Translations under genes and position numbers: made by a program
Shown here: piece after piece, positions 1-34,230 of the stretch
Numbering within the stretch: position 1 is the stretch's first letter
How the letters are laid out: each line of letters begins with the position of its first letter
The notes under the pieces: model-generated
What the model was told of the DNA's origin: nothing
Seen by the model: the letters and a program-made list of their open reading frames with translations, nothing else
The model's database searches: none
NCBI GenBank assembly: GCA_947259215.1
Contig: CAMYLJ010000053.1
Location: 1-34,230, forward strand
DNA length: 34,230 nt
Source: an uncultured delta proteobacterium
GTDB taxonomy: Bacteria; Myxococcota_A; UBA9160; JAFDET01
Reading direction: 5' to 3'

Positions 1-1
1 C

Positions 2-187
2 CTGCGCGCCGAGGCCAAGGAAACGCTGGCCTGTTCTTACCTCTCCTTAGCCCTGCTGCTCGGCCTCGTCGCCAACGCAGCCGCGGGCTGGTGGTGGGCC
101 GATCCTGTCGCGGCGCTGGCCATGGTGCCCTGGCTGGTGCGCGAGGGGCTGGAGGGGATCCGCGGCGAGAACTCGGAGGACAATTGA
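2..187 (+). CDS. cation diffusion facilitator-like transporter, C-terminal part (5' end outside window)
   Basis: The frame is open from the window edge to TGA at 185-187 and gives 61 residues. It reads as a last transmembrane hairpin: [12 protein letters not shown], a hydrophobic leucine/alanine stretch, then [20 protein letters not shown] and a short acidic tail. The ADP-A-A segment followed by a hydrophobic helix and (V/A)REG is typical of the final helix of short cation-efflux (CDF-type) membrane proteins that export divalent metals. Only the tail is visible, so substrate and full architecture cannot be judged. No gene follows closely on the same strand. Confidence 0.6.
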
Positions 188-280
188 CGGTCAGGCAGCG
201 GCCCGCCGTCGCGGGGCGGGGACTGCTGAAGCGGGGTGAAGAGAAGTGTTCTTCAGAAGGGTGCGAAAGCAACATAAGCG

Positions 281-361
281 GTGGGCCACTCTTCTGCACG
301 TTCCCGCGGCGCCTCCGTTTTCCGTGGCCCATTCCGCTGCACGTGGGCCAGAGTGGCCCAC
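281..361. repeat. spaced 12-bp inverted repeat in a 496-bp gene-free spacer
   Basis: GTGGGCCACTCT at 281-292 is the exact reverse complement of AGAGTGGCCCAC at 350-361. A third related GTGGCCCA lies between them near 324. The spacer 188-683 upstream of the symporter gene otherwise shows no convincing gene. The arms could be an operator for a dimeric regulator or part of a degraded element; no T-tract follows, so it is not an obvious terminator. Confidence 0.45.
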
Positions 362-683
362 TTCGCTGTAGGCGCCGCCCGCTGGCGAGACGGCACTGCT
401 CGGTTGCCGAGTACGTACGGCCACTGGGGTGAAGCGGCGCCGATCTGCGTTCCGATCCGGCCGCTCTGCGGCAGGCGAATGGGCGATCGGGTCGAACCAC
501 AACGGCACGCGCGCGGTCAGGTGCTGCGCAACGTATTGGTCGCGTCACGAACCACTGGGGGTCTTGTTGTGGACGCCGTCTCCGCGCCCTGAGGCGCGCC
601 TGCAGGGCGTGCTCCGGCAATCTGGCCACGGGGAAGCTCGGGGCGGAATCTACTACTGTTCCTCACCCCGGTTGGCACGGTTC

Positions 684-2942
684 ATGATGTGGGAAGAATA
701 TGGAGCCCCCAGAGAGCAAGGCGAAGTGGAGAACACCGCAGAGGTAAAGCCGAAGCAGACCCGCGAGGGCCCGCGGATCACCCTTGCCACGCAGGTGCTG
801 CTGGCGCTGGCACTCGGCGTGATGACCGGCCTGTTCTTCGGCGAGATCGTCGCGCCCCTCCAGGTCGTTGGAGACGCGTTCATCCGGCTGCTCCAGATCA
901 CCGTGATCCCCTACGTCAGCGTGGCCCTGATCACGGGACTCGGACGCCTCGGCTATGACGAGGTCAAGCGGCTCGCCCTCAAGGGCGGCGGCGTTCTCCT
1001 GTTGCTCTGGGGGATTGCCATCATCCTCGTCCTGGTCCTGCCGCTCTCCTACCCCGACTGGCCGTCCCGGTCCCTCTTCCAGAAGAGTTCGATCGAAGAG
1101 GCGGCCGCCCCGGACTTCCTGCAGCTCTACATCCCCTCCAACCCCTTCTTCTCGCTGGCCAACGGCGTCGTTCCGGCCGTCGTCGTGTTCAGCATCATGA
1201 TCGGTCTCGCGCTGACCGGCTCCAGGAACAAGGAGATCCTGATCGAGCCCCTCGCGCTGTTGGGCGAGGTCCTGTCGAAGATCACGGGCTTCGTCGCCAG
1301 GCTCGCGCCGATCGGGGTCTTTGCACTGGTCGCCAACACCGCTGGCACCATGAGCTTCGGCGATCTGGCCCGGCTGCAGGTCTACGTCGTCATCGCGGTC
1401 TTGATGCTGTCGATCCTCGGCCTCTGGCTCCTACCGGGACTGGTGTCCTGCGTGACGCCGCTGCGCCACAGGGACGTCCTACGGCGGCTTCGCCCGCCTC
1501 TGATTACCGGCTTCGCCACCGGCAGCTCGCTCGTCGTGCTGCCCATGCTGGCCGAGCTCTGCAAGGAGCTAGTGGCCGAGGTCCACGCGCGCCCGGCCAT
1601 CCTGGAAGACGACGAAGAGCGGATGTCCTCGGTCGACGTGTTGATCCCGACCTTCTACAGCTTTCCGACCATCGGCGGTGTGATGTCGCTGGGCTTCGTG
1701 CTCTTCGCCGGGTGGTACATCGGATCGTCGGTCGCGACGGGGGCCTACCCCGGGGTGATCGCTGCTGGCTTCGCCAGCCTGTTCGGCGGAACGGCGTTGG
1801 CGATCCCGTTCACCCTCGGCCTCGCGGGGCTGCCCCGCGACCTCTTCGGGCTCTTCCTCTCGACCGACGTGATCGTCAGCCGTTTCGGAACCTATGTGTC
1901 CGTCATGCACTACGCGACCATCGCGCTGATCGGGACCTTCGCCCTGGAGAACCTGGTTCGCATCCGCCGCTGGCGTCTGCTGCGCCTCGTGGCGGTCGGC
2001 GTCTTCCTGGTCGCTGGCGTGCTGATCGGCGTACGGGCCTTCTATACCCACGTGGTGGTCGTGCCCTACACCATGGACGAGCACCTCAAGGGCCTGCACA
2101 ACCTGCGCGAACCCGAGCCATTCGTGGTTCACCGGGAAGCGCCGACACCTTCGCCCGAGGCCGAGCCCTCCGGCCCCCGGTCCCTTGCCCAGATCAAAGA
2201 CGACGGGGTGCTCCGCGTCTGTTACACGCCCGGAAACTATCCCCTGGCGTTCTTCAACACCGAGGGCGAGTTGGTTGGCTTCGACGTCGAGATGGCCCAC
2301 AGGTTCGCCGGTCGCCTGGGATTGGAGGTCGAGTTCGTACCTTTGCAGGCGCGGGACGACCTCCTTTCCGGCTACTGCGACGCGTTCTTCAACGCCACGG
2401 CCGTGAATCTGGTCAGAACGGACGCTGCGGCCCATACGGACCCCTTCGATACCGTTACCCTTGCGTTCATCGTCCCCAATCGCCGGCGCGACGGGTTTGC
2501 GACGTGGGATCAGATCCGGGCTCAAGGCGAGATGACCATTGCGATTCCCCTCTTCCAGGGCTTGGAAGGCGAGGTGTCGCAGCGCCTACCGCAAGCCACG
2601 CCCATTCGACTCCTGTCAGTCGAAGAACAGAGGCGATACTTCGAGAGCCATGGGGAAGGGGCGGATGCGTTCCTCGACGCAGCGGAGGAGGGCGCGGCTT
2701 GGACGGTCCTCTATCCGCGCTTCACCGTCGTCGTTCCGCGGCCGGTGGTACAGCTTCCCGTCGCATATATGGTTGCGCCGGACAATTCCTCCGTGCTTCG
2801 CGCCATGAACGAATGGCTCCAGATCGAGAGAGCGACCGGCGACATCGACGAGGTCTACGACTACTGGGTCCAGGGAAAGACCGCGCAGGCGCAGCCGCCG
2901 CGCTGGTCGGTGATCCGTGACGTGCTGGGGTGGGTCAACTAG
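684..2942 (+). CDS. cation:dicarboxylate symporter fused to a C-terminal periplasmic solute-binding domain
   Basis: The 752-residue protein has two modules. Residues about 30-455 form the multi-helix DAACS/SDF (glutamate/C4-dicarboxylate:cation symporter) membrane domain. It has typical features such as a TGSSLVVLP-like serine-rich re-entrant segment and a last helix near VFLVAGVLIGVRAFY. Residues about 495-735 form a family-3 solute-binding domain: LRVCYTPGNYPLAFFNTEG, LVGFDVEMAHRFAGRLG, and DAFFNATAVNLVRTDA. The binding domain follows the last helix and is therefore probably periplasmic and tethered to the transporter. It likely captures an amino or organic acid for uptake. Start choice: ATG at 684 is in frame after a non-conserved leader; ATG 687 or GTG 726 (AAGG a few bases upstream) are alternatives. 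The frame stays open upstream to 429, but that stretch looks non-coding. Confidence 0.85.
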   Translation: MMWEEYGAPREQGEVENTAEVKPKQTREGPRITLATQVLLALALGVMTGLFFGEIVAPLQVVGDAFIRLLQITVIPYVSVALITGLGRLGYDEVKRLALKGGGVLLLLWGIAIILVLVLPLSYPDWPSRSLFQKSSIEEAAAPDFLQLYIPSNPFFSLANGVVPAVVVFSIMIGLALTGSRNKEILIEPLALLGEVLSKITGFVARLAPIGVFALVANTAGTMSFGDLARLQVYVVIAVLMLSILGLWLLPGLVSCVTPLRHRDVLRRLRPPLITGFATGSSLVVLPMLAELCKELVAEVHARPAILEDDEERMSSVDVLIPTFYSFPTIGGVMSLGFVLFAGWYIGSSVATGAYPGVIAAGFASLFGGTALAIPFTLGLAGLPRDLFGLFLSTDVIVSRFGTYVSVMHYATIALIGTFALENLVRIRRWRLLRLVAVGVFLVAGVLIGVRAFYTHVVVVPYTMDEHLKGLHNLREPEPFVVHREAPTPSPEAEPSGPRSLAQIKDDGVLRVCYTPGNYPLAFFNTEGELVGFDVEMAHRFAGRLGLEVEFVPLQARDDLLSGYCDAFFNATAVNLVRTDAAAHTDPFDTVTLAFIVPNRRRDGFATWDQIRAQGEMTIAIPLFQGLEGEVSQRLPQATPIRLLSVEEQRRYFESHGEGADAFLDAAEEGAAWTVLYPRFTVVVPRPVVQLPVAYMVAPDNSSVLRAMNEWLQIERATGDIDEVYDYWVQGKTAQAQPPRWSVIRDVLGWVN

Positions 2943-3025
2943 TCAGTGGCCTCCATACATCCGCCCGAAGGACTGGCTCGGGGTTTCGCCTCACTGCGTC
3001 TTTTGCCGGTCGCTGAGGCCACTGA
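2943..3025. repeat. 11-bp inverted repeat between symporter and marC-like gene
   Basis: TCAGTGGCCTC at 2943-2953 is the reverse complement of GAGGCCACTGA at 3015-3025, about 61 bases apart. It lies just after the symporter stop codon and upstream of the MarC gene. It may be a weak termination or regulatory structure; no poly-T follows. Confidence 0.35.
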
Positions 3026-3088
3026 TATCGTGGCCGTGGTTCAGCCAGGTTGCCGCACGGCTGCGACGACAGGAGGCCGTCGGTTCCC

Positions 3089-3697
3089 TTGATCGACTAC
3101 GTCGGCACCTTCATCTTCTTCTTCGCCGTGATCGACCCGATCGGCACGGTCCCGGTCTTCCTCGCGGTCACGAGCCGCCACGCCCAGGCCGAGCGCCGGT
3201 CGATCGCCATCCGGGCGGCATTGGCTTCGACAGGGATCCTGGTCTTCTTCGTGGTGGCGGGAGAGGTGATCTTCACCGCCATGAAGATCCCGCTGTCGGC
3301 ATTCCAGGTGGGGGGCGGATTGGTGCTCTTCCTGTTTGCATTGACGATGATCTTCGGTGAAAGCAAGCCCGAGGAGGAGATGAAGATAGCCGGGACGGGC
3401 CGGGAGACCGCCATCTTCCCGCTGGCGGTCCCGTCGATTGCGAGCCCCGGTGCCATGCTCGCGGCCGTATTGATGACCGAGAACAGCCGCTTCGGGATCG
3501 TCGAGCAGGCGCTGACGACGGCAGTGATGCTGCTCGTTCTGCTGGTTGCGCTGCTGTTCATGCTGGCCGCGGGGCCTCTGCAGCGCGTGATTGGCGACAG
3601 CGGCGCGAGTGTCGTGAGCCGCGTAATGGGGATGATCTTGGCCTCCGTGGCGGCGGCGAACGTCCTCGCGGGGATCGAGACGCACTTCGGCTTGTAG
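3089..3697 (+). CDS. MarC family integral membrane protein
   Basis: The 202-residue protein is very hydrophobic, with about six predicted membrane segments. Its N-terminus IDYVGTFIFFFAVIDPIGTVPVFLAVT matches the family hallmark (DPIG-PVF). The second half has FPLAVPSIASPGAMLAAVLM, the repeat-related motif of MarC/UPF0056 proteins. The function of the family is not established; it was once linked to multiple antibiotic resistance and that link is doubted. TTG at 3089 is chosen because it places the family N-terminus right after the start and follows AGGAGG at 3071-3076, although the 12-base spacing is long. TTG at 3050 would add 13 non-conserved residues. Confidence 0.85.
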   Translation: MIDYVGTFIFFFAVIDPIGTVPVFLAVTSRHAQAERRSIAIRAALASTGILVFFVVAGEVIFTAMKIPLSAFQVGGGLVLFLFALTMIFGESKPEEEMKIAGTGRETAIFPLAVPSIASPGAMLAAVLMTENSRFGIVEQALTTAVMLLVLLVALLFMLAAGPLQRVIGDSGASVVSRVMGMILASVAAANVLAGIETHFGL

Positions 3698-3810
3698 GCG
3701 GTGCCATCGCGCTCGGCGAGCATGGGTCGCTCCCTGTCGGGAGCCGGGAGTCCCAGGGAAGGGCAGAACAGCGTGCCGCGACGGCAGCGGCGAGAGCACA
3801 GGGGTACGGC

Positions 3811-5379
3811 GTGAGAGAGTGGGTAGCACGCGCATCGCTGGCGGGGATCTTGAGCGCGCTGGCGTCGGTTGCGACCGCGACGGCGCAGGCGAAGCCCGTC
3901 TGCTCCGAAGCTGCTCTTCCTTCGCTTCCCGATGTCCGGATCGACTCCGTGTCTACGGAAACCGACTTCGCACCGCACTGCAAGGTGACGGGGATCATCG
4001 GCACCGAAACGCGCTTCGAGCTCCTGATGCCCGATGTGTGGAACGGCAAGTTCGTCATGGGGGGTGGCGGCGGCTTCGTCGGTTTCGTCATCAACACGGC
4101 GCTGGAGTTCGGCCCGCTGCAGAAGGGCTACGCGACGGTCGGCACCGACACCGGCCATCGAGGGCATCCGCTCGACGGGAGCTGGGCGCTGAACAACCTC
4201 GAACGCATCGTGAGCTTCGGTCACCAGGCCGTGCATCGCACGGCGGTGACCGCCAAGGCGCTCATCACCGGCTACTACGGTCGGGACATCTCGCGCAGCG
4301 TGTTCGTGGGCTGCTCGCGAGGTGGCGGGCAAGCCCTGATGGAGGCGCAGCGGTACCCCGAGGACTTCGACGGCATCGTTGCGGGGGCACCCGCCTACGA
4401 CTGGACTCGGGAGCTCGGGGCGAGGAACACCCGGTTGAACCAGGCCATGTATCCGGACCCCGACGATCTCTCGGTGGCCACCATCACGCCAGCCAAGCAG
4501 CGGCTGATCGGCAAGGCGGTCATGGAGCAGTGCGATGCTCTCGATGGGCTCGAGGACGGGATCCTGAACAACCCGATGCGGTGCGAGTTCGACGTTGCGT
4601 CACTGGCGTGCGACGGCGACGTTTCGGACTCCTGCCTCTCGAAGCGGGAGATCTCCGCAGCCAGGGCGATTTACGATGGCGTCCGAATCGAGGGCAAGCT
4701 CGTATTCCCGGGGTTCCCGATCGGAGGCGAGCTGGGTCCGAATGGGTGGGCGAAATGGCTGACCGGGGGCCTGCAGGTGATCGAAGGAGTCGGGGAGTTC
4801 CAGGAGGGGGTGGCCGCTGCCTCCGATGAGCCGGCGCCCGTGGCGCCGAACGCGCATTTTGCGTTCGGCAATGGCGTGATGAAGTACCTGGTGTTCCATG
4901 ACCCGGACTGGGATTACAGTCGCTACTCGTTCGACACGTTCTTCTCCGACGTGGCTGCGGCCTCGCAGACGCTGGACGCAACGGATCCGAACCTGGACGC
5001 GTTCCGCGCCCGCGGCGGCAAGCTGCTGATCACGAACAGCTGGGGTGACATGGCGATCTCCCCGTACGGCACGATCGAGTACTACGAAAGCGTGATGGAG
5101 CGCGATCCCGCCGCCGCCGCCGACGTGCGGCTGATGATCCTCCCGGGTGTGGATCATTGCCACGGTGGCCCGGGCCCGTATTGGGTGAACTATGTCGATG
5201 TGATCGACGAGTGGGTCGAGACGGGCGAAGCGCCGGACCAGCTCACGGCCTTCTGGCTGGACGGACAGATGCAGCCAGATGGCTCCAGGCCCGTTTGCGC
5301 CCACCCGAAGTACCTGCAGTACAAGGGCTCGGGCGACCCTCGGGATGCTTCGAGCTTCAGCTGCATCGGGGGCCAGTAG
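3811..5379 (+). CDS. secreted tannase/feruloyl esterase family hydrolase
   Basis: The 522-residue protein begins with a Sec signal peptide (MREWVARASLAGILSALASV, cleavage near ATAQA). It carries the alpha/beta hydrolase fold of the tannase/feruloyl esterase family. The CS-D-HC signature of that family is complete: Cys168-Ser169 in GCSRGGGQ, Asp413 in NSWGDMAISP and His449-Cys450 in GVDHCHGGPGP. In the family the two cysteines form a disulfide next to the catalytic triad. It probably hydrolyses ester bonds of plant phenolics or synthetic aromatic esters outside the cytoplasm. Start is GTG after a weak purine-rich site. It is monocistronic by spacing, about 110 bases after the MarC gene. Confidence 0.9.
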   Translation: MREWVARASLAGILSALASVATATAQAKPVCSEAALPSLPDVRIDSVSTETDFAPHCKVTGIIGTETRFELLMPDVWNGKFVMGGGGGFVGFVINTALEFGPLQKGYATVGTDTGHRGHPLDGSWALNNLERIVSFGHQAVHRTAVTAKALITGYYGRDISRSVFVGCSRGGGQALMEAQRYPEDFDGIVAGAPAYDWTRELGARNTRLNQAMYPDPDDLSVATITPAKQRLIGKAVMEQCDALDGLEDGILNNPMRCEFDVASLACDGDVSDSCLSKREISAARAIYDGVRIEGKLVFPGFPIGGELGPNGWAKWLTGGLQVIEGVGEFQEGVAAASDEPAPVAPNAHFAFGNGVMKYLVFHDPDWDYSRYSFDTFFSDVAAASQTLDATDPNLDAFRARGGKLLITNSWGDMAISPYGTIEYYESVMERDPAAAADVRLMILPGVDHCHGGPGPYWVNYVDVIDEWVETGEAPDQLTAFWLDGQMQPDGSRPVCAHPKYLQYKGSGDPRDASSFSCIGGQ

Positions 5380-5380
5380 C

Positions 5381-5413
5381 GGGGCCGAGGCCGGGAATGA
5401 GCGGTTCGGCCCC
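5381..5413 (+). terminator. hairpin after tannase-family gene
   Basis: GGGGCCGA (5381-5388) pairs perfectly with TCGGCCCC (5406-5413) across a 17-base loop, two bases after the stop codon. There is no U-tract, so efficient intrinsic termination is uncertain. Confidence 0.4.
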
Positions 5414-5534
5414 CGACGAGATCTGACCGTGCGCGCGGCATGGATCAGCGGGACCACCCACGGCTTCGGCGGTTCTTTGCACCTGGGGGTGCGGGGGAGA
5501 GTGCTGCCGGGAACTTCTCAAGGCCCACCCGGTC

Positions 5535-5659
5535 GCTTACAGTGTGCTTACCGGGCCGGGAGTCAGGGCCGATTCCATTGCAAGTGCAAGGAGTTAGAGG
5601 CCAGTCGACGCTGAATGGGGTTCAGGAGGTCGCGAGTTCGAATCTCGCCGGCCCGACCA
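5535..5659 (+). repeat. tRNA-Pro-like dispersed repeat, copy 1
   Basis: Full-length 125-bp copy. GCTTAC occurs at 5535 and again 11 bases later; GATTCC lies at offset 36. The tRNA-like part begins with CTGAAT at 5611, exactly 76 bases from the first GCTTAC. It holds an anticodon-type arm with loop ATGGGGT (anticodon GGG), an AGGTC variable loop, T-arm GCGAG-TTCGAAT-CTCGC, CGGCCCG and ACCA. No matching 5' acceptor strand or D-arm is present, so it is not a functional tRNA. The tail begins GCTTCTTCCCCGAAA, as in the copy at 32145. The rest of the 5380-5867 spacer shows no gene. Confidence 0.85.
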
Positions 5660-5867
5660 GCTTCTTCCCCGAAACTCTTTTGTTTCCCGACGGGTTGCAC
5701 TGCGACGCCGTGCGCTCCGTTACTCCCCGATCCGCCGCTATTTCGGTCCGTTTGCCTACTATGTGCTTGTTGTGAGCGGGCCGAGGCGCGCCTGAAGCAG
5801 CGCATGCCGCTCCCAGCGTATGATCGGAGCGCGAGCACACGACCGCGACGCTTGGAGGTGAACGGGC

Positions 5868-7283
5868 ATGTCGGAGGCCGGCGATCGCGAGCTCCTCGAG
5901 AAGCAGTTCCAGGAGCTCCTGGCAGCGGAGAAGGCACATCTCCCCGCCCTGTCCGCGCCACCCAAGCGCCGGCGTCCGGAGCCGCCCAAGCTCGTGCGCG
6001 AAGCGGTCGTGCGCGATCTGGAAGGCCGGGTGCGGCGCCTGGCCGAGGAGCACGTCTTCCGGCACGGGCGCCGGCTGGCGGGCATGAGAGAGACGCTCCA
6101 GGCGAGGATCGCGGAGGTGGCGAAGGAGCTGGAGGCCACTCCCTACGAGACCGAGCAGGCCAAGTGGCTGGTCTACAAGCAGCACATGCTCGAGCAGGCC
6201 GACGAGACCAGCATCCATCGCTGGGACAACGACGTCTCCAAGATCTACAAGCTGTCACCGCCCAACGCGGGCAAGTCGATCACGGACAACAACCCCTACG
6301 TGAATCTCCTCGACATCGAGGAATTCGATGTGGCCTCCGAGGTCTACCCCTACTTCGACGTGCCGGCGACGTGGGATCCGGAGCTCTACGGCAAGTTCTT
6401 CACGACGATGCACGGAGAGGTGACGGGCGACCCCCAGGCCTTCCTCCCCCAGATCATGCGAGACAGGCAGCGCATGAAGGAGGAGGCTCTGGGCGGGCGC
6501 ATTCCTCCCGTCTCCGAACAGAAAGAGACCGACCTCGCGAAGCTCAAGCAGGAGATCCGCGAATACGCTCGCTCGCTGGGCTTTCCGACGCTGGGCGTGA
6601 CCAAGCTGGATCGGCGCTACACCGCCGAGAGCGCCGATGCCGAGCTGCCCTACGACACCCTGATCCTCCTGCCCCACGAGATGCCCCTGGACGAGTTCAA
6701 GAAGATCCCCACCGACAATCCCCTGATGGCCTTCACCTCCTATCGCGACGGCGGCCAGGCGGTCCACAAGGTGGCCGACTTCATCCGCTCGAAGGGCTAC
6801 CGATGCCTGGCGCGCGTCTCTTCCGATGGCGCGATCAAGTACGCGCCCCACGCGGTGAACGCGGGCATGGGCAACTATTCGACCTTCGGGATCTGCATCT
6901 TCCCGGAGGTCGGAACCCGCACGAAGGTGACCGGGATCCTGATCGACGCCGAGCTCCCGCTGGACCGTCCGCGGGACTGGAACATCGAGGAGTTCTGCTC
7001 CCGCTGTCGGAGCTGCCAGAAGACCTGCCCCGCCGGGGCCATTCCCCGCGACGAGCGACGCTTTCGAGGCACCCTCAAGCGCCAGACCTACCACCAGCGC
7101 TGCTTCGAGTACATGGCGACCAGCTACGAGTGCAACCTGTGCACGCGGATCTGTCCGTTCAGCGTGCTGGGCTACGAACAGTGCATGCGCGCGCTGCCCC
7201 AGTACTACCGCTACAATATCCATCGCGACGAGGTGGACTTCGCCCGGCTGAGGGAGCCGGCGCAGCCGGAGGTCGCCGAATGA
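5868..7283 (+). CDS. reductive dehalogenase-like corrinoid/Fe-S protein (no Tat signal)
   Basis: The 471-residue protein matches the reductive dehalogenase superfamily in its C-terminal half. The corrinoid-domain segment contains HAVNAGMGNYSTFGICIFPEVGTR followed by LIDAELPLD, close to the family pattern A-G-G-G-x-x-P-x-x-G-x-R...TDLPL. Two ferredoxin-type clusters follow: C377-x2-C380-x2-C383-x3-C387-P, then Cys412 with C422-x2-C425-x3-C429-PF. The N-terminus is a charged, partly helical region. It lacks the twin-arginine signal of respiratory, membrane-associated dehalogenases, so the enzyme is probably cytoplasmic and catabolic or donor-linked. GGAGGT lies 8 bases before the ATG. The stop overlaps the next start (ATGA), indicating an operon with an electron-donating flavoprotein. 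The actual substrate, and whether it dehalogenates at all, cannot be read from sequence. Confidence 0.8.
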   Translation: MSEAGDRELLEKQFQELLAAEKAHLPALSAPPKRRRPEPPKLVREAVVRDLEGRVRRLAEEHVFRHGRRLAGMRETLQARIAEVAKELEATPYETEQAKWLVYKQHMLEQADETSIHRWDNDVSKIYKLSPPNAGKSITDNNPYVNLLDIEEFDVASEVYPYFDVPATWDPELYGKFFTTMHGEVTGDPQAFLPQIMRDRQRMKEEALGGRIPPVSEQKETDLAKLKQEIREYARSLGFPTLGVTKLDRRYTAESADAELPYDTLILLPHEMPLDEFKKIPTDNPLMAFTSYRDGGQAVHKVADFIRSKGYRCLARVSSDGAIKYAPHAVNAGMGNYSTFGICIFPEVGTRTKVTGILIDAELPLDRPRDWNIEEFCSRCRSCQKTCPAGAIPRDERRFRGTLKRQTYHQRCFEYMATSYECNLCTRICPFSVLGYEQCMRALPQYYRYNIHRDEVDFARLREPAQPEVAE

Positions 7284-9274
7284 TCGAGGTGCGGCTCCTC
7301 GGCGCGATCAACCGGCCCGGCATCGTGCAGGTGGACGAGTCGCTCACCTTCAAGCAGCTGCTCGAGGAGCACGGCGGCGGGATGCAGCGGAAGTACCCGC
7401 GGCCCGTCGTGATGCAGGTGGGCGGCCCCCTGGGTCCGATCGTGCGGGGCTCGCGGATCAACGACCGGCTTCGCGACCACGCCCCGCAGATCCGCACCGC
7501 CCGCATGGTGGCCTTCTTCGGCGAGCGCTTCTGCCCCGTCGACTTCCTCGTCTTCCTGACCCGTTTCCTGGTGCGGGAGGCGGGCATCGACACGCCGCAC
7601 GTGCGCGCGGTCCACCGCACCGTGGGTGACATCGCGGGAGGGCGCAGCGACAGGACCGCCCTCGAGCGCCTGCGGGATCTGGCCGCGGCGGGTGGCGCTC
7701 TCTCTCACGGCGAGCGGCGCATGAACGCCACCCTCGACGACCTGATGGACATCTTCGGGGACGACTTCGCCGAGCACGTCGAGGCCCGGTACTGCCACTT
7801 CGGCGTCTGCCGGATCCTCTTCCATCACAACGCGCCGTGCAGCAACACCTGCCCGAGCAACATGAACGTCCCGGGCTACATCGAGCTGATCAAGCACGAT
7901 CGGCTCGAGGACGCCTACACGCTGATGAAGCAGGACAACCCGCTCTCCTTCGTGTGCGGGAAGGTGTGCCCGGCCCCCTGTGAGACCCGCTGCCGCCAGG
8001 GAGACATCTCGGGGGTGTCCGTCGCGATCCGGCAGCTCAAGCGCTACATCGCCGATGATCGCGTCGCGTCCTCGACGGAGTACTACGAGGATCGCCTCCC
8101 CGCCCGGGACCAGCGCGTCGCCGTCGTCGGCGGGGGGCCGGCCGGGGTCTCCGCGGCCTTCTACCTGGCGAAGACCGGATACCCGGTTCACATCTACGAG
8201 GCGCAGGACCGGCTGGGCGGAATGCTCGCCTACGGCATTCCGGCGTACCGCCTGGGGAACCACGACATCGAGGCGGAGCTCGCGTTCCTGGGGAAGATGG
8301 GCGTGACGGTCCACCTCGGCACCCGTGTCGGTGAAGACATCCCCCTCTCGCGGTTGCGGGCCGAGAACGACGCGGTCCTGCTGGCGACCGGCCGCTGGGT
8401 GGGCCGGAAGATGGGTCCAGTGAGTCTGCAGATCGAGTCGGCGGCCGAGTTCCTTTGGGCCGTGAAGCAGGGCGAGCGGGCGTCCGTCCCGGAGAAGGTC
8501 GTCGTGATCGGGGGTGGGGCGGTCGCCATGGACTGCGCGATGACGGTGCCGCGACTGGGCGGACATGCGACTCTTGTCTCGCTGGAGCAGCGTGCCGAGA
8601 TGCTGGTCCCCGAGTACGAGGTCGAGGAGGCGGTGGAGGACGGCGTCGAGCTTCTCAACGGCTGGTCGGTGAAGGAGTTCGTGTCGGAGGGCGACCGGTT
8701 GCGAAAGCTGGTGCTGGAGCGCTGTGTGCGCGTCTTCGACGACGAGTTCCGTTTCGCCCCGGAGTTCGACCCGGACGAGCGGATGGAGATCGAGGCCGAT
8801 CTCGTGATCAGCGCCGTCGGCCAGGATGCGGACCTCGGCTACCTTGACGACGATATCGCCCTCGACGAGCGCCGGAGGCTCGTGCTCGACTCCGCCTTCC
8901 GGACCTCGGTCGATGGCGTCTTTGCCGCAGGCGACATCAAGGCACCGGGCCTCGTCATCAGCGCGGTGGGCGAGGGCAAGCGCGCAGCGATGAGCATAGA
9001 CCTCTATCTGGGCGGGAGCGGGGTCCACTTCGGACGGTCGATCGAGGTGCCGGAGTCGCGGCTCGACCCGAGGATCTGGGACTTCCCGCGCGAGCAGGCG
9101 GCGAAGCTATCCGCCGAGGAGCGGGTGCGTGGCTTCGCGGAGGTCGAGTCCACGTTCTCGTACGACCAGGCGCACGCCGAGGCCAAACGCTGCATGCGCT
9201 GTGACCGCAACTCGGTGCAGGAGCTCCATCTGCGGACCTTCCCGGGGAAAGAGGGGATGGGCGCTTGGACATGA
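7280..9274 (+). CDS. FAD/NAD(P)-dependent oxidoreductase, NuoF-like N-terminus with GltD-like body
   Basis: The 664-residue protein is a multidomain electron-transfer flavoprotein. Residues 1-60 (LLGAINRPGIVQVDESLTFKQLLEEHGGG) resemble the SLBB domain of NuoF. Residues about 70-140 resemble the NuoF Fe-S helical bundle but keep only one of its usual cysteines (FCPVD). From about 170 there is a GltD/dihydropyrimidine-dehydrogenase-type Fe-S region: CSNTCPSNMNVPGYI and CGKVCPAPCETRC. The FAD site VAVVGGGPAGVSAAFYLAKTG is near residue 280, an NAD(P) site VVVIGGGAVAMDCAM near 406, and the second FAD motif ends in FAAGDI. A final CMRCDRN could complete a cluster. Overlap with the dehalogenase-like gene suggests it supplies NAD(P)H electrons to that protein. 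Similar flavoproteins serve other pathways, so the partnership is inferred. Confidence 0.8.
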   Translation: MIEVRLLGAINRPGIVQVDESLTFKQLLEEHGGGMQRKYPRPVVMQVGGPLGPIVRGSRINDRLRDHAPQIRTARMVAFFGERFCPVDFLVFLTRFLVREAGIDTPHVRAVHRTVGDIAGGRSDRTALERLRDLAAAGGALSHGERRMNATLDDLMDIFGDDFAEHVEARYCHFGVCRILFHHNAPCSNTCPSNMNVPGYIELIKHDRLEDAYTLMKQDNPLSFVCGKVCPAPCETRCRQGDISGVSVAIRQLKRYIADDRVASSTEYYEDRLPARDQRVAVVGGGPAGVSAAFYLAKTGYPVHIYEAQDRLGGMLAYGIPAYRLGNHDIEAELAFLGKMGVTVHLGTRVGEDIPLSRLRAENDAVLLATGRWVGRKMGPVSLQIESAAEFLWAVKQGERASVPEKVVVIGGGAVAMDCAMTVPRLGGHATLVSLEQRAEMLVPEYEVEEAVEDGVELLNGWSVKEFVSEGDRLRKLVLERCVRVFDDEFRFAPEFDPDERMEIEADLVISAVGQDADLGYLDDDIALDERRRLVLDSAFRTSVDGVFAAGDIKAPGLVISAVGEGKRAAMSIDLYLGGSGVHFGRSIEVPESRLDPRIWDFPREQAAKLSAEERVRGFAEVESTFSYDQAHAEAKRCMRCDRNSVQELHLRTFPGKEGMGAWT

Positions 9275-9411
9275 AGACCTTCCCGCTTCTGATCGCCATG
9301 ATGGGGCTCGCGCTGATCACCGTGAGCGGGGTGTGCTTCGTCGCCATCACGCTCTTGAGGGAGGAATCCAGTGCTCGAGGAAAGTCATCACTACTTTGGA
9401 CGTGCGGCTGA
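9271..9411 (+). CDS. 46-residue single-pass membrane peptide
   Basis: A small gene sits between the oxidoreductase and glutamate dehydrogenase. Its ATG overlaps the upstream stop (ATGA, 9271-9274), and its 3' end overlaps the first 41 bases of the dehydrogenase gene in another frame. The peptide is MKTFPLLIAMMGLALITVSG followed by a further hydrophobic stretch and a charged tail from LLREESS. One membrane helix spans residues about 4-30. Translational coupling on both sides argues that it is real. It could anchor the dehalogenase/oxidoreductase pair to the membrane, much as RdhB does for respiratory dehalogenases, but it is shorter than RdhB and no homology was seen. Confidence 0.55.
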   Translation: MKTFPLLIAMMGLALITVSGVCFVAITLLREESSARGKSSLLWTCG

Positions 9412-10618
9412 TGTCCTCGGTCTCTCGGAGAAGGTGCGCGAGATCCTCATTTCGCCCAAGCGGGTGGTGAAGGTCGAGCTCGTGATCGAGGGCGATGACG
9501 GTGCGCTCCAGCACTTCATCGGCTTCCGGGCACAGCACAACACGGCGCGGGGTCCCTACAAGGGCGGCCTTCGTTACCACCCCTCCATGGACGAGGACCA
9601 CGCCATGGCCCTCGCCAATCTCATGACCTGGAAGACGGCAGTCGTGGACGTGCCGTTCGGGGGGGCCAAGGGCGGCATCGACTGCGACCCCTCCCGGCTG
9701 AGCCGCGCCGAGCTGGATCGGGTGACGCGAGCCTTCGTGGCGCAGACGAAGGAGGTGATCGGGCCCACCGTCGACATCCCGGCGCCCGACGTCAACACCA
9801 ACGCCGACGTGATGGCGTGGATCATGGACGAGTACAGCAAGTACTTCGGCTTCTCGCCCGGGGTCGTGACCGGCAAGCCGGTCGATCTCTTCGGCTCGGA
9901 GGGCCGGGAGGAGGCCACCGGGCGGGGCGTGATGTACGCCCTCGAGGAGGCCCTGCGCGACCGGGGTCGCGCGCTTTCGGACGTGAGCGTGGCGCTCCAG
10001 GGCTTCGGGAACGTCGGGAGCCACGCGGCGCGACTCATCGCGGAGCGTGGCGGCCGCGTCGTCGCGGTCGCCGACCACGCCGGTGGCGTGGCGCGCAAGG
10101 ACGGACTCGACGTCCCGGCGCTCGTTGACTGGACGCGCGAGCATCGCACGGTCGCGGGATACCCGGACGCCGACACGTTCGATGGGCCGGACATCATCGG
10201 TTGGGAGGCGGACGTGCTGATCCCAGCCGCGCTCGAGGACGCGATCACGAAGGAGAACGCCGCCGACGTTCGTGCCCAGGTGGTGGTGGAGGCGGCCAAC
10301 GGACCCACGACCCCGGAGGCCGCCGAGATCCTCCACCAGCGCGACGTGACCGTGGTGCCGGACATCCTTGCGAACGCGGGCGGCGTGACGGTCAGCTATT
10401 TCGAATGGGCGCAGAACATCCAGCAGTTCCGCTGGGACCGCGACCGCGTGACGGACGAGCTCGAGAAACGGATGCGAGCGGCCTATGGCGCCGTACGGGA
10501 GGTCGCCCGCCAGAAGCAGCTCGACCTGCGCACGGCGGCCTTCGTGCTGGCCATCCAGCGCGTGGGTCGCGCCGCCCTGTCGCGGCAGAGCGTGCGGGAG
10601 GAGATCGACTTCGGCTGA
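9371..10618 (+). CDS. Glu/Leu/Phe/Val dehydrogenase (glutamate dehydrogenase type)
   Basis: The 415-residue protein has the length and motifs of hexameric glutamate dehydrogenases. They include ARGPYKGGLRYHP with the substrate-binding lysine, LMTWKTAVVDVPFGGAKGG with the catalytic lysine, PAPDVNT, the dinucleotide motif ALQGFGNVGSHAA near residue 210, and ANGPTTPEA followed by LANAGGVTVSYFEW. It catalyses NAD(P)-dependent oxidative deamination of glutamate to 2-oxoglutarate, or the reverse. GTG start with GGAGG a few bases upstream (within GAGGGAGGAATCCA). It overlaps the small membrane-peptide gene, so it is the fourth gene of the dehalogenase-like operon. Its metabolic link there may be reductant supply, which is an inference. 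Confidence 0.9.
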   Translation: MLEESHHYFGRAADVLGLSEKVREILISPKRVVKVELVIEGDDGALQHFIGFRAQHNTARGPYKGGLRYHPSMDEDHAMALANLMTWKTAVVDVPFGGAKGGIDCDPSRLSRAELDRVTRAFVAQTKEVIGPTVDIPAPDVNTNADVMAWIMDEYSKYFGFSPGVVTGKPVDLFGSEGREEATGRGVMYALEEALRDRGRALSDVSVALQGFGNVGSHAARLIAERGGRVVAVADHAGGVARKDGLDVPALVDWTREHRTVAGYPDADTFDGPDIIGWEADVLIPAALEDAITKENAADVRAQVVVEAANGPTTPEAAEILHQRDVTVVPDILANAGGVTVSYFEWAQNIQQFRWDRDRVTDELEKRMRAAYGAVREVARQKQLDLRTAAFVLAIQRVGRAALSRQSVREEIDFG

Positions 10619-10656
10619 GCTACCCACCTTCGCCGCGCGCCGAGGCGCCGCGAGGT

Positions 10657-10752
10657 GCTTATCGGGCGCTTACAGCCCTGCGCGAGACCGCCGAAACGGC
10701 AGCTCTTCCAAGCAGTTACCGACCTCTTCGTCCTGAAGGGAATTCAGGAGGG
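10657..10752 (+). repeat. divergent tRNA-like repeat, copy 2 of the family
   Basis: GCTTAT at 10657 is followed by GCTTAC 11 bases later, and CTGAAGGGAATTCAGG starts at 10733, again exactly 76 bases from the first hexamer. The interior and the 3' part have drifted: the anticodon-arm stem survives but the T-arm and CCA are not recognisable. The invariant spacing in an otherwise eroded copy supports common descent. It lies between the ends of two convergent genes. Confidence 0.6.
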
Positions 10753-10850
10753 CCGCTCCCCCTCCATCGGTGTTCCCGCGTCAGCGGCAGCGGCTTGTTG
10801 GTCGGCAGGCTAGTGGCCGGCATCCGCCCGCTTACCTCCGGGTGCGAACC

Positions 10851-12007
10851 CTACTTCAGGCCGTACTTCTTGTTGAACGCCTCCACCGTGGCACGCTCGG
10901 CGTCGGTGGTGTCCCACACGCCGGCCTTCATCGCGTCGGTGAGTTGCGGCGGAACCTTGTTGTCCGGATTCAGACCCGGATTCGGTCCCGGAACGTCCCA
11001 GGCATCGTCCGTGCTGACGGCCATGCGCTCAGTGATCTCGTCCTTGGTGATGTTCCAGACCATCATGTCGGTCGCCATGGAGACCGGTCCATCGTAGGTC
11101 TGGCGGATGCCAGCATACTGCTTGTAGCGGGTGCCCTCCTCATTGAACCAGTGGAAGGCGATCGCGTGCCGCGGCCGTAGCGTGCTCATGATCTTGCCGA
11201 AGGCCGGCGGGCATGTGTGGAAGCCGCAGCTCGCGCGGATCGCTCGCTCCGGCGGCTGGTTGTAGAGTCGGCGCCCTTGGCATACTCGATCATCCACTTG
11301 TTGGGCTGGGTGTCGCCGCTGTAGACGATCTTCATGTCATTCCACTCGAGCAGGAAACTCACCGGACCGTCGCCGATGTGGATCGCGGGGAAGGATCGGA
11401 TGGTGACGCCGTTTTCCTGGTAGATGACCTGGTTCTCTGCTTTGTAGTCGAACTCGTGCACCTCGATCTGGCCCGGGATCGAGCTGATGGCGGCGGCGCG
11501 GGTCATGTAGTCCCAGTTGTAGGTCTTCAGGAAGTGGTCGATGGCGTACTTGGTCCCCATATCCTCACGGGCGCCGCTGGGGCCCCACACCTGGAGGGGG
11601 CCGGTGCGGCCTCCCGTCCAGCCTCCTGCCCAGAGCGCCGCCAGGTCCCCGAAGTGGTCCGTGTGCAGGTGGCTGATGAAGACCTTGGTCATGAAGTCCG
11701 CGGGGATCATCATCGCCGCCAGATTCGCCATGGAGCCGGTGCCGAGGTCGAACAAGAACTTGTCGCCGTTGCCAAGCTCGACGAGGAAGCAGCTCGCCGC
11801 CTGGCCCCTCCGGGCAGCCGGCAGGCCGGTGCCGCAGGCCGTCATGCGGATCTCGCCGGCATCGAGGGGCTCGGTGCCCGGGTAGTAGACGTAGCGACCC
11901 GGCGCCGTCCCGGTTGGCGAGGTGACCTTGCCTCCCGCGCCCAGGAGTAGGACCAGTAGCAGCATCAGAGCGGACCCGGCGATGAAGGCGGACAGCGTTC
12001 GTCGCAT
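10851..12007 (-). pseudogene. secreted MBL-fold metallo-hydrolase, frameshifted
   Basis: Two overlapping reading frames encode one protein. The 5' part (12007 to about 11270) has a signal peptide (MRRTLSAFIAGSALMLLLVL), the metal-binding motif HLHTDHFGD and YSGDT. The 3' part (about 11265 to 10851) continues with LYNQPPERA, HTCPPAFGKIM, RHAIAFHWFN and TYDGPVSMATDMMVWNITKD. The second half resembles the C-terminus of the GntH-like branch of MBL hydrolases. The break falls right after EYAKGAD, where relatives carry a conserved acidic segment, so a short deletion with frame change is likely; a sequencing error is possible. AAGGGAG precedes the ATG. Metal ligands are intact, but a truncated product would probably be inactive. 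Confidence 0.7.
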
Positions 12008-12318
12008 TGCGTATCTCCCTTGGTGGTCTCACATGGAACCCGAGCGGCGCTCGATGACCCTGCCTCTCAACTATCATGTCGGTGCAAGCCTTCAACCCAG
12101 GAGGCGGCAGCGCTCGCAGCATACTAGCAGCGGCCCACCAGCCACCAGGCGCTGATTTCTTGCCGTAAATCAAGACGTTGCCCCAATTGGGGAGCCGTCA
12201 CGAGCAGGTGGAAACACAGCGGCTCCTGCAGCCTATCCAACGGTTCGCTCGTCGCGGCCTTTGCCGCAGCTCCTAGTCAGGCGGCGCTGCTCCCAAGAGC
12301 CGACAGCCCCCACCGGCT

Positions 12319-12443
12319 GCTTACGATGTGCTTATCGCCTTCGGCTTCGAGACCGATACCGAAACGATTCCCATAGCTTGGAACCGGATGGGCCCTGAAT
12401 GGGGTTCAGGAGGTCGTGAGTTCAAATCTCGCCGGCCCGACCA
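12319..12443 (+). repeat. tRNA-Pro-like dispersed repeat, copy 3
   Basis: Full 125-bp copy. GCTTAC at 12319 and GCTTAT 11 bases later; GATACC and GATTCC at offsets 36 and 47; CTGAAT at 12395, offset 76. The tRNA-Pro(GGG)-like half ends ACCA at 12443. It has two T-arm changes (GTGAG, TTCAAAT) relative to the others. It sits in a 785-bp spacer (12008-12792) that holds this repeat, its tail hairpin and an inverted sister copy, but no gene I can support. Confidence 0.85.
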
Positions 12444-12450
12444 ATGGAAT

Positions 12451-12491
12451 CAGCCGGTTGCGGACCCCGTCTTCCCGCCCAGAACCGGCTG
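12451..12491 (+). repeat. hairpin tail following repeat copy 3
   Basis: CAGCCGGTT (12451-12459) pairs with AACCGGCTG (12483-12491), a perfect 9-bp stem with a 23-base loop containing CCCCGTCTTCCC. The same tail follows the copy at 21066 with one stem mismatch, and its first arm survives after the copy at 29875. It is therefore part of the repeat in one subfamily and may act as a bidirectional terminator. Confidence 0.55.
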
Positions 12492-12651
12492 GCAAGCACC
12501 CGGCAAGCAGTCCGTTCGTCCTTTGGGACCCCGCCGGGGGCCAATGTGGAGCCGGGCTACGATCGCGTCCGTCACCGTGGATCTGTTTCGAGGCAGCCGC
12601 TGCCCCGCGTGCGAATCGAACATCGCGGGCGGCCGGTAATCGAGTGGTTTC

Positions 12652-12778
12652 ATGGCTCGGGCCGGCGAGATTCGAACACTCGACCTGCGCAACCCGATTC
12701 AGGACCCGTCAGCTTCCAAACCCCTGGGATCATGTGGGAATCGGCCCCGAAATCGGAGGCAGCAAGCGCACCGCAAGG
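12652..12778 (-). repeat. tRNA-Pro-like dispersed repeat, inverted copy 4
   Basis: Reverse-strand copy. Read on the minus strand, CCTTGC then GCTTGC 11 bases on, GATTCC and GATCCC at offsets 36 and 47, and CTGAAT at offset 76. The anticodon-type loop here is ATCGGGT (anticodon CGG), and the 3' end is CGGCCCGAGCCA instead of CGGCCCGACCA. It begins 14 bases after the stop of the sensor cyclase gene and forms a tail-to-tail inverted pair with the copy at 12319. Confidence 0.75.
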
Positions 12779-12792
12779 AGGGAGCATGCGGG

Positions 12793-14598
12793 CTAGCCGT
12801 TCGCGCGGAGCATCTGCCGCACGATCGCCTGCGCCGCGGGAGACATGCTGCTGAACCGCACGCGAAAAGCAGGACGGCTTCCCTCGAACACCTCGGTGAC
12901 CTGGCCGTACGCCGTCGTCGGCAACACGCGTTCCGACAAGGGGCTCAGAGACACTTCTACCTCATCCCCGGTCGTCACGGGCAAGATCGGGCAGGACGGC
13001 CTGGCGCGCTCGGCCAGCGGGCAGGCGTATGGCTTCGTCGATTCGATATGGACGGAGTCGGAGGATACATGGCTGATCTCGCCCCAGAACGCACAGGCGG
13101 AGATCTCGTCGTCGTGGACGCGGCGGTAACCGACCGGGTATCCTCGACGCAGCCTGAGCAGAGCGGGGGGCTCCTCGGGGTACTCGAGCCGAAGCGTCTC
13201 GCCGATCCCGAGCAGTTCGTGGGCTCGAATCGGAAGCTCGAACCCCTTTACCTGGATCAGTACGTTCTTACCCACCCGTGCATCCGAGCCGAGCCTGCGC
13301 AACGTCGCGTCCGAGACGAGGATCCGCCCAGGCAGCGTGCAGCTCTCGAGGCGAGCGGTGAGACATACTGCGGCGCCCACCACACCGTACTTGGCGTGCC
13401 GGACGGAACCAATATTCCCAGCGACCGCTGTTCCGGTGTGGACGGCGACACCGATGTGCAAGTTCGGGATTCCTTCCTCGCGGAAGCGGCGGTTGACGTC
13501 CCGGATGGCGTCCTGCATGCATAGCGCGCACTTCGCCGCCTGCCGTGCATGCTCCGCGCAGTCGGCGGGCGCTCCGAAGATCGCGAAGACGCAATCCCCG
13601 ATGAAGTCACCGACCATTCCCTGATGATCCAGGATCACGTCCGTCATACTCTCCAGATATCGGTTCAGCAACGCGGTAGTCTTCTTCGGAGGAAGGCTCG
13701 ATGTCAGCGCGGTGAAGCCCCGCAGATCGGCCATCAGGAGTGTCACCTCCCGCTCCTCTCCGCCGAGCTCGAAATTGCGGGGATCCACGAGAAGGCGTTG
13801 GACCACGTCGTCGCTGACATACCTGCCGAACAGCGCTTCGAGGGAGCGATTGCGCTGCTCGAGGTTGCGTTCGGCCGCGCGTGTGGCATCGAGCACATCG
13901 CGGGTATCGACGAACTGGCGGTGGGTGCGGCGCACGCCCGGCTCCAGAACGAAGAGCCCGACCATCACGAGCAGGAGGATGCTGCTCAGGATGAAGAAGA
14001 TCCCGCACCTTCGCAGCAATTCCAGCCTCGACGACGCTCTCGCCTCGTAGATCGAGACCAGACGATCCATCTCGGACAGGTAGAGCGGCTCGTGCGCGAG
14101 GATGCGAGCGAGGGCTTCCCGCACGGCCGTTGGATCCCGCGCGCGTTCCTCGGACCCTCCGTGCGCGCCGATCAGCTGGCGGCACGCCTGGAGCATGACC
14201 CGATGGGTCGAATCCACGCCCAGCATGGCCGCCCGTGCAGCGGCGTCGGCAAAGAGGGCGTCTGGGCCCTCGATCTCGCGTCGCAGGCGCTCGTGCCCCC
14301 GCACCCAGGCGGAGCAGGTCTCCTCCAGGGAGGCGAGGATCGCGGCAACGCCACCCGCGTCACTTGCGAGACGTAGTCGCAGCGCGTCCTTGGCAAGCCG
14401 CTGGCTGAGCATTCGTTGGCGGCCGGCTTCGTTGATCGAGGGCGGAATCGTCCCCAGGTACCCGAAGAACGTCTGGGCGACGAGCGCGCCCGACACGACG
14501 AAAGCCGCGACGCACGCGAGGCTCATCAGGTACCGGCCTCTCAGGCGGATTGCGGGGCTCGCTCCGACTTCTTCTTCTCGAGGACCCGTCCCGCTCAC
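12793..14598 (-). CDS. membrane sensor class III adenylate/guanylate cyclase with PilJ-type N-terminus and PilZ-like C-terminus
   Basis: The 601-residue protein has a helix near residues 22-50, then INEAGRQRMLSQRLAKDALRL, the hallmark of PilJ/NarX-type sensory domains. A second membrane helix lies near 200 (FFILSSILLLVMVGLFVL). The cyclase domain spans about 280-440: metal aspartates in LLMADLRGFTAL and FIGDCVFAIFGAP, and YGVVGAAVCLTARLES. In that last motif the usual transition-state Asn is Cys412, while Arg416 is kept. The final 110 residues contain ISHVSSDSVHIES and may be a PilZ-like domain. It should make cAMP or cGMP in response to a periplasmic signal if the Cys substitution is tolerated. 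GTG start with GGGAGGGG upstream. It is the last gene of the cytochrome/LuxR cluster. Confidence 0.8.
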   Translation of the reverse strand: MSGTGPREEEVGASPAIRLRGRYLMSLACVAAFVVSGALVAQTFFGYLGTIPPSINEAGRQRMLSQRLAKDALRLRLASDAGGVAAILASLEETCSAWVRGHERLRREIEGPDALFADAAARAAMLGVDSTHRVMLQACRQLIGAHGGSEERARDPTAVREALARILAHEPLYLSEMDRLVSIYEARASSRLELLRRCGIFFILSSILLLVMVGLFVLEPGVRRTHRQFVDTRDVLDATRAAERNLEQRNRSLEALFGRYVSDDVVQRLLVDPRNFELGGEEREVTLLMADLRGFTALTSSLPPKKTTALLNRYLESMTDVILDHQGMVGDFIGDCVFAIFGAPADCAEHARQAAKCALCMQDAIRDVNRRFREEGIPNLHIGVAVHTGTAVAGNIGSVRHAKYGVVGAAVCLTARLESCTLPGRILVSDATLRRLGSDARVGKNVLIQVKGFELPIRAHELLGIGETLRLEYPEEPPALLRLRRGYPVGYRRVHDDEISACAFWGEISHVSSDSVHIESTKPYACPLAERARPSCPILPVTTGDEVEVSLSPLSERVLPTTAYGQVTEVFEGSRPAFRVRFSSMSPAAQAIVRQMLRANG

Positions 14599-14731
14599 GG
14601 CTTACCCCTCCCTGCGGAGCGCGCGACCGTAAACAACCCTCTATCTCAAATATGCGAGCAGCATCAGGGAACCGCAATCGGCCGGATGCATGCTTTTGCT
14701 AGTGCAGGTGGCTTAGTGCGTCTGGCCCACG

Positions 14732-15370
14732 TCAGAGCAGCCGCTGGCGACGCGCGATGGCCACGGCCTCGAGCTTGCTGTGCGCGTCGAGCTTCCGCAG
14801 GATGTTCTGGACGTGGGTCCGCACCGTCGCCGCGCTCAGGGAGAGGCCCGTGGCAATCTGAGCCGTCGACCGACCGTCCGAGGCCAGGCGCAGGATCTCG
14901 ATCTCGCGCTTCGAGAGAGAGGGCTTGATCCGTTCGGGCGCCGGTTCTACGGGGTCCAGCGGCGGGCTGATCGTCCGGTCGGCTTCTGCGACGTGCTCGC
15001 CGGCTTGCGGCCTCGCAATGGGTCGCATCAGATGGACGATGGTATACGCAGAGGGCGACGGACCCTGGACCACTATGATGGAGAAGGCGACACGCACCGG
15101 CTGGCCGGAAGCTGTGGGGACGTCGAGCTCGAATCCGTGCACCGGGCCGTGGCGCGCGAGCATCTGGCGCGGGTTGCAGCGCTCCACGCAGTACCGGTTG
15201 CCGAAGAGATCCTCGCCCTGGATCACTTCCGAGCAGGGACGCCCGATCACGTCCGCTGCCTCGTGGCCGAGGAGCCGCGTCGCCTCGGCGTTCCAGAGAA
15301 GGATGCGGCCGTCCTCGTCCGAGGCGAAGGCCGGCTCCGCACTCATCTCGAGAAGAACTACCGGCCTCAT
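14732..15370 (-). CDS. PAS domain-containing LuxR-family transcriptional regulator
   Basis: The 212-residue protein combines an N-terminal PAS domain (residues about 8-120; AFASDEDGRILLWNAEATRLLG, VIGRPCSEVI, then the cysteine-bearing NRYCVERCNP) with a C-terminal GerE/LuxR helix-turn-helix (about 148-205; LSKREIEILRLASDGRSTAQIA, LSAATVRTHVQNILRKL). The PAS core probably binds a small ligand or senses redox; three cysteines in the PAS region are suggestive. It lies between the SRPBCC gene and the cyclase gene on the same strand and may control this operon. The spacer to the cyclase gene is 133 bases. Confidence 0.85.
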   Translation of the reverse strand: MRPVVLLEMSAEPAFASDEDGRILLWNAEATRLLGHEAADVIGRPCSEVIQGEDLFGNRYCVERCNPRQMLARHGPVHGFELDVPTASGQPVRVAFSIIVVQGPSPSAYTIVHLMRPIARPQAGEHVAEADRTISPPLDPVEPAPERIKPSLSKREIEILRLASDGRSTAQIATGLSLSAATVRTHVQNILRKLDAHSKLEAVAIARRQRLL

Positions 15371-15424
15371 GTCACACGGAAGGGTACGCGCGACACCACG
15401 GGCTCGCCAACACGCTCTCTCCGA

Positions 15425-15841
15425 TCAAGCCACGATCTCGACGAACTCCTTGAACTGGTCGAGAAATCTCTCCACCAGGCGCTGGACCACCCCCAGTTCG
15501 TCGCCCAGGATCTCGATGATTCCGTGGGGATCGTACTGGAGGTGGAGGGTGACGGCGCACGCGGCCTCGGCGGTCTCGTGGAAGTTCACGACCCCCGAGT
15601 TGATGGAACCGGTTCGGCTGCGCCACGCAATCCGCTTGCCCGGAATCATCTCCGTGATCTCGGCTTCCCACTCCTCGTGTCGGCCGCCCAGGTTGACACG
15701 CCAGACAGAGCGCCGCGAGTCGATCGGGTCGATCCGTTCGACCATCGCCGCGAAGCCGGGGAAGTTCTCGAACTTCGACCACTGCTCGTAGACGAACCTA
15801 GCCGGGGCATCGATCTCGATCGATCCATCGAGGATGGTCAT
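15425..15841 (-). CDS. SRPBCC family protein (polyketide cyclase/START-like)
   Basis: The 138-residue single-domain protein begins MTILDGSIEIDAPARFVYEQWSKFENFP, the classic first strand and helix of the SRPBCC fold. It continues with GGRHEEWEAEITEMIPGKRIAWRS and a long C-terminal helix (VVQRLVERFLDQFKEFV). Such proteins bind hydrophobic ligands or catalyse cyclisation; no specific ligand can be inferred. Its ATG overlaps the stop of the upstream cytochrome c gene (ATGA), so the two are translationally coupled. Confidence 0.85.
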   Translation of the reverse strand: MTILDGSIEIDAPARFVYEQWSKFENFPGFAAMVERIDPIDSRRSVWRVNLGGRHEEWEAEITEMIPGKRIAWRSRTGSINSGVVNFHETAEAACAVTLHLQYDPHGIIEILGDELGVVQRLVERFLDQFKEFVEIVA

Positions 15842-16533
15842 GGCCGCTCCCTTTGCCTCCCGGCGCTCGCTTCAGCCGGGTCCGCGAGAACCGAGAGATA
15901 GGCGAGGAGGTCCCGGATCTCGGCGCCGCTTCGTCCGCGGAAGAGCGGCATGGCCTCCGGATGCTTGCGCCTGGCGATGGTGAACTGGTCGATCTGCCGG
16001 GCCAGGTAACGCGTGTGCTGACCCGCCAGGGGGGGCACCGTTGCGTCCCCCCAGCCGTCGCGCCCGTGGCAGCGGGCGCACGCCAGCCGGTAGGTCGCGC
16101 TCCCCGCCGCGAGGTCTCCGGGAGTACGCGGGATGTCCACGGTGCGCAGGTCCGGCGCTCGCGGAGCCGGCGCGGCGATCGCATCCGCGACGGTCGGAAG
16201 CCGCCGCGTCACCAGCGAGAGGGAGCCGGCGTAGGCCGCAAGGTCCAGGATGTCCCGCTCGGGGAGCTCGCGCTCGTTGGCGAACATGAGCATCGGGACG
16301 TTGAGGCGTTCCCGCGTCTTGAAGGCGCGCAGCTGGTCCGCCAGATAGGCCCGCGGCAGTCCGGCGAGCCGGGGATACACGCCCCCACCGCCGCCCTGAC
16401 CGTGGAGCCCGTGGCAGCCCGCACAGACGTCGAAGAGGTACTCGCCTCGTTCCAGATCCTGGCCGAAGAGCGGCGTCGGGAACAGAGTGAATCCACCAAT
16501 CAGAACGAGGATCGGAAGTTTCCACAACCACAT
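15838..16533 (-). CDS. secreted diheme cytochrome c
   Basis: The 231-residue protein starts MWLWKLPILVLIGGFTLFPT, a signal peptide, with cleavage near LFGQ. Two c-type heme sites are present: CAGCHG near residue 37 and CARCHG near 152, each in a cytochrome c553/c4-like fold with GxGG and PxLAGx motifs. Candidate axial methionines are in VPMLMF and EAMPLFRG. It should transfer electrons in the periplasm. ATG at 16533 is preferred to the longer open frame (to 16629) because the signal peptide starts there. It is the first gene of a minus-strand operon with the SRPBCC, LuxR and cyclase genes. Confidence 0.88.
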   Translation of the reverse strand: MWLWKLPILVLIGGFTLFPTPLFGQDLERGEYLFDVCAGCHGLHGQGGGGGVYPRLAGLPRAYLADQLRAFKTRERLNVPMLMFANERELPERDILDLAAYAGSLSLVTRRLPTVADAIAAPAPRAPDLRTVDIPRTPGDLAAGSATYRLACARCHGRDGWGDATVPPLAGQHTRYLARQIDQFTIARRKHPEAMPLFRGRSGAEIRDLLAYLSVLADPAEASAGRQRERP

Positions 16534-16565
16534 CGCCTGGGTCCTCGGAGAAGAACCTGACTTGG

Positions 16566-16622
16566 AGTCTAACCAGGCTCCGACGCGCGACAATCGTGCA
16601 CTTGCATCACGCAAGCCATGCA
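16566..16622 (-). promoter_or_regulatory. candidate promoter with upstream dyad for the cytochrome c operon
   Basis: On the minus strand, TTGTCG (16593-16588) and TAGACT (16571-16566) are 16 bases apart, a weak sigma-70-like pair 33 bases before the start codon. Directly upstream lies an imperfect dyad at 16597-16622 with arms CTTGC/GCAAG nested in outer TGCA/TGCA. The position just upstream of -35 suits an activator such as the PAS-LuxR regulator encoded in the operon. This is an inference from layout. Confidence 0.3.
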
Positions 16623-16651
16623 GGCGCACTAATGCGTTCGCCCGATCCAGG

Positions 16652-16819
16652 TCAGAGCAGGCGCGTGCGGCGGCGGTTCGTGAACAGGAAGAGATCGCCG
16701 GAGAGCGGGTCGGCCTTCAGCTCCGCGACGACCAGCGCGTAGAGCCCGTCGTACTGCTTGCGCATGTCCACCGGCCGCGTGTAGGCGAAGACGCGGACTC
16801 GGCGTGAGAGGCCGATCAC
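16652..16819 (-). pseudogene. IS66-type TnpB, truncated
   Basis: The GTG start overlaps the tnpA stop (GTGA). The 55 residues include RVRVFAYTRPVDMRKQYDGLYALV and DPLSGDLFLFTNRRRTRLL, the N-terminal half of IS66 Orf2 (TnpB). The protein stops where relatives continue for about 60 residues with the KxLxWDxxG region. It is a remnant of an insertion sequence whose tnpC is missing here. Confidence 0.75.
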
Positions 16820-17166
16820 GCGAGCAGGCGGAGAAGCTGGGCAGCCTGCTCCAGCGCCAGTCCCCCGACTCGAACGCCGCTCGGTGCGATCACGGTCAGC
16901 GCCCCCGGCGGCTCGGGGGCGGGCAGTACCTCGACCGGGCGCAGCACCGGCACCGACGCGCCGCGACGAGCTCGTGTGTTCCATCGCTGGAGCTTGCGCA
17001 CGTCGAGGCCGGTCTCCCGGGCGATCACCGCCCAGGGCGCTCCCCGCTCGCGGCGACGCGCCGCGTAGCGGCAGACCTCCTCGCGGACCTCGCGCGGGAC
17101 ACGGGGCCGTAGCGTGCCGGTGGTGGTCTCGGTGATCAGCTCTCGGATCTGGTGGGCGGTCGCCAT
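16816..17166 (-). CDS. IS66-type accessory protein TnpA-like
   Basis: The 116-residue protein has an N-terminal helix-turn-helix region (RREVREEVCRYAARR-like, then GAPWAVIARETGLDVRKLQRW) and ends VRVGGLALEQAAQLLRLLA, the usual C-terminus of the small first protein of IS66 elements. It precedes tnpB with a stop/start overlap, as in intact IS66 copies. The element is otherwise incomplete, so mobility is unlikely without help. Confidence 0.65.
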   Translation of the reverse strand: MATAHQIRELITETTTGTLRPRVPREVREEVCRYAARRRERGAPWAVIARETGLDVRKLQRWNTRARRGASVPVLRPVEVLPAPEPPGALTVIAPSGVRVGGLALEQAAQLLRLLA

Positions 17167-17235
17167 CGAGAGTTCCTCCGTCGTTGATGGACGGAGAGAC
17201 CTTCCGCTCAGGTCAGCCTTCGATCAAGACGGGGT

Positions 17236-17251
17236 AGACCGAGGACGTACG
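17236..17251. repeat. 16-bp direct repeat, first copy (partner at 18754-18769)
   Basis: AGACCGAGGACGTACG occurs here and identically at 18754-18769. Both copies are followed by GC-rich sequence with CGGAC or GTCCG and a GGAC/GTCC element. They bracket the inverted-repeat unit at 17562-18901 and may be remnants of an older insertion. Confidence 0.45.
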
Positions 17252-17291
17252 CACGGACGCCCTGGACACGTCTTCTGGGAACTTCTCTACC

Positions 17292-17307
17292 TCTCCCTAT
17301 AGGGAGA
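17292..17307. repeat. perfect 16-bp palindrome
   Basis: TCTCCCTATAGGGAGA is self-complementary over all 16 bases. It lies in the 200-bp gap between the IS66 tnpA gene and the PEP-CTERM fragment. It could be an element end or an operator; as a hairpin it would have almost no loop. Confidence 0.5.
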
Positions 17308-17369
17308 CTTTCCGGGAAGGGTGTCCGGTCTGTCCGAGGTGTCCACCGCTGGAGGTGAGGGCGGGGCGG

Positions 17370-17567
17370 TTAGTGCAGCCTGCGCCTGCCGATCCAGCCC
17401 AGCCCCGCCAGGGCGGAGGCCAGGAGGAGGGCGGTGGTGGGTTCGGGGACGAAGTTGATGGTTGCGTTGCCCGACCCGGTCGCCCCATCAGTCTGGGTCA
17501 CACGGAGGCTGATCACGGTGGATCCACCCGGCGTCACCGTTACGCCCAGGGACTGGAGCAAGAGCAT
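17370..17567 (-). pseudogene. PEP-CTERM sorting-domain protein, 3' fragment
   Basis: The 65 codons end in a complete PEP-CTERM tail: FVPEPTTALLLASALAGLGW followed by IGRRRLH. Such tails direct exosortase-dependent surface or matrix sorting. The upstream part looks like the last strands of an extracellular domain. The frame is cut at its 5' side by the left arm of the 87-bp inverted repeat starting at 17562, and no matching 5' part is found beyond the right arm. It is therefore a stump of a larger gene. Confidence 0.7.
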
Positions 17568-17648
17568 AGGAATTCTTGGCTGCGTTCTTGGCAGCGTCCG
17601 GTAATAGGCGATCGGTCAAATAGGGCCAAAACCACCCCGTTCTTGGCC
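17562..17648 (+). repeat. 87-bp inverted repeat, left arm
   Basis: This arm matches the reverse complement of 18815-18901 at 82 of 87 positions without gaps. Internally it holds a tandem of TTCTTGGCTGCG and TTCTTGGCAGCG, and GTTCTTGGC recurs near its inner end. It truncates the PEP-CTERM stump at 17370. Together with the right arm it encloses 1,166 bp with an IS66 tnpC tail and an intact PEP-CTERM gene, resembling a composite or MITE-flanked unit. Confidence 0.85.
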
Positions 17649-17742
17649 CCGTTCTTGCGTGATTTCAAAGTGTGGGCGGCGCTCGCGTGGGGCGGCGGCG
17701 GACTGCTGGCGGTTGCGCGGCTCTGGATCTCGGGAGCGCGCG

Positions 17743-17904
17743 ACCGCGGACACCCGGGTGGCCGCGCTGTTCTACTCGCTCATCGAGTCGGCAAAGCTCT
17801 GCCGGGTCGAGCCGCGCGGCTATCTGCGGCAGGCCACCCTGCGGGCCGTCCGGAACCCCGGGACGGTCACGCTCGCGCGCGATCTCAAGTCACCAGAATC
17901 CTGA
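17743..17904 (+). pseudogene. IS66-type transposase TnpC, C-terminal fragment
   Basis: The frame reads TADTRVAALFYSLIESAKLC then RVEPRGYLRQATLRAVRNPG and TVTLARDL. This is the characteristic end of one IS66 TnpC subgroup (RVAALFYSLIESAKLCGVEP). Nothing upstream in frame matches the catalytic DDE region, so only about 50 residues remain. It is on the strand opposite to the tnpA/tnpB remnant and probably derives from another copy. Confidence 0.75.
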
Positions 17905-18039
17905 GAGAAATCGGCGGTTGATTGATTGCCCCTGAAAAGGCGAGAATGGCCGAGGACTTACCTCTTCGGCCTCCGGTGCCCCGCGTGCGGGCCGCACTTG
18001 GCATTCTACCGTCTTACCCGTAGGCGGACCCTACGCCGC

Positions 18040-18660
18040 TTACCGCCGTCGCCGCGAGCCGATCGCCAGGCCGGCCAGTCCCAGCGCGAGGATCGAGACC
18101 GTCGAAGGCTCCGGCACCGGGTTGCCGATCGTCAGGTCGTCGATGTAGATGCTCCCGTTCGTCGGCGGGATGCCCACGATCTCGGCCCGGACGATCGGAA
18201 CGTCGGAGATGAACCCGCCGAAGTTGACGACCGATTCCGGGAGCTCGAGCGAGCCGAGCGGATCGCCGTTGCCATCGAAGATGTCGAATCGCTCGCGGTC
18301 GATGAGGCTCGTGTTGAACAGACCGATGGCGAACGCGGGCGTGGTGAGGTGGACGACAATCGGGTTACCGCCGAACACGTCCCCGTTCAGGACGACGTTC
18401 GGGGGCGAGTTCGAGGTACCCCCGAAGTCTCCGAGCGAGACGATCGCGTTGTCGAAGTCGAGTCCCGGGATCTCCGTGTCGAGCGGCGTCCCGCTGGCGC
18501 CCGGAAGGCCCTGGAACGAGTCGAAGTCGTGGGTTACGAACGACGTCAGCGCGGCGAGAAAGAGCGCCTCGTCGGTGTAGGTGATCACCAAGGCGGCTGC
18601 GGGCCGACCCGCGATCAGGGCACCGAGCGCAGTGACGACGACCAGGGACCTGATGGACAC
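18040..18660 (-). CDS. PEP-CTERM sorting-domain protein
   Basis: The 206-residue protein has a signal peptide (VSIRSLVVVTALGALIAG), an extracellular beta-rich domain with VITYTDEALFLAAL, FDSFQG and YIDDLTIG, and a full PEP-CTERM tail: NPVPEPSTVSILALGLAG followed by LAIGSRRRR. Exosortase systems process such proteins for export into biofilm matrix or envelope. GTG at 18660 is chosen because GGGAGG lies 7 bases upstream; GTG 18666 is too close to it. The gene is intact although it lies inside the inverted-repeat unit. No exosortase gene is in the window. Confidence 0.85.
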   Translation of the reverse strand: MSIRSLVVVTALGALIAGRPAAALVITYTDEALFLAALTSFVTHDFDSFQGLPGASGTPLDTEIPGLDFDNAIVSLGDFGGTSNSPPNVVLNGDVFGGNPIVVHLTTPAFAIGLFNTSLIDRERFDIFDGNGDPLGSLELPESVVNFGGFISDVPIVRAEIVGIPPTNGSIYIDDLTIGNPVPEPSTVSILALGLAGLAIGSRRRR

Positions 18661-18753
18661 TTTCACACCTCCCGGCGATCGCGCTGTCTGGGAACGAAGT
18701 GGTTCTGGCTCGCGGAATGTGGCACTGTTTGACCAATCCCCGGGGGATCGGGC

Positions 18754-18769
18754 AGACCGAGGACGTACG
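18754..18769. repeat. 16-bp direct repeat, second copy
   Basis: AGACCGAGGACGTACG, identical to 17236-17251, here upstream of the PEP-CTERM gene and inside the right end of the inverted-repeat unit. Confidence 0.45.
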
Positions 18770-18814
18770 TCCGTGCTGTCCACGGCGAGGCGGGAAACCT
18801 GCCGCGCATGGGTC

Positions 18815-18901
18815 GGCCAAGAATGGGGTGGTTTTGCCCCTATTTGACCGATCGCCTATTACCGGACGCTGCCAAGAACGCAGCTAAGAGTCCCTATGCT
18901 C
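18815..18901 (-). repeat. 87-bp inverted repeat, right arm
   Basis: Reverse-complement partner of 17562-17648, with five mismatches in 87 and no gaps. Both outer ends read GAGCATAGG inward. No direct target duplication is evident outside the arms. Confidence 0.85.
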
Positions 18902-18929
18902 CCAGCGGCTGACCCGAGGAGCGTGCGAA

Positions 18930-18959
18930 CCGCCGGGGCGGCCAACGCCGCCCCGGCGG
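18930..18959 (-). terminator. strong GC hairpin downstream of mobile-element gene fragment
   Basis: CCGCCGGGGCGGC and GCCGCCCCGGCGG form a perfect 13-bp stem with loop CAAC. It begins a few bases after the stop codon at 18965-18967 on the minus strand. There is no U-tract, but the stability suggests a transcript end. Confidence 0.6.
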
Positions 18960-18964
18960 CGCGA

Positions 18965-19180
18965 TCAGCGGCCGGAGCTGACCGCGGGCTTGGAGTCGCC
19001 CTCGGCGGCCTCCTCCCCGGACTTCACCGGCCGCATCTGGACCGTCGCGGTCCGGTCGGTCGGGAGGTAGTCGAAGCGGGGGTTCCAGCTGCCATCCTGG
19101 TTCTGGAAGGCGGTGCCGATGCGGGTCCAGCTTTGTCCTGGAGGGGCATTGGAGGAACATGCTTCACGGGAAAAGGATGA
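18965..19180 (-). pseudogene. small mobile-element-associated protein, start missing
   Basis: The open frame reads NAPPGQSWTRIGTAFQNQDG, then SWNPRFDYLPTDRTATVQMR and a tail PVKSGEEAAEGDSKP. The pattern W-x-R-I-G-x-A-F-x-N-x-D-G-S...L-P resembles small uncharacterised proteins found on plasmids and islands. No ATG or GTG start with a ribosome site occurs in frame before the tmRNA-like segment at 19189, so the 5' end appears lost. A strong hairpin follows its stop. Confidence 0.5.
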
Positions 19181-19188
19181 ATGTTTGC

Positions 19189-19215
19189 GTCGACCGGACG
19201 CGGGTTCGATTCCCG
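19189..19215 (+). repeat. tmRNA 3'-end-like fragment (possible integrase attachment core)
   Basis: The sequence CCGGACGCGGGTTCGATTCC, at 19194-19213 within this segment, resembles the T-arm region of transfer-messenger RNA (GGACGCGGGTTCRAYTCCCG). The following acceptor strand and CCA are absent. It lies 26 bases beyond the excisionase stop, where an integrase element boundary would be expected. tmRNA 3' ends are known integration targets; that this is an att site is an inference. Confidence 0.4.
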
Positions 19216-19240
19216 AAAGAGGGTCACTGCCTCTGGCAAG

Positions 19241-19489
19241 TCACCCTTGGCCCCGCTTGCTCTCCTCGCTCGACGCTCTGCGGACCGAACCGCGGTCCGA
19301 CGTCGACGCACGCCGGGCGTCTGCGAGGAAGCCGTCGAGATCGGCGCGGTCGTAACGGACGGCGTGGCCGAGCTTGAGGAAGCGCGGACCGCGGCCGGAC
19401 AAGCGCCACTTCTGGAGCGTGCGGACGCTCAGGCAGAGGAGTTTCGAGGCATCGCGCTCGTTGAGCAGCTGGGCCACAGCCAAGGCCAT
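19241..19489 (-). CDS. excisionase/AlpA-like helix-turn-helix protein
   Basis: The 82-residue protein carries a MerR/AlpA-type helix-turn-helix (HTH_17 style): QLLNERDASKLLCLSVRTLQ, then KWRLSGRGPRFLKLGHAVRY and RADLDGFLADARR. Such proteins act as excisionases or regulators of integrases. It starts 50 bases after the integrase stop on the same strand, the usual int-xis arrangement of small integrative elements. Confidence 0.75.
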   Translation of the reverse strand: MALAVAQLLNERDASKLLCLSVRTLQKWRLSGRGPRFLKLGHAVRYDRADLDGFLADARRASTSDRGSVRRASSEESKRGQG

Positions 19490-19539
19490 CGCAAAGCGCG
19501 TGCCGGGCGAGAGCTAGGATCCGGGCGGGTAGGGGAGGG

Positions 19540-20877
19540 CTAGAAGCGGCGCGTTTCTGGGCCCTTGGGCCCCCCACCCGAGGCGCCGCGTGAGGTGTCT
19601 TGGCGGCCCTTGGCTCCGCCTCGGCGACCAGACCGCACGCCGCGCTCCTTCCTGCGCGCGCCCATCGGTAGGACCGGGGCCTCCTCGCGGCCATCCAGCG
19701 CCGCGGCAATCCGCGAGCCCACGAGCTCGCTCGCGGTGCGGATCGGGTCGTCGGCCAGGTGGGCGTAGCGGTCGGTCGTAGAAGCCTGGCGGTGGCCCAG
19801 AAGGGCGCCGATCAGGGGCAGGCTGAGACCGGCCGCGGCGCGCACGCTCGCGAAGCTGTGCCGGAGGTCGTGGAGGCGGACGTCCTCGATGCCGGCGCGC
19901 TTGCGCACCCGGCGCCAGATCTTGCCGAGGTTGACCAGATGCTCGCCGGGCAGGTCGCCCGGGATGACCCAGGGCGAATCGCCACGCGCCGCGTGGCGCG
20001 CCACCAGGAGCTCGAGCGCAGGGGCGTTAAGCGGGATGGTCTTGGCCCCGGTCTTCGAGTCCGGGATCCGAAGCATCCCCCACTCGAAGTCCACGTGCTG
20101 CCAGCGCAGGCTCAGGATCTCGCTGGTCCGCGCGCCGGTGAAGACGAGGAGCCGCAGGGCGGCGACGGCGGCCGGAAGCTCCGAGCTGAAGCGCCGGGGG
20201 TCCTTCCCTGCCTCGTAGGCGTCTTCCAGGGCCTTCAGGGCGTCCCCAAGTCGGGCCAGCTCCTGGGCCGACAGGAACCGCTCGCGCCGCCGCTCGGGGA
20301 AGCGCTGGACGCCGCGGGAGGGGTTGAAGAAGGCCGGCACGAGATCCCGCCGCTCGGCGAAGTGGAAGAGGCTCGACAGCAGCGAGACCACCCGGTTTCC
20401 CATGGTCGGCCGATCGCGCATCGAGAGCTGGAGGCGCTCCACCTCCGCGCGATTGATCTGGAGGACGCGCCGGCTGCCGAGCACCGGGAGGATGTCCCGC
20501 TCGAGCATGCGCCGGTCCTCGGCGGCGCTTCGCGGCTTCTTCCTCGGCTCGGCGTGCTCCGCGAGGTAGCGGAACGCGAGCTGGCGCAGGGTCAGGGCCT
20601 CGCGCGAGGTGTCGCGGTCCTCGGCGGGATCGCCCCCGGCCGCCACCTCGGCGAGGACGCCCAGGGCGAGCTTGCGCGCGCCTTCGGGCGTGAGCGGTCC
20701 GGGGCGCCCGAGCGTCACGTGACGCGTGCGCCCGTGGGCGCGGTACTGGACGACGTAGCTCTTCGTCCCCGTCGCGCGGACGCGCAGGCCGAAGCGCGGA
20801 AGATCTTCGTCCCAGAGCACGTAGTTGCGCGGCTTCGGTGCTGCCGCGTCGACGGTGCGCTTGGTCAGCTTCGGCAT
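19540..20877 (-). CDS. tyrosine recombinase/integrase of the P4-like type
   Basis: The 445-residue protein begins MPKLTKRTVDAAAPKPRNYV, the DUF4102-like arm-binding domain of P4-type integrases (VLWDEDLPRFGLRVRATGTKSYVVQYR-like). A core-binding domain follows (residues about 105-205), then the catalytic domain. Catalytic residues are visible: Arg in FTGARTSEILSLRW, His-x-x-Arg in HDLRHSFASV, His in LLGHRQASTT and Tyr in DRYAHL. The C-terminus is a basic low-complexity tail. The enzyme should be intact. The ATG at 20877 is chosen over the longer frame for family fit. The tRNA-Pro-like sequence at 21066 lies 190 bases upstream of the gene and is a candidate attachment site. Confidence 0.9.
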   Translation of the reverse strand: MPKLTKRTVDAAAPKPRNYVLWDEDLPRFGLRVRATGTKSYVVQYRAHGRTRHVTLGRPGPLTPEGARKLALGVLAEVAAGGDPAEDRDTSREALTLRQLAFRYLAEHAEPRKKPRSAAEDRRMLERDILPVLGSRRVLQINRAEVERLQLSMRDRPTMGNRVVSLLSSLFHFAERRDLVPAFFNPSRGVQRFPERRRERFLSAQELARLGDALKALEDAYEAGKDPRRFSSELPAAVAALRLLVFTGARTSEILSLRWQHVDFEWGMLRIPDSKTGAKTIPLNAPALELLVARHAARGDSPWVIPGDLPGEHLVNLGKIWRRVRKRAGIEDVRLHDLRHSFASVRAAAGLSLPLIGALLGHRQASTTDRYAHLADDPIRTASELVGSRIAAALDGREEAPVLPMGARRKERGVRSGRRGGAKGRQDTSRGASGGGPKGPETRRF

Positions 20878-21065
20878 CCGGTTCTCCGCAGGTCGCGACC
20901 TTCTGACATGACTCAGTGACGTTCCGGCAAGCACAGGGCGAGCAAGCGGGATCAATTCGCAGGGTATGCGGGGGTCGAGCGGGGTTCAACAACAAACCGA
21001 CAACGCCGCGAGATTTCGCACGCAATCGCAGTGTGTCGCAATTCTGCGTAACACTAGTGAACCTT

Positions 21066-21110
21066 ATGGGGTTCAGGAGGTCGCGAGTTCGAATCTCGCC
21101 GGCCCGACCA
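21066..21110 (+). repeat. tRNA-Pro-like repeat copy 5, 3' half only, next to the integrase
   Basis: This copy has the loop-to-CCA part (ATGGGGTTCAGGAGG onward) identical to other copies but no hexamer pairs upstream. At the expected positions there is unrelated, AT-richer sequence with several TCGCA motifs (about 21010-21045). The homology begins at the anticodon loop, where some integrases recombine. It is best read as an integration junction made by the adjacent integrase or a relative. Confidence 0.75.
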
Positions 21111-21117
21111 ATGCAAT

Positions 21118-21159
21118 CAGCCGGTTCCGGAACCCCGTCTTCCCACCCATACCCGGCTG
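21118..21159 (+). repeat. hairpin tail following repeat copy 5
   Basis: CAGCCGGTT (21118-21126) faces ACCCGGCTG (21151-21159), a 9-bp stem with one mismatch, homologous to 12451-12491. It ends 10 bases from the stop of the HlyD-like gene and could terminate that minus-strand transcript. Confidence 0.5.
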
Positions 21160-21168
21160 GTGCTTCGG

Positions 21169-22422
21169 CTATCGGCTCGACGGGTGCGCGGGGGCTTCCC
21201 GCAAGCTCTCGCGCAGTCGGCGGAGCGGCTCGAAGGCCCAGGCGGCCAGCCGACGTCGGCCGACCACGATCTTGGCCTCGCCGCTCATCCCAGCCCGCAG
21301 GTGCCGGGGCTTGCCCTTCACGACGATGGCCTCGTCGTCGACGTCCGCGAAGGCGCGGAACGCCCGCCGTCCGTCGACCTCCACGGTGGCAGGGCTCACC
21401 CAGCGCAGGGTCCCGAAGCGCACGCCGTGGAGCTGGTAGGGGAACGCGTCGTAGAGCAGCTTGACTCCCTGTCCCGGCTCCAGAAGGGCCACGTTCGCGT
21501 GGGGCACGGTGAGCTCGGCCTGGAGGGACTGGTCCTCGCAGGCCAGCTCCGCCAGCGATTCGCCTTCCTGCACGAAGCTGCCGACGGCCTGCACGTGCAG
21601 GCGCAGGACCGTCCCCGCGCACGGCGCCGGGAGGGATACCTCGGCGCCTGCGCTCCGGGCCAGGTCTTCGCGCAGCGCCGCGATGCGCACGTCGGCGCTC
21701 TCCACCTGGTCCCGCAGCGCTCGCAACCTGGCCCGGTGCTCGGCGTCGCGGGCCTCCATCTGATGCCGCAGCTTCTGGAGCGACCGGAGCGCCTCCGCGC
21801 GCTCCGTGGTGCGACGCGCCAGCTCGACTTCACTTCGGTTTGCCTCGAGCTCGTAACTCGCGACCTTGGTGCGGCTCACGAGCTGCTGCTCGTAGAGCGA
21901 GCGGTAGCGCCGGAGGACATCCTGGAGCAGAGCGAGCTGGGCGCGCTGCAGCTCGATCACGCTGGCCAGGTGCTCGCCCTGCTCCTCCAGGCGCCCGACC
22001 TCTTCCTCGTCGGCGCGGCGGCGGCTGACGTATTCCCGGCTCAGGAGGGTCAGTCGCTCGGACGCGCCCGCACGCTCCGTCTCCAGCGCGCTCAGATCGC
22101 TGGATCGGTCGCTGACCGATTCGGAGCGCAGCACGAAGAGCGTTTCGTCCCGGGCCACGGGCTGGCCACCGCGCGCGTCGATGCGCACGACGAATCCGTC
22201 GCGAGAGGCGCGGACCGGATCGGTGCCATGGACGGGCGCCAGGACGAAGGTGCTGGTGACGGTCTCGGGCACGCGGATCACGATCGTCGCGAGGAGCGTC
22301 CCCGCCGCGAGGACGATCAGCAGCGTGGCGAGCCCCCGGACCGCCCAGGGCGGCGGCGCCTGGGGCAGGAAGGACGGATCCGGCTCGGCGTACCTGCTGC
22401 CCTGGATGTCGTCCCGGGCCAT
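21169..22422 (-). CDS. HlyD-family membrane fusion protein of the peptide exporter
   Basis: The 417-residue protein has a short cytoplasmic N-terminus, one membrane helix (residues about 27-50; LATLLIVLAAGTLLATIVI), a barrel-sandwich (lipoyl-like) half-motif near DPVRASRDGFVVRIDARGGQ, and a long coiled coil (about 110-270). The second lipoyl half follows (SLPAPCAGTVLRLHVQAVGS), then a beta-barrel domain. It links the inner-membrane ABC exporter to the outer envelope. Its ATG at 22422 follows the ABC stop by two bases, so the two are coupled. It is the last gene of the three-gene export operon. Confidence 0.85.
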   Translation of the reverse strand: MARDDIQGSRYAEPDPSFLPQAPPPWAVRGLATLLIVLAAGTLLATIVIRVPETVTSTFVLAPVHGTDPVRASRDGFVVRIDARGGQPVARDETLFVLRSESVSDRSSDLSALETERAGASERLTLLSREYVSRRRADEEEVGRLEEQGEHLASVIELQRAQLALLQDVLRRYRSLYEQQLVSRTKVASYELEANRSEVELARRTTERAEALRSLQKLRHQMEARDAEHRARLRALRDQVESADVRIAALREDLARSAGAEVSLPAPCAGTVLRLHVQAVGSFVQEGESLAELACEDQSLQAELTVPHANVALLEPGQGVKLLYDAFPYQLHGVRFGTLRWVSPATVEVDGRRAFRAFADVDDEAIVVKGKPRHLRAGMSGEAKIVVGRRRLAAWAFEPLRRLRESLREAPAHPSSR

Positions 22423-22424
22423 GC

Positions 22425-25400
22425 TCAGACCTCGAGCTGCTGGCTGCACAGGTAGAAGTAGAGCCCGCGGCGGCGCATGAGCTCCTCGTGGGTTCCGCGC
22501 TCCACGAGCTGGCCGCCGTCGAGCACCGCGATGACGTCCGCGTGGCGCACGGTGGACAGCCGGTGCGCCACGATGAAGCAGGTCCGCTCCTCCAACAGCC
22601 GCCCCAGGTTCTCCTGGAAGGCGCGCTCGGACTCGACGTCCAGGGAGCTCGTGGCTTCATCGAGGATCAGGACGGGCGGCCGGTGGTAGAGGGCCCGGGC
22701 GATGGCGACACGTTGGCGTTGTCCTCCGGACAGAGCCATTCCCGTCTCGCCCACATGTGTGTCGTAGCCGAGGGGCAGACGGTCGATGAAGGCATGGGCG
22801 TTGGCTACCCGCGCCGTCCACACGACCCGGTCCATGTCGGGCTCCTCCTCTCCAAAGGCGATGTTGCGCGCGATCGTGTCGTCGAAGAGGTGGGTCTCCT
22901 GGAGGACGAAGCCGATCTGGCGCCGAAGGTCGCGGTAGGAGAGGGTGCGCAGGTCGACGTGGTCGTAGAGGATCGTGCCCTGGGTGGGCTCGAGGAGTCC
23001 CGCCAGGCACTTCACGAGGCTCGTCTTTCCCGAGCCGCTGCGGCCCACGATGGCCACGGTGGTGCCGGCCGGCACCTCGAGAGAGATGCCTTCCAGCACG
23101 GGCGTCGAGTCCGGGCCACCGTAGCGGAGGCCCAGGTCGCGCAGCTCCACGTGGCCCTCGAGGCTGCGAACCGGACGCAGGGCCTCGCGATCGTGCCCCT
23201 GCTCGGGCTCCGCTTCGAAGACGTCGTCCAGCCGGTCGACCAGCACCGAGGCGTACTGCAGGTCGTCCCAGAGGGCGAGCAGCGTGCCGATCGGGGCATT
23301 CGCCAGGGCCACCAGGGCGTTGAAGGCGACGAGCCCGCCGATGGTCAGCTCCCCGGCCAGCACCTGGCGCGCGCCGACCGCCAGGAAGAGCAGGAGCGAC
23401 ACGAAGCCGACGGCCTGGACCGCGCCCTCGTAGCCCATGATGGTGATGTCGGCGTCGAAGACCCGCCGCGCCACCCCGTGGAACTGGCGCAGCAGCCGCT
23501 CCCGGAAGCCGTCCTCCGCACCCATCGCCTTCACGGTCTCGATGCCGCGGACCGCGTCGATCTGGTGGGACTGGTAGCGGCCGAAGGCCTGCTCGAGCTC
23601 GCCGAAGAGGGGGCGCAGTCGCCGGCGGGAGTAGTGCATCAGGCCGGCGTAGAGGGGCGTCACGGCCAGGAAGACGAGCCCCAGGACCCGGCTGTAGACG
23701 AACATGACGGCGAGCGCCGCGGCGAGCTGGGTCACGGCGGTGAGCCCGCGAACCGCGTGCTGCACCGCGAACTGACGCACCTCCTGCAACCCGGACAGCC
23801 TGCGCTGGATGTCGCCGGTGCGTCTCGTGTGGAAGTAGCTGACCGGCAGCGAGAGGAGCTTGCGCGTGAGGGAATCGAGGGTGGCCGCGTCGATCCGCAC
23901 GGCGCTGAAGGAGAGCAGATAGCGCTGCACGAATACCGCGGCCAGCATGAAGGCCACGACGCCCATCAGCACGGCCACGAGGACCTGCAGCAGACCCACG
24001 TCCTGTTCGACCAGCACCCGGTCGACGATCACCTGGGTGACCACCGGGAAGAGCATGGCCGCGCCGCTCGCAGCCACCGCGAGTCCCAGGGCCCGCGCCA
24101 GGAGCGGGGCGTGGGGTCGGACGAAGGGCCAGAGCCAGGCCAGCCCGGAACGACCCTCGGGCGCGTCGGCGAAGGCGTCCGTGTAGTCGAACAAGGCGGC
24201 GTACCCACTCCACTTGTCGTCGAACTCGGCGCGCGGGATGCGGCGCAGGCCGCTGGCGGGATCGGCGATGCGCGCCCCATTCTCGTCGACGTCGTAGAGC
24301 ACGACCCAGTGGTTGGCCTCCCAGTGGCAGATTGCGGGGAGCGGCATCTCGAGCAGGTGGGAGCGAGAGGCCTTCACCGTACGCGCCGCAAGCCCGAGCT
24401 CCTCGGCGCCGCGGCACAGCGCTCGCAGGCTGGTCCCGTCCCGGCTCACCTGCACCAGGCGCCGGATCCGGGTGGTCGGCACGGCGCGTCCGAAGTGGCG
24501 GCAGACCATCGCCAGGCAGGCCGCCCCGCAGTCCATGGCGTCGATCTGACGGACGTGGGGAAAGCGGCGGATGCGACCCGGCCGCTTCACGAAGCGACCC
24601 TCCGGCGAGGCGAAGGGCGCCTCGCCTGCCGCCTCGGATTCCTCCCGCGCGGCGCCCTCGTCCACGACCGCGGGCGCGGTGGCGTCGGCCGGCAGCAGCT
24701 CCTCGGCGAAGTCGATCGGGACCCGCGCCGTCTCGCGGTAGCCGTACTGCGCGACGCGCTCCTCGATCCGGGCGCGGAAGTCGGGGTGCGCCTCCACGAG
24801 GCGTTGGAAGGTCTCGCGGCCCAGGCGCAGCAGCCGGCACGGCGAGACCGTCTCCACGCTGGCCGCGCGAGCGGTCCCCTGGAAGAGCGCCTTTTCCCCG
24901 AAGAAGTCGCCCTTGCGCAGGTACGCCAGATAGCGGCGCTCGCCCGCCTCCTCCCGGAAGGCGCGCAGGCGGCCCTCCTCGACGACGTACATCGCGTCCG
25001 CCGGCTCGCCCTCGCGCACCACGCGCACGCCGGCCGCCACGTCCTCCGGCTCGAGTTCTTCGAGAATCCGGGCCAGCGCCTCGGCCGGAAGTCGCGCGAA
25101 GGGCGAGTAGAGGCGGAAGAAGTTCTCGAGCGCGCGGTGGCGCATGCGCAGCTCGAAGTAGACGCCGATCTCGGGGTGCTCCCGGACCAGGCGCTTCAGC
25201 ACCGCACCATCGAGGCGCAGCAGCTCGACATCGCTCGTGGCGCGCACGGTCGCCGCACGCGGCGCGTCTCCGAGGACGCCGGCCTCGCCGAATCCCTCCC
25301 CGGGCCGCAGCACGCCCAGGGGCACCTCCTGCGTCCCGGATCCGCGTTTCAGCACGCGGGCCCGGCCGGAGGCCAGGACGTAGTAGGCGTCCGCGGGGTC

Positions 25401-25529
25401 TCCTTCGCGCACGATCTCCGACCCGAACTGTGCCGACACCGGAACGAAGGCGTCGGCCACGCGCTTGCGGAGCTCGGCCGGCATCATGCGCAGGAGCGGG
25501 AGGTGTTCCAGGGTCTCGCGGCGGTCCAT
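22425..25529 (-). CDS. peptidase C39-containing ABC exporter with two N-terminal cyclic-nucleotide-binding domains
   Basis: The 1034-residue protein has five parts. Two cNMP-binding domains lie at about 10-125 (SEIVREGDPADAYYVLASGRA, GEGFGEAGVLGDAPRAATVRA) and 145-265 (VREGEPADAMYVVEEGRL, GDFFGEKALFQGTARAASV). The C39 peptidase at about 325-455 has Cys334 in DAMDCGAAC and His407 in NHWVV, with Asp in IADPASG. A six-helix ABC membrane domain lies at about 475-770. The nucleotide-binding domain has Walker A GRSGSGKTS, signature LSGGQRQR, Walker B LILDEAT and the H-loop in VAHRLS. C39 domains cut leader peptides after a double glycine while the transporter exports the core. All catalytic residues appear intact. 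Both cNMP domains keep the FGE-x6-R-A-A/S phosphate-cassette pattern, which suggests export or cleavage responds to cAMP or cGMP. Confidence 0.92.
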   Translation of the reverse strand: MDRRETLEHLPLLRMMPAELRKRVADAFVPVSAQFGSEIVREGDPADAYYVLASGRARVLKRGSGTQEVPLGVLRPGEGFGEAGVLGDAPRAATVRATSDVELLRLDGAVLKRLVREHPEIGVYFELRMRHRALENFFRLYSPFARLPAEALARILEELEPEDVAAGVRVVREGEPADAMYVVEEGRLRAFREEAGERRYLAYLRKGDFFGEKALFQGTARAASVETVSPCRLLRLGRETFQRLVEAHPDFRARIEERVAQYGYRETARVPIDFAEELLPADATAPAVVDEGAAREESEAAGEAPFASPEGRFVKRPGRIRRFPHVRQIDAMDCGAACLAMVCRHFGRAVPTTRIRRLVQVSRDGTSLRALCRGAEELGLAARTVKASRSHLLEMPLPAICHWEANHWVVLYDVDENGARIADPASGLRRIPRAEFDDKWSGYAALFDYTDAFADAPEGRSGLAWLWPFVRPHAPLLARALGLAVAASGAAMLFPVVTQVIVDRVLVEQDVGLLQVLVAVLMGVVAFMLAAVFVQRYLLSFSAVRIDAATLDSLTRKLLSLPVSYFHTRRTGDIQRRLSGLQEVRQFAVQHAVRGLTAVTQLAAALAVMFVYSRVLGLVFLAVTPLYAGLMHYSRRRLRPLFGELEQAFGRYQSHQIDAVRGIETVKAMGAEDGFRERLLRQFHGVARRVFDADITIMGYEGAVQAVGFVSLLLFLAVGARQVLAGELTIGGLVAFNALVALANAPIGTLLALWDDLQYASVLVDRLDDVFEAEPEQGHDREALRPVRSLEGHVELRDLGLRYGGPDSTPVLEGISLEVPAGTTVAIVGRSGSGKTSLVKCLAGLLEPTQGTILYDHVDLRTLSYRDLRRQIGFVLQETHLFDDTIARNIAFGEEEPDMDRVVWTARVANAHAFIDRLPLGYDTHVGETGMALSGGQRQRVAIARALYHRPPVLILDEATSSLDVESERAFQENLGRLLEERTCFIVAHRLSTVRHADVIAVLDGGQLVERGTHEELMRRRGLYFYLCSQQLEV

Positions 25530-25534
25530 GCTCG

Positions 25535-26440
25535 TCAGAATCCGATCGCCCAGCGCACGTGCTCGTCGCAGGCGTGCTGGAGCTCGTTGCGACGCACGCG
25601 TTCGCGCGCCCGCGCGCGCACGTCGGGATCCTCGATGCGGGGGATCTGCTTGCTGACGACCTGATAGAGGGCGAAGCCGTCCCCGAACGGGACCGGACCG
25701 ACGAGCTCCTCCTCCGCGGCGGCGGCGAGGGCGCCGGTGCTCTCGGGAGGCAACTCCTCCAGCCAGAAGTCCACCCGCTCGAGCGGACGCGCCGCGTCGG
25801 CGGCGACGGCGTCGAGGGATTCCCGGTCCTCGCGTACCCGTAGCGCCCCCTCCCGGGCCATGGGCTCTTCCGGGAGCACCAGCCGGCGAGCTCGGATTCG
25901 CAGCCAGTCCAGGCGGTGAAGCGCCAGGCAGCGCTCGAGGGCAGACGTCGAGGGCTCGCCGAGATCGGCGACCGCAGCGGCCGCCTCGGCCGCCAGGGCC
26001 CGGGCCGCCTCCTCGAGGGCGCCGGAGCAGATGGCTTCGCTCCAGTGTGCGGCCGAGAGCGCGGCCGGGTCGGGCGAGAAAGGCGCGAGGATGGCTCCGA
26101 GTTCGTCGGCCCAGTGCTCGCGCAGCAGCCCTCGACGCAGGGCTGCGGTCCAGGCCTCTTCATCGAGGCCCCAGCGCCCCAGCCAGGCGCGCGTGTCGTC
26201 GCCAGAGATCAGGTCGCGCGCGTAGCGGAAGCTCTCCGCGGCTGCGTCGAGGGCGCCGGCCGGCAGCGGATCGCCCTCCGCCTCGGCGCGCAGCTCGCAC
26301 GCGAGCCCCGCCCGGGCCCGTGCCTCGACGGCCGCCCAGACGCCGCGCCGTCGCGCGGCGTCGACGACGTCCTTCCCGGTGTATTCGGTGGACCCGACGC
26401 GGAACACGACGCGCTCCTGCCCCATGCCCATCGTAGGCAT
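25535..26440 (-). CDS. parvulin-like (PpiC-related) peptide maturation protein
   Basis: The 301-residue protein has a SurA/PpiC-like layout: a short beta-start (VVFRVGSTEYTGKDVVDAAR), a long helical region, and a C-terminal domain with ERVDFWLEELPPE and VGPVPFGDGFALYQVVSKQI, which recalls the parvulin rotamase core. Related proteins accompany peptide exporters and have been described as putative peptide maturation proteins. No signal peptide is seen, so it may act in the cytoplasm on the precursor. ATG at 26440 is preferred because GAGGGG lies 4 bases upstream; ATG 26431 and 26425 are close alternatives. It is the first gene of the export operon, 5 bases before the ABC gene. Confidence 0.65.
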   Translation of the reverse strand: MPTMGMGQERVVFRVGSTEYTGKDVVDAARRRGVWAAVEARARAGLACELRAEAEGDPLPAGALDAAAESFRYARDLISGDDTRAWLGRWGLDEEAWTAALRRGLLREHWADELGAILAPFSPDPAALSAAHWSEAICSGALEEAARALAAEAAAAVADLGEPSTSALERCLALHRLDWLRIRARRLVLPEEPMAREGALRVREDRESLDAVAADAARPLERVDFWLEELPPESTGALAAAAEEELVGPVPFGDGFALYQVVSKQIPRIEDPDVRARARERVRRNELQHACDEHVRWAIGF

Positions 26441-26614
26441 TGTACCCCTCGGGGGGGAGGGAAAGGGAGATCCTGGGAGAGACCGGGCGGTGCTCGTGGC
26501 GCGCGCCCGACGCGGGGGCCTCGCCCGGCCTCCGGGCAGACTCGCCGGACCTGCCCCCGAGGGAAGACGGGATTCGTGCAGCGGGTCTCCGACCGGCGAA
26601 CCGCCCGAGGCTCT

Positions 26615-26662
26615 GGGTCTGAAGCGCTGACGGCTCGGCGGCGCCCGGCCGTGCACGTCCTG
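26615..26662 (+). repeat. decayed duplicate of the precursor-end/glycosyltransferase-start junction
   Basis: GCGCTGACGGCTCGGC (26624-26639) and CCGTGCACGTCCTG (26649-26662) recur in the same order at 26890-26905 and 26923-26936, where they are the end of the peptide gene and the start of the glycosyltransferase gene. The upstream pair lies ahead of the peptide gene, so an earlier tandem copy of this junction was probably lost. Confidence 0.6.
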
Positions 26663-26731
26663 CATGGCGGCCCGGCTCTCGCCCGCATCGTGGCATACTG
26701 GCAGCCGGACCCACCCAAAGGAGGCTCCATC

Positions 26732-26896
26732 ATGCCGTCCAAGAAAGGCAAGAAGAAGGCGACCCGGAAGTCGTCTTCCAAGAAGACCAAGGATCTCTCT
26801 CCGCGCAAGGACCCGAAGGGCGGAGCCGTCGGCGACACGCTTACCCTTAACCTGAAGGGCAAGGACTCGGTGCGCCCCAGGGGTTTCAGGCGCTGA
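26732..26896 (+). CDS. putative double-glycine peptide precursor (RiPP/bacteriocin-like)
   Basis: The 54-residue peptide has a very basic Lys/Ser-rich start (MPSKKGKKKATRKSSSKKTK), then DLSPRKDPKGG, with a Gly30-Gly31 pair suitable for C39 cleavage. A 23-residue putative core follows, AVGDTLTLNLKGKDSVRPRG plus FRR, which has no cysteine but two serine/threonine-rich spots. AAAGGAGG lies 6 bases before the ATG, a near-ideal ribosome site, which strongly supports expression. It is divergent from the C39 exporter operon and 28 bases upstream of a glycosyltransferase gene on the same strand. That it is the exporter's cargo is inferred from the motif and position. Confidence 0.75.
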   Translation: MPSKKGKKKATRKSSSKKTKDLSPRKDPKGGAVGDTLTLNLKGKDSVRPRGFRR

Positions 26897-26924
26897 CGGC
26901 TCGGCTGGGCTCGGAGGCGGGACC

Positions 26925-28121
26925 GTGCACGTCCTGTTCGTGCATCCGAGCAATCCGGCGCAGTTCCGCCCCGTGCTCGGTCATCTCGCCCGGCGCCCCG
27001 GGTGGCGCTGCACCTTCGTCGCCGCGCGGCGGGCCGTGCGGATCGATGGTGTCGAGCACCTTCGCTATCGCCCGCGCGGCGGCGCCACCGAGTACAACTC
27101 GTTCCACACCCGGACGTTCGAGAACGCCGTCGCGCACGCCGAGGGCGTCTATCGGGCGCTGAAGGCCCGGCCCGACGTCCAGCCCGATCTGATCGTGGGC
27201 CACTCGGGCTTCGGATCGACGATCTTCCTGCGTGAGCTCTTCGACGCGCCGATCGTGAACTACTTCGACTTCTTCTACCGTCCGGGTCTCGATTTCCGTC
27301 CCGATTTCCCGATCGGCGAAGCCGAGCGTCTACGCGCCCGGGTCCGCGGCGCGATGGTGCTCCTCGACCTCGACAACTGCGACGCCGGCTACACCCCCAC
27401 CCGATTCCAGCAGCGGAGCCTGCCGGCGGAGTATCGGGAGAAGGTTCGCGTCATCCACGACGGCGTGGATACCGAGGTCTTCCAGCGACGCTCGAACCCG
27501 GGGCGCCGGATCGGCAGCCGAACCATCGCTCGGGACACCCGGATCGTGACCTACTGCGCCAGCGGACTCGAGCTGACCCGCGGCTTCGACGTCTTCATGA
27601 GGGCGGCGAAGATCATCTATCGCAAGCATCCGGACGTCGTCTTCCTCGTGGTCGGGAGCGACCACGTCTTCTACGGGGACGACGAGGACTGGATCGGGAA
27701 GCACGCCTCGCTGCGCGAGTGGGTCCTGGCGCAGGATGAATACGACCTCTCGAAGTTCGTCTTCCTGGGACGCGTCGCCCGGCGGACGCTCGCCCGGGTC
27801 TTCTCCCTGAGCGACGTCCACGTGTATCTCACGGTCCCCTTCGTCCTCGGCTGGTCGCTGATGGATGCACTGTCCTGCGGCGCCGTGGTGGTCGGGTCGG
27901 ACACGGAGCCCGTGCGCGAGATGATCCGCCCTGGCGAGAACGGGCTTCTCGCGGATTTCTTCGACGCCGAGAGAATCGCCGACCTGGCGCTCGGCGTGTT
28001 TCGCGACCCCGGCGCCTACGAAGGCATGCGCCGCAACGCAGCCGCGTTCATCGAGGAGCACTACAGCGCCGATGTCGTGGTTCCCCGGATCCTCGAGCTC
28101 TACGAGCGCGTGGCGGGCTGA
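26925..28121 (+). CDS. GT4-type glycosyltransferase
   Basis: The 398-residue protein has the two Rossmann halves of GT-B glycosyltransferases. The N-terminal half starts MHVLFVHPSNPAQFRPVLGH, with DLIVGHSGFGSTIFLRELF and YFDFFYRPG. The C-terminal half has VTYCASGLELTRGFDVFMRA, VFLVVGSD, and the sugar-nucleotide loop YLTVPFVLGWSLMDALSCGA ending VREMIRPGENGLL (the E-x7-E-like region). It transfers a sugar to an unknown acceptor. The tight spacing after the peptide gene suggests the peptide, or a surface glycan, as target. GTG start chosen by fit to the N-terminal beta strand. Confidence 0.85.
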   Translation: MHVLFVHPSNPAQFRPVLGHLARRPGWRCTFVAARRAVRIDGVEHLRYRPRGGATEYNSFHTRTFENAVAHAEGVYRALKARPDVQPDLIVGHSGFGSTIFLRELFDAPIVNYFDFFYRPGLDFRPDFPIGEAERLRARVRGAMVLLDLDNCDAGYTPTRFQQRSLPAEYREKVRVIHDGVDTEVFQRRSNPGRRIGSRTIARDTRIVTYCASGLELTRGFDVFMRAAKIIYRKHPDVVFLVVGSDHVFYGDDEDWIGKHASLREWVLAQDEYDLSKFVFLGRVARRTLARVFSLSDVHVYLTVPFVLGWSLMDALSCGAVVVGSDTEPVREMIRPGENGLLADFFDAERIADLALGVFRDPGAYEGMRRNAAAFIEEHYSADVVVPRILELYERVAG

Positions 28122-28137
28122 TCCGGAGAGCGGGCGG

Positions 28138-28160
28138 ACCGGGAGGGCAGAGGGCCCGGT
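28138..28160. terminator. hairpin between convergent glycosyltransferase and sulfotransferase genes
   Basis: ACCGGG and CCCGGT form a 6-bp stem with an 11-base purine-rich loop, placed midway in the 42-base gap between two convergent stop codons. It may end transcription from both sides; no T-tract is present. Confidence 0.4.
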
Positions 28161-28163
28161 GGC

Positions 28164-28967
28164 TCAGATCTCGTAGCCCCGTGACCGGGCCAGCTCGCGG
28201 TTGAGGCCACGCACGATCGCGAGGTCGCTCTCGCCGAGCAGCCGCTTCCACGTGCCCCGATTGGACTCGTCGATGGGCCGGTCTCGCATGGTTCCGCCGA
28301 TCGCCTCGCCCGAGTGCAGCTCGTGATGTCGGAGCACGTTGTCGTCCCAGGCCAGGCCCAGTTCGTGGAGCACCTCCCCGACGACTCGGCGCGGCTCGGT
28401 GACCAGGTCCTCGTAGCCCACCGGGCGCAGTGGAATGCCGGAGGAGGCGACCACGCTCATCCACTCCTGCTTGATGCGCCAGCAGAGGGCCCCGGCGAGC
28501 ACGATCTCCTGTCTGGAACGCGAAGCAGGCGGCCGGGCCTGCGACCGCACCCAGTCCGCATGGACGGTCTCGAGCGCCGCTCGGGTCGCAGCCGGCAGGG
28601 CCGGATAGCCGCTTTCGATCTCGAAAGTGGCGCCACCCGGATGAGCCGCCCAAGGTGCAGAGCCCGCGTCGCCCAAGGACAGGTGCAGGCCCACCATGGA
28701 CGCCACCACGTCCCTTGGATCGCGAACGCACCAGAGCACCCGGACGTCCGGCAGGCTGCGCATGAACTCGACGTCGTGCGCCTGGCGCGGAAGCTTGAAG
28801 ACCACCTGTGGGCTGTATTCGCTGGCGCTCAGGTAGCGTGGGAGCTCGTCGATGTCGAAGTCCCACTCGTCGACCACCGTCGCGTCGGCATGGGAGTCCA
28901 GGATCAGGCTCAGCAGGGTCGTCCCGCTGCGTTGACAGCCGGTGACGAGGATCGGTCGATTGCCCAT
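28164..28967 (-). CDS. sulfotransferase family protein
   Basis: The 267-residue protein starts MGNRPILVTGCQRSGTTLLS, the 5'-phosphosulfate-binding loop of PAPS-dependent sulfotransferases. The 3'-phosphate motif is in VLWCVRDPRDVVASMVGLHL. Late motifs RPVGYEDLVTEPRRVVGEVL and a final R-x2-W-x2-L pattern (NRGTWKRLL) also fit. It should transfer sulfate from PAPS to a carbohydrate, lipid or peptide. It faces the glycosyltransferase gene and shares its neighbourhood with a methyltransferase, so together they may decorate one product. Confidence 0.85.
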   Translation of the reverse strand: MGNRPILVTGCQRSGTTLLSLILDSHADATVVDEWDFDIDELPRYLSASEYSPQVVFKLPRQAHDVEFMRSLPDVRVLWCVRDPRDVVASMVGLHLSLGDAGSAPWAAHPGGATFEIESGYPALPAATRAALETVHADWVRSQARPPASRSRQEIVLAGALCWRIKQEWMSVVASSGIPLRPVGYEDLVTEPRRVVGEVLHELGLAWDDNVLRHHELHSGEAIGGTMRDRPIDESNRGTWKRLLGESDLAIVRGLNRELARSRGYEI

Positions 28968-29031
28968 GGCCTCAGGGTACGCTGGCGCCCGCTCGCTGGC
29001 AGCGGCGCTGCGGGCCTCGTTGGGGAGAGGC

Positions 29032-29646
29032 TCAACCGGTAGGGGTGTCCGGCTGCTCGTAGGGGCGGCACGCGGCGAGGCACTCGTCGAAGAGGGCCAG
29101 CATGCGCTCGGGCGCCAGCTCGGCGCCCGGCAGCGGAGCCTTCGGGTCCTTGATGGTCAGCACCGCGAAGTCGATGTGACTCACCACGTTGAACAGGTGT
29201 CTCCGCGCCCATTCCTGGTCTTTGGCGGGCTTGTTCGCGTACTCGTCCGTGTAGTGCAGTCGGTGGGCGATCTTCGTAAAGAGGATGTCGTCTTGCTCGG
29301 CCGCCGAGCCCTTGAGCCGATCCGGGTCGAAGAAGTCGAAGGAGTGCTCGTTGAAGTTCTGCCGATGGTACGGATTGACCAGGTTGTACTCGGTGAGGGT
29401 GACGTAGGGCACGCCGACCAGCAAAGGGCAGCCGTGCTTGAGCACGCGGTGGATCTCGCCGAGGGCGAAGAGATAGCGGTCCAGGTGTTCGAGTGCGTGA
29501 TAGGTGAAGACCAGGTCCACGCTGTCGTCGTCGAACGGCAGCCGATCCACGTTGAGATCGAGACTCACGTCGGCCCTCGAGGAGAGGTCCACGTTGGCAA
29601 AGCCTCGTATATAGGTCCGTCCCGCCCCGATGTTCAACCTGGTCAC
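29032..29646 (-). CDS. class I SAM-dependent methyltransferase
   Basis: The 204-residue protein opens LNIGAGRTYIRGFANVDLSS, motif I of small class I methyltransferases that act on sugars or surface polysaccharides. Motif II-like LPFDDDSVDLVFTYHALEHL and the post-motif HRVLKHGCPLLVGVP follow. The substrate is unknown. GTG start with GGGAG upstream; the TTG four codons on is an alternative. It lies 64 bases upstream of the sulfotransferase gene on the same strand and is likely co-transcribed with it. The 375-bp spacer upstream holds a tRNA-Pro-like repeat. Confidence 0.85.
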   Translation of the reverse strand: MTRLNIGAGRTYIRGFANVDLSSRADVSLDLNVDRLPFDDDSVDLVFTYHALEHLDRYLFALGEIHRVLKHGCPLLVGVPYVTLTEYNLVNPYHRQNFNEHSFDFFDPDRLKGSAAEQDDILFTKIAHRLHYTDEYANKPAKDQEWARRHLFNVVSHIDFAVLTIKDPKAPLPGAELAPERMLALFDECLAACRPYEQPDTPTG

Positions 29647-29874
29647 GTTCTCCCGCCTGCGGTGTTGGGCGCCTGAGATCGCCGGATTCTCCAGAAGCGC
29701 AGCTTCTCATACCTCCATGGCCCGCCTGCTCGACTCAGCCGCGCCCGCCGGCGGTCGATCGCGCCGTTCGCGTCCCGTAATGGCTCGTCGATCGTCTCCC
29801 CGGGGCATTCTACCGGGACCCCACCGCCTCCCGACGGCGGCACTCGCCTGCAACGATCAGGCAACGCCCCCGGC

Positions 29875-29999
29875 GCTTGCAGTGTGCTTACTGGCGCCAG
29901 GCCACGGGCCGATTCCTCAATGATTCCAATTGGTTGCGGAGCGCCTCGTCCTGAATGGGATTCAGTAGGTCGCGAGTTCGAATCTCGCCGGCCCGACCA
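29875..29999 (+). repeat. tRNA-Pro-like dispersed repeat, copy 6
   Basis: Full 125-bp copy. GCTTGC at 29875 and GCTTAC 11 bases on; GATTCC at offsets 36 and 47; CTGAAT at 29951, offset 76. The loop reads ATGGGAT with CAGTAGG after the stem, a small change from the others. ACCA ends at 29999. The tail begins AGGAAATCAGCCGGT, a partial version of the hairpin tail of copies 3 and 5. Confidence 0.85.
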
Positions 30000-30021
30000 A
30001 GGAAATCAGCCGGTCACGAAT

Positions 30022-30810
30022 CTACGGTGCGCCTTCGAAGCGATCGACCGCCCAGGTGGCGACCGGGCCCTCCACGCCCCGCACCTCCGCAGGCGGCATG
30101 GGGCGCAGGGCGAAGCGCGGGTCGAGGTCTTCGCGCACGGCCGTGGTCACCAGAACGTCGCCGTCGCAGCTGCGCGTCAGGTCCTGGACCCGGGCGGCGA
30201 GGTTCACGGTGCGCCCCACCAGCGCGAACTGCACGAGGTCACGGCTGCCGACCAGGCCGGCAACACCCGATCCGCGGTGGATGCCCACCCCGATCGCGAT
30301 AGTCGGCAGACCCTCGGCCGCCAGCTCCTTGTTGTAGGCTTCCAGCTCGCGGCGCATGGCCAGGGCCGCGTGCGCGGCGTCGTTGGCCTGCCAGGGGTTC
30401 GGCTGGAGCGCGCCGAAGAGCGCCAGGATCCCGTCGCCCAGGAACGTGGACACGTACCCCCGGTGGTCCGTGATGGCGCGGCTCATGCGCTCGAAGTGGC
30501 CGTTCAGGATGCGCAGGAGCACGTCGGGCTCGATGCTCTCGGAGAGCGCCGTGAAGCCCACGAGGTCGGCGAAGAGCGCCGTCACCTCCTTGCGTTCGCC
30601 GCGGGGCGCAACGCCGCTCGCGATGATCTCCTCGATGATCTCGTCGGGGGCGAAACGCGAGAAGGAGTGCTGGAGGTTCTCGAGCTCACGGGCCGCCGCC
30701 TCGAGGCGTCGGCGCAGGCGCCGCCGCTCCACGCCGGCGCGCCAGAGCCACGCGCCGAGCCCGAGGAGCGCCAGGCCGAGCGCCGCCACCGCCCACGGCG
30801 GCAGCGTCAC
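30022..30810 (-). CDS. membrane-anchored class III adenylate/guanylate cyclase
   Basis: The 262-residue protein has one N-terminal helix (PWAVAALGLALLGLGAWLW), a short coiled linker, and a complete cyclase domain. Metal aspartates are in LFADLVGFTAL and FLGDGILALFG. The transition-state Asn and Arg are in LVGRTVNLAARV. Unlike the cyclase at 12793, all catalytic positions are standard. It makes cAMP or cGMP in the cytoplasm. Its GTG overlaps the stop of the upstream CMD-family gene (GTGA), so the two form an operon. Confidence 0.88.
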   Translation of the reverse strand: MTLPPWAVAALGLALLGLGAWLWRAGVERRRLRRRLEAAARELENLQHSFSRFAPDEIIEEIIASGVAPRGERKEVTALFADLVGFTALSESIEPDVLLRILNGHFERMSRAITDHRGYVSTFLGDGILALFGALQPNPWQANDAAHAALAMRRELEAYNKELAAEGLPTIAIGVGIHRGSGVAGLVGSRDLVQFALVGRTVNLAARVQDLTRSCDGDVLVTTAVREDLDPRFALRPMPPAEVRGVEGPVATWAVDRFEGAP

Positions 30811-31907
30811 GCGAGCTGCCCGAGCACGAGGCACAGCCGGCACACGGCGTTGCCGAGGGCGGACAGGCCGACCAGCTCCATGAACTGCTCGTCGTCGAGC
30901 TCGGCCTTCACCTCGCGAGCCCGGCGCTGGATCGGCGCCGGCTGGTACCAGACCGTCTCGCGCACGAAGGGCAGGATCGCGGCCTCGAGGGGCTCGAGAG
31001 CCGGCGATTCCAGGTGGGCGAGGATCTCCTCGCCCTGCGCCGGCGAGATCCCCGCTGCGTCCAGCAACCGGAAGGCCTCGGCCTCGGATCGCGCGCAGCC
31101 CAGGGCCCGCGCCACCACGGCGAACACGAGCGCCTTGGTGCGCTGGGGGAGGGAGGTCGGGGCGAAGGCATCGTCCAGGATGGCACGCAGCTTGCGCCCG
31201 GCGGGCAGCCCGTCGAGCGCGCACACGATGTCCGCGAAGGGTCCCTCCTTCTCCTCCGCGTCCAGGCGGACCTCGCCGTGCCGCCGGTGATAGAGGCGCA
31301 GGGCCCGGGCGCGCAGAAAGGGCCGCACCAGGGCGAGGAGCCGGGTCCTCCCGGCGCGCTCCAGGCCCTCGGGACGCAGGGCCACGAACGTCGTGAGACG
31401 GTTGACCATCACGAAGCTGGCGGCGACGCAGGCGAGCTCCTTCAGCTCCGCATCGGAGTAGCCGACCTCGCGCAGCGCCTTCACGTCCGCGTCCGAAGGC
31501 GGGGGATTGGCGCGCGAGACGCGGCGGGCGAAGTCGAGCGCGAGGCCGAGCGCCGCGTCCTCGCCGGCCAGCAGGAGGCCTCCCTCGAGGCGATCGATCT
31601 CGGCGTTGTCGAGGCCCGCAATGCGCAGGAAGAGCCGGCTTCCCGCGTAGCAGTTGCGGCAGGCGTTGTCGCGGCTCACCACCACGACGGCGAGATCCGC
31701 TACCCGCCAGTCCAGATCGCGGAGGTCCTTGCGCGCGAGTCGCCCGGCCGCCCGCGCCACCCACGGGCTCCCCGTGAAGCAGGCCACGACACGGTACGGC
31801 AGGCCTTCCGCCCGCGCCCAGCGCTCGAGCTCTGCGTCGCCGCGCCGCTCGACCAGCGGAGGGCGCTCCCACTCGATCGCGTCGATCCGGTCGGGTGCCG
31901 TCGTCAT
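30807..31907 (-). CDS. carboxymuconolactone decarboxylase/AhpD-like protein, probably tandem domain
   Basis: The 366-residue protein is all-helical by composition. The first half carries DNACRNCYAG, the CxxC redox motif of AhpD/CMD proteins, in a region WRVADLAVVVVSRDNACRNC typical of peroxidase-related CMD enzymes. The second half has the related VFAVVARALGCARSEAEAF, where the second cysteine is replaced by Ser. A duplication with one degenerate site is likely. The role may be peroxide or disulfide reduction. It is translationally coupled to a cyclase, hinting at redox-linked cyclic nucleotide signalling; this is inferred only from the overlap. Confidence 0.75.
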   Translation of the reverse strand: MTTAPDRIDAIEWERPPLVERRGDAELERWARAEGLPYRVVACFTGSPWVARAAGRLARKDLRDLDWRVADLAVVVVSRDNACRNCYAGSRLFLRIAGLDNAEIDRLEGGLLLAGEDAALGLALDFARRVSRANPPPSDADVKALREVGYSDAELKELACVAASFVMVNRLTTFVALRPEGLERAGRTRLLALVRPFLRARALRLYHRRHGEVRLDAEEKEGPFADIVCALDGLPAGRKLRAILDDAFAPTSLPQRTKALVFAVVARALGCARSEAEAFRLLDAAGISPAQGEEILAHLESPALEPLEAAILPFVRETVWYQPAPIQRRAREVKAELDDEQFMELVGLSALGNAVCRLCLVLGQLA

Positions 31908-32010
31908 GGCCTCCCCGGAGATCGTCGTCCCCGGGAGACTGTAGGCCGCTCGTCGAATAGCCGCAGGGCCAGCTCGCGATTCGCGACGAGCGCGAAAGCG
32001 GAGGGCGTCT

Positions 32011-32139
32011 TCAGGCGCTCCCTTCCGTCGACGATCGGGCCGGCACGGTCGAACGCCGGGTCAGCACGACCGCGGTGAACGCCAGCAGCAGGCACGTCGC
32101 CACCAAACCCGCCGGCGTCAGGCTCGCGACCCCCAGCGT
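32011..32139 (-). pseudogene. possible membrane transporter C-terminal fragment
   Basis: On the minus strand, RTLGVASLTPAGLVATCLLL continues with AFTAVVLTRRSTVPARSSTE and GSA before a stop. It looks like the last helix and cytoplasmic tail of an MFS-type transporter. The frame runs into the 5' end of repeat copy 7 and stops there, so the rest of the gene is missing. It could be chance hydrophobicity. The remainder of the 31908-32313 spacer shows no gene. Confidence 0.35.
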
Positions 32140-32144
32140 TCGGT

Positions 32145-32269
32145 GCTTACAATGTGCTTACTGGCTTCGGTCAGGGCATCGATTGTGGAATGATTCCAGA
32201 GAGTTGGGAGCCAATTGGCCCTGAATGGGGTTCAGGAGGTCGCGAGTTCGAATCTCGCCGGCCCGACCA
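32145..32269 (+). repeat. tRNA-Pro-like dispersed repeat, copy 7
   Basis: Full 125-bp copy and close to the family consensus. GCTTAC at 32145 and 32156; GATTGT and GATTCC at offsets 36 and 47; CTGAAT at 32221, offset 76; ACCA ends at 32269. The tail GCTTCTTCCCCGAAA is identical to that of copy 1. It sits 44 bases beyond the stop of the esterase gene on the other strand. Confidence 0.85.
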
Positions 32270-32313
32270 GCTTCTTCCCCGAAAGCATTCGTGAGCCGCG
32301 GAGCGCGCGGGCT

Positions 32314-34152
32314 TCAGCGTTGCTCCAGGTGCAGGCGCAGGATGCGCCGGACTTCCTCGATCGCCGGGGGCGTCCCCTGGGCGGAGTGACCGGTGCGCTC
32401 GATCACGAATTCCGACTCGACGCCCTCCACGTGGGCGCTGTCGTACTGGACCACGCCGTCGTCCAGTCCGGCGAAGGGCGGCCCATCGCCTTTCACCGGG
32501 ATGATCGAATGGACCGCGACGCCCGGCGCGATCGGGCTCGCCGCCAGGGTGACGCTGAAGGGGTGCTCCGGGTCCATGTTGTCGACGCTGCTCGGGAGCC
32601 GTTCCAGGTCCCGCATGGCGAGGGCGTCGCGGTTGTCGGTCAGGATCTCGGCGCCGGTCTGCGCCAGGTTCACGGGCATCCGGACGAGACGCGCGGCCAT
32701 CCGGCCGAGGCGGTTGCCCGCCACGAAGCTGCCCGCGTGCGGCGTCGAGATGAAGATCACGCGCTTCACCGAGGCCACCGGCTCGAAGAAGAGGGACCGC
32801 TGCAGGAGGTCGCGGGTCGCGTCGCTGACGTCGAGCTCGGCGAGGGGCTTCGTGGCCACCGCGTTCCAGAAGCGGTCGCCGCTGTCGGTCACCATGAGGC
32901 GGACGATGACGCCCCCCTGGCTGTGACCGATCAGCACCATGTCGCGCAGCGCCGGGTCGCGGCCCTCCGGGTCGAGCTCGCGGACGGCGCCGCGCAGCGC
33001 CTGACGGAGAAGGGACGCCGAGTAGAGAATCGGGTTGCCGGTGTTGTACATGAAGAGCCAGAGCTGACAGCGGCGGTCGATCAGCGGATCGCCCATCAGC
33101 TCGTTCAGAAGCTCGGCCCAGCGCGCGGGGCTCGACGCCGTGCCGTGGACCAGGACGACCGGGACGCGTCCCCGGCTGTAGGGCTGGAGCGCGTACAGGC
33201 CGTCGACGTCGGACCGGTAGGAGCCGGAGAGGTAGCCCCGCTTCTCGAAGGCCCAGGCCTCGGAGTGCTCGAGCGTGTAGGCCAGGGCCGCCGTCGGATC
33301 GTACTCGAGAGGGACCGCGCGACCGGCGACCGTCACACTGGGAGCCACGTGCTCGGCAAAGAGCTCGAGCCTCCCGTGCACGCGGCCCGCGCGAACCGAG
33401 CGCCGGGGGGCCTCGAAGCGGATCAGGACGGTGACGGGAACCTGGAGGGCTGGTGGGATCCGCAGCGATCGCTCGGTCGCGTCCTCGCTTTGCTCGCGCT
33501 CGAGGCTCCCCGCCAGCGCAGCTCCGATGCCCGGGCGGCGGTAGCGGTTGCGAAGACCGCGAACCTCGAAGCGGGCCAGGGAGGTGAAGCCCGCGAAGCG
33601 ATGCTCGCCCCAGGAGAACGCGTCCGGGTCGCTCTCGAGCTCGAGCGTTCCGAAGGGGACCTCGAAGGTCCCCCCGTGCAGCGCGATGGCCCCGGCTTCG
33701 GTCTCCTCGAAGCCCTCCGCGATCCCACGGTTGTAGAGATCCAGGGCCAGGCGCGTGCGGGCGTCGAAGGGCCCAGGCGGCTCGACGGAGTCGGGAAAGA
33801 GGAACGCGTAGGCGTAGAGGGCGGCGGCCAGGTAGCGAGTGTGGCTGCCGGTCTTCTGGCCCTGCTGGAACGAGAGCTCGGCGAGCGCGAAGAGCAGGCG
33901 ATCGTCCAGGTCGCTCCCGAGCTCGGCGTGCAGCGCCGCGAGGGCGTCCTCGGGGTCGCTCCCGTACCGGTCCCACAGCCCGAGGCGCAGCAGCTGCGAT
34001 TTCGAGAAGGAGCTGGGCTCGCCAGCCGAGAGGACGTTCCGGCTGAGGGCCCGGTGGGAGGTCTGATCGTCGACGCGCTCCACCCCGACCGGCGTGGCGC
34101 AGGCGGCAACGACAAGAAGGCCGAGGATCGCCGGCGGCGCGGGTCGCGGCAT
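32314..34152 (-). CDS. alpha/beta hydrolase lipoprotein (esterase/lipase-like)
   Basis: The 612-residue protein starts MPRPAPPAILGLLVVAACAT, a lipoprotein signal with lipobox VAAC, so it is probably anchored to a membrane. The N-terminal 330 residues form a beta-rich region of unknown type. The C-terminal half is an alpha/beta hydrolase: oxyanion-loop VPVVLVHGTASSPARW, nucleophile elbow MVLIGHSQGGVIVRL and ISTPHAGS. Asp and His candidates are in GLDDGVVQYDSA and ERTGHSAQG. It likely cleaves an ester at the cell surface. No strong ribosome site precedes the ATG. Confidence 0.85.
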   Translation of the reverse strand: MPRPAPPAILGLLVVAACATPVGVERVDDQTSHRALSRNVLSAGEPSSFSKSQLLRLGLWDRYGSDPEDALAALHAELGSDLDDRLLFALAELSFQQGQKTGSHTRYLAAALYAYAFLFPDSVEPPGPFDARTRLALDLYNRGIAEGFEETEAGAIALHGGTFEVPFGTLELESDPDAFSWGEHRFAGFTSLARFEVRGLRNRYRRPGIGAALAGSLEREQSEDATERSLRIPPALQVPVTVLIRFEAPRRSVRAGRVHGRLELFAEHVAPSVTVAGRAVPLEYDPTAALAYTLEHSEAWAFEKRGYLSGSYRSDVDGLYALQPYSRGRVPVVLVHGTASSPARWAELLNELMGDPLIDRRCQLWLFMYNTGNPILYSASLLRQALRGAVRELDPEGRDPALRDMVLIGHSQGGVIVRLMVTDSGDRFWNAVATKPLAELDVSDATRDLLQRSLFFEPVASVKRVIFISTPHAGSFVAGNRLGRMAARLVRMPVNLAQTGAEILTDNRDALAMRDLERLPSSVDNMDPEHPFSVTLAASPIAPGVAVHSIIPVKGDGPPFAGLDDGVVQYDSAHVEGVESEFVIERTGHSAQGTPPAIEEVRRILRLHLEQR

Positions 34153-34183
34153 TGCGGGCGGAGGGTAGCGCGGGCGCCCAGCT

Positions 34184-34230
34184 GCTTACGGTGCGCTTAC
34201 TGGCGTCGGTCCAGGGGCCGATTTCGAAAT
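34184..34230 (+). repeat. tRNA-Pro-like dispersed repeat, copy 8 (cut by window end)
   Basis: GCTTAC at 34184 and again 11 bases later, then CTGGCGTCGG and GGGGCCGATTTCGAAAT as in the other copies. The expected CTGAAT would fall at 34260, beyond the window. Confidence 0.75.

Follow-up and report, generated by a model that had tools for sequence, protein, structure and literature searches.

A row of probable tyrosine-integrase attachment sites bounds small cassettes, presumably behind a tRNA-Pro(GGG) gene, in an uncultured delta proteobacterium

The DNA analysed here (the window, 34,230 nucleotides) is the whole of one contig (C53) of a source genome, G000, of 128 contigs and 5.7 Mb, and carries eight related sequences in which the 3' half of a tRNA-Pro is joined to a part of 76 bases. 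The questions raised by this locus are what such repeats are and why their length is kept. With a probability of about 0.9, they are tyrosine-integrase attachment sites at which elements have been stacked behind tRNA-Pro(GGG) as a cassette array. Judged from the sequences, the 3' part of each copy is best read as the tRNA-Pro core and the 76-base part as the P arm of an element (Table 1).

Table 1. Features of the window, named according to the attachment-site reading
Feature	Positions	Strand	Description
Copy 1 left (P) arm, type A	5535..5610	+	Arm pair GCTTAC-N5-GCTTAC at 5535
Copy 1 tRNA-Pro 3' core	5611..5659	+	CTGA, then anticodon loop to CCA; 45/45 versus intact gene
Copy 1 right (P') arm, type 1	5660..5790	+	Direct arm pair 94 bases past CCA
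Cargo, copies 1-2	5868..10618	+	Fe-S protein, NAD(P) oxidoreductase, Glu/Leu/Phe/Val dehydrogenase
Copy 2	10657..10752	+	Type B P arm, truncated core
Copy 3	12319..12443	+	Type A P arm, core
Copy 3 right arm, type 2	12444..12508	+	Inverted TGCTTGC pair
Copy 4, inverted	12654..12778	-	Type A P arm (12703-12778), core
HTH_17 protein, 82 aa	19241..19489	-	Adjoins integrase; candidate excisionase
Tyrosine integrase IntL	19540..20955	-	Arm-DNA-bind_3, central domain, Phage_integrase; probable start 20877
Copy 5	20986..21110	+	IntL-linked P arm (type C), core; tRNA identity from anticodon loop (21066)
Cargo, copies 5-6	21169..29592	.	HlyD, C39-peptidase ABC exporter, glycosyltransferase, sulfotransferase, methyltransferase
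Copy 6	29875..29999	+	Type A P arm, core
Cargo of 2.3-kb cassette, copies 6-7	30022..31907	-	Adenylate cyclase, CMD-domain protein
Copy 7	32145..32269	+	Type A P arm, core
Cargo of 2.0-kb cassette, copies 7-8	32314..34152	-	One gene, alpha/beta hydrolase
Copy 8	34184..34230	+	P arm, cut by contig end

Copies were counted using a profile trained on six window copies, which match by construction (E 9e-41 to 2e-26); the half copy at 21066 (E 6e-15) and the cut copy at 34184 (E 1e-8) were also recovered, and thus all eight copies claimed by an earlier sequence-only reading. In the source genome, 30 partial tRNA-Pro copies were identified on eleven contigs, leaving out matches with E above 0.01, with the profile run on a part of four of these contigs (C7, C17, C23 and C29), and including two short remnants on C49 (E 2.5e-5 and 2.3e-4) unlisted by the whole-genome search. 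A match at C58:6361 (22 bits, arm part only) was read as due to chance. Thirty copies in 5.7 Mb do not amount to the large genomic family, at one copy per 4 kb, that had been anticipated, and the copies are concentrated in arrays instead of being dispersed. On contigs with at least two copies, 25 of the 26 are co-oriented. The inverted copy 4 and the copies of C29 and C7, next to which some 90 and 99 kb contain no other match, suggest that some copies moved in other ways. As for the placement of the copies in spacers at operon boundaries, their intergenic position stands, none of the eight overlapping a gene predicted by a simple gene caller.

Many similar intergenic copies could be expected of a dispersed repeat of tRNA origin (SINE-like or REP-like) spread by a transposase or a retro-mechanism. 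However, the copies are clustered and mostly in one orientation, their right flanks also group into shared classes, integrases adjoin several of them, the copy matches its own genome's tRNA variant in four relatives, and an array at tRNA-Asp, described below, shows this geometry in different sequences. This explanation is thus largely contradicted and is considered very improbable.

The 45 bases from the anticodon loop to CCA are identical to the intact tRNA-Pro(GGG) gene in the copies at 5615, 21066 and 32225, which confirms the proposed origin of the 3' part; copy 10657 keeps the core start only, with 21 of the 45 bases matching. The P arm contains two TGCTTAC arm sites at a spacing of 11 bases. 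The claimed distance of 76 bases from the first GCTTAC-type hexamer to CTGAA was exact in all six window copies where it had been reported. Genome-wide, it is 76 in 15, 75 in three, 77 in one and 73 in one of the 20 copies whose match reaches the arm, a profile-based choice that favours similar spacing and omits 11 of 31 matches (short of the arm, cut, or the intact gene). An arm-pair score of 11 or 12 (of 12) was obtained for 12 of the 20 copies as against 7 of 3000 random windows, while the pairs of C37:6507 and C37:34770 are at chance level (8/12, a score reached by 563 of 3000 random windows). The exact spacing in 15 of 20 copies despite diverged interiors suggests selection on function.

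A length constraint, together with a half tRNA whose T arm is intact, may also indicate a structured RNA or an intergenic regulatory element of a length set by RNA structure, as the sequence-only reading had considered. However, folding of eight copies showed no excess (z -1.62 to +0.50 against 60 shuffles each, which preserve base composition only) and no Rfam family was found above cut-off in the window, making this a very unlikely explanation. A weak tmRNA match at 20971-21110 (28 bits, cut-off 47) extends across the tRNA-like 3' end of copy 5.

A second array lies at tRNA-Asp; its arm motifs differ, but the geometry is the same and an internal box is common to both arrays. A perfect 8-base arm pair was found in 16 of its 24 partial copies, 15 of the 16 at 73-76 bases; such a pair occurs anywhere in 64 of 2000 random windows. 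The comparison of the two arrays leaves out the same 11 tRNA-Pro places as the spacing count and, from 25 tRNA-Asp places, the intact gene, five judged armless by eye and two too near a contig start. As the spacing at tRNA-Asp is nearly the same with other arm sequences, the geometry of an integrase complex is the better reading of the fixed length, and the 76 bases may be required by one integrase bridging arm and core sites. A single integrase for both arrays was considered and rejected, the frame adjacent to tRNA-Asp being only distantly like IntL and IntR (33%, 124 residues). A broader and tentative proposal, which we consider rather unlikely, is a general integron-like platform in which tRNA 3' halves serve as recombination sites and a few integrases with a common accessory factor shuffle cassettes within and between arrays, irrespective of the tRNA, the overlap or the arm motif. 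With equal reserve, its integrase-less cassettes would share a standard P arm, in which the arm pair precedes a 7-base overlap by about 74-80 bases and a GATTCC...GTTNCGG box precedes it by about 32-33. Under this proposal the overlap lies in the anticodon loop in tRNA-Pro and in the T loop in tRNA-Asp.

The intact tRNA-Pro(GGG) gene is located at C23:1944-2020 and is directly followed by a tyrosine integrase gene, IntR. Both IntR and IntL have an arm-binding domain (Arm-DNA-bind_3) and retain the residues that we take to be catalytic. The right arm of IntR bears a TGCTTAC pair resembling the cassette arms, and the core and right arm of copy 1 are 92-94% identical to the DNA preceding IntR on C23 and C37. 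In the IntL-linked copies, tRNA identity begins exactly at the first anticodon-loop base; the copy described as half does start its tRNA identity at 21066 but is not merely half, having its own integrase-linked left arm. For TGCTTAC, even the best-scoring pair of this type C arm does not exceed chance level, and IntL therefore probably recognises a different motif.

Eighteen cassettes are delimited by successive copies, with same-orientation intervals of 748-10313 bases (median 4161). A full integrase is present in one interval; the other 17 keep att sites on both sides, several of them truncated, and lack an integrase, except for a truncated gene in one and a 220-base fragment in another. No transfer genes were seen by Pfam among 24 of the 27 called window genes, other contigs being hardly annotated. 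A true integron or CALIN array would likewise show a row of small cassettes that has recombination sites and is headed by an integrase, but the site here consists of the 3' half of a tRNA and paired arm sites, the integrases carry Arm-DNA-bind_3 and the gene orientation in the cassettes is mixed, leaving this identification extremely improbable.

The alpha/beta hydrolase cassette that lies between copies 7 and 8 has a counterpart on C37 with 91% identity, in which the core is missing at one end. The cassette C49:19361-22528 recurs between cores in another genus (G002:C296) with 88% identity and a different upstream neighbour, as against 75% (G001) and 71% (G003) for the chromosomal DNA beside tRNA-Pro. 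For the genes of two window cassettes, relatives have homologues (65-71%) at sites that yielded no arm-plus-core copy, and not all cargo need therefore travel as cassettes. The tRNA-Pro and integrase on C23, the integrases beside copies, the cassettes between copies and the cross-genus cassette support the suggestion that the repeats are att sites of tiny integrative elements.

The same sites may be decayed scars only, left by successive islands (ICE, IME or prophage) that decayed in place, the fragments being immobile without trans-mobilisation; such islands are usually explained by accretion with subsequent decay (PMC5704250). Cores are truncated or arms lost at C49:19347, C49:5201, C73:5561, C76:4968 and C105:4415, and IntR is truncated on C73 and reduced to a fragment on C49. 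However, arm spacing kept in diverged copies and one cassette common to two genera with different neighbours are less readily accounted for by decay, which we regard as a possible but not the probable explanation.

The source genome ranks first among 284 genomes sampled from its phylum for the tRNA-3'-end pattern. An arm-plus-core search in 79 genomes of the order gave full-length matches of at least 90 bits only in G000 and G002. Among 30 loci inspected from this search (L100-L128, L220), the arm pair at 76 occurs in G002 only and 25 hold an intact tRNA-Pro; four have a core without a tRNA-Pro call (G048, G051, G011 at a contig end, and G004). An ARAGORN tRNA-Pro call on the G002 att copy itself was taken as spurious. 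In G004, the 5' part of IntL, a type C arm and the core occur at 81%, the similarity ending exactly at CCA, and an intact tRNA-Pro was not found within the 20 kb examined. In other families single 3'-half repeats lie 1.35-9.3 kb from tRNA-Pro and carry the tRNA variant of their own genome. In G001 and G003 the flank upstream of tRNA-Pro is syntenic and the contigs end at or about 1 kb past the tRNA. Viral carriage appears unlikely, the type A site pattern having no exact match in viral contigs and the integrase comparison giving one relative (23%).

The anatomy of the sites, their one-way repetition and the common cassette are apparent at the level of sequence, and the attachment-site reading would explain them as follows. 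Elements with a tRNA-Pro-type attP would have inserted successively behind tRNA-Pro(GGG), restoring the tRNA 3' end each time, with the tRNA-Pro segment from anticodon loop to CCA as the recombination core. Each copy would be the junction of two tandem elements, consisting of a left P arm (76 bases), the core and a right P' arm; the two TGCTTAC sites of the P arm, one helical turn apart, would be bound by the integrase. Most cassettes would have kept their sites alone. IntR, beside tRNA-Pro, and IntL may excise and move them in trans, or neighbouring cores may recombine. The array would presumably continue across contigs, including from C23 to the others; neither an excised circle nor a read pair nor an empty tRNA-Pro site was seen, and the contigs break inside arrays.

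Descriptions of tandem islands at tRNA genes mostly concern their cargo. With dozens of sites in one genome, the arm pair, internal box, overlap and right arm of the att site can be read off as from an alignment, which makes the mobility of integrase-less cassettes and the reason for the kept spacing testable, and the arm pair with the tRNA 3' half provides a search handle for cassette arrays in environmental genomes that lie outside the target of integron searches.

Arrays of this kind are already known as additive genomic islands and tandem islands at tRNA and tmRNA genes, and the present one is a notable variant in number, size and regularity. With C23 presumably linked to the other contigs, it has an intact tRNA gene at one end, 3'-end repeats bounding the units and an adjoining tRNA-targeting integrase. 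As far as the cited descriptions extend, additive fGIs at tRNA genes (Alteromonas fGI1, PMC4119200; Methylophilaceae fGI-2, PMC10872708; Actinomarinales fGI1, PMC7771536) likewise have cassettes targeting a tRNA gene and tRNA 3'-end repeats marking insertions, whereas a single genome has 30 partial tRNA-Pro and 24 partial tRNA-Asp sites here, and the spacing in their P arms is conserved; those descriptions give no such arms for fGIs. The Dehalococcoides ssrA islands (PMC3146451), 31 over all strains and 15 without an integration module and proposed to be cis-mobilizable, are also tandem behind one RNA gene with a 3' repeat as boundary; they are described with a serine recombinase, a 20-bp repeat and tmRNA in several strains, in contrast to the tyrosine integrases with arm-binding domains, 45-base core and 30 partial sites at tRNA-Pro of one genome here. 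CIMEs formed by accretion, as outlined in PMC5704250, similarly lack integration genes, keep attL and attR and lie in tandem with integrase-bearing elements, but are described as decay products of ICEs and IMEs, whereas many small cassettes with a standard arm are found here. IntS of ICEMlSym(R7A) is likewise a tyrosine integrase, whose attP has five arm-type repeats needed for efficient integration; that element is large and conjugative (500 kb according to the title of a work it cites), and the portion of PMC11963761 concerned describes no cassette array. Tycheposons, in the outlines given by PMC10872708 and PMC11389934, share tRNA borders, a tyrosine recombinase and metabolic cargo but are described as transposons of 4-200 kb, the array being compared with them by description only. 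Relative to the known stacking of islands at tRNA genes, the row is unusually long, its cassettes are small and the design of its sites is unusually regular.

A profile built from six of the window copies re-found all eight places at which the sequence-only reading had put a repeat derived from tRNA-Pro(GGG). A total of 31 matches (E below 0.01) were identified on eleven contigs of the genome (5.70 Mb in 128 contigs, the window being the whole of contig C53), and these comprise the intact gene and 30 partial copies, including two short remnants. Seven of the contigs were examined in full, and C7, C17, C23 and C29 in part. An equivalent model searched against the whole genome gave 30 matches, namely the intact gene, 28 of the known copies and one weak match to an arm only. 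Six contigs carry at least two copies each, and 25 of the 26 copies on them share one orientation. Copies 3 and 4 of the window stand face-to-face (12399-12778), with two right arms between them and 299 bases between the core starts, which is a sign of an inversion.

Locations of the tRNA genes, repeat copies and integrases
Feature	Location	Description	Basis
Intact tRNA-Pro(GGG)	C23:1944-2020		profile search
Sole copy pointing the other way	window 12654-12778		profile search
IntR (integrase)	directly 3' of the intact tRNA on C23; also after copy C37:34770	395 aa	
IntL (integrase)	directly before copies window 21066, C37:22396 and C87:3644 (last cut by contig end)	445 aa	
tRNA-Asp array	C17:153274-213197, C28, C36, C42, C44, C57, C62, C75, C97, C115 of the source genome	24 partial copies	

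A full copy, read here as an att site, has three parts: a left (P) arm of 76 bases, a core running from the anticodon loop to CCA, and a right arm. Left arms are of three types. Types A and B start with two TGCTTAC-type sequences at a spacing of 11 bases, and type C is found only adjoining IntL. The distance of 76 bases from the first hexamer to CTGAA, noticed earlier in the window, recurs in most copies of the genome: where the profile match extends into the arm (20 copies) it is 76 in 15, 75 in three, and 77 and 73 in one each. The arm pair scores 11 or 12 of 12 in 12 of 20 copies, a level reached by 7 of 3000 random windows, and the weakest two pairs score 8, reached by 563 of 3000. Right arms fall into classes, including type 1, which resembles the sequence 3' of the intact tRNA on C23, and type 2. 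In four type 1 copies a direct pair lies 94 bases past CCA; in six type 2 copies the pair is inverted and lies 40-49 bases past it. In tRNA targets, a 7-base loop generally serves as the strand-exchange overlap; identity to tRNA-Pro in the three type C copies begins exactly at the first base of the anticodon loop, as expected if this loop is the overlap.

Both integrase types carry Arm-DNA-bind_3 and Phage_integrase domains and are 52-53% identical to each other. HxxR, R and Y, which are catalytic in tyrosine integrases, are conserved in both. Their relatives are widespread (525 confirmed stretches), the best 80 of the 525 showing 42-54% identity and coming, by their titles, mostly from Alphaproteobacteria.

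The 18 intervals between consecutive copies of the same orientation measure 748-10313 bases (median 4161); one of the end points is the incomplete window copy, positioned from its arm, and some others are truncated cores. A full integrase is present in one of them (C37:12083-22396), a truncated one in C73:5561-6309 and a 220-base fragment in C49:22678-30293. A scan of 24 of the 27 called window genes showed that the cargo encodes, among other things, an amino-acid dehydrogenase and redox partners, a protein with a metallo-beta-lactamase fold, adenylate cyclases and an alpha/beta hydrolase, along with an exporter accompanied by glycosyl- and sulfotransferases. Window 32258-34229 and 12786-15410 are found again on C37 at 91% and 84%, and the IntL end elsewhere in the genome at 89-92%. 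Near position 24499 of C37 (locus L031), the counterpart of the cassette between copies 7 and 8 retains the right-arm sequence, but the tRNA core there is gone. Inverted repeats of 94% identity (window 17562-17648 and 18815-18901) flank a PEP-CTERM gene, and neighbouring pieces (16661-17251, 17752-17961 and 18930-19130) have counterparts at 79-93% in several further families of the order; thus, a separate mobile element probably lies inside this cassette.

Serial integration behind the tRNA gene is the best reading of the array, and binding, excision and transfer are all what we infer. Elements with a tRNA-Pro-type attP would have integrated serially and site-specifically behind the gene and would now mostly be integrase-less cassettes, the fixed spacing reflecting the geometry of an integrase complex. 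IntR, whose own right arm holds a TGCTTAC pair, would be the likeliest enzyme for the type A and B cassettes. Against a tidy version of this picture count the truncated sites, the one inversion, an assembly branch at C29, the start of which overlaps C37 and C7 alike by 99 bases, and, next to the C29 and C7 copies, stretches of about 90 and 99 kb in which no other match occurs.

The cassette C49:19361-22528 also occurs between two cores in G002, a genome of the same family and another genus (88% over 3.18 kb); its left arm is kept there and lost in C49, where the core is truncated. The G002 DNA just upstream matches C76 and not C49 (98.5% over 136 bases including the core, both contigs stopping at that point), so the neighbours of the cassette differ. 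Upstream of tRNA-Pro, the chromosomal DNA shares 75% identity with the relative G001 and 71% with G003; for G002, one shared gene gives 71%. Among 79 genomes of the order, full arm-plus-core matches were observed in this genome and G002 only. In G004, which belongs to a third family, the end of an IntL-like gene, a type C arm and a core are present at 81%, and an intact tRNA-Pro was not found in the 20 kb read. Single tRNA-Pro 3'-half repeats lie near the gene in other families of the order (G048, 9.3 kb; G019, 5.4 kb; G028, 3.5 kb; G021, 1.35 kb), each matching the variant of the tRNA found in its own genome apart from a single mismatch in G021. An ARAGORN tRNA-Pro call at 616-693 of G002 contig C296 (locus L132) extends over the last part of the P arm and the att core and is probably spurious; such sites can therefore be mis-annotated as tRNA genes.

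A search with a tRNA 3'-end pattern gave extra copies for several tRNAs among the matches listed. The 24-base 3' end of tRNA-Asp was found at 25 places in the stretches fetched (up to two mismatches), 24 of them besides the intact gene; each of the six contigs that hold two or more has them in a single orientation. A perfect 8-base direct pair of period 10-11 is present on the left side of 16 of the 24 partial copies, 73-76 bases before the core in 15 and 68 in one, as compared with 64 of 2000 random 80-base windows; the arm motifs vary (TTGAGCAC, GGGATACA, CCGGCCAC, CGGATCCA, CATGAGCA). Outside the arms, a box GATTCC...GTTNCGG is common to the Pro (20 copies) and Asp (17 copies) profiles, starting by manual count about 33 and 32 bases, respectively, upstream of the 7-base overlap, that is, the anticodon loop or T loop. 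The similarity of the two profiles is greatest at a single offset among the 31 compared (-0.34; the remaining 30, not independent of one another, average -1.45 with sd 0.24). The integrase frame next to tRNA-Asp shows only distant similarity to IntL and IntR. Judged from sequence, this is a second array of the same design as the tRNA-Pro array. Two Pro copies (C17:157868 and 159299) delimit a 1.4-kb tRNA-Pro-type cassette within the first tRNA-Asp unit, suggesting that the arrays exchange material or nest.

With the Pro copies set aside, the 3'-end pattern has 88 matches here (control 3), the highest in a phylum sample of 284 genomes, followed by 66 in a genome of the same order. A looser pattern matches 119 times here; the maximum among 59 relatives is 95, and 20 named genomes carrying related integrases give 45-77. 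All such counts also depend on the number of tRNAs per genome and on whether CCA is encoded. Several further tRNA 3' ends, of which one resembles tmRNA, are present two to five times each on C9, C23 (90-97 kb), C1/C14/C22/C70, C8, C27 and others, some adjoining integrases, and are perhaps smaller arrays. High counts in G012 and G028, of other families, with identical ends repeated on C9 and C142 of G012, indicate possible further arrays.

Additive islands anchored at tRNA genes and bearing 3'-end repeats are already described in several papers (PMC4119200, PMC10872708, PMC7771536, PMC5217437), as are the accretion of cis-mobilizable elements, in a review (PMC5704250), and an island integrase with arm-type repeats (PMC11963761). 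Among the matches listed, titles and abstract openings of the open-licence literature gave nothing closer than the ssrA locus of Dehalococcoides. There the islands stand in tandem and the integration module is absent in 15 of 31, making it the closest precedent found for the present array (PMC3146451).

Follow-up and report, generated by a model that had tools for sequence, protein, structure and literature searches.

The repeat at positions 32145-32269 of a 34,230-nt stretch of DNA (hereafter the window, which is the entire contig C53 of a 5.70-Mb draft MAG) shows two pairs of hexamers, each spaced by about one helical turn, joined to half of a tRNA gene, and it raises the question of which protein such pairs serve and why several copies lie on the same contig. 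The first-pass annotation of this DNA read the spacing as the signature of protein-binding iterons or integrase arm sites, and the junction with the tRNA half as a preserved attachment-site architecture.

Anatomy of the repeat and conservation of its hexamers

The copy at 32145 shows a GCTTAC pair at 32145-32150 and 32156-32161 (offsets 0 and 11, 11 bp apart) and a second pair at offsets 36 and 47, formed by GATTGT (32181-32186), which is the third hexamer of this copy, and GATTCC (32192-32197). The module adjoins the 3' half of tRNA-Pro(GGG), which ends with CCGGCCCGACCA at 32269. Direct-repeat searching shows that the block starts at 5534, 12318, 29874 and 32144 in the window and also occurs once inverted, with its end at 12780; position 21066 has a tRNA half without the module. 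The other copies keep the offsets with some drift: GCTTAC/GCTTAT and GATACC/GATTCC at 12319, GCTTGC/GCTTAC and GATTCC/GATTCC at 29875, and CCTTGC/GCTTGC and GATTCC/GATCCC in the inverted copy ending at 12780. The layout given in the first-pass annotation, with GCTTAC at offsets 0 and 11, GATTCC-like hexamers at 36 and 47 and a tRNA half behind them, is thus found in this copy and in the others it named. Sites with the GCTTAC pair, the GATTCC set and the core are here termed A-type (Table 1), and in all of them the first hexamer lies 85-89 nt, mostly 88 nt, before the shared 37-nt tRNA core. ARAGORN found no complete tRNA and Rfam gave zero matches within the window, which rules out intact tRNAs as the identity of these repeats. 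The exact four-hexamer pattern has a single site in 79 genomes of the order and is too strict as a query, because the hexamers drift.

The hexamers are better conserved than the bases around them. In 15 non-redundant copies, 13 from this genome and two from another genus, the hexamer columns contain 1.28 bits of information vs 0.69 in the other columns of the module, and only 63 of 20,000 random placements of four 6-mers reach the conservation score of the hexamers. An additional conserved unit, GGTTGG, is present at about offset 57, which brings the second set to three units, spaced about 10-11 bp. Scanned with a profile of the GCTTAC pair, both strands of the array contigs that were retrieved give 35 matches above 11 bits vs five in a reversed-sequence control, which tops out at 15.6 bits, while true sites reach 36. 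The GGTTGG unit, the inverted pairs across the core, the decayed site at about 10650-10751 and the cut site at 34183 were not part of the first-pass annotation.

Table 1. Attachment sites, arm pairs, integrase genes and cassette cargo in the window.
Feature	Position	Strand
A-type att site; right flank of alpha type, homologous to the flank adjoining the second integrase	5534..5659	+
Decayed alpha-arm pair, TGCCTAC...TGCTTGT; no alpha integrase after it	5753..5773	+
Remnant A-type arm module within an element	10650..10751	+
A-type att site	12318..12443	+
Beta arm, inverted TGCTTGC pair about 48 nt past the CCA of the 12443 site	12489..12509	-
Inverted A-type att site, decayed, closing an inverted cassette	12654..12780	-
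82-aa HTH_17 protein adjoining C-int; candidate recombination directionality factor	19241..19489	-
C-int, tyrosine integrase with N-terminal Arm-DNA-bind_3	19540..20877	-
Arm pair TGCTCGC/TGCTTGC on the integrase side, about 50 nt upstream of the C-int ATG (20877)	20924..20944	- (inverted)
C-type att site, integrase-proximal side	21063..21110	+
A-type att site (pair, GATTCC set and core)	29874..29999	+
Two-gene cassette cargo (nucleotide cyclase and CMD-domain protein), between the 29999 and 32144 att sites	30022..31907	-
Putative distal (P) arm, GCTTAC 11-bp direct pair, top profile score in the array	32144..32164	+
Second set: GATTGT (32181), GATTCC (32192) and third unit near 32202; array-specific	32181..32208	+
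Att core, tRNA-Pro(GGG) 3' part from the anticodon stem to CCA	32220..32269	+
One-gene cassette cargo, alpha/beta hydrolase	32314..34152	-
A-type arm module severed by the contig end	34177..34230	+

Pairs on both sides of the core and two integrase lineages

The core is flanked by a pair on either side, and the arrangement comes in two mirror-image versions. The profile scan shows a direct GCTTAC-type pair 92-94 nt past the CCA in three copies beside a second integrase, alpha-int (C23:594-1793, adjacent to the intact tRNA), and in a fourth, decayed copy at window 5753. The same scan shows an inverted TGCTTGC pair about 40-49 nt past the CCA in seven flanks of beta type, including that at window 12489. 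In the third class, the C-type, the pair at each of the three sites is TGCTCGC/TGCTTGC, inverted and about 50 nt upstream of C-int. C-int and alpha-int are 51-53% identical, and both carry Arm-DNA-bind_3 (PF13356) and PF00589. C-type arms like those of the window integrase also occur in other families of the order, at G021:C1:99886-101286 (L107), where the arm ends a 1.35-kb element after a tRNA-Pro, and at G004:C1:1693004-1693048 (L108), a lone site with no tRNA detected.

The near pair of C-int is of the TGCTTGC type, like the beta arms, and the A-type sites mostly show TGCTTAC, like the near pair of alpha-int (TGCTTAC/TGCTTAT). Judged by position and orientation, alpha-int would pair with the A arms and C-int with the beta arms. 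The integrase encoded at 19540-20877, which the first-pass annotation put forward as the partner, is therefore probably not the best candidate for the GCTTAC pair at 32145-32161, and alpha-int is the likelier one. This assignment rests on A vs G at one base and on the A-type sites being homologous arms. A Fisher test of A vs G in the A and beta arms is biased, since the beta sites were picked by a GCAAGC pattern, and the profile scan, which favoured A yet returned only G in the beta arms, was relied on instead.

Pairs and duplicated cores in relatives of the integrase

Eighty relatives of the integrase, mostly from Alphaproteobacteria, were gathered. Of their 42 non-redundant upstream regions, 37 contain an exact 6-mer pair at spacing 11, where shuffled sequences give a mean of 2.0. 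A clear excess is otherwise confined to spacings of 10, 20 and 21, and several relatives show three units 10-11 bp apart. Their heptamer is mostly TGCTTCC or TGCTTAC (TGCTTMC), and matches to the pair in 1.31 Mb number 82, vs one in the reversed control. Where a candidate second pair lay within reach (nine relatives), the flanks of the near and far pairs were compared, and a duplicated att core lies between them in eight, among them Oceanomicrobium, Shimia and Pseudooceanicola. The core is 43-79 nt long in seven of these and 13 nt in L136; the cores end 127-148 nt before the near pair, and their start lies 53-87 nt past that of the far pair. The same comparison gave no convincing core in L162. 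Detection of tRNAs upstream of the relatives' integrases gave none, the cores being found instead by matching of the flanks, and by our reading most of them would be reverse-oriented tRNA 3' halves. In Oceanomicrobium pacificus (L140), two far arm pairs 422 nt apart lie roughly 7.3 and 7.7 kb past the start of the integrase, each with the same att core 71 nt after it, which suggests a small tandem site in a cultured isolate.

The first-pass annotation listed GCTTAC and GATTCC-like hexamers as two pairs with 11-bp periodicity. The two are not equivalent: the GCTTAC type is family-wide and the GATTCC set is array-specific. No GATTCC set was seen as a repeat in the relatives' arms inspected, and TGATTCC serves as the arm heptamer in the single relatives L159 and L161. 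Differences between heptamers track the N-terminal domain of the integrase (partial Mantel r 0.29, p 0.011; catalytic domain r -0.16), a modest effect in an analysis whose choice of pairs favoured TGCTTAC-like matches.

The position of the GCTTAC pair in both arms, its conserved columns, its recurrence across the family, the duplicated cores that accompany it and its covariation with the N-terminal domain make it almost certain that it is an arm-type site, which the integrase would bind. An improbable alternative is that the GCTTAC pairs are sites of a recombination directionality factor of the Xis/Cox/Apl type, which bends att DNA for excision. Operators of Apl of phage 186 at attP are direct-repeat hexamers 10-11 bp apart (PMC7498355), and the HTH_17 gene adjoins C-int; however, the GCTTAC-type pair is in both arms and next to the integrase in most of the family, and its sequence follows the integrase N-terminal domain. 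Such a factor fits better the GATTCC/GATTCC/GGTTGG series, spaced about 10-11 bp. Since Apl binds hexamers at this distance, the GATTCC set may be an excisionase site, or else a secondary arm site.

A role of the pairs as operators or promoter elements for the integrase, spread along with the repeats, is very unlikely. Many integrase start codons do have a pair about 50 nt upstream, and integrase autorepression through arm sites that overlap the promoter is described for IntS of KplE1 (PMC2951348) and IntS of ICEMlSym (PMC11963761); autorepression, however, is compatible with arm function, the second pair is located kilobases away, by the other att core and distant from the integrase gene, and A-type sites of the array have no adjoining integrase. 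An inert dispersed tRNA-derived repeat, with hexamers conserved only by recent common descent, would agree with the decay of some copies, but conservation is focused on the hexamers rather than module-wide, and both spacing and position persist in distant elements of other taxa, in some cases with different heptamers, so we give this possibility hardly any credence. An example is the tRNA-Pro element of G048, from another family of the same order, which keeps the positions with the heptamer TGTGACC and an integrase 48% identical. Replication iterons of an integrated plasmid, one of the two original suggestions, typically show helically spaced direct repeats, but here each site contains two or three units always positioned relative to the tRNA core, and no replication-initiator family was found among the window ORFs scanned with Pfam, which leaves this explanation a negligible probability and arm sites as the suggestion that holds.

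The tRNA-Pro array and its cassettes

The array is split over about ten contigs of the draft MAG. The tRNA half or repeat has about 29 matches in the genome, almost all of them confined to a handful of short contigs and to the edges of contigs, and the sole complete tRNA-Pro(GGG) among these core matches is located at C23:1944-2020, with an integrase 150 bp downstream. Copies are co-oriented within contigs, except the decayed inverted copy in the window, and decayed copies are present at 12654-12780, 10650-10751, C49:5157 and C49:19303. The blocks between copies range from about 2 to 10 kb; several measure 2-4 kb and carry one or two genes of metabolic or signalling function. Cargo across the blocks includes nucleotide cyclases, glutamate dehydrogenase, ABC and HlyD transport, glycosyl- and sulfotransferases, a kinase and an alpha/beta hydrolase. 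A caspase-domain (Peptidase_C14) protein is also among the cassette cargo (L048:7338-9230, on C37).

The core marks where similarity from block to block begins or ends. At the C-int end, C37 and C53 are alike as far as one base past the CCA (C37 22441 / C53 21111); at the alpha-int beginning, C37 and C23 become alike where the tRNA half starts (C37 34765 / C23 1993). One cassette is present twice in the genome (window 32258-34229 and C37:24499-26471, 91% identical), the cargo of the inverted cassette ending at 12654..12780 is 85% identical to C37:28876-31495, and one cassette is common to two genera (C49:19361-22522 and G002 C296, 88%). Tandem accretion of site-specific elements would leave such core-bounded similarity and cassettes shared across positions and genera. 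Within the window, the elements 5660-12318, 21111-29874 and 30000-32144 contain no integrase, and the first of them keeps an alpha flank. Most integrase-less cassettes show beta at the left end and A at the right end, a combination not seen with an intact integrase of its own. No conjugation genes were recognised among the ORFs scanned.

In 59 other related genomes, full A-type sites are found only in G002, which belongs to the same family; the remaining genomes have three matches or fewer each, mostly of the tRNA part alone. The end of C76 (L053:8572-8704) and the end of G002 C296 (L101:4025-4157) are identical over about 96 nt upstream of the att core, and this sharing across genera reflects either recent exchange or a binning error in one MAG. 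Separately, G000 C17:153314-165690 (L056) shows an apparent second tRNA system: the tRNA itself, of anticodon GTC, lies near 153.3 kb, its 3' end recurs near 160.7 and 165.7 kb, and there is an integrase-like match at 153316-153666.

Proposed mechanism

The repeats are very probably att joints of tandem elements at tRNA-Pro(GGG), made by related tyrosine integrases via the arm pairs. Each repeat would be the joint between two elements inserted one behind another, and the tRNA 3' half would be the recombination core, duplicated at each insertion. The attachment-site architecture proposed in the first-pass annotation agrees with this picture; calling it preserved is too static for copies that look like the joints of a tandem array. 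At each TGCTTAC-like pair, two integrase N-terminal domains would dock next to each other on the same face of the DNA helix and anchor the enzyme, while the catalytic domain would act on the core. Elements of the alpha lineage would have the integrase just after the tRNA 3' end, with TGCTTAC pairs and the A arm at the far end; those of the C lineage would have the integrase at the far end, with inverted TGCTTGC pairs and the beta arm on the other side. Integrase-less cassettes with two distal arms (beta left, A right) would therefore have to be moved in trans. A further proposal, which we consider possible but rather doubtful, is that the tRNA-Pro locus acts as an integron-like platform, in which the two mirror-image integrases shuffle small integrase-less beta-A cassettes in trans and these pass between genera.

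Comparison with known systems

The kind of system is already known: arm-type sites at tRNA cores have been described, and so have tandem arrays in which some members lack an integrase. The unusual features here are the count of joints, the small size of the cassettes and their hybrid beta-A ends. The locus shows repeats in helical register, in both arms, an integrase with an arm-binding domain, and a duplicated core identical to the target, as arm-type att sites do. In KplE1, whose IntS acts at the argW tRNA, arm-type repeats lie around the core and the near arm is upstream of int (PMC2951348), and IntS of ICEMlSym(R7A) has five arm sites with the consensus TGKTGGTATC (PMC11963761). The arm-type attP of lambda, KplE1 and ICEMlSym is alike in its short repeats in both arms and its N-terminal arm-binding domain; ICEMlSym differs in that here a heptamer pair, TGCTTMC/TGCTTGC, at 11-bp spacing is common to a wide integrase family. 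No description of the TGCTTMC pair was found in the literature searched, whose limited coverage makes this weak evidence of novelty.

Genomic islands of Dehalococcoides at ssrA lie in tandem, no more than 100 kb from this single RNA gene, and have repeats of the gene's 3' end as their boundaries; 16 contain an integration module and 15 lack one, the latter read as possible cis-mobilizable elements (PMC3146451). They use a serine recombinase (DsiB) and ssrA, whereas here a tyrosine integrase, arm sites and tRNA-Pro are involved. CIMEs and accreted ICEs/IMEs have lost integration genes, kept attL and attR, and stacked by site-specific integration (PMC5704250). Window elements such as 5660-12318, bounded by att sites and devoid of integrase, resemble them, but the array is far richer in units, and several of these span 2-4 kb and hold one or two genes. 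The array also resembles the tycheposons of Prochlorococcus in its tRNA border, tyrosine recombinase and metabolic cargo (PMC10872708).

Integron arrays are alike in their long rows of small varied cassettes served by one or few integrases. They differ in the joints, which here are a tRNA half with arm sites rather than attC, and in the cassettes, which here may hold several genes on either strand. Integrases of the IntI type are not known to have an Arm-DNA-bind_3 domain, and those of the array carry it.

The motif TGCTTMC-N4-TGCTTMC offers a handle for the true ends of elements in a widespread integrase family, including elements without integrase. Dozens of joints can build up by tandem accretion at a single tRNA, with cassettes of one or two genes, a form of gene-pool building akin to integrons without integron machinery. 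The split between GCTTAC, GCTTGC and GATTCC makes integrase specificity and excisionase binding directly testable.

Other features of the window

An 87-nt inverted repeat, 94% complementary, is present at window 17562-17648 and 18815-18901 and encloses a gene for a 206-aa PEP-CTERM protein (18040-18660); the region of its right arm (18825-19130) is also found on C46.
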